Positions 1 to 64,000 of a stretch of DNA of 64,000 nucleotides are shown piece by piece. Source of the DNA: Cymbomonas tetramitiformis (taxonomy: Eukaryota; Chlorophyta; Pyramimonadophyceae; Pyramimonadales; Pyramimonadaceae); the NCBI GenBank assembly GCA_001247695.2, contig LGRX02027793.1, positions 37,938 through 101,937 on the forward strand, given 5' to 3'. Every line of letters begins with the position of its first letter. The first letter of the stretch is position 1. The position numbers were made by a program, and so were the translations under genes. The notes below the pieces were generated by a model. It did no database searches. It was not told the DNA's origin and was given only the letters and a program-made list of their open reading frames with translations.

Positions 1-140
1 CGCAGCGTTGTGCGGCGGAAAAGTAACTCTTAGTTTGACCAGAGACAGGGATGAAGGCACGCCAAAGAATGGGCAAACCATGGACTGGGCGATGATATGG
101 ATTGGACACACGGATTGGTCCACACCACAGATTGGGCAAG

Positions 141-1757
141 CCACTTTTCTAGCGCTCGAAGCCGCTTTTCTAGCGCTCGAAGCTGCTTCTCAAGCGCTCG
201 ACGCCGCTTTTCTAGCGCTCGAAGCTGCTTTTCTAGCGCTCGACAGCCGCTTTTCTAGCGCTCAAAGCCGCTTTTCTAGCGCTCGACAGCCGCTTTTCTA
301 GCGCTCGAAGCCGCTTTTCTAGCGCTCGAAGCCGCTTTTCTAGCGCTCGACAGCCGCTTTTCTAGCGCTCGACACCGCTTTTCTAGCGCTCGACAGCCGC
401 TTTTCTAGCGCTCAAAGCCGCTTTTCTAGCGCTCGACAGCCGATTTTCTAGCGCTCGAAGCCGCTTTTCTAGCGCTCGAAGTCGCTTTTCTAGCGCTCGA
501 CAGCCGCTTTTCTAGCGCTCAGTCGGCACTGGCTCAGAAGCCATGCACCAGCACTTTCGAGAGCCCTTTTCTGGCCTTTCGACAGCTTTTCTAGCTGCGA
601 CAGCGCTTTTCTAGCGCTCGGGCAGCGCTTTTCTAGCGCTACGACAGCCGCTTTTCTAGCGCTCGACAGCCGCTTTCTAGCGCTCGTGGCAGCTTTTCTA
701 GCTCGACAACCGGCTTTTCTGAGCGCTCGACAGCTGCTTCTCAAGCGCTCGACAGCCGCTTTTCTAGCGCTCGACAGCCGCTTTTCTGGCGCTCGGCGGC
801 CCGCTTTCACAGGCTCGACGCGGCCGCTTTTCTGGCTCAGGCAGCGCTTTTCTGGCTAGGCAGCCCGCTTCTCTAACGTCGAAGCCGCTTTTCTAGCGCT
901 CCAAAGCTGCTTCTCAAGCGCTCAAAGCCGCTTTTCTAGCGCTCGACAACTAGCTTTTCTAGCGCTCGAAGCCGCTTTTCTAGCGCACAAAGCCACTTTT
1001 CTAACGCTCAAAGCTGCTTTTCTAGCGCTCAAGCCTTTTCTAGCGCGCGACAGCCGCTTTTCTAGCGCTCATAGCTTTTCTAGCGCTCAAAGCCGCTTTT
1101 CTAGCGCTCGACAGCCGCTTTTCTAGCGCTCGACAGCCGCTTCTCTAACGCTCAAAGCCGCTTTTCTAGCGCTCAAAGCTGCTTCTCAAGCGCTCAAAGC
1201 CGCTTTTCTAGCGCTCGACAGCCGCTTTTCTAGCGCTCAAAGCCGCTTTTCTAGCGCTCGAAGCCGCTTTTCTAGCGCTCGACAGCCACTTCTCTAACGC
1301 TCAAAGCTGCTTTTCTAGCGCTCGACGCCGCTTTTCTAGCGCTCGAAGTCGCTTTTCTAGCGCTCGACAGCCGCTTTTCTAGCGCTCAAAGCCGCTTTTC
1401 TAGCGCTCGAAGCCGCTTTTCTAGCGCTCGACGCCGCTTTTCTAGCGCTCGCTTTTCTAGCGCGGCTTTCTAACAGCCAGCTTTTCTAGCGCTCGACAGC
1501 CGCTTTTCTAGCGCCCGAAGCCGCTTTTCTAGCGCTCGACAGCCGCTTTTCTAGCGCTCAAAGCCGCTTTTCTAGCGCTCAAAGCTGCTTCTCAAGCGCT
1601 CGACAGCCGGTTTTCTAGCGCTCGACAGCCGGTTTTCTAGCGCTCGACAGCCGGTTTTCTAGCGCTCAAAGCCGCTATTCTAGCGCTCGAAGCCGCTTTT
1701 CTAGCGCTCAAAGCCACTTCTCTAACGCTCAAAGCTGCTTTTCTAGCGCTCAAAGCC
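141..1757. repeat. 21/22-bp minisatellite
   Basis: This is a tandem array of roughly 75 units built on cttttctagcgctcgaag followed by ccg or acagccg, so the period alternates between 21 and 22 bp. Variants swap cgaag, caaag, cgacag and cgacg, and ttctctaacg replaces ttttctagcg in some units. Units at about 520-850 are more degraded than the rest. Short ORFs on both strands (alanine/leucine-rich on +, SARKAAVER-like on -) are by-products of the repeat and I do not call them genes. Confidence 0.95.
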
Positions 1758-1963
1758 ACCATTGGCAGCAAAAAGATAAAGCAAATCCATCGATGGAACC
1801 CCAAATCCCAATCAAACTGCACCCCATGTGTCGGGGGAGCAAGGTAGAATTGTCGGATGTGCTTTGCAGGTGTCCTACCACGGCCCCTATGTCACACTCG
1901 TGCACCGCATGGAGGAACGCCGCTTAGGAGTGCGCGGGTGAGGCGTGCTTTGCCTGTGGAACC

Positions 1964-2044
1964 AGCTGTGTTTTGCTCGAAGAGAACGTCCTGATGCAGA
2001 AACAAGCTACTCATCCTGCTAACAGCGATGGCGCCTCCACCCTC
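1964..2044 (-). CDS. Possible Pmp-like beta-helix exon (core)
   Basis: The minus strand has an acceptor (actcag) at 2045-2050, followed by 27 open codons that begin EGGGAIAV and end LFEQNTA. The GG-A-I start and the xxxN-T-A end are the two signatures of Chlamydia-type Pmp repeats, and the 81-nt core matches the other exons in the window. The expected GT donor directly after the core is missing: the sequence reads GCT GGTTCC. The true 3' end could therefore lie further downstream, or the exon may be dead. Confidence 0.45.
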
Positions 2045-2281
2045 CTGAGTGCATCTCCCATCCCCCAAAGCGCGCACATGGTCATCGTACGAGCTATTCA
2101 ACAGGCCGGCGTGCTGGGGGAAGCACAAATGCCACCCATTTCCCTCCGCTTCACGGAGGTCAATGCCTATGCCTTGGTAATAGGCAGCGCATACGTTGCT
2201 AAGAGATCATAGAGATTCTCATGTTGAACTGTTTCTGAGTTGATGCCCAAAGCTGAGTAATTTGCCGCTAATCAAGCACAC

Positions 2282-2359
2282 CTGCGCTTGATTCTTGCTG
2301 AATGTGCTGCCTCTTATTTCCATAACTCCATATTCAATGATGACACCTCCGCCTGTGGC
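2282..2359 (-). CDS. Pmp-like beta-helix exon, 78 nt, phase 0
   Basis: This minus-strand mini-exon follows the acceptor ctacag and precedes the donor gtgtgc. Its 26 codons start ATGGGVIIEY and end STFSKNQAQ, giving GG-V near the start and F-x-x-N at the end. That spacing is what one turn of a Pmp-like parallel beta-helix would have. The 3n length, phase-0 borders and strand agree with the other exons here, so I read it as part of the same multi-exon gene. The exon in isolation reveals no function beyond a probable surface or extracellular beta-helix. Confidence 0.7.
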
Positions 2360-2399
2360 CTGTAGGTGAGCGCCCCATAACCACCCTTATTCCGCCACT

Positions 2400-2870
2400 G
2401 TTAGTCCCAGAGGCCAGAGGGAAATTATTGCCGAGCTAGAGCCGTGTGGGACGTCCCACACAGCTCAAGTTCAAACAAACATGTTTTAAGATCTGGAATC
2501 CAAGTTATCTCAACAACGCGTAGAGCCTATGAACTTCTGGACTGACACACAGTTGATCCCGGGATGGGTGTAGGTGGAATATTTTTCTCAAAATGCTACC
2601 ACATGTTGATACCTAAGACTAGCGCTACAGCCGACTCGATTGATAGTTCGGTGTCGCATCCAGTGATCCGAAACTGGTCTCTGTGTCCTTTTGGTGGCTC
2701 CTTCTATCCTTGCAATATGTTTTGTGTCGCTCCGCCACTTTATGTGCTGCTCTGTGCCCCTTCGCTTCGCCCAGAGATCCATCTGTTCAACTTTCCAAGT
2801 AATTTCATGCCGCGCAGCCCTCCCCCCTTGCTGTAGCCTCATTCGAGCTCTGCTGCACATCTAGTCCTGG
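2400..2870. other. No recognisable gene
   Basis: I see no repeat, splice-flanked exon or element homology in this stretch. The overlapping ORFs of about 90 codons on both strands have no recognisable motif. Confidence 0.5.
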
Positions 2871-2879
2871 AGGGTTTCT

Positions 2880-3500
2880 TGGTACCTGAGGTTCCCTCTG
2901 TGTGTGTGCTTATGCTTGGACCGACTCCTTGGCACACTGTAGGCGCAGAAGACCGGCTGCAATATGTACCCACGCCGGGGATCGAAGGATTCACACACAC
3001 TTCGGGACACTTATCCGGAATCTCTGGAGCTCACTAGTGAGGAAAGACCCTCTAAGCCTTACTGAGACAAGTGAACCCCTTTGCATCTGCACCACCGCCG
3101 CGCTTTTGCTGTGTCTCTAGAGCTGGGTCACCCTTGTACCCCGAGCTGTGGAGCCATATCTCCAGCACCAAGCCCACGCGCAGGACCACCCCTCTGCTCC
3201 CTGAGCATCACTGGGCCACTTGAGCCCCTCTGCGACTGCCCTGCCGGCGCACTGCTGTTGTGTCAATGAGGCTGGCTCACCTCCGCCCCTGGAGCCACCT
3301 CTTCATCACCAAGCCCACACTGGGGACCACCCCGCTCACCTCTACACGCTCTAGAGCCTGTTTTCTAGAGAGCTCGCCCACCCACAACAAAACCAGAATC
3401 CCCAAGGGCTGAGAATGATAAACCAAATTGCCCTCATTCAAATCTGCGCACCCACCACCGACTCGCGCCTGCCACCCACTACCCGGAGCGCCAACACTGT
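2880..3500 (-). mobile_element. LINE-A-related fragment, reversed
   Basis: Read on the minus strand, this segment matches two other places in the window. One is 15.95-16.6 kb (the stretch ending gataagtgtcccgaagtgtg and the gatccccggcgtgggtac segment). The other is 28.0-28.4 kb. It is a third, inverted copy of the same dispersed repeat, which at 16.0-17.8 kb runs into a LINE-type reverse transcriptase. No intact coding sequence survives here. Confidence 0.7.
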
Positions 3501-3529
3501 GAGATTGAAGCCCGTGGGAATAATTGGGG

Positions 3530-4175
3530 GGGGAAATATTTTTTCGATTATTCGGGAAGTACTGAGGAGGAAGTTTCTGACCCACAAAACATGAGCCCGA
3601 GGCTCGGCGAGGAACTGTGAATTTTTTGCGGTTTTTTTTAGTTACAGAATTTCTCGGAACGGAGTTCCGATTAATTCTGCAGTACGACTTTTCTGACTGT
3701 TGATTGGTCGACCGTCGACAGTGGAACTGTAGATCGGTCATAGAGACTGTCACAGAGAGCGTCACTGTACGCTCACTTTGGTTCTCACCGGTGAGAATCG
3801 CAATGGTTCCAGTAGACACATAGTCACGATATGTCTGTTCGCATGGTTGGAATGCGAAAGGTTGGTCGACAGCGTTTGAAATAAGCTGCGACATCTGAAA
3901 GCACCTCATTGTGCAAGAACTTCGGGCTCCGAGTCTACCAATTCAAAAAGTTCCCCACACCCACCACTGCCTTGGGGTATAGAACTTGCAGGTCCTCGTA
4001 AGACCCTGCAGTTGGGCTGACTCTTCTGCAACCTAGTTGTTGCCTCACACCTCCCTAGAAGTATTTGTCAGTTTGTGGTGTGAATGTCAATGTTGAATGT
4101 AGAATGTCAAAAATGGTGCTTATAAGCACCACCTTTGACCTCAGAAATCTATCCTCCTGGGAAGTACTTTCACAC
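3530..4175 (+). mobile_element. Solo DIRS-A terminal block (A-B repeat)
   Basis: This block reproduces the order A2-B2 found at the 3' end of the full DIRS-A element (44577-45258). It starts with the gattattcgggaagtact segment, passes the gagcccgaggctcg and ctgattggtcgac-like segments, then gaacttgcaggtcctcg, and ends with the gcttataagc hairpin and cctgggaagtact. It is more diverged than the two copies in the full element. No internal element sequence is attached, so it is analogous to a solo LTR. Confidence 0.8.
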
Positions 4176-4776
4176 TGAATGCCTTGTGAGGATACTACGA
4201 GCTTGAGCAGTGCGCTCCACGTATGCGTTGTAACTGTCGTGGCGCACTGCTCCTACTTGGGGTCCCATCCCCACAGTTGCCTGTTCGTCCCAAGCCCTCA
4301 CTTGTAGGCGGTCAGCGCTGTCAGGTTAGATTCTGAGGCTCACAGGAGTCCGGTGCTTGTCTGTGGCATCGACCTTGAGATTGCTGTATGACACGCCTAC
4401 CACCCCTTGGGCACGCACAAACAAAAGCTCCCAAGTCCACCTCCGTCTCTATCCCATAGAACCACCGAGGCCCACCTCCCCGTCCTCCTCCGGGTATTGC
4501 CACAATAACTATTGAAATCTTGTGCGCTTGGTTGTTTACTGCGCATGCCTTGACCTACTGTTGGATGTAATGACTTAAACTGGTACGCTGCGTATCACGA
4601 CAACTGGGCATGTGCGCATCGGAAATACACACAAGGTATGCCTCACTCGCTTGCAAACAGATACAGCAGGTCACATCCGTGGATGCTGTGAGCATATTTC
4701 GGATCCAATACTACCCTCTACACCGCACACTAGGGGGGGAAGCAGCGCATGTATGGGAGCTGTAAGGAGTACTTAC

Positions 4777-4857
4777 CGCACGGTTACCATTGATGCTGCT
4801 ATTCGTAATCGTCAAGGTGCTGCCCTCAGAAATATAGGCAACTCCCCCAGATAAATA
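4777..4857 (-). CDS. Pmp-like beta-helix exon, 81 nt, phase 0
   Basis: The acceptor is ccag and the donor is gtaagt, a near-consensus site. The 27 codons start YLSGGVAYISEG and end SSINGNRA, with GG-V-A-Y near the start and x-x-G-N-x-A at the end. The exon is closely related to those at 8998 and 15260 (shared GSTLTI/GRTLTI core), and the intron sequence upstream is shared with them too. It is a Pmp-type beta-helix coil of the same minus-strand gene. Confidence 0.8.
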
Positions 4858-5047
4858 CTGGCATGATAACACAATGCACTCAACCATCCCCACGACACCC
4901 CATGAGACACCTGCACCAAACACGTCCCCTTCATCCTCTTTCCTTTCTGAACATTGATTCAAGTGTGCAGCTCGACAATAAAACTGTGGCACGGCGCGTC
5001 CCTATCTAATTCCACCCCTCAGCCGCGCTACTTAATGTCCGGCTTTG

Positions 5048-5294
5048 TGAGTGAGAGTGTCTGCAGTGTGCTTGGTGCGCTGTCAGCCCCGCGTGCTTCA
5101 GAGTGCAGGTAGGTTACAGTGTGCTTGGTGCGCTGTCAGCCTCGCTTGCTTAAGAGGGCAGGTAGTGTCTGAAGCACACGGGTGACAGCGCACCAAGCAC
5201 GCTGCAGCACACGAGAGTGACAGCGCACGAAGCACGCTGCAGCACACGAGGGTGACAGCGCACCAAGTATAATGTGGACACTCTCACTCACAAT
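5048..5294. repeat. Fold-back of tandem units
   Basis: The left half carries gtgagtgagagtgtctgcag and then units of gtgcttggtgcgctgtcag. The right half carries the reverse complement, gacagcgcaccaagcacg units ending in gacactctcactcac. The two halves can pair into a hairpin of about 100 bp per arm. Related units occur in one orientation only at 14700-14870 and as a short remnant near 13630-13690. Confidence 0.8.
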
Positions 5295-5379
5295 GAAAGC
5301 TGTTGCTAGATGACGGCGGCCTCAGGCGTCGCATCGTGTGACCAGATGATGCATGCACCCCAAGCGATGTTATGGGCTG

Positions 5380-5505
5380 GGTTATAGCTGTTTTTCCCAT
5401 CTATTTTTAGCGATGTTATGGGCTGGGTTACAGCTGTTTTCCCTATCTATTTATAGGTTACAACTGTTTTCCCTATCTATTTTTAGGTTATAGCTGTTTC
5501 CCATA
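5380..5505. repeat. Short tandem repeat, ~30-50 bp unit
   Basis: There are four imperfect copies of ggttayagctgtttyccc followed by atctattttta, and the first two also carry gcgatgttatgggctg. Confidence 0.75.
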
Positions 5506-5879
5506 TATATTCTTGTTCGCTTGTGTCTCGACTATCCCGAGGACGTGGCCGAATTGTAATGCAGTTTACAAAGGCTTGAGAGACGGATGGTGACGCCATG
5601 TGGGAGACTGGGAGATTTGGGTTGACCGCACAACTGTCCCTACGACCATCCTTGCACTTCAAGTGCTCCCCCAGATCCCACCCTATTGTGGCACAGTGGA
5701 CCCCATCCTCCTCTGGGAGCTCTTGGTCAAAGGTAATCTCGCCGCCCAATGCCTCCAACCAATGAATGCGGGGTTCTTTTCCACCCATTGCAGGCTGTCT
5801 ACGGGGCGCATCATACAATCCAGCCCCTCCGCGGCATCGACGGGGAAGGTGGTCTTAGGAATCGTCTTATCCCTCCTCG

Positions 5880-8000
5880 TCGATGTAAAAGTGGGCTGAC
5901 CACTTCAGAGACCCAGTGGTGTCTTAAGACCGGTGAACGGGTGCGGGCGACGAGACGGAGACGGCGTGAGGAGGCGACGACACGTCTGCAGGGTGTGTCT
6001 GGTGCCGAAGCCGGGGATGAACAAGTGGCGTCTTGTGATGGACTTCAGCTGGTTGAGCGCGCACTGCATCAAGTAGCCCTGCAAGATGGAGACGCTGTAT
6101 GAATCGCCAAGCCGGATAAGTGGTGTTTTAGTTTCGACCTCCAGGACGGGTACCACGTCGTGGGGACCGACTCCGCGTTCCAGGAGTACATGCAGTTCGA
6201 CGTGCGGGGGGGAATCACTCCAGTGCGAAACCCTTCCCTTCGGGCGGAATGACTCCCTGCGCAATTTCCTCGAGGTGATAAAAGTCCTCGTGGAGTGCCT
6301 TTGCTCTCCTTGGTCCGCAGCGAATCAACAAGAACTGCTGAAGCTGCAAAGCGGAAGCAAGGCATGCAAGCGCTGGGCAGCCGAGCTGCAGAATGTGGCC
6401 TGGAAGAACATCAGCAAGGAGCGCAAGTGCTCCCCTACACGGACAACTTCTTGGTGTCGTTGAGCAGCAAGGTCGAGGCTCTCAGAGAACGCGAGCTGGC
6501 GAGCCGAGTTCTACGGCGACTTGGTTGGAACGCAAGGAGAAGAAGGTGCAATGGGAGCCCACGCAACTGGTGGAGCACTTCGGGTTAGAGGTCCACCTGA
6601 AGGCGGGACAGTTCCGCATGACGTCTCCACAAAATCCAGCAGGCGAAGGCGCTTCTCAGCGAGGCGTCTCGGAAGCGGAGGGGGTTTCCATCATGGAAGC
6701 TTGCAGCATTCACGGGACTGTCAGTCGGTGTACCTAGCAGTTCCTCGAGCGGGATGTATCTCAGGGAGCTCCACTTCGTGATCTCCACGAAGCGGGGATG
6801 GGGCGCAAAGGTGAAGCTCACATGTCAGGCGTGGAGCGACATCGAGTGGTGGCTCAGGCTGCCGGCTCCGAGCCGGTGGAATGGGCGCAAGATCTGGCCC
6901 AATCCCAGACGAAGCTGCACACGGACTCGTCATTGTTTGTAAGGGGAGGGGTGCTGAACCTCAAGCACACGGTGAGGGGGTTCTGGCCGGACGAGTTCCG
7001 CTACCTGCACATCACGCGTCTGGAGCTAGAGGCCATCTACAAGACAGTGCAGTCGTATCTGAGGGAGCTCATCAGCAAGGTGGTGCAGCTGTTCTGCAAG
7101 AACCAGGTGGTCGTGGCCATGCTCCCCTACTTCACTTTGCGGAACCCCGAGCTGATACGACGGATGCGACGCCTGTGGATCCTCCTGGACTTAAACGGTA
7201 TCAAGCTCCAGGCGAGATACATCAAAAGCGAAGCAAACAAGTGGGTGAATCGGCTGTCTCAGGACTGGGACGTGGACGATTAGCGGATAAATTGGAGGTG
7301 GCTCCAGGTGGATAGAGCGGGAAACGCACCGACACACTGCGGACCGGTTCGGGTCCGAGCTCTCTGCTCAGCTGCCGTGTGATAACGCGCAGTGGTACGA
7401 CCCGGGCTGCGAGGGGGTGGACTCATTGGTCTACTCCTGGCAAGGAGATGTCAATTGGGTACACCCACCCTGGTCTCTGCTCGACGAGGTGGCGCACAAG
7501 CCGCGAGAGGAAGGGTGTGCAACCACGAGGGTAGCGCCCTACTGGCCGGGGCAGATGTGGTTTTAGCGATTGCAGGCCTTGGCCGAGAAGGTGGCCATCT
7601 TGCCCAGGTGTGGGGAACTCTTTACTCCCACCAGGCTGGGAGGTTCCGAGCTGCTTGGGGGCCCAAAGTTGGACGACGTCATGTTCCACATGTCCACCTC
7701 CCAGTGAGCCACTGCGTGCAGGACGGGAGGAGAGCGGCCGAGCGGGACCGGCAGCCGCAGCTGGCACAAGGTTGCATGGTGAAGGCCTACAGGCTGATCA
7801 ACGATGCTTGGTGCATCGGCACAGGGGGGGAGACCACGGTGGATGGCAAGACTCCCGAAAGCTACGATGACGGTGACACGGAGTTCGTGGACATGAGCAA
7901 AGAGAAGTATGAGGTGGTCTCGGCTGCGGCTACGGTACCGAGCGGCTGGGATGCGGCGCTTCAGGAGCGCTAGAGAGGGGAGCTGGGTTCCTAATAAGCA
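5880..8000 (+). pseudogene. DIRS-B retrotransposon fragment: RT, RNase H, Tudor-like
   Basis: Decayed polymerase reading frames appear in several frames. At about 6020 WRLVMDFSWL corresponds to the RT entry segment, and it is followed by an in-frame stop. At about 6120 FDLQDGYH is RT motif A. At about 6435 LPYTDNFLV stands where YxDD should be. RNase H-like sequence follows (FWPDEFRYLHITRLELEAIY at about 6980, then LFCKNQ in place of LYCDNQ, ending in NKWVNRLSQ). At about 7780-7930 a segment with ESYDDGDTEFVDMSKE matches the Tudor-like domain of the fuller DIRS-B copy at 19.4-25.0 kb. The recombinase end and the gag are missing, and frameshifts and stops rule out function. Confidence 0.8.
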
Positions 8001-8049
8001 TAACGTAAGGTAGCAATGCAGCGCAAGAAGTGTGATTGTTGTTTGTGAG

Positions 8050-8990
8050 CGGCGGATATATTGCAAGGACAGTACGTGGAGTAAGTCTTAGATGTATTTA
8101 TTTACTTTTCAGAAGGTTGGACAATGGTGCACAAGCCTCGTCGACCACCCCGTACGGTGGTAGAGACCGGAGTGTTAGGAGCGTAAACAAGACGCTCATC
8201 AACTTCAGTATTTTCGGAAACAAGCCTGCGTGGGGAGGCACATTGAGCTTCTGGGATGTCATTGGGTATGCGACAGGTCAAAATCCGTGATGCCTCTGCT
8301 TATCAATTATTTTTCGTTTTTCGTGGTTTATTTTGCTTCTATACTACCGCCGGCGAGTCTTGCTTCCCTTGATGTGACGGCCCGTATCGGAAATGAGGAA
8401 CTGTGATCTGGTGATGAACATATCAGAGGTTGACAAAGTAAAGTCAATCTCGGGAGAGTTCTGAGGTTTTGCCTGAGATTACTGGGAGTTGGCAACGATT
8501 GAGTACGACGCCTGGGAATTGTGCCATCACTAGTTGAGAGATGAGCCGACAACACTGAGTAATGAAACTACCATATGCACATAGAGGGCGATTGTAACCA
8601 GGTGTTGTGCTATCGGTACCTGTACATAATTTATGCGAGGTAGTACATAACATTATACTAAGAAAGGAGCGTGAATGCAGTGCACTAGACACGCAATATG
8701 AATGATGATGATTTTTTAAACATTAGATTTGTCATACCGCTCGCCATATGAATATTCCATTCCTCCAAGCCACCGTCTCATTACATTTCCATCTTCAGTC
8801 GGTTTATTTCGAAGCATGACATTTGAGCCTGTGCACATTTGACATGCACACAAGGTGTGCCGCCCTCGCTTGCACACAGATACAGCAGGTCACGCCCGTG
8901 AATACCGCGAGCATGCTGTGGAGCCAATAATATCCACTACAATGCAAACTGCTTGGTACCGCGCGACGCGTGTATAGGTGCTCTAAGGAG
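8050..8990. other. Intron-like sequence, partly duplicated elsewhere
   Basis: The part from about 8730 to 8990 is duplicated at 14.93-15.25 kb (ccgctcgccatatgaatatt versus ccgcttgccatatggatatt, then the acagcaggtcac segment) and partly at 4.60-4.77 kb. In each place it lies immediately downstream, on the minus strand, of a Pmp-like exon. This suggests that exon and flanking intron were duplicated together. From 8050 to 8730 I see nothing recognisable. Confidence 0.6.
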
Positions 8991-8997
8991 TACTCAC

Positions 8998-9075
8998 CGC
9001 ACGGTTATCCGCGATGGTGCTATTTATGATAGTAAGCGTGCTTCCTGCATAAACGTAGGCAACTCCCCCATATGC
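8998..9075 (-). CDS. Pmp-like beta-helix exon, 78 nt, phase 0
   Basis: The acceptor is ggcag and the donor is gtgagt. The 26 codons start AYGGVAYVYAG and end STIADNRA. The exon is a paralogue of those at 4777 and 15260, with its neighbouring intron duplicated as well. It has the same strand, phase and splice logic as the rest of the putative large beta-helix gene. Confidence 0.8.
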
Positions 9076-9079
9076 CTGC

Positions 9080-12055
9080 CATGAAAAATCAATGCACAAC
9101 ACCACCCCCATGACACAAAACTCACGCCTCCGCATTGAATACCCCCCATTCATACCCTTCATAAATCACTGCGAGCTATTATTCTGGTCATTTGTATGAA
9201 TGTGCCCGTGATCTTTTCCACTTTGTGCAAAGTGGGAGAAGTGGCTCACAAACAATTCAATGCAATTTAACGAATTCAACGAATACCGCCCTCCCCAAAT
9301 CGGAATTGCTATGGTAAATTGGAACATAAATTGGTACGTCGGATCTGATAATAGTGCCAGGAGGTGTGAATATCCTATCATTATGAGATCTATCTTCGAA
9401 GTTGGCACCCGTCTCTGATAATCACAGACGTGTACATTAGACGTTCAGCAACCCATGCCGAATTGCTTTTTCACTTCTCAAGCTCCCAGCTGCTTCATGT
9501 CGTTTTTGTTTTGTTTTTTTGAAAGCGCAAATGCAAATCTTGAGACCGTACGAGTGCTTACGTGCACCCGTTCTTTCTTATTTGCGTTGCCGTGCGTCGT
9601 CGAAGGGCTGTCGTTGATACCGATTGTCTTGCCTGGCAAGCCTGAGAAGTTTGTGCGGCTCTTGATGACTTCGCCACATACGTTTAGTGTTCTTGCCACA
9701 CGGCGCTCTTGCGTTCGGTGAACCATGTGGCGGAAATCTCCAGGTTTCTTAGGGCTTGCCACAATGCCGCCCATTGATTGCTTTATGATTTGCCTATCAA
9801 GGGGTGGCTTACGGTGTAGCCTTATCTTGTCGAATGGTTCTGGAAGACACTTTCTGGTTCCTATGGTTAAGACCTATCGCAGGCGGCACGATAACATTGG
9901 GTTGCCATGTAGGAAGAAAATGGAAAAAAGCCAAGAATGCCCGAAACGCCCTTCCTTCCACGCACATGCCCGGGACGGTGCAAAGATTCTCCACAATAGG
10001 TTGTAGAGAAGAAGAGGACGGGGTTGTCAAGTTCCGGCCAGATTGGGGTCATTCTACATGATTGGCGCTTGTCGGCTTCCACATAGTCCACGTCACAATC
10101 CACCTCGAGAAGGGGGATTTTCCTACTTGAAGCCTGCCTGAGATCCTCTTACGTCGTGGTTACCGAATGCCAACATTAGACCTCACCGCAACCCACTGTG
10201 GTGTCCTGGTGTTTGCTCGATCCCACGGAATGGCGAAGAACTAGTGGACATGAGGACCGCCTTCGCGTATGGAGAAGGGCCTGATCATGTGTGCTGACGA
10301 GGCAATTATTCTGCAAGGAGATTTTTTCATGGGATCCACTGAAGAGCTTGTGTATTTCAAGATATGGCTTACGCGAAGGCGATTTGACCATAACTTTCCA
10401 ATACCTTGGTCAGTTTGATTTCCGAAGTGCGCAATATGCTTAGTATGCTTTGGGCATCGTATTTATCCAATAAAAGATTTTCATACACTATTGTCTTAAC
10501 TCGCCTTCGCATAAGCCATACCTTGATTTCGTAAATTTTGTGGCGTTGTCTGCTCTTTTACAACACATGCTTCTCATTTGCTTGTGTTGACATCCTCCTA
10601 GCCAATGGGTTGGCTGTATGAATGCTCCTTTTGCGTGCACTTGGTTGGGCATGCCGAATGCTGGGCATCGGTGTTCATGTTTTCTTTGTGTTGTTTTTTT
10701 GCATTGTTCAACTACCAAGATTTTTTTCTGCTTATCAGTATCGTTGTTTTTTGCATCCGTGTTCTTATCCACATCCATAACAAGTGTGTCATCGGACAGT
10801 CACCGTACGGTCCCAACTCTTTTTACCGGAACGCCAGACAAAATAAATGTATGCCCGAGTTGAGAATCTTCCCGGCCACAACTCGTGGGGCAATCTCCAC
10901 TTCTCTGACGGCATTGATATCCTAAGAAATTTCCTTCGATGCAAGAGAACACGGCGGAAGCGCACGGCCGGAGCCTTCTTGAATCGTGTTGGCCCAAGAT
11001 CCGGGCTTAAGAGGTTGCCATGCCTTCCTCGGGTGTTTCATGTAAAGCGTCGCTAGCAGGGGCCCAATAATCTTAGACATGCTCTTCACGAACGGGTGAC
11101 GCAGAATGGCCCATAATGTGGTGGCGGGCAGACCGTGAGACTCTCATCCAGCCAAAGGCTCGGGAGTATAGATGGTGGCAGATGGAGAAGAGCTAGCCAG
11201 AGAGGCTGTAGCTTGGGAGAAGAGGAGAGGAATTAGACTTGCTACACTAAATGTGATTTCTAATGAAACTAGCAAGCAACCATTCCTGCTCGTTTCTTGC
11301 AGTGTTGTCTTGTGGGCACCCTGTTTGCATTTTGTTTTCGGGAATAATCAGAGTTTGCTTGCGTGATGTTATCTATGTGGCTCTCAGTGGTAGGGACTCT
11401 GCGATTTTGGCTGTTGCCATTTGGCTTGACATTCTGCTTGATTCATGCTGGCACGCCCGTCGGATTATGCTATGTCCTTACCGTTAGGGCGACCCAGGTT
11501 GCTCTACCTTGAGACATAACTTCCTACGATGTCTCTTTTGTTTCTCTCGAAACACATATGCATACCACAGCGTCACCTTGTGTTATCCTCCACTGCACCT
11601 TATTATGAGATAGTTTGAGCTCATCGCATATTGGTTGTATATGTGACACTGTGTATGAGACGGAGACTGCTGTTTGTCAGGAGAGAGTTTTCTTTCAAAA
11701 AGAGGAGCCAGGCTGACTATGCCAGTTCAAACCCTTTCCGAAGAGAGTGCCGAGCAGCTATTGCAAAGAATTAACTGATTATAACACTACAGCGCCACAT
11801 TCTGGCATTCGGTAGAAGGGTAGTAAAGAGAGAGACGAATGTTAACAGAACAAAACGATGACGGATACTAGCATGCTTTCAATAATGATTGATGCTGAAC
11901 CATCGAGTTGCATATTACAACTGGCAACGTCAATATACTCTTGCAAACAAGATATTGCCCGGTGTCTTTGTGTGTGCATATATGTATGCCAGTGACTCAC
12001 AGCGCAAATGCACCCTTTCTGAATATTGACGTGTGCAGCGTTGCAGTGTAAGCTA
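9080..12055. other. No recognisable gene (~3 kb)
   Basis: No exon with the Pmp signature, element homology or tandem repeat was found. Open frames stay below about 110 codons on both strands and contain no motif I recognise. The region may be intron sequence or a highly decayed element. Confidence 0.5.
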
Positions 12056-12059
12056 TTAG

Positions 12060-13515
12060 ATATGATCAGTTCATAGCCAGCGCCAGCCAGTAGGCATGAT
12101 CAGTCCATAGCCAGTGCCAGCCATCAGGTATGATGAGTCCGCTAGCTAGTGCCAGCCATTAGGTATGATGAGTCCAGTTAAAGCCAGCCATTAGTATGAT
12201 CAGTCCATAGCCAGCGCCAGCCATTAGGCATGATCAGTTCATAGCCAGCGCCAGCCATCACAGTGGCATGACTGCCCATAGCCAGCGCCAGCCATCAGGT
12301 AAGGACCAGTCCACAGCTGTGCCAGCCATTAGGTATGATCAGTCCATAGTCAGTGCCAGCCAATAGGTATGATCAGTTCAGGGCCAGTGCCAGCCATCAG
12401 GTAAGTGACCAGTCATAGCTGGGGTGCCAGCCATTAGGTATGATCGTCTGCATAGCCAGCGTTCTCAGCCAGTAGGCATGATCAGTCATAGCCAGCGCCA
12501 GCCATCAGCTATGATCAGTTCATAGCCAGTGCCAGCCATCAGGCATGATCAGTCCATATTAGTGCCAGCCATCAGGTATGATCAGTCCATAGCTGAAGCT
12601 GCCATTAGGTATGATCAGTCCATAGCCAGCGCCAAAGCCAGTAGGCAAAGTGATCGTGGTTCATAGCCAGCGCCAGCCATCAGGTATGATCAATCCATAG
12701 CTAGTGCCAGCCAATAGGCATGATCAGTCCATAGTCAGTGCCAGCCAGTAGGCATGATCAGTTCATAGCCAGCGCCAGCCATCAGGTATGACCAGTCCAT
12801 AGCTAGTGCCAGCCATTAGGTATGATCAGTGCATAGCTAGTGCCAGCCAGTAGGCATTAGATCAGTCTCAGGTAGCCAGCGCCAGCCATCAGGTATGATC
12901 AGTCTATAGCTAGTGCCAGCCATTAGGTATGATCAGTCCATAGCTAGTGCCAGCCAGTAGGCATGATCAGTTCATAGCCAGCGCCCAGCCATCAGTATGA
13001 CCAGTCCATAGCTATGCCAGCCATTAGGTATGATCAGTCCATAGCCAGCGCCAGCTAGTAGGCATGATCAGTTCATAGCCAGCGCCCAGCCATCAGTATG
13101 ACTAGTCTATAGCTAGTGCCAGCCATTAGGTGCGATCAGTCCAGCCAGCGCCAGCCACACAAGTAGCGATCAGTTCATAGCCAGCGCCGTCATCAGGTAT
13201 GATCAGTTCATAGCCAGCCAGCCATCAGCAGGCATGACTTCGTGTGCATAGCTAGTGCCAGCCTATTAGGGGTATGATCAGTCCATAGCCAGCGCCAGCC
13301 AGTGGTGGCATGACTGTCTATGCCGCGCCAGCCACCAGGTATGATCAGTGTGGCCAGCCAGTGCCAGCCATTAGGCAGATCAGTCATCCATAGCCAGCGC
13401 CAGCCAGTAGGCATGATCAGTTCATAGCCAGCGCCAGCCATCAGGTATGACCAGTCCATAGCTAGTGCCAGCCATCAGCTATGATGAGTCTATAGCTAGT
13501 GCCAGCCAGTAGGTA
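12060..13515. repeat. 34-bp minisatellite
   Basis: About 43 imperfect units share the core tatgatcagtccatagc followed by cagcgccagcca. Units differ at ggtatg/ggcatg, agtcc/agttc, and agccagcg/agctagtg. The central part (12290-12660 and 13130-13390) is the most degraded. The 83-codon minus-strand ORF inside it is a repeat artefact. Confidence 0.95.
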
Positions 13516-13789
13516 AATATAAGGTGCCTGTGAAATAGCATTGTTTTCCTCCATGCCATGCTGCTGCCCCATACGCATGGAATGGGGTTTTGATACGAGG
13601 CTCGTGGAAATAAGCCCCACAGCACCTACACTTTAGCACACGAGAGTGGAAGGGTATCAAGCACACACGCCGGCACTCTCACTCACATTGCATCTGCTAC
13701 CACTTTCGCTAGCATCGGGACTCGCTTTGCACAACCAGGTTGCACATGCACTCCACGCGCTGCATTCAAGAACATTCAAGAGAACTTAC

Positions 13790-13873
13790 CGCACTGTTGC
13801 CACTGATTGTGTTATTCGTGATAATCAATGTGTTGTTCCCATCAATGTCCGTATATATAACTCCCCCATAGAG
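13790..13873 (-). CDS. Pmp-like beta-helix exon, 84 nt, phase 0
   Basis: The acceptor is gacag and the donor is gtaagt. The 28 codons start LYGGVIYTDIDG and end NTISGNSA, so the GG-V start and G-N-S-A end are preserved with one extra loop residue. It lies between the 34-bp minisatellite and the tandem units at 14.7 kb and belongs to the same minus-strand exon series. Confidence 0.75.
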
Positions 13874-13879
13874 CTGTCA

Positions 13880-14695
13880 TGATGAAATAATGCACACCAA
13901 CATCCTCACGGCATTCCTCTCTCCCCTTTGCACCTAACGCTCCCCTCCACTATCCATCCATTCCAAAGATCGATGCTCATGTGATGCACATCAACAATAT
14001 AAGCCGCAGCATGATGAGCCGCTCGCCAGTGCCAGCCGTCAGCCGTATATATACCTCCGAAGGCAAACGCTGCAGCGTCTCCAAATGCCGCATACACCAG
14101 TTGATCGCAAACTGCCTACCCGCTGAAAATTCCGCCACTCGCAGAGATCGCTGCTGCCAACTCAGCTGCCTCCGCAGTTCCGAACAGTTCGCAACTCCAA
14201 CAACGGATTCACCAAGGAAAGTGCCACAAAGACACTAGAAATATTCCACGACGTACACCGCACGAGCATAAAAAACGGCAACGAAGAAAGTCGAAGCTCG
14301 GAACCGTCCGACGGATCACGAGACAGCCACACTAACAAGCCGCGCGACAACCACAAGCACGAGAAGTGAACGACCCCAACATTCGTCGTCAATTCCACAC
14401 GTCAAGAAAAGTTCGCACTGCAGAACCACTCGCCCGAATTGAAGCCTTGCGAAGAAAGAAAATTACTTCACTGTCGCGTGTAAACGTATCCTGCAGCAAC
14501 TCCGCGGATCGCGAACCAGTAGACGAAAGCAGAAAGATCTCCACAGAAATACACGACGAAAGGCCCGCCTCCGTGACACCCCGATTGGGGCGTCACACAC
14601 TCTGTGTCATATTCCGATCGGGCCCCCATCCCGGGCGCGGCAGAGTCGCGCCTGCTGCAATTCCAGTACAGAATAAACGAAAATATCACAGGCGA
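13880..14695. other. No recognisable gene
   Basis: This appears to be intron-like sequence. Around 14000-14100 the minus strand reads FGGIYTADG, which faintly resembles the start of the 13790 exon. No acceptor/donor pair delimits it, so I do not call an exon. Confidence 0.4.
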
Positions 14696-14699
14696 TAAT

Positions 14700-14870
14700 T
14701 GAGAAATGCACCCTGAAGCGCACGAGGCTGGCAGCGCACCAAGCACACTGCAGCCTACCTGCAATGTGAAGCACACGAGGGTGACAGCGCACCAAGCACA
14801 CTGCAGCCTACCTGGACTCTGAAGCGCACGAGGGTAACAGCGCACCAAGCACACTACAGACACTCTCACT
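14700..14870. repeat. Tandem ~56-bp units
   Basis: Three units contain gacagcgcaccaagcacact plus gcagcctacctg, ending in cagacactctcac. They are the same units as in the right arm of the fold-back at 5048-5294. Confidence 0.85.
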
Positions 14871-15259
14871 ATTCACACAACCTCTACTAGGTCATGTTAG
14901 CCTCAGGAGTCGCACTGTGTGATCAGATGGTGCACGCACCCTAAGCACCACATGCACCGTACCGCTTGCCATATGGATATTCCACCGAGCTAACCACTGT
15001 CCCATTACATTCTCATGCTCACCGCAGTATGCTGTGCATCACGGCATCTGAGCATGTGCCGAAAAAGAATGTGGTCCCCCATATGTGGTCCCTGAGAAGA
15101 AGATTGTGGTCCCCCATACAAACAAAATGTGCTGCCCTCGCTTGCACACACATACAGCAGGTCACACCCGTGGACGTCGCGAGCAAGCTTCAGATGCCCA
15201 CTACTCCGCAGACTGGGGGGGCAAGCTGCGCGTGTATGGGCGCTCTAATGAGTACGTAC

Positions 15260-15340
15260 CGCACGGTTATCATTGATGCTGCTATTCGTAATCGTCAACG
15301 TCCTGCCCTCAGAAATATAGGCAACTACCCCAGATTTGGA
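15260..15340 (-). CDS. Pmp-like beta-helix exon, 81 nt, phase 0
   Basis: The acceptor is ttacag and the donor is gtacgt. The 27 codons start SKSGVVAYISEG and end SSINDNRA. The usual GG is reduced to a single G (SGVV). It is a paralogue of the exon at 4777 and shares about 150 bp of the sequence that follows the donor. Confidence 0.75.
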
Positions 15341-15344
15341 CTGT

Positions 15345-15945
15345 AATGATAACCCAATAACACACATCACCATCCCCACGACCATCCCACGACATTCCTC
15401 TCACTCCCCAGCACCAAATCCTCCCCTCCACTATCCATACTTTGCGAACGATGATGCTAATCTGCAGCTTTACTATGAAGACCACGATTTGATAGATGTT
15501 GGAATTCCGTTAGGTAGTATCGCAAAATGCAAACAATATTTACCACTCGTAAACTTTATAGACAATGCACTCGGCAAACCGCCGTGAATTTAGGCGCCAT
15601 ATCATTAGTTTACGATTTGGTCATGCTTTGTCGATGGTTGGTCGGCTGATCGCGGAGCAGGGCGAGGGTGAAAGTTCTGGTCTCATATCACTCACAGGTT
15701 CTCACTAACTGTCACAACACTCAGATCCCTCACGGTAACTGTCCAAATTTGCTCGTACTACTGCAACGTATCTGCATCGTTGCTTTCTTATTTGAGTCTA
15801 CTGTTACAATCAGTGTTGTAGGGTTTCGGCCCCTTAATTTAGGGTGTCTCAGGGTTTCTTTTGCTCTTAACATCGTATTGCTGGCAGGCACACTGCATAG
15901 CATCTTGTCCAAATATGAGTGCAACGGCATGGTTGTGGTTTCAGT
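15345..15945. other. No recognisable gene
   Basis: Intron-like, fairly AT-rich sequence with only short ORFs and no element homology that I can see. Confidence 0.4.
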
Positions 15946-15949
15946 ATCA

Positions 15950-17785
15950 GGGAACCGTGACTCCCGCAAGGCAATCAGTGCAAGGGCTTCAGTCACGTGG
16001 AGTTTGTGCTGGGGGTAGAGGGCTACAGGTGCAAGTTGGTGGCGGATGCGCAGGTTCGGATGAGGGCAACCCAGTTTATCATTTTCAACCCCTTGGGACA
16101 GCCCTTGGGGATTCTGGCTGTGACGTGGGTGGGCAAGCTCTCTCAAGACCAGGCTGTAGGGGCAGAGTGGTGGCGTGGGATGTGGGCTTGGTGGTGGAGG
16201 GGTGGCTCGAGTTGCGGAGGTGAGCCGGCTCCAGAGGCACAGCAGCAGTGCACCGGCAGGACAGCCGCAGAGGGGCTCAGGTGGCCCAGTGAGGCTCGGT
16301 GAGCAGCGGGGTGGTCCTGCGCGTGGGCTTGGTGGTGGTGATATGGTTTGCGCAGCTCGGGGGGCAGGGATGATTCGGATTCAGGCACAAGGCAGTAGTG
16401 CGCTGGCGGTGCAGATGCAGAGGGGCTCGGGATGCTCAGGGACGCTTAGGGGGTCCCATTCTTCACTTGTGAGCTCCGGAGAATCCGGATAAGTGTCCCG
16501 AAGTGTGTGCGGAATCCTTTGATCCCCGGCGTGGGTACATAGTGCAGTCTTCTGTGGCTACGGGGTGCCAAAGGAGTCGCAAGGATAAGCATTCACACAC
16601 ATGCTGGCGGTGCGGATGCAGATGGGCTGTCAGCGACTTCCCTTCCTTGATGGTGCCGAAGAAGATGTGGGGACTGTTCATCGAGTGTGTGATGGTTGCA
16701 CTTCGGAGGATGCGGGTGGACACAGAGGACGTCGAGGCCTACAAGCTGCTCTTTTTGCTCTCGTGCCTGGTTCTTCAGCCGGTCCTGCAGGGGGTGAAGC
16801 AGGGTGTGGCCGAGGTCATTAAAGAGCGTTGCGCCCGCTTCCTGCGCGGTGAGTGGGAGGGGCTGCATGCGGAGGTGCCGGAGGATCGACGAGCTGTGGC
16901 CGAGGCGGATGAGGAACGAGTGCTCTGAGAAGCTGTGCGGTTGCTGAAGGCGGGGCAGCTGGCAAAGGCATGCGAAAGGCTGGAGCTGGCCAAGCTGGCA
17001 CCGGCGACGGAGTAGACGTTGCTGAAGCCGGAGCGGTTGCATTCAGCAAAGACAGACAGGAGGCAAGATGCGGGGAAGGATCGCCGGCGGGAGCTTCGGG
17101 AGCAGGCGCTTTCGATGAGGCAATACGTAATCTGCTGCGGGCCTCCAGACCGGGCAGCTCTCAGTGGCGCTGGGAGCATATGTGGGCGGTCCATGTCTCC
17201 GGTGGGCGGGATGCACTGTTGGAGGTGTGCAACCATCTGGCGCGGTGGGTTGGGCCCCGGCAGGGGTTCGGGAGTGGTTGGCAGGCGATAGGTTACTGGC
17301 GTTGCTGAAGGACGACCTCAGCGTCAACGTCCGGCCGATTGAGTGTGGCGAAGTTCTCCAGAAGCTCGTGGCGAAGGTCATATGCAGGCAGCGTGTGAAG
17401 GCCTTCAGGGCTCAATTCTGTGGGCGGCGACAGGATGACGAGCATGGTGGACTGCGGGCGCACCAGATTGGGCGGATCGACGAGAAGGGGTGGAGAGGTT
17501 GGTGCTGATGGACAGGGCGTGGGAGGACACGTTCAAGGAGACAGACTATGCCACGCAGGATGGATTGGGTGGTGGGACTCAGGAATCTGAAGGAACGCAG
17601 CATGAGCAGTCTGGGCAGGCTTCCAGCGGGGCAGGCGTGATGACATCGAGGCTTTTGGAGAGCATGGAGGATGTGCAGCGGGAGGCGGATCATTTGAGCA
17701 ATGCATTGCTCACATGCAAGCATTTTCCTTTCGATGGAGACAGTTTAGATGGAGTCCATCTAAACGGGATAACAAACAATTAATG
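15950..17785 (+). pseudogene. LINE-A: non-LTR reverse transcriptase remnant
   Basis: The 5' part (15950-16500) is a dispersed repeat also present at 2.9-3.5 kb (inverted) and 28.0-28.4 kb. From about 16500 the + strand encodes a LINE-type protein in shifting frames. At 16740-16860 it reads LVLQPVLQGVKQGV and RFLRGEWEGLH. At 17100-17300 it reads RPGSSQWRWEHMWA. At 17320-17400 it reads VRPIECGEVLQKLVAKVICR, matching the VRPI-x-x-GEVL-x-x-LV-x-K block of algal non-LTR RTs. Frames change at about 16930, 17060, 17300 and 17500. From 17490 the ERLVLMDRAWED segment is homologous to 27030-27240. No catalytic YxDD region is present, so this is a truncated pseudogene. Confidence 0.75.
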
Positions 17786-17789
17786 CAGA

Positions 17790-18150
17790 TATCACGTAGT
17801 CGGTAAACATCTCCGACGATTTCTTGATTGGACTATTGATGGGACACCCCTTTTCAATTTTAAGCATTTGTAGCGAAGACGGTGACGTGTTGCCTTGTTC
17901 AACGAGGTCAAGACTGCAACGGAATCGTTCGTCTTTTGTGTCTTCGAATTCTGATGGAAATGTACGAAGAATGAGCTAATAAAGGGGGTCAGGCTCATAT
18001 CTGCCGCTCAAGTATTACACCCAAAGCATCTCCAGCCGTGTTGCAGATGGCATCACTCTGCCCTGAGATTCATTTCAATGATATCCAACATATCACCACC
18101 TAACAAAGTGAGCTGCGCTCTCCCACAGCCTAAATTGCTCACCAAAACCA
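17790..18150. other. No recognisable gene
   Basis: A short unassigned spacer between the LINE-A remnant and the first tandem exon array. Confidence 0.4.
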
Positions 18151-18208
18151 AGGGTGACGGGCAACCAACGTGGAGCTCCAGCAGACGCGAGCTTCACGAA
18201 GCACCCAC

Positions 18209-19273
18209 CCAGGCAGTGTTCCCGGTAATGTTGCCTTCGCTGATTAACACATCGCCGCTGGAGTCTATGTAGGCAAACCCTCCATCCTGTGACACCATAC
18301 CCTCATCCCCGGCATCATGGCTGCACGCGATGGGCACTCAACGTGGCGCTCCAGCAGGAGAGAGCTTTTACGAAGCACCACCCACATCAGCAGTGTTCCC
18401 GATCATGTTGCATTCGCTGATGGACACATCGCCACTCTTGTCTATGTAGGCGACACCTCCACGCTATGACACCATACCCCCATCCCCGTTCCCCAGCGGG
18501 TGATCAGTGCGCCTCTCTGCATTGGCGCCCACATACACGCCCACCCACCAATTCCCTCCTCCGCATCGGCTCACTAGCATCATGGCTGCACGTGATGGGC
18601 ACTCAACGTGGCGCTTCAGCAGGCGCGAGCTTCACAAAGCACCACCCACCACATCTGCAGTGTTCCCAGTCATGGTGCATTCGCTGATGGACACATAGCC
18701 GTTGGAGTCTATGTAGGCCACACCTCCACGCTACGACGCCATACCCCCATCAACGTGCCCCAGCAGGTGATCAGTGCGCCTCTCTGGATTGGGGCCCATA
18801 TACATGCCCACCGACCGATACCCTCCTCCGCATCTGCTCACTAGCATCATGGCTGCATGCGATGGGCATTCAACATGGTGCTTCAGCACGCGCGAGCTTC
18901 ACGAAGCACCACTCACCTTAGTTGCAGCGTTCCCGGTCATGTGGCATTCGCTGATGGACACATCGCCGCTGGAGTCTATGAACGCCACACCTCCGCGCTG
19001 CGACACCATACCCCCATCAACGTACCCCAGCAGCGGATCAGTGCGCCTCTCTGCATCGGCGCCCACATGCATGCCCACCGACCAAATACCCTCCTCTGCA
19101 TTTGATCACTAGCATCATGGCTGCACTTGATGGGCGGTCAACGTGGCGCTCCCGCTGGTGTGAGCTTCACAAAGCATCAACGACCCACCCACCTCAGCTG
19201 CAGTGTTCCCGGTCATGTTGCATTCGCTGATGGACACATTGCCACTGGAATATATGCAGGCCACACCTCCGTC
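18209..19273 (-). CDS. Exon array A: five Pmp-like beta-helix mini-exons
   Basis: Five phase-0 minus-strand exons lie at 18209-18286 (78 nt), 18386-18463 (78), 18650-18730 (81), 18917-18997 (81) and 19193-19273 (81). Each follows an AG acceptor (cacag, catag or cgcag) and ends at a GT donor (gtgggt or gtgagt). Each encodes one coil with the consensus GG-V/F-A-Y-I at residues 2-6, a variable loop at residues 7-11 (DSSGD, DKSGD, DSNGY), and VSISECNMTGNTA at the end. Introns are 99, 186, 186 and 195 nt, the first shortened by an internal deletion. The series is interrupted after 19373 by DIRS-B and resumes at 25034. The coils resemble Chlamydia-type Pmp repeats, so a secreted or cell-surface beta-helix is likely. 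Ligand and role cannot be read from the sequence. Confidence 0.8.
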
Positions 19274-19499
19274 CTGTGGCACCATGCCCCCATCCCCGTG
19301 CCCTACCAGGTGATTAGTGCGCCTCTCTGCATTGGCGCCCCATACATGCCCACCAACCGATACTCTCGTTCAAATCAGTTTCTGCTAACTATTGGAATCT
19401 CCAATGCCTGCTGATTAGTTTGGTGTAAAGTGTTTGAAAATGCATTTAGTGTTTTTTTGAATGCTTTTTAAATTCTAGTTTGATGAGATGTCAAGACTG

Positions 19500-19760
19500 T
19501 CTGCAAGTCACCAAAAGGAAAGAGTCTCTGGATTGGGAGCGGTGGGAAGAGCAAAATGAACAGAGCTGAACAGGTGTGTCACTTCGTGGCTACTTGTACG
19601 TCCTGTTTGTGTCATGGAGCTACATATGTCATGCGGCTCTACTGCAGCAGGAGTCGCAGATTCTGAAAGTCTGAAACCACAAAAATTCCGTTGCAATCCA
19701 ATTTGAACTCTCTCTTTTGCGCGAATCCTCATTTGCCATGAAACCAGAGATGAAACTGTG
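19500..19760 (-). repeat. DIRS-B terminal repeat, 3' copy
   Basis: This matches 24740-24950 in the same orientation, and related debris at 35550-35850, 50560-50830 and 62470-62830. Shared landmarks are gcagcaggagtcgc and tctgaaaccacaaaaattcc. Confidence 0.8.
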
Positions 19761-19787
19761 AGACACACAAAAGAAATCTGATCTCTG

Positions 19788-20150
19788 TCACTGAGACCAT
19801 GTTAACCACTCGAAGTAGTAGTTCATGTCTGCGTCCCTCAGAGTTGTCAGGTCATTATAGTGCTGCACTGCAGAAGAGAACTGTGACCAGCCTCCAAAGA
19901 AACACACTTTCTCCATTGCAACACCTACAGCTCGAGCACACATCGTGGCACCCTTCCGAGTGCTGTGTGCAGAAAAGTGGCCGCCCTCCGGGGGTTTGCA
20001 ATCCACCTCGCTGAGAGCCAGACCAATCCAGTCATTAGCAACTGAAGCCTTGACGATCTTCGGGTTCTCGAGTAGCAGCCAGTAGCCATCAGGTTGAGTG
20101 CTCGAAGACCTGCTCCAAGCTGCATCACGGTGCGCTTCCCAGTGCAACAC
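19788..20150 (-). pseudogene. DIRS-B tyrosine recombinase, C-terminal half
   Basis: The frame encodes the catalytic end of a tyrosine recombinase: HFSAHSTRKGATMCARA holds the H-x-x-R box, and GGWSQFSSAVQHYND holds the second W/H-box equivalent and the nucleophile tyrosine. It would cleave and rejoin the circular DNA intermediate during integration. It is separated from the N-terminal half (20178-21410) by a stop and frame change near 20178. The catalytic residues are all still there in this piece. Confidence 0.75.
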
Positions 20151-20177
20151 CGGCTCTCTCAGCCGATAAACTCCTCT

Positions 20178-21410
20178 TCAGGGAATGCACAAGCGCCTCT
20201 TCACCAGGTGGTGCCATCGTCCTTTCCCCTTAAGGAGAACCACAGAGAGCTCATTGTCGCCACACTGAACGTGTTGTCGTGACAACGATGTCCCCAAGTC
20301 TGGCCTGCCGAAAGTCACAAAGGCAATGAGCACGTAGGTGAGGGCTCGCAACAATCGTGGCTCTTCAGCAGACTGCAGTGTCAGGTTCAGCGCTGCCTCG
20401 TGTGCACGTCCTACGTGTTTTATTGGCTGCCACGTCCTCTGGGTCTCGATATTTTCCTCCTGCACCGCCAGCTCCGCCTGGATGGTTGCCATGCCTTTCA
20501 CAGCTCGGGTCACAGCATGGCCCTTCGCTGGTCTAGGAAGCAGGTCCTCGTGGTAGTTGTTGATTGCTGACAGGTACGGCTGCAAGGAAGCTAATTTGAC
20601 GCCTCCGTCTCTCCGCATGGAGGCGATATAAAGCAACCCAATTGCCTCCGTCGCTGGCAACCACGGCCGTTGGTGCTGTTCACAAAAATGAATGAAGCGC
20701 CGCGCCTTCGGCCCGTAATTGCCCAGCGTCGTGTCCAGCAGTGCTTTCTTCTGCATCTTCACTGCTAGCTCTGTGAGCCGGCACTGTCCCAACTCACCCC
20801 TCCACCGCTCACAGGGTGAGCGCGTGAGGTAGTTCTCTACTGCACCACCGTGCTTGTTCTCTTCGTAGTCGCCTCCGCGGTCGATGTTCTCGCTGTCCAC
20901 GTCTGCTGCCTCGGCCGTCAGCTCCGACAAGTCCGCGCTGTCAATGATCTTGAAGTTTTCCTCAGATAGGTCAAGTGTCTCCTCGTCGCCGTCGTCGTAC
21001 AGCACGTGCGCCTCACCGTTTTCGTTGAACTTCTGCACCACTCTCAGGTAGAAGCAGTCATCGTCCTTCCAGAACACCTCGATTTTTGAGCCCTCGGTCG
21101 CCTTGCTAGCCGTCGTACACATCGCCGATCTCTTGCGCACTTCAGCAGCGTAGTAGCTCACGGGCAGGCCTCGATGAAGAACATCACAGCGTCCCACTTT
21201 AAGGCTCCGAGCAGCTCGAACCCTCCCAGCCTGCTCGGAGTGAACAGGTCTCTGCGTCTCGGCATGATCACCACCTCGGTCGCCAGAGCTTCCAGGTCCC
21301 TGAATCAGGATTGGCGCGGCCAGTACGGAGTCACCACCGTCGCCGCAGCTCCTTCCTCCCGCAGCTTGTGCGCCACCTCGTCCAGCAATGCCCACGGGGG
21401 CTTCACCCAA
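20178..21410 (-). pseudogene. DIRS-B Tudor-like domain plus recombinase N-terminal half
   Basis: A 410-codon frame. About the first 100 residues are a frame-shifted methyltransferase-region remnant. Around residues 110-155 a compact domain reads EVFWKDDDCFYLRVVQ and then HVLYDDGDEETLDLSEE, which resembles a Tudor/agenet fold. From about residue 215 the tyrosine recombinase N-terminal (SAM-like) domain follows (TTLGNYGPKARRFIHFCEQH, ATEAIGLLYIASM, LQPYLSAINNYHEDL). The frame runs on into the core (LRALTYVLIAFVTFGRPDL, with the first catalytic arginine in GRPD) and stops at 20178. The Tudor-like segment is also found in the fragment at 7.8 kb. Confidence 0.65.
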
Positions 21411-21425
21411 TTGTTCTCCCCCCCC

Positions 21426-21715
21426 CTAGTCGTACCCCAAAGAGTCCACGCCCTCGCATCGCAGGTCTCTCCACGCAGCGTAGTACCGTGGAAGCTGCGC
21501 GGAGATCTTGGAAGCGAACCGGTGCATCATGAACGGGCCCAGCATCTCGCAGGCCCACTCAAACCAATTTCGATTAAGCCTCCAGTCGTCGAGGTCCTCG
21601 CAGCGAGAAAGGTTGTCGGCCCACACGTTGGCCTCGCTGCGAATGTACCGAGCTTGTAGCTCGATGTCGTGAACAGAGTCTTCGCATCCTCCTAATCAAG
21701 TCCAGGTGTGCTATA
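21426..21715 (-). pseudogene. DIRS-B RNase H C-terminus and downstream domain
   Basis: LDLIRRMRRL (about 21690) and NVWADNLSR (about 21610) are the last helix and terminal aspartate region of DIRS RNase H. They are followed by WACEMLGPFMMHRFASKI and SAQLPRYYAAWRDLRCEGVD, the beginning of the methyltransferase-like domain that follows RNase H in DIRS elements. The domain breaks off before its NPP motif. Confidence 0.65.
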
Positions 21716-22200
21716 GGACAACGTGCAATGTCATACGCGAGGTGACGTAATAGTGTCACACATGTCTATAGTGTCATGCGCGCCTTGAATACGCATCCGG
21801 GGACCCCTGTCGTAAAGGGAAATCCCCCTCGTGGGAGTGCACAGTACCACTGTACTGTGCAATAATGTGTCATACTGCAGTAGTGACACCTAGCACTGCA
21901 TAATACTGCATGAGAAGTACCTGATAGGTCAATGGGACTTGACCATGCTGACTAGGATCAACTGAGAGTTGAGAGAATGGGCAAGTGCCACAAAACAGTT
22001 GAGTTTTCTTATGTGCTTTGAGCCGACAGTACTAATATCTGTATACTAATTCTTACTGCAAGTATATGCATTAAGTTGGGACATAGTACCTAAAAGTGAC
22101 ATAGTTCACTAGACCTGTATAAGACATAATATAGAACCTTGTATTATATGTGTACCACAGTGTGCTATAAGTATGGAGTGTTACAGCCGACTCCTACACC
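21716..22200. mobile_element. Insertion inside DIRS-B RNase H
   Basis: About 480 bp of non-coding, AT-richer sequence separates LYCDNQ (about 22220-22240) from LDLIRRMRRL, which are nearly contiguous in the other DIRS-B copy (7095-7165). gtgtgctata occurs at both edges (21707 and 22161). It may be a small non-autonomous transposon. Exact borders and a target-site duplication could not be fixed. Confidence 0.5.
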
Positions 22201-23116
22201 AGGTTCCTGGAGGTGAAGTCTGGTTGTCGCAGTAGAGTCGGACGACCTTGATCTCCAGGTCCTTCAGGAACGCCTGCACGGTCTTGTACACGGCTTCCCG
22301 CTCCAGGTGTGTGATGTGCCAGTTGCGCATCTCATCCGGCCAGAAACCTCTCGCGGGGACTTGAGGTTCAGCATTCCTCCCCAGGCCATCATCTAAAAGT
22401 CCGTGCGCAGCTTCGTTCTCATCGGGGACCTCCAGATCTTGCGCCTGTTCCACCTCCTCATCACAGGCAGTCTGGACCACCTCTCTAAGTCCCCTGGTGC
22501 TGCACGCAAGATTTTTACCTTTGCTCCCCAGCTTCCGCCAGCACGAAGTAGAGCTCCCGTAGGTAGAGTCTCGCTGCTGGTACTGCCAGGTACACCGATT
22601 GGCAGAGCCCCGTGAAAGACGCCAGTCTTCTTTCAGGAATCCACCTCCGATTTCTTGCTGCGTCGGACAGGAACCCCTTGTGTGAATTTTGTGCACCCGA
22701 CGCTCCGTGACACAGAACTGTCCCAACTTCAGGTGTACCTCCAAGCCAAGGTGCTCCGCCACCTGCACTGGATCCCATTGGCCATTATTCTCGTTCCGTC
22801 GTAGGCCCAGCCGATGAAGCACGAGTTGAACTTTTTCTCGAGGCAGAAAGCCTTCTCGCTGAGACTCGACGAGCACCAAAAAATAGTCCATGTACGGCAG
22901 CACCCGCATCCCGCTGAGACGGTTCGCGTCCTCGTCAGTGCCACCTGCTCTGCGACGGACTGACCATCGCTGTTGTACCACGGAACCGTCCTGTAGCTTC
23001 TTGATCTCCCTGCGATCTTCTGCTGCTTGCGGTGAACGTAGCGCCTCCACCATCATGCACATGAACTTGCAGAACACCCGCAGTTGCAGTTCCACCCGAA
23101 CGGGACCGCTGTGCAT
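22181..23116 (-). pseudogene. DIRS-B reverse transcriptase (motif C on) and RNase H start
   Basis: A 311-codon frame. Residues 73-83 read LPYMDYFLVLV where RT motif C should read YMDD, so the second catalytic aspartate is tyrosine. EHLGLEVHLKLGQF (about 120) is the RT connection region. GFWPDEMRNWHITHLEREAV (about 265-285) and VRLYCDNQ hold the RNase H glutamate and second aspartate. The frame then enters the inserted sequence and ends. The motif-A part of RT lies in other frames at 23130-23435. Confidence 0.75.
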
Positions 23117-23129
23117 TGAAACAGCTCCC

Positions 23130-23583
23130 CTAGCAGGTCAAACTGCATGAACCGCTTAAAGTCCGGGTGGATTCCCAGTGCACGAACCCGTCCTGCAGGT
23201 CGAATCTGAAGCACCAGTCACCCGGCTTTGCCAGCCTGCGCAGCTTCTTCAGCGTCTCCATCTTCACATAATTTTTCGCACACCACTGGTTCAACCATCG
23301 GAAGTCCACCACCAGTCTCCACTTCTTCGTACCCAGTTTCGATACCAAAAAGGTGCGCGAAACGTTCAATCTCCTCTTCGCTCTTGTCCACGCACCGTCC
23401 TCCAGCAGCCTCTCCTTCTCTGCGTCCAGCCACACCTGCTGTTGACGCGAAGCAGGTCAGTGACACACCGTGGTCAAACGGAGGCAGAGACCTGCACGTC
23501 CACCTCAACTTCACGCCTTGAGTGATCCACTGCATCATTCCCGCGCACCATGCTCCCCTCCGCTGTCTCACCTGCTGCTGCAT
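23130..23583 (-). pseudogene. DIRS-B reverse transcriptase N-terminal part
   Basis: Overlapping frames contain SRTFLVSKLGTKKWRLVVDF followed by RWLNQW (fingers/palm entry), then WCFRFDLQDGF (motif A with its aspartate). A frameshift at about 23155 separates this from the motif-C frame at 22181-23116. Confidence 0.7.
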
Positions 23584-23729
23584 CGAGTGATGTTTCCTGA
23601 CCAGTGCCCGGAGAGGGCTGTTGCACTGGTCAGGGTAGCGACATCGCTACATTATGATCGGCCGCCGGTTTCAAGGCCCCGGCCCTACCGCCTTTTTCCA
23701 TTAGGTTTCTTGCTGTCCTTCTCACCATC

Positions 23730-24534
23730 TTACTTCTTACGCTCCTTCCACCCCGCGCGTCCGGCATTTGCCGCGTTCTTGGACGTCACTGCCATCAGTG
23801 CTTTGCCGCGGGCTTTTTGTAGCTCCTCCCCGCTCGGTGAAGAACCCGGTTCCTGCTCCAGCTGTCCGCGCAGTTCCAGCATTGTCCACCTGTTACACAA
23901 CATTGCGCACACGCCGTGCACCGAGTTGGATCACTGCTTGAAAGCGTTGTTGTAGCTCGTCGTACAACAGGCAGCCGGCCACCGCAGTGTCCAGCGTGTT
24001 GCTGCATTCAGCTACCATGTCGTGCAGTAAGTAAGACAGCGCCGGAGCCAAAACTAAGCACTCGTACTTCATTGAAGAGTTAGACTTCTCGGAGAGGGCG
24101 TCGTAAGTCTTGTTCCCGTGCAGATCGTACAGCTGCGGCATTCTCGTTGTCAACCTCGCCGGCCGCGGCGGGAACGGATTGACGGAGGCTGCTGGCACGT
24201 ACGCCAGTTTCCTCCTTCTCTCCAGAAGTTGTTCAGCAGTTTTTGCCACGGTGTCCGGGTTCGATGTCCCAGACTTCGCTGCAATCTTCGCTTCCAACGC
24301 AACGTTGATTTGTGATTGCTGTTGAAGCTCGTCACGCAGCAGGCGATGCTCCTCCGCCTGCTGCCTCTGCATTTCCAGCATCTCCCCTTGCTGCTTTTGC
24401 ATCGCCAGAATTTGTTGCATCAGCACTTCCTGTGTAGACTGTGCTGCGGGGGAAGGGGAAGCCTGTCCGATGTCGGGCTTCTCCGGGAGGGGAGGGAAAT
24501 CCTCTAGATCCTTGTTCATTGAACTTCCTGCCAT
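23730..24534 (-). pseudogene. DIRS-B Gag-like ORF
   Basis: The main frame (24534-23893, 213 codons) starts MAGSSMNKDLEDFPPLPEKP. At residues 38-85 it carries a Q/E-rich heptad-like coiled coil (MQQILAMQKQQGEMLEMQRQ), and then a globular segment (KYECLVLAPALSYLLHDMVA). A frame change near 23920 continues as NRWTMLELRGQLEQEPGSS to 23730. Position at the 5' end of the element and the coiled coil support a Gag role. No zinc knuckle survives in this copy. Confidence 0.6.
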
Positions 24535-24739
24535 CTAGTCACTCACGAAGAAATCACATTGAAAACAACTCACACTGCTCTGCTGTCGTTGAGCTGTCGT
24601 TTGCCGATGTAAGATCTGTGAGATCTCCTGCTGTCGTCGATCGCCGTTGTACAACCTAGTGGTGTAGTCACTACCTACTCTGCTGTTTACAGGTGAAAGA
24701 AGTGAAGAAAATTTTACAAAATCTGATTTGTAGTGTGCC

Positions 24740-24950
24740 TCACAGAGTACCGCAGGTACCCGTGATGTTCCGTTTGCAAGAGCAAAAGGATCAGAGCTGA
24801 ACAGGCGTGTCGCTTCATGGCTACTTGAACATCCTGATTGTGTCACGGAGCTACATGTGTCATTTGGCTCTACTGCAACAGGAGTCGCGGATTCTGAAAA
24901 TCTGAAACCAAAAAAATTCCGTTGCACTACAATTTGAACAGAATACTTTC
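24740..24950 (-). repeat. DIRS-B terminal repeat, 5' copy
   Basis: Direct-orientation counterpart of 19500-19760. The shared segment runs from agagctgaacaggcgtgtcg to the aaaaaaattccgttgca end. Confidence 0.8.
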
Positions 24951-25111
24951 TTGCAAATGCTTGCTGTGTGTTTGGTATGTCTTGCTCACCCTAGCAATAA
25001 TTTGCAAATTACCCACTGCTGATCTCCAACATTGACTAGCATCATGGCTGCACTTTATGGGCACTCAACGTGGCGCTCCAGCAAATGCGAGCTTCGCAAA
25101 GCGCCACCCAC

Positions 25112-25653
25112 CTCAGCTGTGTTCCCGGTCATGTTGCATTCGCTGATGCACACATCGCCACTGCTGTATGTGTACGCCACACCTCCGCCCTGCAACACCA
25201 TACGCCCATCAACGTGCCCAGCAGGTGATCAGTGCCTCTTTGCATTAGCGCCCACATAAATTTGCACCGACCGATACCCTCCTCCGCATCTGACAAAGCA
25301 GCACCCACCTCAGCAGTGTTCCCGGTCATGGTGCATTCGCTGATGGACACATAGCTGCTGGAGTTTACGTAGGCCACACCTCCACGCTGTGACACCATAC
25401 CCCCATCAAGGTGCCCCAGCAGGTGATCAGTGCACCCCTTTACATTTGCGCCCAAATGCATGCCCATCCAACGATACCTTCCTCCGCATTGGATCACTAG
25501 CATCCTGGCTGCACATGATGGGCATTCAACGTGGAGCTCCAGCAAGCGCGAGGTTCACAAAGAAGCAACCACCTCAGCTGCACTGTTCCCAGTCATGGTG
25601 CATTCGTGGATGGACATATCGCTACTGTTGTATGTGTAGGCCACACCTCCACG
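25112..25653 (-). CDS. Exon array B: three Pmp-like mini-exons
   Basis: Phase-0 exons lie at 25112-25189 (78 nt), 25309-25386 (78) and 25573-25653 (81), with donors gtgggt, gtgggt and gtggtt and CAG acceptors. Variable loops read YSSGD, NSSSY and YNSSD-type. The first intron is only 119 nt because most of the repeat unit is deleted. The second is the standard 186 nt. The array is directly continuous with array C across the insertion at 25831-28405, which is flanked by ccaccca on both sides. Confidence 0.8.
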
Positions 25654-25839
25654 CTGCGACGCCATACCCCCATCCCCGTGCCCCAGCAGGTGATCAGTGC
25701 GCCTCTCTGCATTGGCGCATGCTAATCCACCGAAACCCTCCTCCGCATCTGCTCACTATCATCATGGCTGCACGCGATGGGCACTCAATGCGGCGCTCCG
25801 GCAGGCGCGAGCTTCACAACGCACCACCCATCAAAACAA

Positions 25840-26160
25840 CAAAGTGAGGTTGCAGCCGTCCTGCTTGGAATGGGCCTTACTAAAGTATGGAGGGTGAGCA
25901 GTGCGGCTTGGCTTGGGGGGTTTGCGCAAGTTTGGGAAGATATGCGAGAGCTCTTTCCGAGAGTGACGGTAGGGGCCGAGGACCTCAAAGCTGAGAGTGA
26001 CCTGCCATATGTCAACTCTCTGCAAGCGGCCATGCACAAGCTGTCGGAGGCAGTGGAGGTGATTGAGGAGGCGAGAGGAGCGAATGAGCATTTGCCATCA
26101 CAGGCGCCGAAGGCGGACGACGTCAAGAAATTGAGTGATTACAGAAGTTCTCAAGCATAA
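25840..26160 (+). CDS. Unassigned ORF in the insertion
   Basis: The frame is open from array sequence into the insert. The insert part reads EVAAVLLGMGLTKVWR and ends KADDVKKLSDYRSSQA. It is hydrophilic and helix-prone, and I recognise no family. It is probably an element-encoded fragment, because it runs directly into the second ORF downstream. Confidence 0.3.
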   Translation, partial: QSEVAAVLLGMGLTKVWRVSSAAWLGGFAQVWEDMRELFPRVTVGAEDLKAESDLPYVNSLQAAMHKLSEAVEVIEEARGANEHLPSQAPKADDVKKLSDYRSSQA

Positions 26161-26162
26161 GC

Positions 26163-26603
26163 GTGCCCAACGGGTCTATGCTGCTGTCCTCCACTCTGCA
26201 GATTGGTTTTGGCTGGTTAGGTGAGGGGCGGCGGCTTGTCTTCCGTGGCTTCTCAGTCACCAACAACAACAACATTGGACCGGCATTCTTGAGGAGTATT
26301 CCATACTGTCCGGCCTTGCAGCTGCGTTCGGCAGAATACCGGGTGGCGCTGCTTCACATTCTTCATACAGAGCAGCCCCTTCTTGGTCCGGCGGGGGCTG
26401 CCCCGGAGGGGCCTAGACAGCATGTATTGCTTTATGTGGCCGTAGCGCGGCCGATGTTGGATGCACACCTGGGAGTGGAGGTGTACGGTGGGCTAGGTCC
26501 TGCAGCATATGAGTTTCTGCTAAAGACGCAGCGGCGCTTCAGGGAGCGGCGGTACATGGAGGAGAATGCAGATGAAGGAGAACAGGTCGATACCGATCAA
26601 TAG
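26163..26603 (+). CDS. Unassigned ORF, about 146 codons
   Basis: Open from 26163, with the first ATG at 26178. The protein contains RSAEYRVALLHILHTEQPLL and ARPMLDAHLGVEVYGGLG, and ends in a charged tail (RRFRERRYMEENADEGEQ). It begins two bases after the stop of the previous ORF. I do not recognise it. The intact frame among decayed neighbours and the alternation of hydrophobic and charged residues suggest real coding. It is probably a domain of the inserted element. Confidence 0.35.
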   Translation: MPNGSMLLSSTLQIGFGWLGEGRRLVFRGFSVTNNNNIGPAFLRSIPYCPALQLRSAEYRVALLHILHTEQPLLGPAGAAPEGPRQHVLLYVAVARPMLDAHLGVEVYGGLGPAAYEFLLKTQRRFRERRYMEENADEGEQVDTDQ

Positions 26604-26939
26604 AGCTGCACAACTTAAACTGGTCCGTTTATTTCTAACAGTGGCAATTTTCCGAATCTGACAGTCCATATACGATTCCAGAGATCAAAATACGATACAT
26701 TCCTTTGTCGCTTCCCAGGAATCTCTTCGGACCTTCCGATGTTCCCGATCTAAAAACATTGGACGGCTCATCTTTAGTTGGGCACCCCTACCGATCAATA
26801 CGAGGACGAGTACGGGGGCCAAGAGGCAGCACATGGCGGTGCAGTAGGGTGGAAGCAGAAGTGGATCCGGTTGCTTTTTTTCGCGCTGGTGCGAGGGGTT
26901 GTATGGCTGATCATGAGGCGGGCCGTGGGGTAGTGCCCG

Positions 26940-27460
26940 GACGAAGGTGGATGGCGCCGGACTGGTGGGGGGCATGCAGAAAGGGATGAACCCGGACTGG
27001 GATCCCGGGGAGGCGGCTCGAGGAGAGGGGACAGAGAGGTTGGCGCTAATGGACAGGACGTGGGAGGACGCGATCGATGGGACGGACTATGCCACACAAG
27101 ATAGACCTAGTGGCGGGACGTTGGACTCGGAGGGGACGCAGCATGAGCAGTCTGGGCAGGCTTCCGGTGTACCGGGCACGATAGCATCGAGGCTTTTGGA
27201 GAGCATGGAGGATGTTCGGCAGGAGGCAGCGTATCTTCGGATTGCGTGGGTCCAGGGAGAGGGCACCACCGAGGGTCTTTCAGGAGGAGCGCGTGCGGGC
27301 CCAAGCGGGATCAACCGAATGGTGTCAAGCGTCGAGGACATTCTGATGGTGAGAGATGACCTGTCATCGCCGGGCCTGGAGGGTGGGGTCTGGACTCAGA
27401 AAGAGGATGGGGCCTCGCCAGGCAAGCCACGGCCCTGTGGAGAGGCGTGGCCACTTTGAC
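26940..27460 (+). pseudogene. LINE-A-related ORF segment
   Basis: The frame contains ERLALMDRTWED, DSEGTQHEQSGQAS and SRLLESMEDVRQEAAYL. These match the 17490-17720 segment of LINE-A nearly residue by residue. Its continuation (GGARAGPSGINRMVSSVEDI) has no counterpart there. The function of this hydrophilic segment is unknown. Confidence 0.5.
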
Positions 27461-27577
27461 GGAGGCAAGCAGGCGGGTGGCCGGTCTGAGTGAGGGGGTA
27501 GAAGGCATGGGGGGATCTGGTGAGAAAGGGGAGGAAGATTTGGGGCGAATTTATATATTTTTATCTTTATCGAGAAA

Positions 27578-27650
27578 AGTTTGGAAGGGGAATCGAACCT
27601 CCGACCTCCCGCTTTGAGCAAGGGCGCTCTACCACTAAGCTATCCCAACC
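27578..27650 (-). tRNA. tRNA-like gene or tRNA-derived Pol III unit
   Basis: On the minus strand the A box (TAGCTTAGTGG) and B box (GGTTCGATTCC) fit the Pol III consensus and are correctly spaced. A 73-nt cloverleaf can be drawn with acceptor GGTTGGG against TCCAAAC (one mismatch), D arm AGC...GAGC and T loop TTCGATT. A TTTT terminator follows immediately. The anticodon arm is imperfect: stem CCCTT/GCGGG has mismatches, and position 33 is C rather than T (loop GCTCAAA). I therefore do not assign an amino acid. It may be a decayed tRNA or a SINE head. Confidence 0.55.
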
Positions 27651-27659
27651 GTAACGGAA

Positions 27660-28405
27660 TATTCTATAACGGAAATGGGGCTGCCACATGCGGGGCACCT
27701 CAGAGCCCGGGGGGGCATCCCAGCAGCGATGACCACTTGCAGCAGGTTGCACGGCAGCATACGGCATCTCAGCAGCTTTTGTGCCCACGGGGCGAGGTTA
27801 CTGGCCATGGCAGAAGTAACAGCTGTCGAAAAGGACGATAATGGGTTGGTGAACTATTGGCCACCGGGAGGGCTCGGGGCGCACAGGCAACTATGGGGAT
27901 GGGAACCCCAAGTAGGAACATCGCAGCAAGGCAGTCACAACGCGGATGTGGAGCGCATCGCGCAATTCGGAGGTTCCTCGTAAGGCGATCAGTGCCGAGG
28001 CTTCAGTCTCACATTCTTGGTGCTGGAGGTAGAGGGCGGCAGGCGCAAGTTGGTTGCGGGTGTGCAGGCTCGGAGGTGAGTCGGCCGCAGAGACGCAACA
28101 GTGCTCCGGCCGGGCAGCCGTAGAGGGGTTCAGCTGGCCCTGTGAGGCTCGGGAAGCAGACAGGTAGGCTTCGTGGTGGAGATACGGCTTGGGCAGCTCG
28201 GACGGCATGGTTGAACACAGCAGCAGCGCACAGATGGTGCAGATGCAGAGGGCTCAGCAAGGTTGAGGGGGTTCCATTCTTCAATGTTGAGCTCTGGATA
28301 AGTGTTCCGAAGTGTGTGCTGAATCCTTTGATCCCCGGTGTGAGCACAAAGTGCAGCCGGTCTTCTGTGGCTACGGGGTGCCAAAGGTGCCGGTCCAAAA
28401 ATAAG
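27660..28405 (+). other. Dispersed repeat, LINE-A 5' type
   Basis: From about 27930 the + strand matches 15950-16570, including ggtagagggcggcaggcgca and the gataagtgttccgaagtgtg stretch. From 27660 to 27930 nothing is recognised. Confidence 0.5.
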
Positions 28406-28413
28406 CCACCCAC

Positions 28414-31157
28414 ATCAGCAGTGTTTCCGATGATGGTGCATTCGCTGATGGACACATTGCCACTGGAGTCTAAGTAGGCGAAGCCTCCGTCCTGTGGCAC
28501 CATACCCCCATCCCCGTGCCCGAGCAGGTGATCATTGCGCATCTCTGCATTGGCGTCCACATAGGTGCCCACCCATCGATACCCTCCTCCGCATCTGCTC
28601 ACTAGCATCATGGCTGCAAGTGATGGGCGCTCAACGCGCCCCTCCAGAAGACGCGAGCTTCACAAAGAAACAACCACCTCAGCAGCGTTCCCGGTAATGT
28701 TACATTTGCTGATGAACACATCGCTACTATTGTACGTGTAAGCCACGCCTCCGCGCTGTGATATCATACCCCCAACCCCGTACCCCAGCAGGTGATCAGT
28801 ACGCCTCTCTGCATTGGCGCCCATATACATGCTCACCCACCGATACCCTCCTCCGCGTCTGCTCACTCGCATCATGGCTTCATGCGATGGGCACTCAACG
28901 TGGCGCTTCAGCAAGCGCGAGGTTCAAAAAGCACCACCCACCGCAGCTGCAGTGTTCCCGGTCAAGTTGCATTCGCTGATGGACACATCACCACTGGAGT
29001 CTATGTATGCCAACCCTCCGTCCTGCGAAACCATACCCCCATCACCGTGCCCCAGCAGGTGATCAGTGCGCCTCTCTGCATTGGGCGCCCACATACACGC
29101 GCACCGACCAATATTCCCTCCGCATCTGCTCATTAGCATCATGGCTGCACTTGATGGTCATCAAACATGGTGCTCCCGCAGGCACGAGCTTCACAAAGCA
29201 CCACCGACCCACCTTGGCGGTGTTCCCGGGCATATTGCATTCGCTGATGGACACATTGCCACTGTTGTATATGAAGGCCACACCTCCGTTCTGTAACAGC
29301 AAACCCCCATCCCCATGCCGCACCAGGTGAGCAGTGCGCCTCTCTACATTGCCGCCCACATACATGCCCACCCACCGATACTCTCCTCCGCATCTGCTCA
29401 CTAGCATCATGGCTGCACTTGATGAGCACCCCACGTGGCGCTCCAGCAGAAGCGAGCTTCAAAATACACCACCCACCTCAACCGCACTATTCCTGGTCAT
29501 GGTGCATTCGCTGATGAACAAATAGCCAATGTTGGATATATAGGCCACACCTCCGCGCTGTGACATCATACCCCCATCCCCGTACCCCAGAAACTTATCA
29601 ATGCGCCCCTCTGCATTGGCGCCCACATACATGCCCACCACCAATATCTTCCTCCGCATCTATTTATAAGAATTATGGCTGCACGCGATGAGCACTCAAA
29701 ATAGCGCTCCAGCAGGCGCGAGGTTCACAAAGCGCCATCTCACCTCAGCAGCAGTGTTCGCAGTCATGTTGCATTCGCTGATGGACACATAGCCAATTTT
29801 GAATATGTAGGCCACACCTCCAATCTGTGACACCATACCCCCATCCCCGTGCCCCAGCAGGTGATCAATGTGCCTCTCTATATTGGCACTCACATACATG
29901 CCCACTGACCGATACCCTCCTCCGCATGATTGTGCTTACTCGCATCATAGCTGCCATTTATGGGCACTCAATGCGGCGCTCCAACAGGCACGAGCTTCAC
30001 AACGCACCACCCACCTCAGCTGCAGTGTTCTCGGTCATGTTGCATTCGCGGATGGACACATTGCCGCTCTTGTCTATGTAGGCCACACCTCCACGCTGTG
30101 ACACAATAACCCCATCCCCGTGCCCCAGCAAGTCATCAGTGCGCTATCTGCATTGGCGTCCACGTACGCGCCCACCACCAATTCCCTCCTCCGCATTGGC
30201 TCACTAGCATCATGGCTGCACGTGATGGGTACTCAACGTGGCGCTCCAGAATACGCGAGCTTCTTAAAGAAACACCCACCGCATTTGCAGTGTTCCCAGT
30301 CATGGTGCATTCGCTGATGGACACATCGCCACTGGAGAAAATGAAGGCCACCCCTCCGTCCTGTGACACCATACCCCCATCAACGTGCTCCAGCAGGTGA
30401 TCAGTGCGCCTCTCGGCATTGGAACCAACATACATGCCCACCCAACGATACCCTGCTTTGCATCTGCTCACTAGCATCATGGCTGCACTCAACGTGCCCC
30501 TCCAGCAAGCGTGAGCTTCAGAACGCTGCAAAGCACCACTCACCTTAGTTGCAGCGTTCCCGGTCATGTTGCATTCGCCGATGGACACGTTGCCACTGTA
30601 TAATATGGCGGCCACACCTCCGCGCTATAACACCATACCCCAAGCAGGTGGCCCAGCAGGTGATCAGCGCGCCTCTCTGCATTGGCGTCCATATACATGC
30701 CCACCGTCCGATACCCTCCTCCGCATCGGCTCACTCGCATCATGGCTGCACGTGCTGAGCACTCGACGTGGCGCTCCAGAAGAAGCGAGCTTCACGAAGC
30801 ACCCACCTCAGCAGCAGTATTCGCAGTCATGTTGCATTCACTGATGAACACATCGCCAACGTACTCTATGTAGGCCAACCCTCCGCGCTGTGACACCATA
30901 CCCCAATCCCCGTGCCCCAGCAGGTCATCATTAGTGCGCCTCTCTGCATTGGCACGCACATACATGCCCACTGACCGATACCCTCCTCTGCATCTGCTCG
31001 CTAGCATCAGGGCTGCACGCGATGGGCACTCAACGTGGCGCTCCAGCAGGCACGAGCTTCACAAAGCACCACCCACCTCATCTGCGGTGTTCCCAGTCAT
31101 GTCGCATTTGCTGATCAACACATGACCAACGTACTCTATGTAGGCTACACCTCCGCG
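28414..31157 (-). CDS. Exon array C: eleven Pmp-like mini-exons
   Basis: Exons lie at 28414-28491, 28678-28755, 28942-29022, 29213-29290, 29477-29557, 29744-29824, 30015-30095, 30280-30360, 30544-30624, 30807-30887 and 31077-31157. Lengths are 78 or 81 nt, all phase 0. Donors vary (gtgggt, gtggtt, gtgaga, gtgagt) but always keep GT, and acceptors are CAG or TAG. Introns run 182-190 nt, several not multiples of three. The GG-V-A-Y and SECNMTGNTA ends are conserved, while residues 7-11 vary strongly (DSSGN, YNSSD, SNIGY, FKIGY, DKSGN, FSSGD, EYVGD, EYVGH). I saw no in-frame stop in any exon. After 31212 the series is cut by DIRS gag sequence. Confidence 0.82.
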
Positions 31158-31212
31158 CTGTGACACCATACCCCCATCCCCGTTACCCAGCAGGTGATCA
31201 GTACGCATCTTT

Positions 31213-32850
31213 GTCCTTCTTCTTGTTGTGGTCACCACAAGACGAACAGACATGAGGGAAATTGCACCCCTTCTTGGTACATTTCCCTGCGTTCCACTGA
31301 AAACAGGAAAGGATGGTGCACGTTGTCTTCGGTGTCATTCTAGCCTCCACAGGATCCTTCTGCTTCCCGGTCCCCGCGGATCTCGAAGTCAACTGTCCCG
31401 CATCTCTCCTAGCTTGGATAAAACGGGTCCAAGTCGCCTCCAACATGTCCGGGTTCCAAGAGAGGATAAAGCTCAAGGCTATATGCTGACCGATGTACTT
31501 GTCGTACTTCGCGACGCACTTGAGATCGTAGGAGTCCATCTTCGAAGACAAGTCCAGAACGTACATGTGATAAAAGTGAATCTCCCTCTCGAATGAGTCG
31601 GGCATCCCACGAGCGAACTGAAGTGGTCGGTAGCCGAACTCCTCCTTCGTGTACTGCTTGGGCGGGCGTGTCAAGCGGTACACCTGAGTTTTCCGTCCTG
31701 GGTCTTAAATATCTCCCGGGCCTTGCTGCGCTTTTGCTGCGCTGTTTCCACCGGCTGCGGGAGCGTGAGGTTCAATCCCTGTAGCGGGCCTGTGGCGACG
31801 TGTAGGTTTCCCATCGCACCTGAACGCAAAGTATTCGCCGTTAAAGGCCTTGGCCGCAGCGTCCAGCACTCCGCGTTGTTTCCTGATGGACTCGTTGTTT
31901 GCAACCTTGTCACCAGCGCCAGGTCCCGCGTCTTCCCCAAACAACACCTTCCCGACCGAAAGCTCCTCCAACCAGTTCTCCCTCCTAGGATCCGGGAGGG
32001 AGTCGATGTTCGCCTCAGGGCACTTGCAAAGGTGCGCGTGTCGCAATGTACCTTTCCAGATACACAGGTGTGCACTCCCGCGCGTCCTCTAAGTCATCCA
32101 GAGTCACCATCTCGCAACCTTCAACGGCATGTTCCGCGATGTCCGGGCAGCCACAAGGTCGAATGCTCCACTCCAGCTCGTCACCAAAAGCGTGCGGGAA
32201 CTCTTCCACCGCCTTCGTCACTCGTAGCGCTGCGCAATACGCTCTCCTGACGTGTCCCAACGCCCTTGCCCGTCCGCGTGATGTCGCCGGTGACGCGTGA
32301 TGCTTCGTAACAGGTTCCAATGAGACTGATGCCCGTCAAGTGGGTCTCTTCCTTTTTGGTGGAGACTCCCGCTCTTCATCTTTCTCTTCTTCCTCCGAGA
32401 CCTCGTACATCTTGTCCTCTTTGTCCCAGTCCACCACCAATGCCTCGGTGACTTTCAGAACACGGCCTGCGGCCAGACACATCTTACGGATTACCCCGGC
32501 GTGCACCGTAGTGGCGTTTTGCCGGGGGATCGTTACTGTCGCGCCTAGCTGTAGCTTCTGCCCGACTTTCTTGAAAAGCTTCGCCGTAGTGTCCACGGCG
32601 GTCCACAGCTGTTGCCTGTGCCCCAGCAGCTGCTGAAACCACGGGATGAAGGTCTTCAACCTGTTCAGCAACGCCTTCTAATGGCGAAGAGCCGAGGCCG
32701 TAGACGCCTGCTTGACCCTGCCCAACTTCCCGGTGCAGTCGAGCAAGTCTTTCAAATTCATCAGCAATGGCATGACCACCTCCGCTTCTCAAATGTCTGC
32801 AAATGGGTCCGTTGGTACCAATTCCAGAGACTAGCCTAGTTTTTTATAGA
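31213..32850 (-). pseudogene. DIRS-type Gag with CCCH zinc finger, fragment
   Basis: The clearest frame (31683-31198) contains a helical core (PLQFARGMPDSFEREIHFYH, SYDLKCVAKYDKYIGQHIAL) comparable with the Gag core of DIRS-A (40497-40889). It ends with a CCCH finger, C-F-Q-W-N-A-G-K-C-T-K-K-G-C-N-F-P-H, plus VCSSCGDHN. Upstream frames at 31670-32320 and 32336-32671 (KRKRPT tail) look like earlier Gag or linker segments broken by frameshifts. The coding end is cut at about 31210, where it abuts array C. Confidence 0.6.
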
Positions 32851-32880
32851 AAACTTTCGTCTTTGAACTAACGATAATAA

Positions 32881-32912
32881 TATATATATATACAACTGTT
32901 GTATATATATAT
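32881..32912. repeat. AT-rich perfect inverted repeat
   Basis: atatatatatacaac and gttgtatatatatat flank a single central t, giving arms of about 15 bp. It lies in a non-coding spacer 5' of the Gag fragment. Confidence 0.85.
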
Positions 32913-32919
32913 GTCTACT

Positions 32920-33590
32920 CGAAAATCTGATACGGCCGGAAGTGATAGGCTCGGTACAAAGTCAAATAGTTAGCAGGTAAATTTTGCAAGTACTCTTTTT
33001 CTTTGTGTATGCCAGATAAAGTCAAATATACAGTACATATAATACCGGAGTCCCAAATTACTGCAGGCTGTACCTATAAGCTTTTCAGGCCGCGCCGCCG
33101 GCCCTCGTCAGTAGGTTTTGCAGAAGAACTAAATGTTCTAGTCTCACTGTGCTAGTTAAGGTCACCCGAAAACAGTCATGTTCTCCACCAGTCATAGTCA
33201 ACTGCTGTGCTACACAATGCCGTATCATACGTAAACTGTCTTACAAAAATCTGTGAAAACCCCCAGAGTGTGTAATACAAAGAGCTAATATCTGTAAATA
33301 AATCAAGTAAACCTTTCCTGTCTTACATAATAATCTGTGAAAAGTTCCCACGCTTTTGTAATACAGTGAAGAAATCAGTCACAAGCTGCTGCTCAAGAAA
33401 ACAAGTAAATAAGTTCCCACGATAAGCTCTTAGGTAAGATGTCGAGCCAAAATCAGCCGTCATAATATACCTCAGTAGGTGACCAAAACCAAGTACTTAA
33501 AGTTCCCTCCAAAGAAAGTAGAAAGCTAATTCCTCAGAGCACGGGCCCGAAGGCCACCCATCGCAGACTCGATTGAACTTCCATCAACAG
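32920..33590. other. No recognisable gene
   Basis: An AT-rich spacer. Short direct repeats of the type cttacataataatctgtgaaa occur around 33240-33350. Nothing else is identified. Confidence 0.4.
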
Positions 33591-33591
33591 T

Positions 33592-34071
33592 TCAACCACG
33601 CCACAGGCCTCCCAAAAGTCTGCCCCTCTCGTCGGGGGATCCTGCTAAGACCCACCGAAAGAGATCATGCACTGCACTAAATTCTCCGGTGATGTTTACG
33701 CCGTTGAAGGAAATGTCCCGGTTGGAGGGGTCGTTGCGATGAGCCATGAGGCCAGCAAAACTGCCAAAGGGTGGCTTGTTCACACAAGAGTCGCACGGGC
33801 AGAAGTATTTCCGTGGGGCAAGGCTGCAGCAGCGGTGGTGAAATTTTTGTTTGGGACAGAATTCCCAGACGTGAGGACCATGAAATTGTCTCAGGTCAGC
33901 AAACCTCTCCTTCAACTGTTTGTACACTTCGTGAACCTCGAGATGTTGATGTAATGTGGTCAGACTACGGACATCCCGGATGTCTGATCTCGAAAATTCA
34001 CACTCGAGGTCACTGTCAGAAGCCATATTTAACTTCACAAAAGAGAACTCCAGGGAGTCCTCGTCCAGCAA
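33592..34071 (-). CDS. Unassigned 159-codon ORF with CPC-x2-C motif
   Basis: Open over its full length. It contains HQHLEVHEVYKQLKERFADL and FCPKQKFHHRCCSLAPRKYF, directly followed by CPCDSCVNKPPFGSFAGLMA and H-R-N. The Cys/His spacing (CPC-x2-C ... H) resembles a zinc-binding head such as those preceding Plavaka/CACTA-type transposases. That is only a resemblance, and there is no transposase core next to it. It lies within the inserted block between arrays C and D. Confidence 0.35.
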   Translation of the reverse strand: MLDEDSLEFSFVKLNMASDSDLECEFSRSDIRDVRSLTTLHQHLEVHEVYKQLKERFADLRQFHGPHVWEFCPKQKFHHRCCSLAPRKYFCPCDSCVNKPPFGSFAGLMAHRNDPSNRDISFNGVNITGEFSAVHDLFRWVLAGSPDERGRLLGGLWRG

Positions 34072-34079
34072 AAGAAAAA

Positions 34080-34900
34080 TCTTGAACGATTTTGAAGCTC
34101 TAGTCAGACTGTGATTTTACTCTAGTGTCTCCACAAGAGTGTCAAGGAGTCTGGAACAGTTTGCTGCTCACTCAAGAGTGAGTTGCAAACCACAGCTCAA
34201 GTGATTTCCCGTTCCTAGAAATGACGGCTGCCCAATCCTGCAGCAGTAGGATCTAGCCTTTGATCACTAAATCTGCAACCACTAATCAGTGGTCTCTCCT
34301 AGTGTCATCAATCTAAAACTACCAACGTGGTCTGTTGAGGAGCCCTTCAACTTGGCCAAGTTGTAACCAAGGGTCAGCTCATCTTAGCCCTTTGCCTGAG
34401 TGGCATCAGTTCAGATCCGAGGGCCCCACTCAAGTTGCATTTCTCATCTCATGACAGAGCTGTCACCGGGGTGTTTGGTCCTTGCTCTGGCAGAGGTGAT
34501 TTAGAACTTTGAGAACTCAAGCCCGAGTTCTGACTCAAATCAGCTTTTTGGAGCTTTTTGACACTTTTTTTCAGGGTTCTGAGCCCCAAGCTAACGACAA
34601 TTTCAAATGCCAAGCTAGGGGCAGTACAGTTCCCCGATAACCGTATTTAACCCTTTGCAATCTTAATTGTTCAGTGCTTGTTTTGGTTCAGTACCGACTA
34701 GCCGGTCACCACCCTAGGTGGTGTGCTGGAAGTTGCCCCCTGCCTCCTCATCCGAGCCGGGTTACTTCCTATAGTAGGGCGTGTGACCGTCATCGGGCCT
34801 GAACCCTAAACCCGTGTTGCCACTTAACGGGCAATTTATTGTCTTCTATCACATTTGGAGAAACAGCCTTAAGAGGGTATATCACTTTATCCTGTCTGAG
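34080..34900. other. No recognisable gene
   Basis: Inserted sequence between arrays C and D. No coding motif or repeat was recognised. Confidence 0.4.
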
Positions 34901-34909
34901 TGTTATCCT

Positions 34910-35850
34910 GTCTGAGTGCCAGCAGGGAACATCGTAACGGTGAAGATGTGGAGTGTGCAAGGCATCTCTACCGTGGGCGTGGTGGCCAAGGAGAGGAAAG
35001 GCGTTCTCAAGTTTAGACCGGTGTGGGACTACTCCCGGCCTGAGGAGACCGGGTGAAGAGGCCCCTGTGCATTCCCTGGGGAGGAGTTGCTCTGCTGAAA
35101 GAGCTGGTGTTACACTGGGAGGTGCAACGTGATGCAGCTTGGAGCAGATAGATCTTCGAGGACTCAACCTGACGCCTACTGGCTACTATCTGAGGACCCA
35201 AAGAACTTCATACAAGGCTTCAGTTGCTAATGAATGGATTGGTTTGGCTCTGAGTAAGCTGGACTGTAGACCTCCAGGAGGTGGTCATTTTTCTGCACAC
35301 AGCACTTGGAAGGGTGCCATGTCGTGTGCTAGAGCTGTGGGCGCGACGATGGAGAAAGTGTGTCTATCTGGAGGCTGGTCACAGTTCTCGTCTGCAATAC
35401 AGCACTACATTGACCCAACAGCTCTGAGGGACACTGACATGGAGTACTAATTCGCTCGTTTAACATGGTCAAAGTGACCGAGTTTCAGAATTTGTTTGTG
35501 TGACTCACTGTTTTCATCTCTGGGTTCATGGCAAATGAGGATTCGAGTAGAAGAGAAATGTTCAAATTGGAGGGCAACAGAAATTTTGTGGTTTCAGACC
35601 TTCAGAATCCGTGACTCCTGCTGCAGTGGAGCCGCATGACACATGTAGCTCCATGACACAAACAGGACGTACAAGTAGCCACGAAGCGACACGACTGTTC
35701 AGCTCTGTTCCTTTTGCTCTTCCCACCGCTCCCAACCCAGAGACTCTTTCCTTTTGGTGACTTGCAGACAGTCTTGACATCACATCAAACTAGAATTCAA
35801 AAAGCATTTAAAAAAACACTAAACGCATTGTGAACACTTTACATAATCAT
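34910..35850 (+). pseudogene. Chimeric DIRS fragment: RT piece joined to recombinase end
   Basis: At 34950-35040 the + strand reads QGISTVGVVAKERKGVLKF and RPVWDYSRPEE. This aligns with the RT entry of DIRS-A (GISALGIVFPVVEGKLKDR, LVHDLSRP). From about 35050 the sequence is the DIRS-B recombinase end (SVANEWIGLALSKLDCRPPG, HFSAHSTWKG, GGWSQFSSAIQHY), and it then runs into the DIRS-B terminal block (35550-35850). The H-x-x-R box has lost its arginine (HSTW). RT and recombinase segments of different families are therefore fused. Confidence 0.65.
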
Positions 35851-35859
35851 TTCAATGAA

Positions 35860-36380
35860 TGTGTTGCAGTGCCTGCCTTTGGCAAATGAGGATTTGAGCA
35901 AAAGAAAAACTTGTGAAACCTTGTTTACTTGAATTGTGTTGATCAGAACACATGTCTCCAGCGGTATTCGGCTAGGTTAGAAACCAACCAAGCAATCATA
36001 TTGCACCAGTTCAGGCAGTGACACTGTAAGCGGGCGAGTGCCAAGCGAGTGGAAGCTTCAGTCTCAGGTGGACCCTAGGCCAACTGGAGCAACCTGCCTT
36101 GCAGCTGCGGAGATTGCCTTGCAGTTTCGTGGAGGCTTCCCTGTACCGTTGCAGAGAGGGCCACAGTTCCGCCAAATGGCAACTAGAGTTACAGAGACAG
36201 TTCAGGAACAAGACTCAGACGTAGACCTACCTTGCATTGTCATCAGTAGCTAGAGCAACGACTCTAAAGGGGGGACCCCAGCTAGCTGCCAGTAACATAT
36301 CGAGTCTTAATAAAAATGCTCTCCACATCCTGCTGTCTCGTTCCTGTTATGATTAATTGCCCAAGACAAATAAGAGCAGT
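35860..36380. other. No recognisable gene
   Basis: The flank of the DIRS-B terminal fragment. Nothing recognisable is present up to the point where array D resumes at 36381. Confidence 0.4.
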
Positions 36381-36406
36381 CGCGAGCTTCACAAAGTACC
36401 ACCCAC

Positions 36407-37584
36407 CGCAATGTTCTCACCCACAGCAATGTTCCCGGCCATGTTGCTTTCGCTGATGGACACATAGCGACAGGACTCTATGTGCAGCACACCTCCGTGA
36501 GCCTGTGGCACCACATCCCCATCCCCGTGCCCCACCAGGTGATCGGTGTGCCTTTCTGCATTGGCGCCCACATACATGCCCGTCAACCAATCCTCGCCTT
36601 CGCATCTGCACACTAGCATCATGGCTACACGCGATGTGTACTCAGCGTGGCGCTCCAGCAAGCGCGAGCTACACTAAGCACCACCCACCGCATCCAATGT
36701 GGTGTTCCCAAGTGCTGTGTTCCCCGTCATGTTACATCCGCTGATGATCACATCGCCACTAGAGTCTATGTCGGCCACACCTCCGCCCTGTGACACCATA
36801 CCCCCAAGCATTCCCGTGTCCCAGCAGGCGATCAGTGCACCTCTCTGCATTGGCGTCCACATACATGCCCACCCATCGATACCCTCCTCCGCATCGGCTC
36901 ACTAGCATCATGGCTGCACGCGATGTGCACTCAACGTGACGCTCCAGCGGACGCGAGCTTCACAAAGCACCACCCACCGCAGCTGTGTTCCCGATCATGT
37001 TGCATTCGCTGATGGACACATTGCCACTGTTGTATATGAAGGCAACACCTCCATCCTATAACACCATACCCCCATCCCCGTAACCCAGCAGGTCATCAAT
37101 GCGCCTCTCTGTGTTTGCGCCCACATACACGCCCCCCCACCGATACCCGCCTCTGCATTTGCTCATTAGCATCATGGCTACACATGATGGGCACTCAGCG
37201 TGGCGCTCCAGCAGGCACGAGCTTCACAAAGCACCACCCACATCAGCTGCAGCATTCCCGGTCATGTTGCATTCACTCATGGACACATCACCGCTGGAGT
37301 ATATGTTTGCAACACCTCCGGCCTGTGACACCACAACCCCAAGCATCCCCGTGCCCAAGCACGTGATCAGTACGCATCTTTGCATTAGCGCCCACATACA
37401 TGCCCACCAACCGATACCATCTGCTCACTAGCATCAAGGCTACACGCGATGGGCACTCAGTGTGGTGCTCCAGCAAGCGCGAGGTTCACACAGCACCACC
37501 CACATCAGCTGCAGTGTTCCCAGTCATGTTGCATTCGCTGATGGACACATCGCCACTGTAGTATATGGCGGCCACACCTCCGTC
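36407..37584 (-). CDS. Exon array D: five Pmp-like mini-exons
   Basis: Exons lie at 36407-36502 (96 nt, or 78 nt if the internal donor at 36424 is used), 36689-36787 (99), 36978-37055 (78), 37242-37322 (81) and 37504-37584 (81). Introns are 186, 190, 186 and 181 nt. The first two exons are lengthened at their 3' ends by whole codons: the first by a duplicated AACATTGC-containing 18-nt unit that also duplicates the gtgggt donor, the second by LGNTTLDA-type sequence. The coil consensus is otherwise as in the other arrays. DIRS-A interrupts the series after 37702. Confidence 0.8.
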
Positions 37585-37754
37585 CTGTGGCACCATACCC
37601 TTATCCCCATGCCCCAAGAGGTGAGTGAAGAGGTGCGCCTCTCTGCATTGGCACCCACACACATGACCACCGACCGATACCCTCCTCCGCATCTGCTCAT
37701 TAAAGAGACTCTAAAGACAAAGTACACAAAATATGCATCACTGGTAAAACTAGT

Positions 37755-38215
37755 GTGAATATTTGAGAAAATTTATTTTCTCAATTATTCGGGAAGTACG
37801 GAGGAGGTAGTTTCCGACCCACAAAAATGAGCCCGAGGCTCGACGAGGAGTTGTGAATTTTTTGTGGATTTTTTAGTGACAGAATTTCGAGTCGGAGACT
37901 TGAATTCTGTAGTACGACTTTCCTGCTTTCTGATTGGTCGACTGTCTTGAGTCAGAGGCTCTCTAGTTGAGACGGAGACTCTTCGGTGGTCTGGACCGGA
38001 TGACAGTGTCACAGATCCAGATCGGCTCCACACAAGGGCCTCCTACTGTGGCAAGGTTGCCACAAGTGTAGACGGACAGACACAGAGTGTCGGCTCGGTT
38101 CGGGTGGAATGTGAAAGGTTGTTGTCAGCTTTTTGAAATAGCTGTGACAGCCGAGAGCACGTCATTCTGCGAGTACTTCGGGCTCCAAGTCTACCAATTT
38201 CAAAAAGTTCTCGTG
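37755..38215 (+). repeat. DIRS-A repeat A1
   Basis: Copy A1 of the split direct repeat, nearly identical to 44577-45030 (gagaaaatttattttctcaa to ccaatttcaaaaa). It begins with a short palindrome, gagaaaatttattttctc. Confidence 0.9.
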
Positions 38216-38241
38216 GAATTTTCATATTTTATCTTAAGAAG

Positions 38242-38892
38242 ATGGAAAACGGAGCTAGAGCGGACGCGAACGTGAAGTGCGCGTTTTCGGACACACGTAT
38301 GGTCGCGAAGATGATGGCTGCAGGGGTGGCAGCGACAAAGAGGTGCAACGCAGCAGCGCCAGCTTTGGATCGTGTGTTGAGGTGGGTGAAGGAGGCAAAG
38401 CTGCAAGGTGCGGGGGAGATGTGGCTGTATGCGCTGTCGGGTGGCAAATTCGAGCCGGCGGTATTCTCTGCGGACGGCACGGAAGTGGTGACGCCTGCTA
38501 AGTTGGTGCCTCCGGGGAGAGGCGGACCAGCTTTTTGTGAAGCAGTGACGGAGGCTGCGGATCAGTGCGTGGAGGTGCTGGTGAATGAGCTGGGCTTTAA
38601 GGTCCCAGAAATTCCGCAGGCGTCGCTATCCGGTTCGCGCGGAGCGGGGAAGGACCGTCGGGATGCAGAGAGCGAAGGAGAAGCTGATGAAGAGGAGCAG
38701 GTGGAGGAAGACCTCTTTGGGGAGGATGAAGAAGACGCGGAGAAACCGCGAAAACTGAAGAAGGCGAAGCGCAGCGATGGTGAGCCGTCGCCGGATGACC
38801 TGGCTACGGATGAGGCACTGAAACGGCGAGTTGACGCGTGGCTGGGAGCGCGAGTTGGCGGCTATGAACCATTCGGTTTTTGCCTTGCGTGA
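38242..38892 (+). CDS. DIRS-A ORF1, acidic protein (216 aa)
   Basis: An intact frame starts 26 bp after repeat A1. The first ~115 residues are a mixed alpha/beta-looking segment (ATKRCNAAAPALDRVLRWVK, GEMWLYALSGGKFEPAVFSA). Residues 135-185 are strongly acidic and then basic (EADEEEQVEEDLFGEDEEDA, KPRKLKKAKR), which resembles a nuclear-targeting or charged linker. I recognise no family. Position at the 5' end suggests a Gag-region or accessory protein. This is one of the few unbroken frames of the element. Confidence 0.6.
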   Translation: MENGARADANVKCAFSDTRMVAKMMAAGVAATKRCNAAAPALDRVLRWVKEAKLQGAGEMWLYALSGGKFEPAVFSADGTEVVTPAKLVPPGRGGPAFCEAVTEAADQCVEVLVNELGFKVPEIPQASLSGSRGAGKDRRDAESEGEADEEEQVEEDLFGEDEEDAEKPRKLKKAKRSDGEPSPDDLATDEALKRRVDAWLGARVGGYEPFGFCLA

Positions 38893-39059
38893 ACGGGCCA
38901 GCGCGAAGTTGCGCAGGGAAGTGGTTGCTGGGGGAAAAAAGGCTGCGCAACGCTCTCACCCAAAATTTTTATGAAAAATTTCATGCGATATAATGGATAA
39001 AGGGAAGATAATTTTGAAATTATTCACGAGAATTTTGTGTTAAAGCGGGCTCTCACGAC

Positions 39060-39869
39060 ATGGGGGGGCGAAAGCCGACATCTTGCGGACCGGCAACGAG
39101 TCCGCAGCACGAAGCAGCGGAGATGAGCCTCGAGTTACTCATCAGCACAGCTCAGGCTGCGCTGAGAGCACAAAGGCTAGCACGAAGGCAGGGGGCGGCC
39201 CTGCCAGAATACATCGGTGACGACGAGTCCATCGCGCTTACGCCGCAACAGAGCCTAACGCATCTGGCTCTGCACGCGACTCGAGCAGTTGCAGCAGCGG
39301 CAACGGTGTGCCTTCCCGCATTTGAGCGGGCTAGCACGACAGCACCGGGCTTGGCGACTTCATCGACGTTTCCGCCTTCTTCATCCACGCGTGGCACCGC
39401 CTCATCGCAGGGGCCAAGCGTCAGGACCCTCAGGAGAACCACGCAGCGGCAGAACGCGAAGGAGCGCGCTGAGCGGAGAGATCCGCCAGCGACGACGGGG
39501 TTTTTCACGACTCCTTCCGTTTTGCCAACAGTTGTGCCAGGAGCATCTTTCACCTTTGGCAACGCCTCTGGAACAGTGAAGTCCAGAGACTTCGCGCAAA
39601 CCGCGGCGCCATTCTGTGGTGCAGCGGTTTCGGACTCAACGTTTTCGGACATCGTTCAGCGTGCACCGTCTGGCACACCGCCTTCTCCTGGTGAGAAACG
39701 TAGTGGTAAACCGGCATCGGTGCCGCCTAGCCCACCGAGAACGAGCAAAAAGGGGAAAGCAGCTGCGCAGGGGGACTCGCAGGACGAGGACATCGCCGAC
39801 CTCGAGTACGAGGACCCCTGGCATGAGGCGGACGGCTTGGACGTGGAGGTCTATGACCAGCACGTCTGA
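39060..39869 (+). CDS. DIRS-A ORF2, low-complexity protein (269 aa)
   Basis: The frame is intact, rich in A/S/T/P with few hydrophobic blocks. An N-terminal helical segment (EMSLELLISTAQAALRAQRL) is followed by a disordered middle and an acidic C-terminus (DSQDEDIADLEYEDPWHEAD). No family is recognised. It may be part of the Gag precursor. The next ~600 bp (39870-40490) has no clear frame. Confidence 0.45.
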   Translation: MGGRKPTSCGPATSPQHEAAEMSLELLISTAQAALRAQRLARRQGAALPEYIGDDESIALTPQQSLTHLALHATRAVAAAATVCLPAFERASTTAPGLATSSTFPPSSSTRGTASSQGPSVRTLRRTTQRQNAKERAERRDPPATTGFFTTPSVLPTVVPGASFTFGNASGTVKSRDFAQTAAPFCGAAVSDSTFSDIVQRAPSGTPPSPGEKRSGKPASVPPSPPRTSKKGKAAAQGDSQDEDIADLEYEDPWHEADGLDVEVYDQHV

Positions 39870-40496
39870 TAACCGGAACTCCGCCAGCTACATTTCCCTG
39901 GCGCGCCTTCACTCAGCGCGCATGTGCAGGACCTGCTGGGAGCGAGTCAGCGGCCGACGAGTTTGGCAACCTGGCGGGACAGGCACGACAGAGCCGGCAT
40001 CCGCTTTTCGTCCCCCACACCACGACGCATCTGGGGGTTTTCAGCGGCGGCAGCGGCGTGGTCATTAGACTGGCGCATCTACATTCGACCACAATATCTG
40101 CTCAACATCTACACTCTGCAGATCTCGCTCTAGTTGGAGCACAACTTGTGCTTTTAGAATTGCATGTATCCTAGGATATGCACCCCCACCGGGCCGCATA
40201 CTGGGAGACCCCATTAGGAGCTCCACTAGTAGACGGCCTCACTTGGCATCGGACAAACTTGCTTGCCTGGTGCCAAATTAACAGTGGGGGCATCTTTAAC
40301 CGCTTGTCGCCCGTGCCATCTGAACTGCAGCCTCCCGTTATGAGGCAGGGCTGCAGGGAGGGTTTTAACTTTTGCAAGTGATAACTGCCTGGGACATCTG
40401 TAGATAGGTAGAAATAAAGGGGCAGGCTTGACAGCTGTGCACCTCCTAACATAACGTCTCCGGTAGGAGTATGTCACATTTTTTCTTTTTTTCTTT

Positions 40497-40999
40497 TTGG
40501 TTGCTGACCCTGTGACTGGTGAGATGAAGTCGGTTGCGGTTCCGCGTCTGTCCAAGGATCAATTCCTGGAACAAAACTTCGAAATGGTGGAAAAGATCTC
40601 GGATTTGAAGGAGCGTGCGCTGTTTCGAAAGTATATCGGTTGGATTCTGATGCTGACGGAAAAGTATTCCTGGGCGGATGTGTATGACTTCGACGTGCAA
40701 GTGCGCGATGATTTTGCGCAGGGTCGTGTGACGACGTGGGACTCGGTTCCGTTGGCTTTCCGGTTTCAATACTCGTTCGCTGATTCCCTTGGTGAAGCGC
40801 AGAAGCACCTGACGGAAGACCGGGGAGGCAAGAAGGGTAGCCCGCGGGGATTCCAAGACGCGCGGCAAGAAGCGAGACGGACTGTGTGACTTTTCCCAGT
40901 CGGCTCGCGGCTGTAAAGGGGGAAGGACTGTGGATTCGTGCACGCGTGTCGTAAGTGCAAGTCCGCGGACCACGGTGGGTCCGCCTGTCCGGGCAAGTG
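40497..40999 (+). pseudogene. DIRS-A Gag core with broken zinc finger
   Basis: The 130-codon frame to 40889 reads VPRLSKDQFLEQNFEMVEKI, LKERALFRKYIGWILMLTEK and YSWADVYDFDVQVRDDFAQG, comparable in position and pattern with the Gag fragment at 31.2-31.7 kb. The CCCH finger expected next is spread over two other frames: CDFSQSARGC just after 40886, and FVHACRKCKSADHGGSACPG ending at 40999. Two small indels therefore inactivate the Gag C-terminus. Confidence 0.65.
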
Positions 41000-41024
41000 A
41001 CTAGCTGAGTAGGGCGGGGCGCAG

Positions 41025-43292
41025 TTGCCGGAGGCAGCCCCGCTTAATCCTGGTTTGACGGCCGTGATGGCTCGAGATGAGGCGAAGGCTAAGAAAGTGA
41101 GGAAGTGGTCGGCGAAGTTTCTGGCAATGTTCACGGCTGTGAGAGTGTCTCTGGCTTTCTATGGCGTGCCGGAGGCGGATTGGCTGCAGTACCAGCGAGA
41201 TGTGGTGGCAGTGGGCGCACGGGTATCACCGCTCACGGAGCGGGCTGACAGATGGGCACAAGCAGCTTGGGGCCTGCCGGGCGCGGAGGAGGTAGTCCGC
41301 GGGGTGGCTACCGGGTTTCGGTGGTAACAGGAGCAGCCGGCAGAGTTCTTCGAAGTGGAGAACTACGTCCCGCCGGAGCACCAAGAAAAGGTGTGGAGAA
41401 AGCTGCAAGAGGAGGAGGACGCCGGTAGGATGGTGCGCACAGATGCTGGGAGTGTTCCCGGTATTTCCGCCCTTGGAATTGTCTTCCCGGTTGTTGAAGG
41501 TAAATTGAAAGACAGACTGGTGCACGATTTGTCTAGGCCTGTAGGGCTGTCGGTGAACGACAATTGTGTGATTGAAAGTAAAAAGTTTGCCACTGTTGAA
41601 GCGGCTTTTTCCTTGGTGCAGCCATATAGTTATATGGCCAAGATTGCCTTGAAAAGTGCATACCGGCACGTGGGTGTTGCTTCGGAATTCTTTCAGTTCT
41701 TGGTGAGCAAATTTGATGATGTTGTGAGGATGGACACTAGGTTTCCGTTCGGGATTAAGGCGGCTCCGGGATTGTTCTCGGACGTGACGGTCCTGATTTC
41801 CAGGATGCTGCAGAGTAGAGGTTTTCCGGGTGTGGTTGTGTACCTTGAAGATTTTCTGTTGGTGGCAGATTCAGAGGAAGCGTGTCAGCAAGGGTTCGAC
41901 TTGTTGCTGGAGCTGGTGAAGTATCTGGGTTTTGAGGTTGCCCCGGAAAAGGTGGAGTCACCTCGGCAGGACATAGTGTTCCTTGGGGTGCGCCTGCAGT
42001 CCAACCAGTCGGGACTCGGTGTTGTGGCAATGAGTATTGATGAAAGTAGAGTGCAGCGGGTTGCCGCAGAGTGTCGGCACGTGGCCGGATTGCAGAAAGT
42101 GGGGGTGAAGGAAGTTGAGAGGCTGGTGGGTCAGCTGATGTTCTGTGCCAGAGTCGTGTATGGTGCAAAGATGTTCTTGAGGTCTGGGTATGACTTCCTT
42201 GGCAGAGCCAGGAGAATGAGAAGGGTGTTTGACTCGGTTCCGGAGGGGCTGAGTAAGGACTTGAGGTGGTTGGCCAAGATGTTGGACACCAACAACGGTC
42301 ATGCAATGGTGTTGAACAAGAGGCCCGTGGTTCGGGATTTCTTTGCAGTTGATGCTGCAGGCGAGGAGGCTGTTGACGGGGGAATGGGTGGTTTCTTCGG
42401 CGGAAGGTGGTTCTCTGTGAAGTGGGATGATGTGAAACAGTGGAAGGTGCTGCCGTTCAGCCCGTTCCGGGATGAAGCTTCCAGTCATATCAACTATCTG
42501 GAGCTGTTTGTAATCTTTTGGGCCTTGAAGTTGTGGGGCCATTTGTTGCGGGGTTGCAAGATTGTGTTGTGGAGCGACAATGAAGCTGCCCAGCTTATGA
42601 CGGAAAACCTGTGGGGCAAGGCAACATTCATTCCGTTGCTTAAGAAGATCCTGTTGTTGACTCTGAAACACGACCTGAGAATTGTGACCAAGAGAATTTC
42701 CTCTAAGGCCAACGGCCTTGCGGATGCTCTGAGTAGGAGTAAAATGGGGAGGTTTTTTGAGTTGCTGAGAGAGTGGTCCCGGAGGGATGCACCAAGGGAC
42801 CTGAACGACTGGATGGTCAAAGATTGGTTGTGGGAGAAGGCCAGGGTGTTCGGACCTTTCGCTGTAGATGCTTGTTGTGACGAAGTGGGAGCGAACTCCC
42901 GGTGTTTTCGTTGGTGGTCCAAGGAGGACTCTTGTTTAGGTAACAAGTGGAGGGGGTTGAATGTGTATTGCAACCCTCCTTTCTCTTTGCTGGTTGAGAT
43001 TCTGGCCCATTTTTTGAGTGAGAAGAGGGTAGCGCCGAGGACAACCTCAGCAGTGTTTGTCTTGCCTTTCTGGCCTACGGAGAAGTTCTGGTTGGAAATT
43101 GTTGTGCCGGCCATTGATTGTGGGCTGTTTGAGGTAGTAGAGTTTGTGCCTGAAGGGTTAGATGTCTTTACCTCGCCCAATGGGGTCCGAGGTCGGAGGA
43201 AAGATTGTGGCCCAACAAGATGGCCAGTGGTGCTGGTCAGGTGCCCGGCTCAGCCTCCCAAAGGGTCAGCCTGGCTGGGAATTGGTAGGTGA
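41025..43292 (+). pseudogene. DIRS-A Pol: RT - RNase H - DNA methyltransferase-like
   Basis: One frame is interrupted by a single in-frame TAA at 41325-41327. The part from 41355 is 645 codons. RT: GISALGIVFP (36-45) and DRLVHDLSRP; motif A reads AKIALKSAYRHV (95-106), with Ala98 replacing the catalytic Asp; motif C reads VYLEDFLLV (162-170), with Glu165 for the first Asp of YxDD. RNase H: FAVDAAG (Asp333), NYLELF (Glu383), WSDNEA (Asp408) and GLADALSR (Asp457) are all kept. Methyltransferase-like domain: GPFAVDACCD (500-509) and YCNPPFSLL (538-546), the NPPF motif of N6-adenine methyltransferases found downstream of RNase H in DIRS elements. RT activity is very unlikely, while RNase H and the MT motif look intact. 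Confidence 0.85.
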
Positions 43293-43347
43293 ATTGACTG
43301 GGGGCGGGAGGTAAGGGGCTGCAGAGTGTGCAGAACCTACTCTTTGG

Positions 43348-44362
43348 TTGAGAGCCAAGTGGCGAGATGTGCTGAAGGCGGCTGACACCGAGAACACGAG
43401 GAAGGCACCTACTTCAGGCCAGAGAGCCTTTGTGAGATTTATGCTAACCTTCGGAGAAGGACCGCTAGTTCCGGTGTCAGATGATGACCTAGCTTTGTTT
43501 TATGTATTTCAGTCTAAAACTTGCAAAATTGCAACACTGAAGGCCTACACGGCTGGTATTAGAAGGCTTCACCTGGAATGCTCTGAGAGCTGGGTGCCTG
43601 GTAGCCATCGGTACACAGTAGCACAGACTCTGAGAGGACTAAAGAGGCTGCTCGGCGACCGAGTTAAACAGAAGCTTGCTATTACATTGTTCATGCTAGC
43701 GAAGATGTATGTTGTAATGGATTTTGATGACTGTAACATGGTGACATTGTGGGCAGCCATGCTTACTGCCTTGTTGTGTTTGTTGAGAAAAAACAATGTG
43801 TGTGTTTGGGAAACTAGACTCCTTCAATGTAAGAAGGGTGTTGCAGAGGAAAGATTTTGTTGTAAGGAAGGAGACAGTATGGGTAAGACTGACATTCTCC
43901 AAGGTAATTCAGTTTCATGAGAGGTCTCATGTAGTAGCCATGAAGGCAACTGGTGGCTTGTTGTGCCCCAGGAAGGCAGTGCTGAACTGTTTTAAGAGAG
44001 TGCTGGCAGAGCTGGAAAGCCCGTCTTTCATGTGGAAGTCAAGGGGCAAGTTTGTGCCTATGACACATGGTGTGTTTGTAGCGGAGGTGAAAAAGCTGAT
44101 CCGGAGGATTGGCTTGGACCCGAGTAAGTACTCGGGTCACAGTTTCAGGAGAGGGGGAGCCACTGTGGCTTTCAACCTCGGGGTGGACCATCTCCTCATC
44201 AAGCTGCAAGGAGACTGGGTCTCCAATGCATACCAGAGGTATGAGCAGCTTAGTCGGACGAGGAGGCTGGAGCTACCGAAGAGGCTGACTGACAGAATGA
44301 AAGAGGTGGAGAGGGGTGTGACAAGATCTGCCAGCAAGCCCCTCCGGAGGTTGGGTTGCTGA
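43348..44362 (+). pseudogene. DIRS-A tyrosine recombinase, one frameshift
   Basis: The first frame (43348-43920) contains the N-terminal domain (TLKAYTAGIRRLHLECSESW) and the first catalytic arginine (ALLCLLRKNN, Arg147). The second frame (from 43796) continues with FGKLDSFNVRRVLQRKDFVV, then GHSFRRGGATVAF (His and second Arg) and LQGDWVSNAYQRYEQ (Trp/His-box position and nucleophile Tyr). The frames must be joined near 43800 in a gtgtgtgtttggg run, so a 1-nt indel in a simple repeat is the likely lesion. All catalytic residues of the DIRS recombinase are present across the two frames. Confidence 0.82.
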
Positions 44363-44376
44363 AGCCCCAGCCAGTT

Positions 44377-44576
44377 TGGGTAGGGAACTTGCAGGTGTTC
44401 GCAAGACCCTGCAAGTTGGGCTGACTCTTCTGCAACCTAGTTGCCCACCACCTCCCTAGAAGTACTTGTCAGTTTGTTGTGTGAATGTTGTTGATAAATG
44501 TTGATTGTGAATGTTAAAAATGGTGCTTTTAAGCACCACCTCCGACTCTGGAAATCTATCGTCCTGGGAAGTACTT
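44377..44576 (+). repeat. DIRS-A repeat B1
   Basis: Matches 45055-45258 almost perfectly (gaacttgcaggtgttcgcaa to cgtcctgggaagtactt). It contains the ggtgcttttaagcacc hairpin. Confidence 0.9.
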
Positions 44577-45030
44577 GTGTGAATAATTGAGAAAATTTAT
44601 TTTCTCAATTATTTGGGAAGTACGGAGGAGGTAGTTTCCGACCCACAAAAATGAGCCCGAGGCTCGACGAGGAGTTGTGAATTTTTTGTGGATTTTTTAG
44701 TGACAGAATTTCGAGTCGGAGACTTGAATTATGTAGTACGACTTTCCTGCTTTCTGATTGGTCGACTGTCTTGAGTCAGAGGCTCTCTAGTTGAGTCGGA
44801 GACTCTTCGGTAGTCTGGACCGGATGACAGTGTCACAGATCCAGATCGGCTCCACACAAGGGCCTCCTACTGTGGCAAGGTTGCCACAAGTGTAGACGGA
44901 CAGACACAGAGTGTCGGCTCGGTTCGGGTGGAATGTGAAAGGTTGTTGTCAGCTTTTTGAAATAGCTGTGACAGCCGAGAGCACGTCATTCTGCGAGTAC
45001 TTCGGGCTCCGAGTCTACCAATTTCAAAAA
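44577..45030 (+). repeat. DIRS-A repeat A2
   Basis: Second copy of A, directly abutting B1. A2 and A1 differ at a handful of positions, for example ttgagtcggag versus ttgagacggag near 44798/37969. Confidence 0.9.
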
Positions 45031-45054
45031 TTTCCCCACACCCACCACTCCCTT

Positions 45055-45258
45055 GGGGTAGGGAACTTGCAGGTGTTCGCAAGACCCTGCAAGTTGGGCT
45101 GACTCTTCTGCAACCTAGTTGCCTACCATCTCCCTAGAAGTACTTGTCAGTTTGTTGTGTGAATGTTGTTGATGAATGTTGATTGTGAATGTTAAAAATG
45201 GTGCTTTTAAGCACCACCTCCGACTCTGGAAATCTATCGTCCTGGGAAGTACTTCTAG
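45055..45258 (+). repeat. DIRS-A repeat B2
   Basis: Second copy of B, 25 bp after A2. It ends the element at about cctgggaagtacttc. Confidence 0.9.
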
Positions 45259-45386
45259 AACTGTATGGATACAAGGTGAACACTTTACGTAATGGTATCG
45301 GGGAACACAGGCCACACACAGGCCAAAATGGTTTCTGGGAACACATGGCGCTCCAGCAGGCGCGAGCTTCACAAAGCACCACCCAC

Positions 45387-47333
45387 CGCATCTGCAATGT
45401 TCCCGGTCATGTTGCATTCGCTGATGGACACATCGCCACTGGAGTATACGTAGGCCACACCTCCATGCTATAACACCATACTCCCATCCCCGTGCCCCAA
45501 CACGTGATCAGTGCGCCTCTCTACATTGGCGCCCACATGCCTGCCCACTAATACCCTCCCTCGCATCTGCTCACTAGCACAATGGCTGCACGTGATGGGC
45601 ACTCAACGTGGCGCTCAAGCATGCGCAAGCTTCATAACGCACCACCCACCTCAGCCGCAGTGTTTCCGGTCATGTTGCATTCGCTAATGGACACATTGCC
45701 ACTGTTGTATATGTAGGCCACACCTCCGCGCTGAGACACCACACCCGCATAATCCAGCAGGTGATCAGTGCACTTCTTTGCATTGGCGCCCACATACATG
45801 TCTGCTGACCAATACCCTCCGTCATATCAGCTCACTAATATCATGGCTGCACGTGATGGACACTCAGCGTGGCGCTCCAGCAGGCTTCGGAAAGCACCAC
45901 CCACCAATACAGGAGCAGTGTTCCCGTTCATGTTGCATTCGCTGATGGACACATCACCACTGGAGCATATGTAGGCCACACCTCCGTGCTATATCACCCA
46001 ATCCCCATCCCCGTTACCCAGCAGGCGATCAGTGCACCTCTCTGCCTTGGCGCCCACATACATGCCCAGCACCGACCGATTCCCTCCTCCGCATCTGGTC
46101 ATTAGCAACATGGCTACACGCGATGGCCAATCAACATGGTGCTTCACCACGCGCGAGCTTCACAAAGCACCACCCACCCAAAAAGCAGCAGTGTTCTCGG
46201 TCATGTTGCATTCGCTGATGGACACATCGCCACTGTAGTATATGTAGGCCACACCTCCATGCTAAAACACCATACCCCAATCCCCGTGCCCCAGCACGTG
46301 ATCAGTGCACCTGTCTGTATTGGCGCCCACATATACACGCCCACCCACCGATACCCTCCTCCGCATCGGCTCATTAGCACGATGGCTGCACGTGATGAGG
46401 CACCAACCGTGGCGCTCCATCAAGCGCGAGCTTCACAAAGCACCACCCACCGCATCTGCACTGTTCCCGGTCATGATGCAGTCGCTGATGGACACATCGC
46501 CACTGGAGTATATGTAGGCAACACCTCCGTCCTGTGACACCATACCCCCATCCCCATGCCCCAGCACGTGATCAGTGCGCCTCTCTACATTGGCGCCCAC
46601 ATGCAAGTCCGCCCACTAATACTCTCCCTCGCATCTGCACACTAGCACGATGGCTGCACGTGAAAGGCACTCAGTGTGGCGCTCCAGCAAGCGCGAGCTT
46701 CACAACGCACCACCTACCACAGCTGCAGTGTTCCCGGTCATGTTGCATTCGCTGATGGACACATTGACACTGGAGTATATGTAGGCCACACCTCCATGCT
46801 ATGACACCATATCCCCATCCCCGTGCCCCAGCAATTGATCAGTGCACCTCTCTGCCTTGGCGCCCACATACATACCCGCCCACTAATACTCTCCCTGGCA
46901 TCTGTTCATTAGCACGATGGCTGCACGCGATGAGGAACCCAGCGTGGCGCTCCAGCAAGCGCGAGCTTCACAAAGCACCACCCACCTCAGCTGCAGTGTT
47001 CCCGGTCATGTTGCTCTCGCTGATGGACACATCGCCACTGGAGTATATGTAGGCCACACCTCCGTCCTATGACACCATACAACCAACCCCATGCCCCAGC
47101 ACGTGATCAGTACGCCTCTCTGCATTGGCGCCCTTACACATGCCCGCCCACTAATACTCTCCTTCGCATCTGCGCACTAGCACGATGGCTGCACGTGAAG
47201 GCCACTCAACATGGCGCTCCAGCAGGCGCGAGCCTCACAAAGCACCACCCACCTCAGCAGCAGTGTTCCCGGTCATGATGCATTCGCTGATGGACAGATA
47301 GGCACTAGAGTCTATGTAGGCCACACCTCCGTG
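45387..47333 (-). CDS. Exon array E: eight Pmp-like mini-exons
   Basis: Exons lie at 45387-45467 (81 nt), 45650-45730 (81), 45905-45988 (84), 46178-46261 (84), 46451-46531 (81), 46718-46798 (81), 46986-47066 (81) and 47253-47333 (81), all phase 0. Donors are gtgggt except gtaggt at 46718. Acceptors are CAG or TAG. Introns run 174-189 nt. Loop residues 7-11 include YSSGD, YNSGN, CSSGD, YYSGD, YSSVN and DSSAY. A ninth unit begins after 47518, but only about six bases beside its donor remain before the 53-bp minisatellite takes over. Confidence 0.82.
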
Positions 47334-47523
47334 CTACAAGACCATACCCCCATCCCCGTGCCCCAGCACGTGATCAGTGCACCTCTCTGCCTTGGCACCC
47401 AAATGCATGCCCACCAACCGATTCCCTCCTCCGCATCCGCTCAGTAGCATCACGGCTGCACGCGACAGGCACTCAACTTGGTGCGCCAGCGAGCTCGAGT
47501 TTCACAAAGCACCACCCACCACA

Positions 47524-49372
47524 TCAAGGCAAGAAAAACAAGCTCGCCAATCACGATTCAAGCAGTGCGTCTGGCTCGAAGGCAAGAGCAACAAGCTCGC
47601 CAATCACGAATCAAGCAGTGCGTATCACTCAGGACAAAAACAACAAGCTCGCCAATCACGAATCAAGTGGTGCGCATGGTTCGAAGACAAGAATATCAAG
47701 CTCGCCAATCACGAATCAAGCAGTGCGTATGACTCGGGAAGCAACACAAGCTCGACAATCACGAATCAAGCAGTGCTCAGCGCTCAAGACAAGCACGACA
47801 AGCTCGCCAATCACGAATCAAGCAGTGCTCAGCGCTCAAGACAAGCACGACAAGCTCGCCAATCACGATTCAAGCAGTGCGTATAGATCAAGGCAAGAAC
47901 AACAAGCTCGCAATCACGATTCAAGCAGTGCGCAGCGCTTAAGACAAAAACAAGAAGCTCGCCAATCATGAATCAAGCAGTGCGTATGGCTCGAAGGCAA
48001 GAACAACAAGCTCGCCAATCACGAATCGAGCAGTGCGTATGGCTCGAAGGCAAGCACAACAAGCTCGCCATTCACGAATCAAGCAGTGCTCAGCGCTCAA
48101 GACAAGCAGGAAAAGCTCGCCAATCACGAATCAAGCAGTGCGTATAGATCAAAGCAAGAACAACAAGCTCGCCAATCACGAATCAAGCAGTGCGCAGCGC
48201 TCAAGACAAGAACAACAAGCTCGCCAATCACGAATCAAGCAGTGTGTATGGCTCGAAGGCAAGCACGACAAGCTTGCCAATCACGAATCAAGCAGTGCAT
48301 ATGGCTTAGGACAAGAATATCAAGCGCGCAAAACACGAATCACGCAGTGCGCAGCGCTCAAGACAAGCACAACAAGCACGCAAATCACGAATCAAGCAGT
48401 GCGTATAGATCAAGGCAAGAAAAACAAGCTCGCCAATCACGAATCAAGAAGTGCGCAGCGCTCAAAACAAGCACAACAAGCTCGCAAATCACGAATCAAG
48501 CAGTGCGTATGGCTCAAGACAAGAACAACAAGCTCGCCAATCACGAATCAAGCAGTGCGCAGCGCTCAGGGCATGAACAACAAGCTCGCCAATCACGAAT
48601 CAAGCAGTGCATATGGCTTAGGACAAGAATATCAAGCGCGCCAATCACGAATCAAGCAGTGCGTATCACTCGACGCAAGATCAACAAGCTCACCAATCAC
48701 GAATTGAGCAGTGCGTAGAGATCAAGGCAAGAACAACAAGCGCGCCAATCACGATGCAAGCGGTGCGTATGGCTTAGGACAAGAATATCAAGCACGCCAA
48801 TCACGGATCAAGCAGTGCGTATGGCTCGAAGGCAAGATTAATAAGCTCACCAATCACGAATCGAGCAGTGCGTATGGCTCGAAGACAAGAACAACAAGCT
48901 CGCCAATCACGAATCAAGCAGTGCGTATGGCTCGAAGGCAAGAACAATAAGCTCGCCAATCATGAATCAAGCAGTGCGTATAGATCAAGGCAAGAACAAC
49001 AATCTCGTCAATCACGAATCAAGCAGTGCATAATTATAGATCAAGGCAAGAACAGCAAGCACGCCATTCACAAATGAAACAATTGGTATGGCTCGAAGGC
49101 AAGAACAACAAGCTCGCCAATCACGATTCAAGCAGTGCGTATGGCTCGAAGGCAAGCACGACAAGCTCGCCAATCACGAATCAAGCAGTGCGTATAGATC
49201 AAGCAAGAACAACAAGCTCGCCAATCACGAATCGAGCAGTGCGTATGCCTTAGGACGAGAACAATAAGCTCGCCAATCACGAATCAAGCAGTGCATATAG
49301 ATCAAGGCAAGAACAACAAGCTCGCCAATCACGAATCAAGCAGTGCGTATGGCTCGAAGGCAAGCACAAGAA
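47524..49372. repeat. 53-bp minisatellite
   Basis: About 35 units contain caagctcgccaatcacgaat followed by caagcagtgcg and one of four variable tails (tatggctcgaaggc, cagcgctcaagac, tatagatcaaggc, tatggcttaggac). Because 53 is not a multiple of three, each frame cycles through all three readings of the unit. ORFs of up to 224 codons are therefore repeat artefacts. The array starts inside a truncated exon unit. Confidence 0.95.
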
Positions 49373-49551
49373 GTTTGCCGATCATATATGGTTATCATTT
49401 ATATTATTAGGAGTTATAGCTTGGCATATCAAATTGCATATAGTAAACGATCAATGAAAGAAATCTCTTTGGTTACACGTCAAGACCGGCCATGCAGCAT
49501 CTTGTAAATCCACGGCCAAATTCTCATAATAGGGGGCATATGGCGCACTAC

Positions 49552-49632
49552 CATCGCAGCGTTGTTATGCGTCATACTGCTGTTGGTTATTGTCACGCTG
49601 CCACCGTTGGCGTGCAGCACCCCACCGCTATC
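49552..49632 (-). CDS. Pmp-like beta-helix exon, 81 nt, phase 0
   Basis: The acceptor is gcgcag and the donor is gtagtg. The 27 codons start DSGGVLHANGGSVTI and end SSMTHNNAAM, with GG-V at the start and H-N-N-A at the end. It is most like the solitary exons at 4777 and 15260 (TITNSS core), not the array exons. This makes it a link between the left and right parts of the putative gene. Confidence 0.75.
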
Positions 49633-49639
49633 CTGCGCA

Positions 49640-50555
49640 CATCAGCAAGGTTTTCATGATTACACTTGTGGCGCCATCAGCCCGTCTGCCCCAACTTAAA
49701 ATGCAGATTGGTTGTCCCTAATATTCGCCAGTAGGATTGTGGATGATGAGCAAAGATTAAGGCGGCCTTACTACAAGCAACAACATGGATCAACAAATCG
49801 TAAAATTAGTAGGAGTATAACTTCGGTCATTCAAGGGAACGCATTTGTACAGCATCCCCCCGCCCCGCCTCCCCTAGGTGAGATGCCAGAGACACGGGGG
49901 GAGCGATTTAGGGCCTTCGACCATTAGTGTTTCACCAACTAGCCCTAATGCAGACCGGCTAGGCTTAAGAAGCCCATTCTCCGATCTGTAGCATAATCTC
50001 GACCTAATGGTCGAGATGCAGGTGCACAAGTTGGGTTACTTATCGATCCGTATATGATTCCGATCAATGAGTTCCCGGAATTACGATGAACGATTTCGCT
50101 GAATTGTTGGTGGATAAAGCACGTTGATACCTATTCCAACCAGTTTTGTCACTTCTAAGTCCTCCCGTGCAATTGCTCTTTTCCCACCGTCCCTTTTAGT
50201 AGATTGGTGCTTAATGGTTGGAGAATAGTGTGGGGGCATAGGTGGTGGTGAGGATAGGACTTCTACTGCAGCAAAGCTAAAGGTAGCCGGAGGAAGCAAT
50301 GCCTAGAGAGACTCGCTACAGCTGCTTAGCACTTGCTTCTGCTTACAGCTGCTTAGCACGTGCTTACACGCTTCCTATGGTAAACCGTTGATTGGTAATA
50401 AAGACCATACAGACAAACGCGGCTACATGACAAGTGAGAGAGATCGTGAATAACGGAACAATAAATCAAAATGGATTTTGATTAATTTGTTGGTAACCTG
50501 GACCGAGATGATAAGGTCGGTTTAAATTGGAACAAAGAGGAATTTTTGTTTAAAT
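49640..50555. other. No recognisable gene
   Basis: Intron-like sequence. A perfect duplication of acagctgcttagcac occurs at about 50318-50360. Nothing else is identified. Confidence 0.4.
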
Positions 50556-50559
50556 CAAC

Positions 50560-50830
50560 AGAATTTGAGTGGGTTTAGACTTTCAAAATGCGTGACTTTT
50601 GCTGCAGTAGAGCCTAAGACACATGTAGGTCGTGACACCAAACAGGATGTGCAAGTAGCCACGAACCGGCATGCCTATTCACCTCTTTCCTTTTGCTCTT
50701 GCAAACAGGAACTTCACGGGTACCTACGATACTCTGTGAGGCACACTGCAATCGGATTAGAAATTTCCTTTCACATGTTCCTTTGGTAATCAGTAGAGTA
50801 GGTTGTGATTTAATGGCTACTGCCCGGCGC
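50560..50830 (+). mobile_element. DIRS-B terminal fragment
   Basis: Contains the DIRS-B terminal segment (gactttcaaaatgcgtgact, cttttgctgcagtagagcc) in the orientation opposite to the element at 19.4-25.0 kb. No internal sequence is attached. Confidence 0.65.
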
Positions 50831-50868
50831 CACCGTACTATCACAATACTATCACATTACTGCTACCG

Positions 50869-52316
50869 CGCCCGCAGGATATGCAAATTCCGTACGGCAG
50901 CCATTTTACACACGAAATTACCTCCCCAGCACCCCGTGAATATGACCCGATGTGAAATTTCGCTTTGCATTGCCTAGGGATGACCTCTTAATACTTCTCA
51001 CCACGTCCGATAACTTCCCCGTATCATTCGCATGTCTCACGCGCCCGCAAGATATGCAATTTCCGTACGGCAGCCATTTTACACACGAAATTACCTCCCC
51101 AGCACCCCGTGAATATGACCCGATGTGAAAATTTCGCTTTGCATTGCCTAGGGATGACCTCTTAATACTTCTCACCACGTCCGATAACTTCCCCGTATCA
51201 TTCGCATGTCTCACGCGCCCGCAAGATATGCAATTTCCGTACGGCAGCCATTTTACACACGAAATTACCTCCCCAGCACCCCGTGAATATGACCCGATGT
51301 GAAATATCGCTTCGCATTGCCTAGGCATGACCTCTTAATACTTCTCACCACGTCCAATAACTTCCCCGTATCATTCGCATGTCTCACGCGCCCGCAAGAT
51401 ATGCAACTTCCGTACGGCAGCCATTTTACACACGAAATTACCTCCTTAGCACCCCATGAATATGATCCGATGTGAAATCCGCTTAGCATTGCCTAGGGAT
51501 GACCTCTTAATACTTCTCACCACGTCCAATAACTTCCCCGTATCATTCGCATGTCTCACGCGCCCGCAAGATATGCAACTTCCGTACGGCAGCCATTTTA
51601 CACACAAAATTACCTCCCCAGCACCCCGTGAATATGACCCGATGTGAAATCTCGCTTCGCATCGCCTAGGGATGACCTCTTAATACTTCTCACCACGTCC
51701 AATAACTTCCCCGTATCATTCGCATGTCTCACGCGCCCGCAAGATATGCAACTTCCGTACGGCAGCCATTTTACACACGAAATTACCTCCCCAGCACCCC
51801 GTGAATATGTCCCGATGTGAAATTTCGCTTCTCATTGCCTGCGGATGACCTCTTAATACTTCTCATAACGTGTAATAACTTCCCCGTATCATTTGCATAT
51901 CTCACGCGCCCGCAAGATATGCAATTTGTGCTTTGCAGCCATTTTACAGACGAAATTGGCTCCCCAGCACCCCGTGAATATGTCCCGATGTGAAATTTCG
52001 CTTCTCATTGCCTACGGATGACCTCTTAATACTTCTCACAACGTGTAATAACTTCCCCGTATCATTCGCATGTCTCACGCGCCCGCAAGATATGCAATTT
52101 CCGTACGGCAGCCATTTTACACACGAAATTACCTCCCCAGCACCCCGTGAATATGACCCGATGTGAAATCTCGCTTCGCATCGCCTAGGGATGACCTCTT
52201 AATACTTCTCACCACGTCCAATAACTTCCCCGTATCATTCGCATGTCTCACGCGCCCGCAAGATATGCAACTTCCGTACAGCAACCATTTTACACACGAA
52301 ATTACCTCCCCAACAC
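50869..52316. repeat. 173-bp satellite, nine units
   Basis: Units start with cgcccgcaagatatgcaa at about 50869, 51042, 51216, 51389, 51561, 51734, 51906, 52080 and 52253. The period is 172-174 bp, and identity between most units is high. Units 7 and 8 are the most diverged. The ninth is cut after about 64 bp by the start of the transposon palindrome. Confidence 0.93.
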
Positions 52317-53097
52317 CACTCACGAAATAATTCTCCTAGATTGTCCTATATAATCCTATATATTAGGATAATACAGGAACATATAGGAGCATATAGGCAA
52401 ATATAGGATGTATATCTAGGCGAATATAGGAGAATGCAGGAGTTTCAGTTCTAGTAAAATATAGGAAAATATAGGAAAATATAGGATGCCGTCTAGGAAA
52501 ATATAGGACCATATAGGATGATTTTGTGGCCTACATCGAGTCTCTCGGCTTGGCGATTGAGCTTCTCACCTCACTCCATCTTGGAGATAATCAACTATCG
52601 ATCAACCTACAGTGTAATACACAACTGTTCATGATGTTGTAGGAAAATAAAGGATCATACAGAAAAATAAAGTATAATACAGGAAAATAAAGGATGATAC
52701 AAGAAAATATAGGATAACACAGGTAACAAGACTTACGGTGGGATACATGACTATGCAGGATAATCCAGGATAGTGCAGGAAAATAAAGGATAATATAGGA
52801 TGCTTCAGTATCCTGCATCATACTGTAGTGTCCTGTATTATCCCGAAGGATACAGGATATTGCAGGAAGATACAAGATACAGTATCTTTATAAACTGTTA
52901 CATATATGACTGTGCGATGTCTAGCAGCTAATAGTTTTCATTTCTGATATGACGGCAGTGCAGGATTGCTCTAAGGTGTCCTTCGTCCGGCATAAACAGC
53001 ACTGCTATCTTCCCTAATATATGAGTGAGAGGTACACATTTGTACTCTAGTTCAGGCTCAACGTCCAAGGTGGCAACCTCAAAGCGATCAACACCGA

Positions 53098-55002
53098 TCA
53101 AGTTCTTAAGACTGCCACACGTTCAACGTGTCCTCGGATCGTAAACTGCAGCAGTTCGATGACTTCACCGTAGATCTTCTGACCTCGGAGAACAACGTTG
53201 CAATCCTTGGTAACTTCGTTGCACGCGGCTTGTGTACGAATGGTTGGCCCAGCGAGTATGGCCTTTTTGTACCTCCTGACGGCGATGTTCTGTAGAGGGA
53301 AGCCGAGGTTGCTGAGGAACGTTTTGATGCAAGAGAACGAGGAAGGAGACAGCATCGACGAGGAGGACATGAAGGGAAACTCCTCATCGTCCACCGCCCC
53401 AATGAGAAGAAAGTTCATTTCGGCGAAGTCGATGTCCGGCTTGTTCGAAGGATACCACTCTCCAGGAGGCTCGATACCGTTGTCTCGCAAGAGTTGCTCT
53501 TTCTCCCCAATAGCATCACCCACGAGGTTGTTCCTAGCCACTTGGCGCTCAGGCTCTGATGTGACCTTGTGCAAGATGGCTGAGCCGAGGCATCTGAGTT
53601 TGGTCTCAACCTTCAGCTCCTTCCTGACTGCTACAGGGCCCCCAGATATCTCGCTGTCAACAAGATGGCAAGCGGCCGAATGCAAGTTGCTCGTAAGTTG
53701 CGACAAAACACCGAACTTCTCGAAGAGAACAGCTACAGTCTCTAATGAGTTTTTAGCACGAATCTGACTTTCCTCGAAAGTTAAACCAGGATGACAATCG
53801 AACCATGAGTGTAAGGTAGCCTGACGAAGATGAAACAGGATTTCCAAAAGAAAAGGTTGAGGCACAAAGTCTTGCACGCCGATCAAAGGCATATATTCAC
53901 AGATGTAATGCGCAGAGTCGTCGTAGGTCCACTGACCACGCGCCGACGTTATGCGTTTCGGCGGGCGTGAAGTTTCCGAGGATATAACAAGGTTTTTTAT
54001 CATGTTCTCGATCTCTCGGTGAAAACGGGTGGCAATAAACAAAGGCGTACGGCTTGCCCACTCTCTGTCTGATGGACCCCCAGGAAATAAAAGATGCAGG
54101 AAGCCGTCGATCACTCCGTGGCAAAGTAGGTGAGCAACGGGGTAGTTTATGGAACGTACGATGTCAAACCACGGGGCCGCTGCAACCAGAGGATTCAAAG
54201 ATTTCACGTGGTTGTTGACGTGAGGGTTGTGGGTCTGGAACCGAAGGGTCTCGTTCGTGAATCGTTCAGCCTCGAACGCCAACACAGAGCGTTCCGACTT
54301 GTATTTCCAAAGCCCCGGCTGCTCCTTCACCTTTACACGGTCTCGTTCTTCTTGGGTGGTCTGGGCGCACGGCTCGCAATATCCAGGAAACCGCAGTCCC
54401 TTGCCAGCGTTGTTACCTACAAATTTGCAGTTGAAGCAAAAACGGTAGTCAGAGTGCGTCTTGAACCCCATCATTTTAGCCCTAGCAGGCTCATCTGCAT
54501 CCAAATAGGTCCAAAAAGCCTTGACAGGAGCCAGGTCAATCGCCGTTTTATGCCCAACCTCTGCCATCTGTTTAACCTCTCTCGCCAAGTGAATAAGGTG
54601 GCCATCCATGTTGGCAGGAATTTTCGGTCCAGCTATTATCTGTACGAGTCTAGAGTATTTCGTTTGACTCATCAGGTATTCAGGTATATCTGTGGGATGA
54701 TAGAGTATCAAACCGTGAGACCACGACTTTTTGTCAAAAGTTTCCTCAAAATCCATGCCAATGTTGTAAGTGCGACACTCACATGGATTGTACAGGTCTG
54801 AATTGAAAAGCCGCTTGACATATTCCGCGATAGACTTGATTACCTCGTTAAACTGAAGCGACCTTAGCGACCTAAGCGAACTGAGGCGAAATTTACCGAC
54901 GACCAAAGCCGAGTTACAGACGGGACGACGGACGACAGGTTCGTCCAACTTCTTGGGGCATGTATTTCGGCTTGGCGAGGGTGCAAGATGGCCTGGCAGC
55001 AA
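53098..55002 (-). pseudogene. Tnp2/Transposase_21-like transposase, left copy
   Basis: A 634-codon frame. Segments such as SHGLILYHPTDIPEYLMS, LVQIIAGPKIPANMDGHLIH, ARAKMMGFKTHSDYRFCFNC and PVAHLLCHGVIDGFLHLLFP resemble the order of blocks in Transposase_21 (tnp2) proteins: the GPK-P block, the C-x2-C segment and the bend before the C-terminal half. The N-terminal ~55 residues come from the central spacer. A 7-nt deletion relative to the right copy ends this frame at AVLRT, removing the final ~60 residues. The protein would act in the nucleus on the element ends. Confidence 0.65.
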
Positions 55003-55091
55003 TCAAGTCGTATGAAAAGAGTTATTTTTCTCTCGACCGTAAAAAGCAGCCTGCAAATGCATATGTCAAACCTTCTCTATGGCTTTCACCG

Positions 55092-57013
55092 GTAATCAAG
55101 TCTATCGCGGAATATGTCAAGCGGCTTTTCAACTCAGACCTGTACAATCCATGTGAGTGTCGCACTTACAACATTGGCATGGATTTTGAGGAAACTTTTG
55201 ACAAAAAGTCGTGGTCTCACGGGTTGATACTCTATCATCCCACAGATATACCTGAATACCTGATGAGTCAAACGAAATACTCTAGACTCGTACAGATAAT
55301 AGCTGGACCGAAAATTCCTGCCAACATGGATGGCCACCTTATTCACTTGGCGAGAGAGGTTAAACAGATGGCAGAGGTTGGGCATAAAACGGCGATTGAC
55401 CTGGCTCCTGTCAAGGCTTTTTGGACCTATTTGGATGCAGATGAGCCTGCTAGGGCTAAAATGATGGGGTTCAAGACGCACTCTGACTACCGTTTTTGCT
55501 TCAACTGCAAATTTGTAGGTAACAACGCTGGCAAGGGACTGCGGTTTCCTGGATATTGCGAGCCGTGCGCCCAGACCACCCAAGAAGAACGAGACCGTGT
55601 AAAGGTGAAGGAGCAGCCGGGGCTTTGGAAATACATTCGGAACGCTCTGTGTTGGCGTTCGAGGCTGAACGATTCACGAACGAGACCCTTCGGTTCCAGA
55701 CCCACAACCCTCACGTCAACAACCACGTGAAATCTTTGAATCCTCTGGTTGCAGCGGCCCCGTGGTTTGACATCGTACGTTCCATAAACTACCCCGTTGC
55801 TCACCTACTTTGCCACGGAGTGATCGACGGCTTCCTGCATCTTTTATTTCCTGGGGGTCCATCAGACAGAGAGTGGGCAAGCCGTACGCCTTTGTTTATT
55901 GCCACCCGTTTTCACCGAGAGATCGAGAACAGGATAAAAAACCTTGTTATATCCTCGGAAACTTCACGCCCGCCGAAACGCATAACGTCGGCGCGTGGTC
56001 AGTGGACCTACGACGACTCTGCGCATTACATCTGTGAATATATGCCTTTGATCGGCGTGCAAGACTTTGTGCCTCAACCTTTTCTTTTGGAAATCCTGTT
56101 TCATCTTCGTCAGGCTACCTTACACTTATGGTTCGATTGTCATCCTGGTTTAACTTTCGAGGAAAGTCAGATTCGTGCTAAAAACTCATTAGAGACTGTA
56201 GCTGTTCTCTTCGAGAAGTTCGGTGTTTTGTCGCAACTTACGAGCAACTTGCATTCGGCCGCTTGCCATCTTGTTGACAGCGAGATATCTGGAGGCCCTG
56301 TGGCAGTCAGGAAGGAGCTGAAGGTTGAGACCAAACTCGGATGCCTCGGCTCAGCCATCTTGCACAAGGTCACATCAGAGCCTGAGCGCCAAGTGGCTAG
56401 GAACAACCTCGTGGGTGATGCTATTGGGGAGAAAGAGCAACTCTTGCGAGACAACGGTATCGAGCCTCCTGGAGAGTGGTATCCTTCGAACAAGCCGGAC
56501 ATCGACTTCGCCGAAATGTACTTTCTTCTCACTGGGGCGGTGGACGATGAGGAGTTTCCCTTCATGTCCTCCTCGTCGATGCTGTCTCCTTCCTCGTTCT
56601 CTTGCATCAAAACGTTCCTCAGCAACCTCGGCTTCCCTCTACAGAACATCGCCGTCAGGAGGTACAAAAAGGCCATACTCGCTGGGCCAACCATTCGTAC
56701 ACAAGCCGCGTGCAACGAAGTTACCAAGGATTGCAACGTTGTTCTCCGAGGTCAGAAGATCTACGGTGAAGTCATCGAACTGCTGCAGTTTACGATCCGA
56801 GGACACGTTGAACGTGTGGCAGTCTTAAGAACCTTTCCCTTGATCGGTGTTGATCGCTTTGAGGTTGCCACCTTGGACGTTGAGCCTGAACTAGAGTACA
56901 AATGTGTACCTCTCACTCATATATTAGGGAAGATAGCAGTGCTGTTTATGCCGGACGAAGGACACCTTAGAGCAATCCCGCACTGCCGTCATATCAGAAA
57001 TGAAAACTGTTAG
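55092..57013 (+). pseudogene. Tnp2/Transposase_21-like transposase, right copy
   Basis: The same protein on the + strand. It is open from VIKSIAEYVKRLFNSDLYNP at 55092, but a 1-nt deletion near 55635 (aaatacattcgg versus aaatacaagtcgg in the left copy) shifts the frame. The rest is open in the second frame to a natural-looking stop at 57013. It keeps the C-terminal end missing from the left copy (RTFPLIGVDRFEVATLDVEP and on). A few substitutions separate the copies. The family assignment rests on the same blocks as for the left copy. Confidence 0.65.
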
Positions 57014-57059
57014 CTGCTAGACATCGTACAATCATATATGTAACAGTTTATAAAGATAC

Positions 57060-57260
57060 TGTATCTTGTATCTTCCTGCAATATCCTGTATCTTCCTGCA
57101 ATACCCTGTATCTTCCTGCAATATCATTCATCTTTTTGCAATATCCTGTATCATCCTGCAATATCCTGTATCTTCCTGCAATATCATGTATCTTCCTGCA
57201 ATATCCTATATCTTCCACGCAATATCTTGTATCTTCCTGCAATATCCTGTATCCTTCGGG
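57060..57260. repeat. 20-bp tandem expansion in the right arm
   Basis: About nine copies of tgtatcttcctgcaatatcc occur here. The corresponding place in the left arm (52855-52890) has a single copy, which accounts for most of the length difference between the arms. Confidence 0.9.
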
Positions 57261-57859
57261 ATAATACAGGACACTACAGTATGATGCAGGATACTGAAGC
57301 ATCCTATATTATCCTTTATTTTCCTGCACTATCCTGTATTATCCTGCATAGTCATGTATCCCACCGTAAGTCTTGTTACCTGTATTATCCTATATTTTCT
57401 TGTATCATCCTTTATTTTCCTGTATTATACTTTATTTCCCTGTATGATCCGTTATTTTCCTACAACATCCTGAACAGTTGTGTATTACATTGTAGGTTGA
57501 TCGATAGTTGATTATCTCCAAGATGGAGTGAGGTGAGAAGCTCAATTGCCAAACCGAGAGACTCGATGTAGGCCACAAAATCATCCTATATGGTCCTATA
57601 TTTTCCTAGACGGCATCCTGTATTTTCCTATATTTTCCTATATTTTCCTAGAACTGAAACTCCTGCATTCTCCTATATTCGCCTAGATATACATCCTATA
57701 TTTGTGTATATGCTCCTATATGTTCCTGTATTATCCTAATATATAGGATTATATAGGACAATCTAGGAGAATTATTTCGTGAGTGCAGCCTTCAGAATCG
57801 AGGGGGCTTCTACGACAAGCTTCCCAACAGGAAACTAAAAGAAAGATACAGAAACTTAT

Positions 57860-60800
57860 GCCACCAAGGGCCCACAAACAGCCCACAAAACTACACTGGG
57901 GGGGCTAAGTGGAGAAGAGCTGGAAGAGCAAAAAAATGCGTGGGAGGCATTGGGACTAACACCTGAAGAAATAGCACAACGCCTTTCACTACACCCCCTC
58001 ACCAGATTAAGAGAGAACCTGGGAAGAGGAAGACTGGGACCACAGACGCACCCATGAACAACTACCACCTGTCAACCACAGGTGGGCCTACGAAATCGAC
58101 CCTCGAGAACAAGAACTGGAAACAAACATGGCATGTGGGAGCACGCCCCACCGACCAACGGCAATAACAACAACAACAACATCGCTTGTCAACCTCACGG
58201 ACCCAAACTCACAGATAACACAATACAGAACGACATGGGAAATGACTGATGGTAGCCAAGACCACACATGGAGCACTAGCGTCACCATTTCGGAATACCT
58301 GCGAATGGCGAAAAGAAGGCGACAAACAAGATAAACATTCAAAACCCTTCTGGCCAAACACCAACAGGGCCTAAACCAAGCCACACACCCCGAAGCGCTG
58401 AGGGAGATATTGTCATGACGACCCCATGGAAGGCCAACATGGCCAACCCTCCATGCACAAAACCTCACTCTAGATGCGCGGCTGACAAACCTAGAACGAC
58501 ACATACAAAATAAAGAAGCCCGCTACTCACAAATAAGGATTGAAGGAGACTCCGCCCGCTGCTACCACAAATATGGCAAGTACATAGGCACGCTGACAGT
58601 AACGATACTAAAACGATTGCAAGCGAGGTATTTAAAGGCAGCCCGCACCGCATGCCCGCAAAGCAAAGTGAGGGAGGTGAACATAACCGAGCAGATAGCC
58701 AGGTCGGCGTACGCCCATGACCAAACCGTAACGATACCACCCCAGTCAACCGAACTGGACTGCACCGTAGATACCAGACCGTGGCAAAAATACGAACTAC
58801 CAGAGCTGACATTGGAGGACATGGTGAACCCACACACAAAACAAATATGCACACAATGTACGAAACCCTACAAGATACGAGAAGACCCTTGCAGCCAATG
58901 CGCAAAAATACAGGGAGCCATAGACATGTGCTGGAGCTATGACACACACCCGCACGCAAAAGAAGGCGAAACCAAGTGGGAATTCGCCCCAGGAAATAGA
59001 GGGAGCAAATGGGACATTCACAGGCCCACGATAGTGGAAACAATGCAAGCCAACACCACATGGACGAGACAGCAACGACAGGAGCAAGCCCAGAATGTAT
59101 GGGACAGAGTGGGCGCAAGAAACTACATACGCCACCCCACCCACTTCTGGCCAGAGCACGAACCGGGCAGCCATGGAAGATGGTGGGAACTAATAAGGGA
59201 CAGGACACCAGTTCCCAGGGACGCACCCCCAGAGGATATTCAGCCACAGACAGAATACCTGGAACCGGAAAGGGCCCACAACCCAATGGAATACCTCTAT
59301 ACAGACGGATGCAAATGGGAGGTTGAGATGGAAGACGGCACCAAGCAATGGGCCACTGGGGAAGCCATATGGGACCGCAGACGAGGGGCAGGCAAAGAAG
59401 AAAGCTATATATATATAAAGATGGGAGGGGGAAGACCAACTAGTCAACAAGGCTGAACTAATGGCAATACTCCTCCCGGCCCCACACCCGGAACGCACCC
59501 TCACATTATGCACAGATAGCCTCAACTCCAGGTAGCTGGAGAACATGAGAACACACCCTCACCATATGGAACACCGCCAACGACGGGACATACTATATGC
59601 GACAATGGTAAATATAGAAGCGCTGGTTGCAAAAGGAGTCAAAGTCAATATACTAAAGATAGAAAGCACATACAGGTATAAAAGGCGACGAAAAAGCAGA
59701 CCAGGAGGCAAAGGAAGCCTGCACACAGGGACAATGCACACAGGCCTGGGACAACCAGGACACACTGCAGGTCATGCCCACGATAAAAGCAAATGGAAAT
59801 GAAAGCAAACCAACGCTAATAGGCAAAAATGCAGTACAAAGGTGCATAACACAAATGATAAGAACGCAACATGAACAGTAAAACCCCAAGCTCAAGGCGA
59901 AACTAGCAAGCCTGCAGGGGAAACCCACCACCCGGAACACGGTTGACAACAGGAAACACCGTTAACACCGTAAGGGCGAATTCGTTTTTAGCAGTATGGG
60001 ATCAGTATGAGGGCGGAAACATCCATAACTACCACGGTAGTCAACAATTGGATATTTATGAAGTATTAGTGTCCATATTGGGGACTTGGGCGAGGTCCCT
60101 CAACCCTTCAATGCCCATCAAACTCGGTTTATCGAGTGGAGGACTTTGTGGAAAGTGCAGGGGTGTTCTGCTGCCAGGTGACAAAAGCGTACTCTATGGA
60201 GAGTGCTCTAAAGGCTTCAAATCAAGGATATGGTATTTTCCCCCATTGGTATACACCATGATACGTCATCGCCCACTCATAACATCAAGTCAATAGTGGT
60301 GGCATGTTCATGGCGCATGCCCAAAAATGCCCCCAACAGCTGTTCAACAGAATTTCCTTAAGTATGGTGATGATGGGTCACATACATTCATGTGTGCACA
60401 TACAATGCGAGCGATAATGAAGTGTCATATCATCCACCTAGTTCCGCAATATAAGATATGCGAAGAATCGTGGCAAATGGATGTCTAGAACTTGAGTTAT
60501 TGCCGAAAACGTGAAAATAAGTTCCTAGAAAACAGGATCAGTATGAGCAGTATAGCAATTCGCCCTTAAGGTGTTAACCGTCACCTAGAACCCGCCAAAT
60601 TGAGGAACAAGCGGGGGAGGAGGAAATAAACATGGCAGACGGGCGCCCTAACCAACAGCAAATTGCGACCGGAAGAGGAACACCTCCTCAGACAAATGAT
60701 GCAACCACAGTCGCAAATCCGAGACCAGCAAAGCAAGGAAGAGACAGAAATGCTTGAGCAGATGTGGGAGCAACAAGCAGAGGTCGAGACGAGGCAAACC

Positions 60801-61860
60801 ATGCCAAGTGACGCAACCCGGGATACGGAGCAAAAGAACCAGGAAGAGCAAAAGGCACGACCCGACAGGTGGGCGACAGGATTGACAAAAGCAAAAAAGC
60901 CGCAGAAAAAAGGAAAGGACCGGCCCCAACCCCCACAAGGTTAACAGAAGGGTGGATTAATGCCGGCCTACAGCACCTCAAGAGAGACGAGCCACTGCAC
61001 AAACTGTCCAGCGAATTCTGGAAGAGGGGAACTTTCGCAGAAAGGAAAACCATACTCAAATGCAGAATGGGGGTTCTACCAGCCCAGGATTATGAACAGG
61101 CCAAAAAACAACGGGAAAATGACGAAGGTAGATGCCCGCTCGAAGGGTGTAGACAACCTCAAACGGAATATGCCAAGGGCTTCCTCATGAAGGGAGGACA
61201 CGCCCTAGGAGGATGCAGGCACAAAAGAGTGCAAGGCATTACTACGAGCAGAGCAGACGGCCAAACTGATAGAACAAGTGTTAATAGAATACCGCAAAGG
61301 GGGATGCCGCATTCACGTGTACACAGGCAAGAAGCATGAAGAAGAAACACAACCAAGAGTCATACCGGACTACATTCTTACAAGAGGACAGTGCAGAACG
61401 GACTGCAAGGACCACCCAGGACCCAGAGATGGAATAAACACAATTCCCAGCTATGTCGGTCCTCATAGAGGAAACGGAAGGAATGAGGGATGGGGAAGAA
61501 CTGACCCAGAAAGATGCCCCGAAAAGGGTAACCACCCTCCACCTCATAGAGATAGCACACACGGAGGACGAGAAATGGGGAAGCAAGCTCCTGGAGAAAC
61601 ATACCAAATACTCACCCCTAAAAAGGCTGCTCGAGGGACATGGGTTCAAAACCAAGCTCCATATACTGGTGTTTGGGAGAACGGGCACTGTATACAAACA
61701 CAACAGGCAAATACTGGAGCAGTTAGGCCTAAACAAAATGGAGGTGACGAAGGCTCTCAGAAAAATACACGACCTCACGGTGACATATGCCAACAGCATG
61801 TACCAATTATACCGAAAACTGAGAACGGAACAAAGGAAAACCACCCAACATAGCCCATGA
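57860..61860 (+). pseudogene. LINE-B: RNase H and C-terminal part of a non-LTR element
   Basis: Coding segments in shifting frames run from about 57890 (GEELEEQKNAWEALGLTPEE) through 58430-59456 (NLERHIQNKEARYSQIRIEG). An RNase H domain follows: PMEYLYTDGCKWEVE (about 59290) holds the first Asp, AELMAI the Glu, LTLCTDS the second Asp, and KGDEKADQEAKEA (about 59680, in another frame) the last Asp. After the small insertion at 59962-60577, the C-terminal region contains CPLEGCRQP and GGHALGGCRHK (about 61130-61230, a Cys/His zinc-type end), and KLHILVFGRTGTVYKH (about 61655), then stops at 61860. Several frameshifts are present, and the RT core is not recognisable. Confidence 0.65.
59962..60577. 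mobile_element. TTAA-flanked small transposon (MITE) in LINE-B
   Basis: TTAA lies at 59962-59965 and 60574-60577. Immediately inside are inverted termini, CACCGTAAGGGCGAATTC on the left against CACCTTAAGGGCGAATTG on the right. TTAA target duplications with short inverted repeats are typical of piggyBac-type elements and their MITEs. There is no transposase ORF inside. LINE-B sequence can be read on both sides. Confidence 0.7.
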
Positions 61861-61869
61861 TCAACGGAA

Positions 61870-62465
61870 ACCCCCGCAGATGCCGGGGCCGACGCAGAAC
61901 AGGGCCGGACAAACCAATGCGTTCATATCCCTAAAGGGCGTATTTTTTCCCCTTTTTTCCTTTTCTTTTTAGCAACGACACAACAATGGAATGTAACAAA
62001 AAATGTTACCTCCACGGCAATACGCATCACGTGGGAAGGCTACACTTGGTCTACTGACCAATGAGGCACTAGCCCTATATTCTATGTCATTTATTCTAGA
62101 GAATAGTGCCGTGAGTGTAGCCAACCTAGTTTGGGTCCTAAAGACAATACCTTTTGATTGATAATGTCCCTGGAGCACAAGAAGACACTTAAAAATGTGG
62201 CGTGAAAGTACTTGCCATAATACTTTAGACGCTCAAAGTAATATGACACGTACCACCGAGTAGTAGCCATTAACCATTGGGTTGTAATAGGTTGTGACTT
62301 AACCACTAGGTTGTATAAGCCGAGCAATTGATGGCGACGGGAGATCTTATGATAACACAGGAACAACGTTACCCGTTTTCAACTGGCTGCTAGCATTTTC
62401 TCATCATCAAGTCAGATGTTTTTGTTTTCACTGTAATTCCTAAAAAGGACGAGGAGAAAATCGAG
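61870..62465. other. LINE-B 3' flank, no gene
   Basis: A pyrimidine-rich run (61945-61972) follows the last LINE-B frame. The remainder is intron-like with no recognised feature. Confidence 0.4.
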
Positions 62466-62469
62466 CTCA

Positions 62470-62830
62470 AGAGATTTCCCACCCGTTCCGGAGAAGCATG
62501 ATCTCAAGAAGGACTTTCCCTCCCCTGACTTGATAACGTCGCAGCAGGAGGACTTGCTGAACATAATTGGCAGTGCAACGGAATTTGGATGATGTATGTA
62601 GGTCGGTGACACTGAACAAGAGTACAAGTAGCCACAAACCGACACGACTGTTCAGCTTTGTTCCTTTTGCTCTTCCCACTGCTCCCGACCCGGAGACTCT
62701 GTTTTCCTATTGGGACATTCATCAAAACTCTGATTTTAGAAAGCATTTTAAAAAGCAATTGCATTAGAAACTTTTTAGTGAATTGCATTGCAGTGCCTGC
62801 CTTTGGAAAATGAGGATTGGAGCAAAAGAG
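62470..62830 (+). mobile_element. DIRS-B terminal fragment
   Basis: Matches 35640-35900 in the same orientation (acgactgttcagcttt, ccttttgctcttcccact, cagtgcctgcctttgg). No internal element sequence is present. Confidence 0.7.
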
Positions 62831-62950
62831 AAATAGCTAGTGGCCTCTGCCGTGTGTGTGATCTGTTGGTACCCTAAACAGGCTCACAACCCTTGTTACG
62901 ATTCGTGTCCTCCAGAGTGTCCCGGGCGCAAGAAAGGTCGGGACACGCAC

Positions 62951-63022
62951 GCTGGCATGGTTCCTTGACATGTTGCATGCGTTGATGACGAGGGCGCCCA
63001 GGCTCATAATCACGCTGCCCTT
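62951..63022 (-). CDS. Pmp-like beta-helix exon, 72 nt, phase 0
   Basis: The acceptor is gatgcag and the donor is gtgcgt. The 24 codons start KGSVIMSLGALVI and end ACNMSRNHAS. The C-N-M-x-x-N-x-A end is the same as in the array exons (ECNMTGNTA), while the GG start is reduced to one G. Strand, phase and length fit the same gene, extending it to the right end of the window. Confidence 0.6.
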
Positions 63023-63202
63023 CTGCATCACGCAAAATCATGCGTGAGAGCCGTGATGGCAGTCTGGGGTGTTGGCATGCAATCCACTATTGCGGTTGCA
63101 CCTATCTGAAAACTGCATCGCCATATTGCTAAATCATCTCGTTATCCCAACGATAACCTTAAAACTACAATAGGTGGATTTACTCAACACCACTCAACCT
63201 AC

Positions 63203-63283
63203 CGTATTGAAGAAATTGGTCAGTGACAGCCTTTCCAGCAATAGAGCTCCTCCGTCGAGGATATAAAATAGGGGGCCTTGTTC
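63203..63283 (-). CDS. Possible Pmp-like exon (core)
   Basis: Minus-strand codons read GPLFYILDGGALLLERLSL followed by TNFFNT, directly before a good donor (gtaggt). GG-A-L and F-x-x-N-T resemble the Pmp signature, but their spacing differs from the other exons. No AG acceptor gives the phase-0 start, since the nearest (gtggag) leaves two extra bases. Exon borders on the 5' side are uncertain. Confidence 0.35.
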
Positions 63284-63299
63284 TCCACCATCCACTTCG

Positions 63300-64000
63300 C
63301 ACCAGCCGTCCATACACTCTCCGGCAATGTGTAGTGCGCGCGATATGTTGAGAGGGTATGTTGAAACATGTGAATGATATAATCTGAACAATGACAACAG
63401 CAATCAAGAAGCGCCTCAAAAGCTCACAATGTGCACGCCCCTTGTTTTGAGAAGCTGCAATAATCAATCAACACAGGAAATCAACGGCGGCGGCGGGCCT
63501 ACTGTGTTCTGATTTATTCAAAGACCTTTGAAAAGAGGGTTATTAAAGTGCGTGAAGAGTAGGCAAATAAGAGTGCAGTTTACGCGCAGACAAATAATGA
63601 ATTCCCAGAGAAATGCGTACGGACTTCCCCCGCTTCTGATACGAGGGCCTCAGGCGGCGTCAATGCATCTGCATGAAAAAAATAATACGTATCATACGTA
63701 TCTACTAGAACGGTAAGAAAAATGCGGAATTCATCCGGGTGGAAATTAGGGAAGGGCTGGGACCTACTGCCAGTTAACGCTGATAATGATTGTAGTAACA
63801 TTCGCATTCCCGACGGCTGCAAAAGCAAAACGTGCCAAGATCTGCAACTTGCTTGTATAGATGAAGGTATACATTACCCTCAGACGAGCACAGGGCACAA
63901 CGGGGCCTTTTAAAGTCATGTCCGGCAATTCATTGTGTAGGCTAGTAAAGCCCGCATCACTCGAAGTGCTGGCCGGTGGAGCCCTACATACTCAGAGCGC
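63300..64000. other. No recognisable gene
   Basis: Intron-like sequence to the window edge. No further exon with the beta-helix signature or element homology was found. Confidence 0.4.

Follow-up and report, generated by a model that had tools for sequence, protein, structure and literature searches.

Thirty-two tandem mini-exons, each predicted to encode one beta-helix coil, probably lie in the middle of a very large membrane-protein gene of the green alga Cymbomonas tetramitiformis

The window analysed here, the final 64 kb of a Cymbomonas tetramitiformis contig (LGRX02027793.1), holds an array of 32 mini-exons on the minus strand, running from 47333 to 18209. An earlier note had described 32 minus-strand exons of 78-99 nt in units of ~267 bp, and all 32 are present and open. 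Their lengths (20 of 81 nt, 8 of 78, 2 of 84 and one each of 96 and 99) are all multiples of three with no stop, and each exon is supported as encoding one coil of a Pmp-like right-handed parallel beta-helix; with 32 tandem mini-exons of this kind, the rod can apparently grow or vary by single turns. The array probably forms the central stretch of a single nuclear gene, very large and rich in introns, whose product is probably a cell-surface protein. The ~267-bp units of exon plus intron fall into five blocks (47523-45343, 37702-36375, 31213-28406, 25830-25035 and 19367-18154) divided by ~21 kb of inserted DNA; the 27 within-block introns have a median length of 186 nt, and a 52-bp minisatellite directly adjoins the start of the array. 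The array exons are as follows:

47253..47333, minus strand, array coil exon 1, 81 nt
46986..47066, minus strand, array coil exon 2, 81 nt
46718..46798, minus strand, array coil exon 3, 81 nt, donor GTAGGT
46451..46531, minus strand, array coil exon 4, 81 nt
46178..46261, minus strand, array coil exon 5, 84 nt
45905..45988, minus strand, array coil exon 6, 84 nt
45650..45730, minus strand, array coil exon 7, 81 nt
45387..45467, minus strand, array coil exon 8, 81 nt
37504..37584, minus strand, array coil exon 9, 81 nt
37242..37322, minus strand, array coil exon 10, 81 nt
36978..37055, minus strand, array coil exon 11, 78 nt
36689..36787, minus strand, array coil exon 12, 99 nt
36407..36502, minus strand, array coil exon 13, 96 nt; alternative donor GTGGGT after 78 nt
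31077..31157, minus strand, array coil exon 14, 81 nt
30807..30887, minus strand, array coil exon 15, 81 nt
30544..30624, minus strand, array coil exon 16, 81 nt
30280..30360, minus strand, array coil exon 17, 81 nt
30015..30095, minus strand, array coil exon 18, 81 nt
29744..29824, minus strand, array coil exon 19, 81 nt
29477..29557, minus strand, array coil exon 20, 81 nt
29213..29290, minus strand, array coil exon 21, 78 nt
28942..29022, minus strand, array coil exon 22, 81 nt
28678..28755, minus strand, array coil exon 23, 78 nt
28414..28491, minus strand, array coil exon 24, 78 nt
25573..25653, minus strand, array coil exon 25, 81 nt
25309..25386, minus strand, array coil exon 26, 78 nt
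25112..25189, minus strand, array coil exon 27, 78 nt
19193..19273, minus strand, array coil exon 28, 81 nt
18917..18997, minus strand, array coil exon 29, 81 nt
18650..18730, minus strand, array coil exon 30, 81 nt
18386..18463, minus strand, array coil exon 31, 78 nt
18209..18286, minus strand, array coil exon 32, 78 nt

An AG precedes all 32 exons (22 CAG, 10 TAG); in 31 its position is constant, 3 nt upstream of GGAGG, and that of the 36502 exon was picked by hand. The predicted donor is GTGGGT in 26 of the 32. Seven exon lengths were chosen by hand among competing GTs, and the GT that begins each of the 27 within-block introns is there by construction. A frame-blind choice, taking the GT nearest to GTGGGT, agrees with the hand model in 31 of 32 exons and gives a length divisible by three in 32 of 32, with no stops. 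Predicted borders are phase 0, with one structural repeat per exon, throughout the array (32/32), which together with the PF02415 match described below bears out the claim of tandemly amplified exons carrying one Pmp-like coil each. As for the related suggestion that coils can be joined or skipped without a change of frame, the predicted phases would permit it. If the donor is read through, translation would stop within 7 codons for 23 of the 32 exons; the intron start reads V-G-G-A-L-stop, and protein model P0001 ends in the same VGGAL. In the intron alignment, these read-through columns show no clear excess of conservation over the rest of the intron, which gives no support to selection for the peptide. 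The idea that the introns derive from old coil sequence was an impression by eye and was rejected for want of support.

There is strong evidence for coding constraint on the array exons. Indels are in frame in 13 of 13 cases in the exons versus 6 of 30 in the introns, and 0 of 32 exons contain a stop where 5.8 would be expected. Measured as divergence from the consensus per site, the exons are not more conserved than the introns (12.8% and 10.8%, respectively), so plain conservation is no marker of an exon here; frame, stops and site pattern are. Presumed core residues are kept constant and outward-facing ones are diversified, the inward and outward sites being assigned from Pmp geometry and not from coordinates. 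On that geometry, the array displays the diversification of exposed residues that is a trait of tandem one-repeat-per-exon genes. The overall N/S in the array exons is 2.20, near the neutral 2.38, and a test by codon position over the full set of exon columns gives no third-position excess (12.7, 12.9 and 11.9%), a misleading result because the diversified sites hide the conserved ones.

The fold of the coils can be approached through family models. As the earlier note had proposed, the spliced translation was searched with PF02415 (Chlam_PMP), and two spliced blocks score 27.0 and 33.2 bits, above the curated cut-off of 20.6. P0001 scores 44.6 bits; P0024 gives no match to PF02415, though its coils look alike. 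A six-frame PF02415 search of the unspliced genome finds nothing, which is what one would anticipate where every coil has its own exon. All 32 exons have the GG and the motif N; relative to the GGA(I,L,V)/FxxN tetrapeptides, 28 of 32 have V after GG, and M stands in 28 of 32 where F is usual. The predicted fold of a paralogue consists of beta-helix coils, right-handed and with one repeat per coil. NCBIfam para_beta_helix scores 20.8 bits on one block (cut-off 19.45) and falls under the cut-off on the other. A plain Foldseek search yields no match at E 0.001, and a PDB sequence search gives no relative and two chance matches only. Matches to GspN in NCBIfam (E 5e-6 and 2e-5) were rejected, as they reach 25-27 bits against a 140-bit cut-off. 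For the PMP middle domain and the autotransporter beta-barrel there is no Pfam match at E 0.01 in P0051, P0052, P0055, P0056 or P0057.

Within the window, exons also lie beyond the array: 5' exons at 63.4-49.5 kb and additional coil exons downstream at 15.3, 9.1, 4.9, 2.4 and 2.0 kb. The 3' half of the gene is outside the window. These exons are:

63203..63367, minus strand, exon A, beta-helix N-terminal cap (5' limit uncertain), donor GTAGGT
62951..63022, minus strand, exon B, single coil, 72 nt, phase 0, donor GTGCGT
49552..49632, minus strand, exon C, single coil, 81 nt, phase 0, donor GTAGTG
15260..15340, minus strand, second-type coil exon a (probable), 81 nt, phase 0
8998..9075, minus strand, second-type coil exon b (probable), 78 nt, phase 0
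4777..4857, minus strand, second-type coil exon c (probable), 81 nt, phase 0
2282..2359, minus strand, coil exon, homologue of P0056 aa 25-51, 78 nt, 85% identity, E 1e-8
1954..2044 (3' limit approximate), minus strand, coil exon, homologue of P0056 aa 51-84, 85% identity, E 9e-11

Exon A is without a stop, has 93% identity to the P0024 peptide and shows a dN/dS of 0.15-0.19 against contigs C3179 and C9579. Exons B and C were found by tblastn with P0001 (79%, E 1e-6 and 75%, E 3e-5). A broad coil HMM adds 10 significant matches to coils that fall in 8 exons, every one on the minus strand; seven of the ten had been used to build it and an eighth, exon B, was represented there by a paralogue, so the matches are not independent and their support is partly circular. 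It finds second-type exon a at E 1e-5, missed by an HMM built from the 32 array exons alone, and exon c at E 4e-8 (array-only E 0.042). Exon b, whose own sequence is part of the broad HMM, reaches E 0.056 with the array-only HMM and has 75-78% DNA identity on C9579 and C14262. The array-only HMM gives only E 0.04-0.07 at 4.8, 9.0 and 63.0 kb and, at E < 0.04, picks up no coil elsewhere on the contig, from which we take the outer exons to be distant relatives, tied to the gene by the paralogue models.

The array probably occupies the middle of a single, larger membrane-protein gene of ~90 kb that is a member of a family. The single transcription unit would probably span at least ~89 kb, from 101.3 kb to 12.2 kb of the contig, and the gene's 5' end falls past the end of the contig. 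Among the matches listed, all 7 contigs that carry both N-cap and array have the two in a consistent order and strand, and the same holds for all 5 that carry the array with a close C-terminal exon. The part downstream of the array comprises further coil exons along with a Cys-rich region and hydrophobic spans. By simple hydropathy, P0051 has 6 such spans, and P0056, a model that combines beta-helix and C-terminus, has 8 in its C-terminal part. Pfam finds no domain in P0051 and no membrane domain in P0052 or P0056, both of which carry the UniRef name 'TRP C-terminal domain-con...'; the fold model of the C-terminus (mean pLDDT 32) is unusable. Exon models were also made on four paralogous contigs, where 42 of 78 matches passed the threshold. 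Since frame was a selection criterion for these models, no constraint statistic was drawn from them. Several of the failures are partial matches or coils with GA in place of GG, and some C14262 units look degraded.

Care must be taken with other readings of the locus. The exons may once have coded and now belong to a pseudogene broken by retroelements, the working copies being paralogues on other contigs. The insertions that break the array into five blocks would fit such decay, as would an array that begins right at a minisatellite and a public annotation that did not join the locus into a single gene (in CYMTET_41761, P0007, retroelement ORFs are merged with a few of the array exons). We consider this unlikely, as none of the 32 exons is damaged despite a distance of 0.128 substitutions per site between even the closest pair of units, the 3' half of the locus is open with a dN/dS of 0.28 in its main exon, and the 5' exons are open as well. 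That the array is a non-coding satellite, in which recent copying has kept an open frame and splice-like motifs, can be given hardly any credence: exon and intron divergence are indeed about equal, but the in-frame indel bias, the absence of stops, the site-specific diversification, the Pfam match and the conserved gene order would all be unexpected.

Alternatively, the locus could comprise at least two adjacent genes, an array gene ending inside the array at V-G-G-A-L-stop and a separate downstream gene for a membrane protein. The public annotation divides the locus likewise, giving the 3' half to CYMTET_41756 (P0051), and the frequent stops after donor read-through and the VGGAL end of P0001 point the same way. 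Such a division is nevertheless very improbable in view of the constant succession of array and close C-terminal exon on the five contigs listed, the P0056-like one-coil exons that sit between the two, and the union of beta-helix and C-terminus in P0056.

In the single large gene that we favour, splicing would join the 32 coils to the N-cap coils upstream and to one- and multi-coil exons downstream, giving a long rod, then a Cys-rich region and finally a C-terminus that contains several hydrophobic spans. Such a gene would need very long introns able to accommodate the inserted DNA between blocks. With phase-0 ends, unequal recombination between alike 267-bp units could gain or lose whole coils while leaving frame and fold intact. 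A constant core with diversifying outward and turn residues fits what one would predict for a surface that binds a ligand or serves in adhesion, and the likeliest role would be the recognition or capture of other cells. C. tetramitiformis is a bacterivorous (phago-mixotrophic) green alga; as the host eats bacteria, the family offers candidate prey receptors of phago-mixotrophic algae. More speculatively, and on balance doubtfully, the array may act as a diversity generator, in which cassettes are skipped or alternatively joined and most introns, if retained, would close the protein with a V-G-G-A-L-like tail and a stop. Many rods of differing length and face could result, some released and some membrane-bound, for recognising or catching bacteria. 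Coil number and surface could be changed without harm to the fold, making the gene a testable case of protein evolution in whole-coil steps.

Within Cymbomonas, a paralogue on C3476 has a weak N-cap match (48%, E 7e-4) and GG-rich coils but, unlike the array, holds many coils in a single intron-less open frame of 1006 aa. Term searches of two Cymbomonas papers found no beta-helix gene of the one-coil-per-exon design, and among the matches listed from the open-access literature there was no beta-helix gene with one coil per symmetric exon. The nearest parallels include the brown-algal ROCO (LRR-ROC-COR) and NB-ARC-TPR genes described in PMC11378527, which cites Zambounis 2012 and Teng 2023. In these candidate recognition receptors each repeat is its own tandem exon with same-phase borders, and diversifying selection and alternative splicing are reported (PMC11378527). 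The Cymbomonas array shares the tandem one-repeat exons, common phase and diversification, but encodes beta-helix coils in phase-0 exons of 78-99 bp instead of LRR or TPR (72-bp, phase-2 exons in ROCO), and it differs in belonging to a green alga, in keeping alike introns as a 267-bp unit, in its hydrophobic C-terminus and in that its splicing is predicted.

Similarly, Tetrahymena LRR genes have tandem 90-bp exons with one strongly biased intron phase and a lineage-specific expansion; their exon number varies, which is credited to unequal recombination, and a retroposon was proposed to aid their spread (PMC6564038). The Cymbomonas array resembles them in its tandem exons with one phase, the ciliate's being LRR exons of 90 bp in phase 2. 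In chlamydial Pmps, a tetrapeptide-motif repeat makes one coil of a predicted right-handed beta-helix with the motif residues facing inward, and many features of interest in the passenger domains lie in side loops; PmpB has 27 coils and an Akkermansia protein 43 (PMC11166332). Pmps are bacterial autotransporters, whereas the Cymbomonas gene is eukaryotic, with one coil per exon and no autotransporter domain found by Pfam. The Dictyostelium membrane receptors GrlP, GrlQ and GrlR, with their Pmp-like N-terminal region (PMC1885808), are eukaryotic and Pmp-like as in Cymbomonas, yet are family-3 GPCRs. The architecture is distinctive, as the earlier note had suggested, with precedents for its exon design in the LRR genes above. 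If our reading is true, the one-repeat-per-exon strategy extends from the LRR and TPR of brown algae and the LRR of a ciliate to the beta-helix and to green algae, which suggests that independent lineages reach the same genetic design for recognition proteins.

The window is the final 64 kb of contig C18659 (bases 37938-101937) in the 851.7-Mb genome of Cymbomonas tetramitiformis, a marine bacterivorous green alga by its taxonomy, and the annotated protein P0007 (CYMTET_41761) aligns to it at up to 100% identity. The earlier note had read here 32 minus-strand exons of 78-99 nt with frame-preserving lengths, and this reading holds: all 32 predicted mini-exons extracted from the array are open, their lengths (twenty of 81, eight of 78, two of 84 and one each of 96 and 99 nt) are all multiples of 3, and each is preceded by AG and followed by GT, with the donor GTGGGT in 26/32. 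The donors of seven exons were picked by hand among competing GTs; a frame-blind donor choice gives the same frame in 32/32, no stops, and lengths identical to the model in 31/32. The ~267-bp exon-plus-intron unit was likewise recovered, as a 267-bp period in the five blocks of units.

Array exons and introns diverge from their consensus to a similar degree (12.8% and 10.8%), so plain conservation is uninformative on coding. Indel, stop and site tests, however, do indicate coding. Indels are multiples of 3 in 13/13 cases in exons vs 6/30 in introns (p 7e-7), and no exon of the 32 carries a stop, whereas in 500 simulations using the intron mutation spectrum stop-bearing exons averaged 5.8 and never fell below 1. 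Residues G2, G3, N23 and A25 are invariant in 32/32 exons, A25 being encoded by four codons, and the strongly variable residues are 1, 8, 9, 12, 26 and 27. N/S across all exon sites is 2.20 vs a neutral 2.38; normalised to the intron-derived neutral expectation, it is 0.23 at presumed inward sites and 1.41 at outward or turn sites (p 5e-10), where sites are assigned by presumed Pmp coil geometry. Pmp motif residues are described as facing inward in PMC11166332. The closest pair of units in the window differs by 0.128 substitutions per site; the reading frame has therefore been maintained after amplification.

The donor region extends the array frame as V-G-G-A-L and then a stop (e.g., from 47252 downward). 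Such read-through meets a stop within seven codons at 23/32 donors, 16 of these 23 beginning VGGA, and the related Cymbomonas model P0001 terminates in a VGGAL read-through of this kind.

Two features lie between array blocks:

41328-43292, plus strand: retroelement, PF00078 reverse transcriptase and PF05869 Dam-type methylase in one frame
27577-27650, minus strand: tRNA-Leu (CAA), in inserted DNA

The retroelement, presumably DIRS-like, is antisense to the array. A second retroelement-like insertion (about 19400-24980), whose ends resemble each other by eye, also separates blocks; its 415-aa ORF has no Pfam match, and the automatic model CYMTET_41761 joins its ORFs to array exons. A 52-bp minisatellite of about 36 copies (47524-49384) adjoins the 5' edge of the array, and further minisatellites occupy 138-1757, 12051-13515 and 50867-52317. 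An inverted repeat (52845-54844/55091-57095; 98.9% identity across 2007 bp), whose two arms read as the same protein, is either a foldback element or a palindrome created in assembly.

Further exons were predicted on both sides of the array, those upstream by homology to P0001 and P0024, another related Cymbomonas model:

63367-63203, minus strand: N-cap exon (exon A), phase-0 end
63022-62951, minus strand: one-coil exon, upstream, phase-0 ends
49632-49552, minus strand: one-coil exon, upstream, phase-0 ends
15340-15260, minus strand: probable second-type coil exon, downstream
9075-8998, minus strand: probable second-type coil exon, downstream
4857-4777, minus strand: probable second-type coil exon, downstream
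2359-2282, minus strand: coil exon homologous to the related model P0056, downstream
about 2044-1954, minus strand: coil exon homologous to P0056, downstream
C18659, 37.5 and 35.0 kb: one-coil exons, beyond the window, downstream
C18659, 32.5-31.1 kb: multi-coil exons, beyond the window, downstream
C18659, 19.2 to 12.2 kb: exons of the annotated protein P0051 (CYMTET_41756), beyond the window, downstream

The three second-type exons call for caution, as an HMM built from the 32 array exons alone scores 9075-8998 and 4857-4777 at E 0.056 and 0.042 and misses 15340-15260. If every predicted exon were used, the finished protein would have roughly 45-50 coils. The P0051 exon region holds a Cys-rich stretch and hydrophobic spans, six in P0051 and eight in the corresponding part of P0056 by simple hydropathy. 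P0056 combines PF02415, PF13229 and a P0051-like C-terminus within a single protein model. Two relatives carry the UniRef name 'TRP C-terminal domain-con...', and a Pfam search confirmed no membrane domain in them.

Array unit DNA has at least 260 matching places in the genome, with 12 contigs among the matches listed; the N-cap exon has 32 matches (eight close, 77-100%) and the C-terminal exon 135 (13 close, 83-100%). Among the matches listed, the N-cap lies upstream on the strand of the array in 7/7 contigs with both (C11136, C5020, C3179, C3614, C893, C18659 and C9579), and a close C-terminal exon lies downstream on that strand in 5/5 (C18659, C22057, C23227, C5020 and C13841). Judged from sequence, the array is probably part of one gene with many paralogues. 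Within C11136:11801-21800, P0024 has its N-terminal exons upstream of the N-cap exon, with CUB-like (19.6 bits, below the cut-off of 21.4) and EF-hand-like (19.1 bits, below 25) stretches. Comparison between loci gives the main C-terminal exon a dN/dS of 0.28, one multi-coil exon 0.41, and two shorter pieces 0.48 and 0.59; exon A of the window locus gives 0.15-0.19 against two other loci, which give 0.47 between themselves. When 93 units from five loci are placed in a tree, 64 of them have their nearest neighbour on their own contig vs 21 when shuffled (maximum 37), pointing to local growth or homogenisation of arrays. A distant Cymbomonas paralogue has many coils in one 1006-aa frame, so cassette exons are not universal among family members.

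Whole-coil exons with phase-0 ends and similar introns would be good substrates for unequal recombination, through which coils could be gained or lost with frame and fold intact. Diversification at the surface, together with the bacterivorous diet of the host, suggests a role in recognition or capture of other cells.

Eukaryotic receptors with Pmp-like regions are reported from Dictyostelium in PMC1885808, and the longest Pmp-like helix given in the accessible portion of PMC11166332 has 43 coils, vs ~45-50 in the predicted Cymbomonas rod. The earlier note had said that such an architecture would be distinctive, which holds, with LRR genes as precedent; no published case of one beta-helix coil per exon was found in the open-access literature listings. 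Brown-algal ROCO genes, as described in PMC11378527, place a single LRR in each 72-bp phase-2 exon, with shuffling, diversifying selection and alternative splicing. Given this precedent, the predicted one-coil-per-exon layout is a variation on the known one-repeat-per-exon design, here in a beta-helix version.
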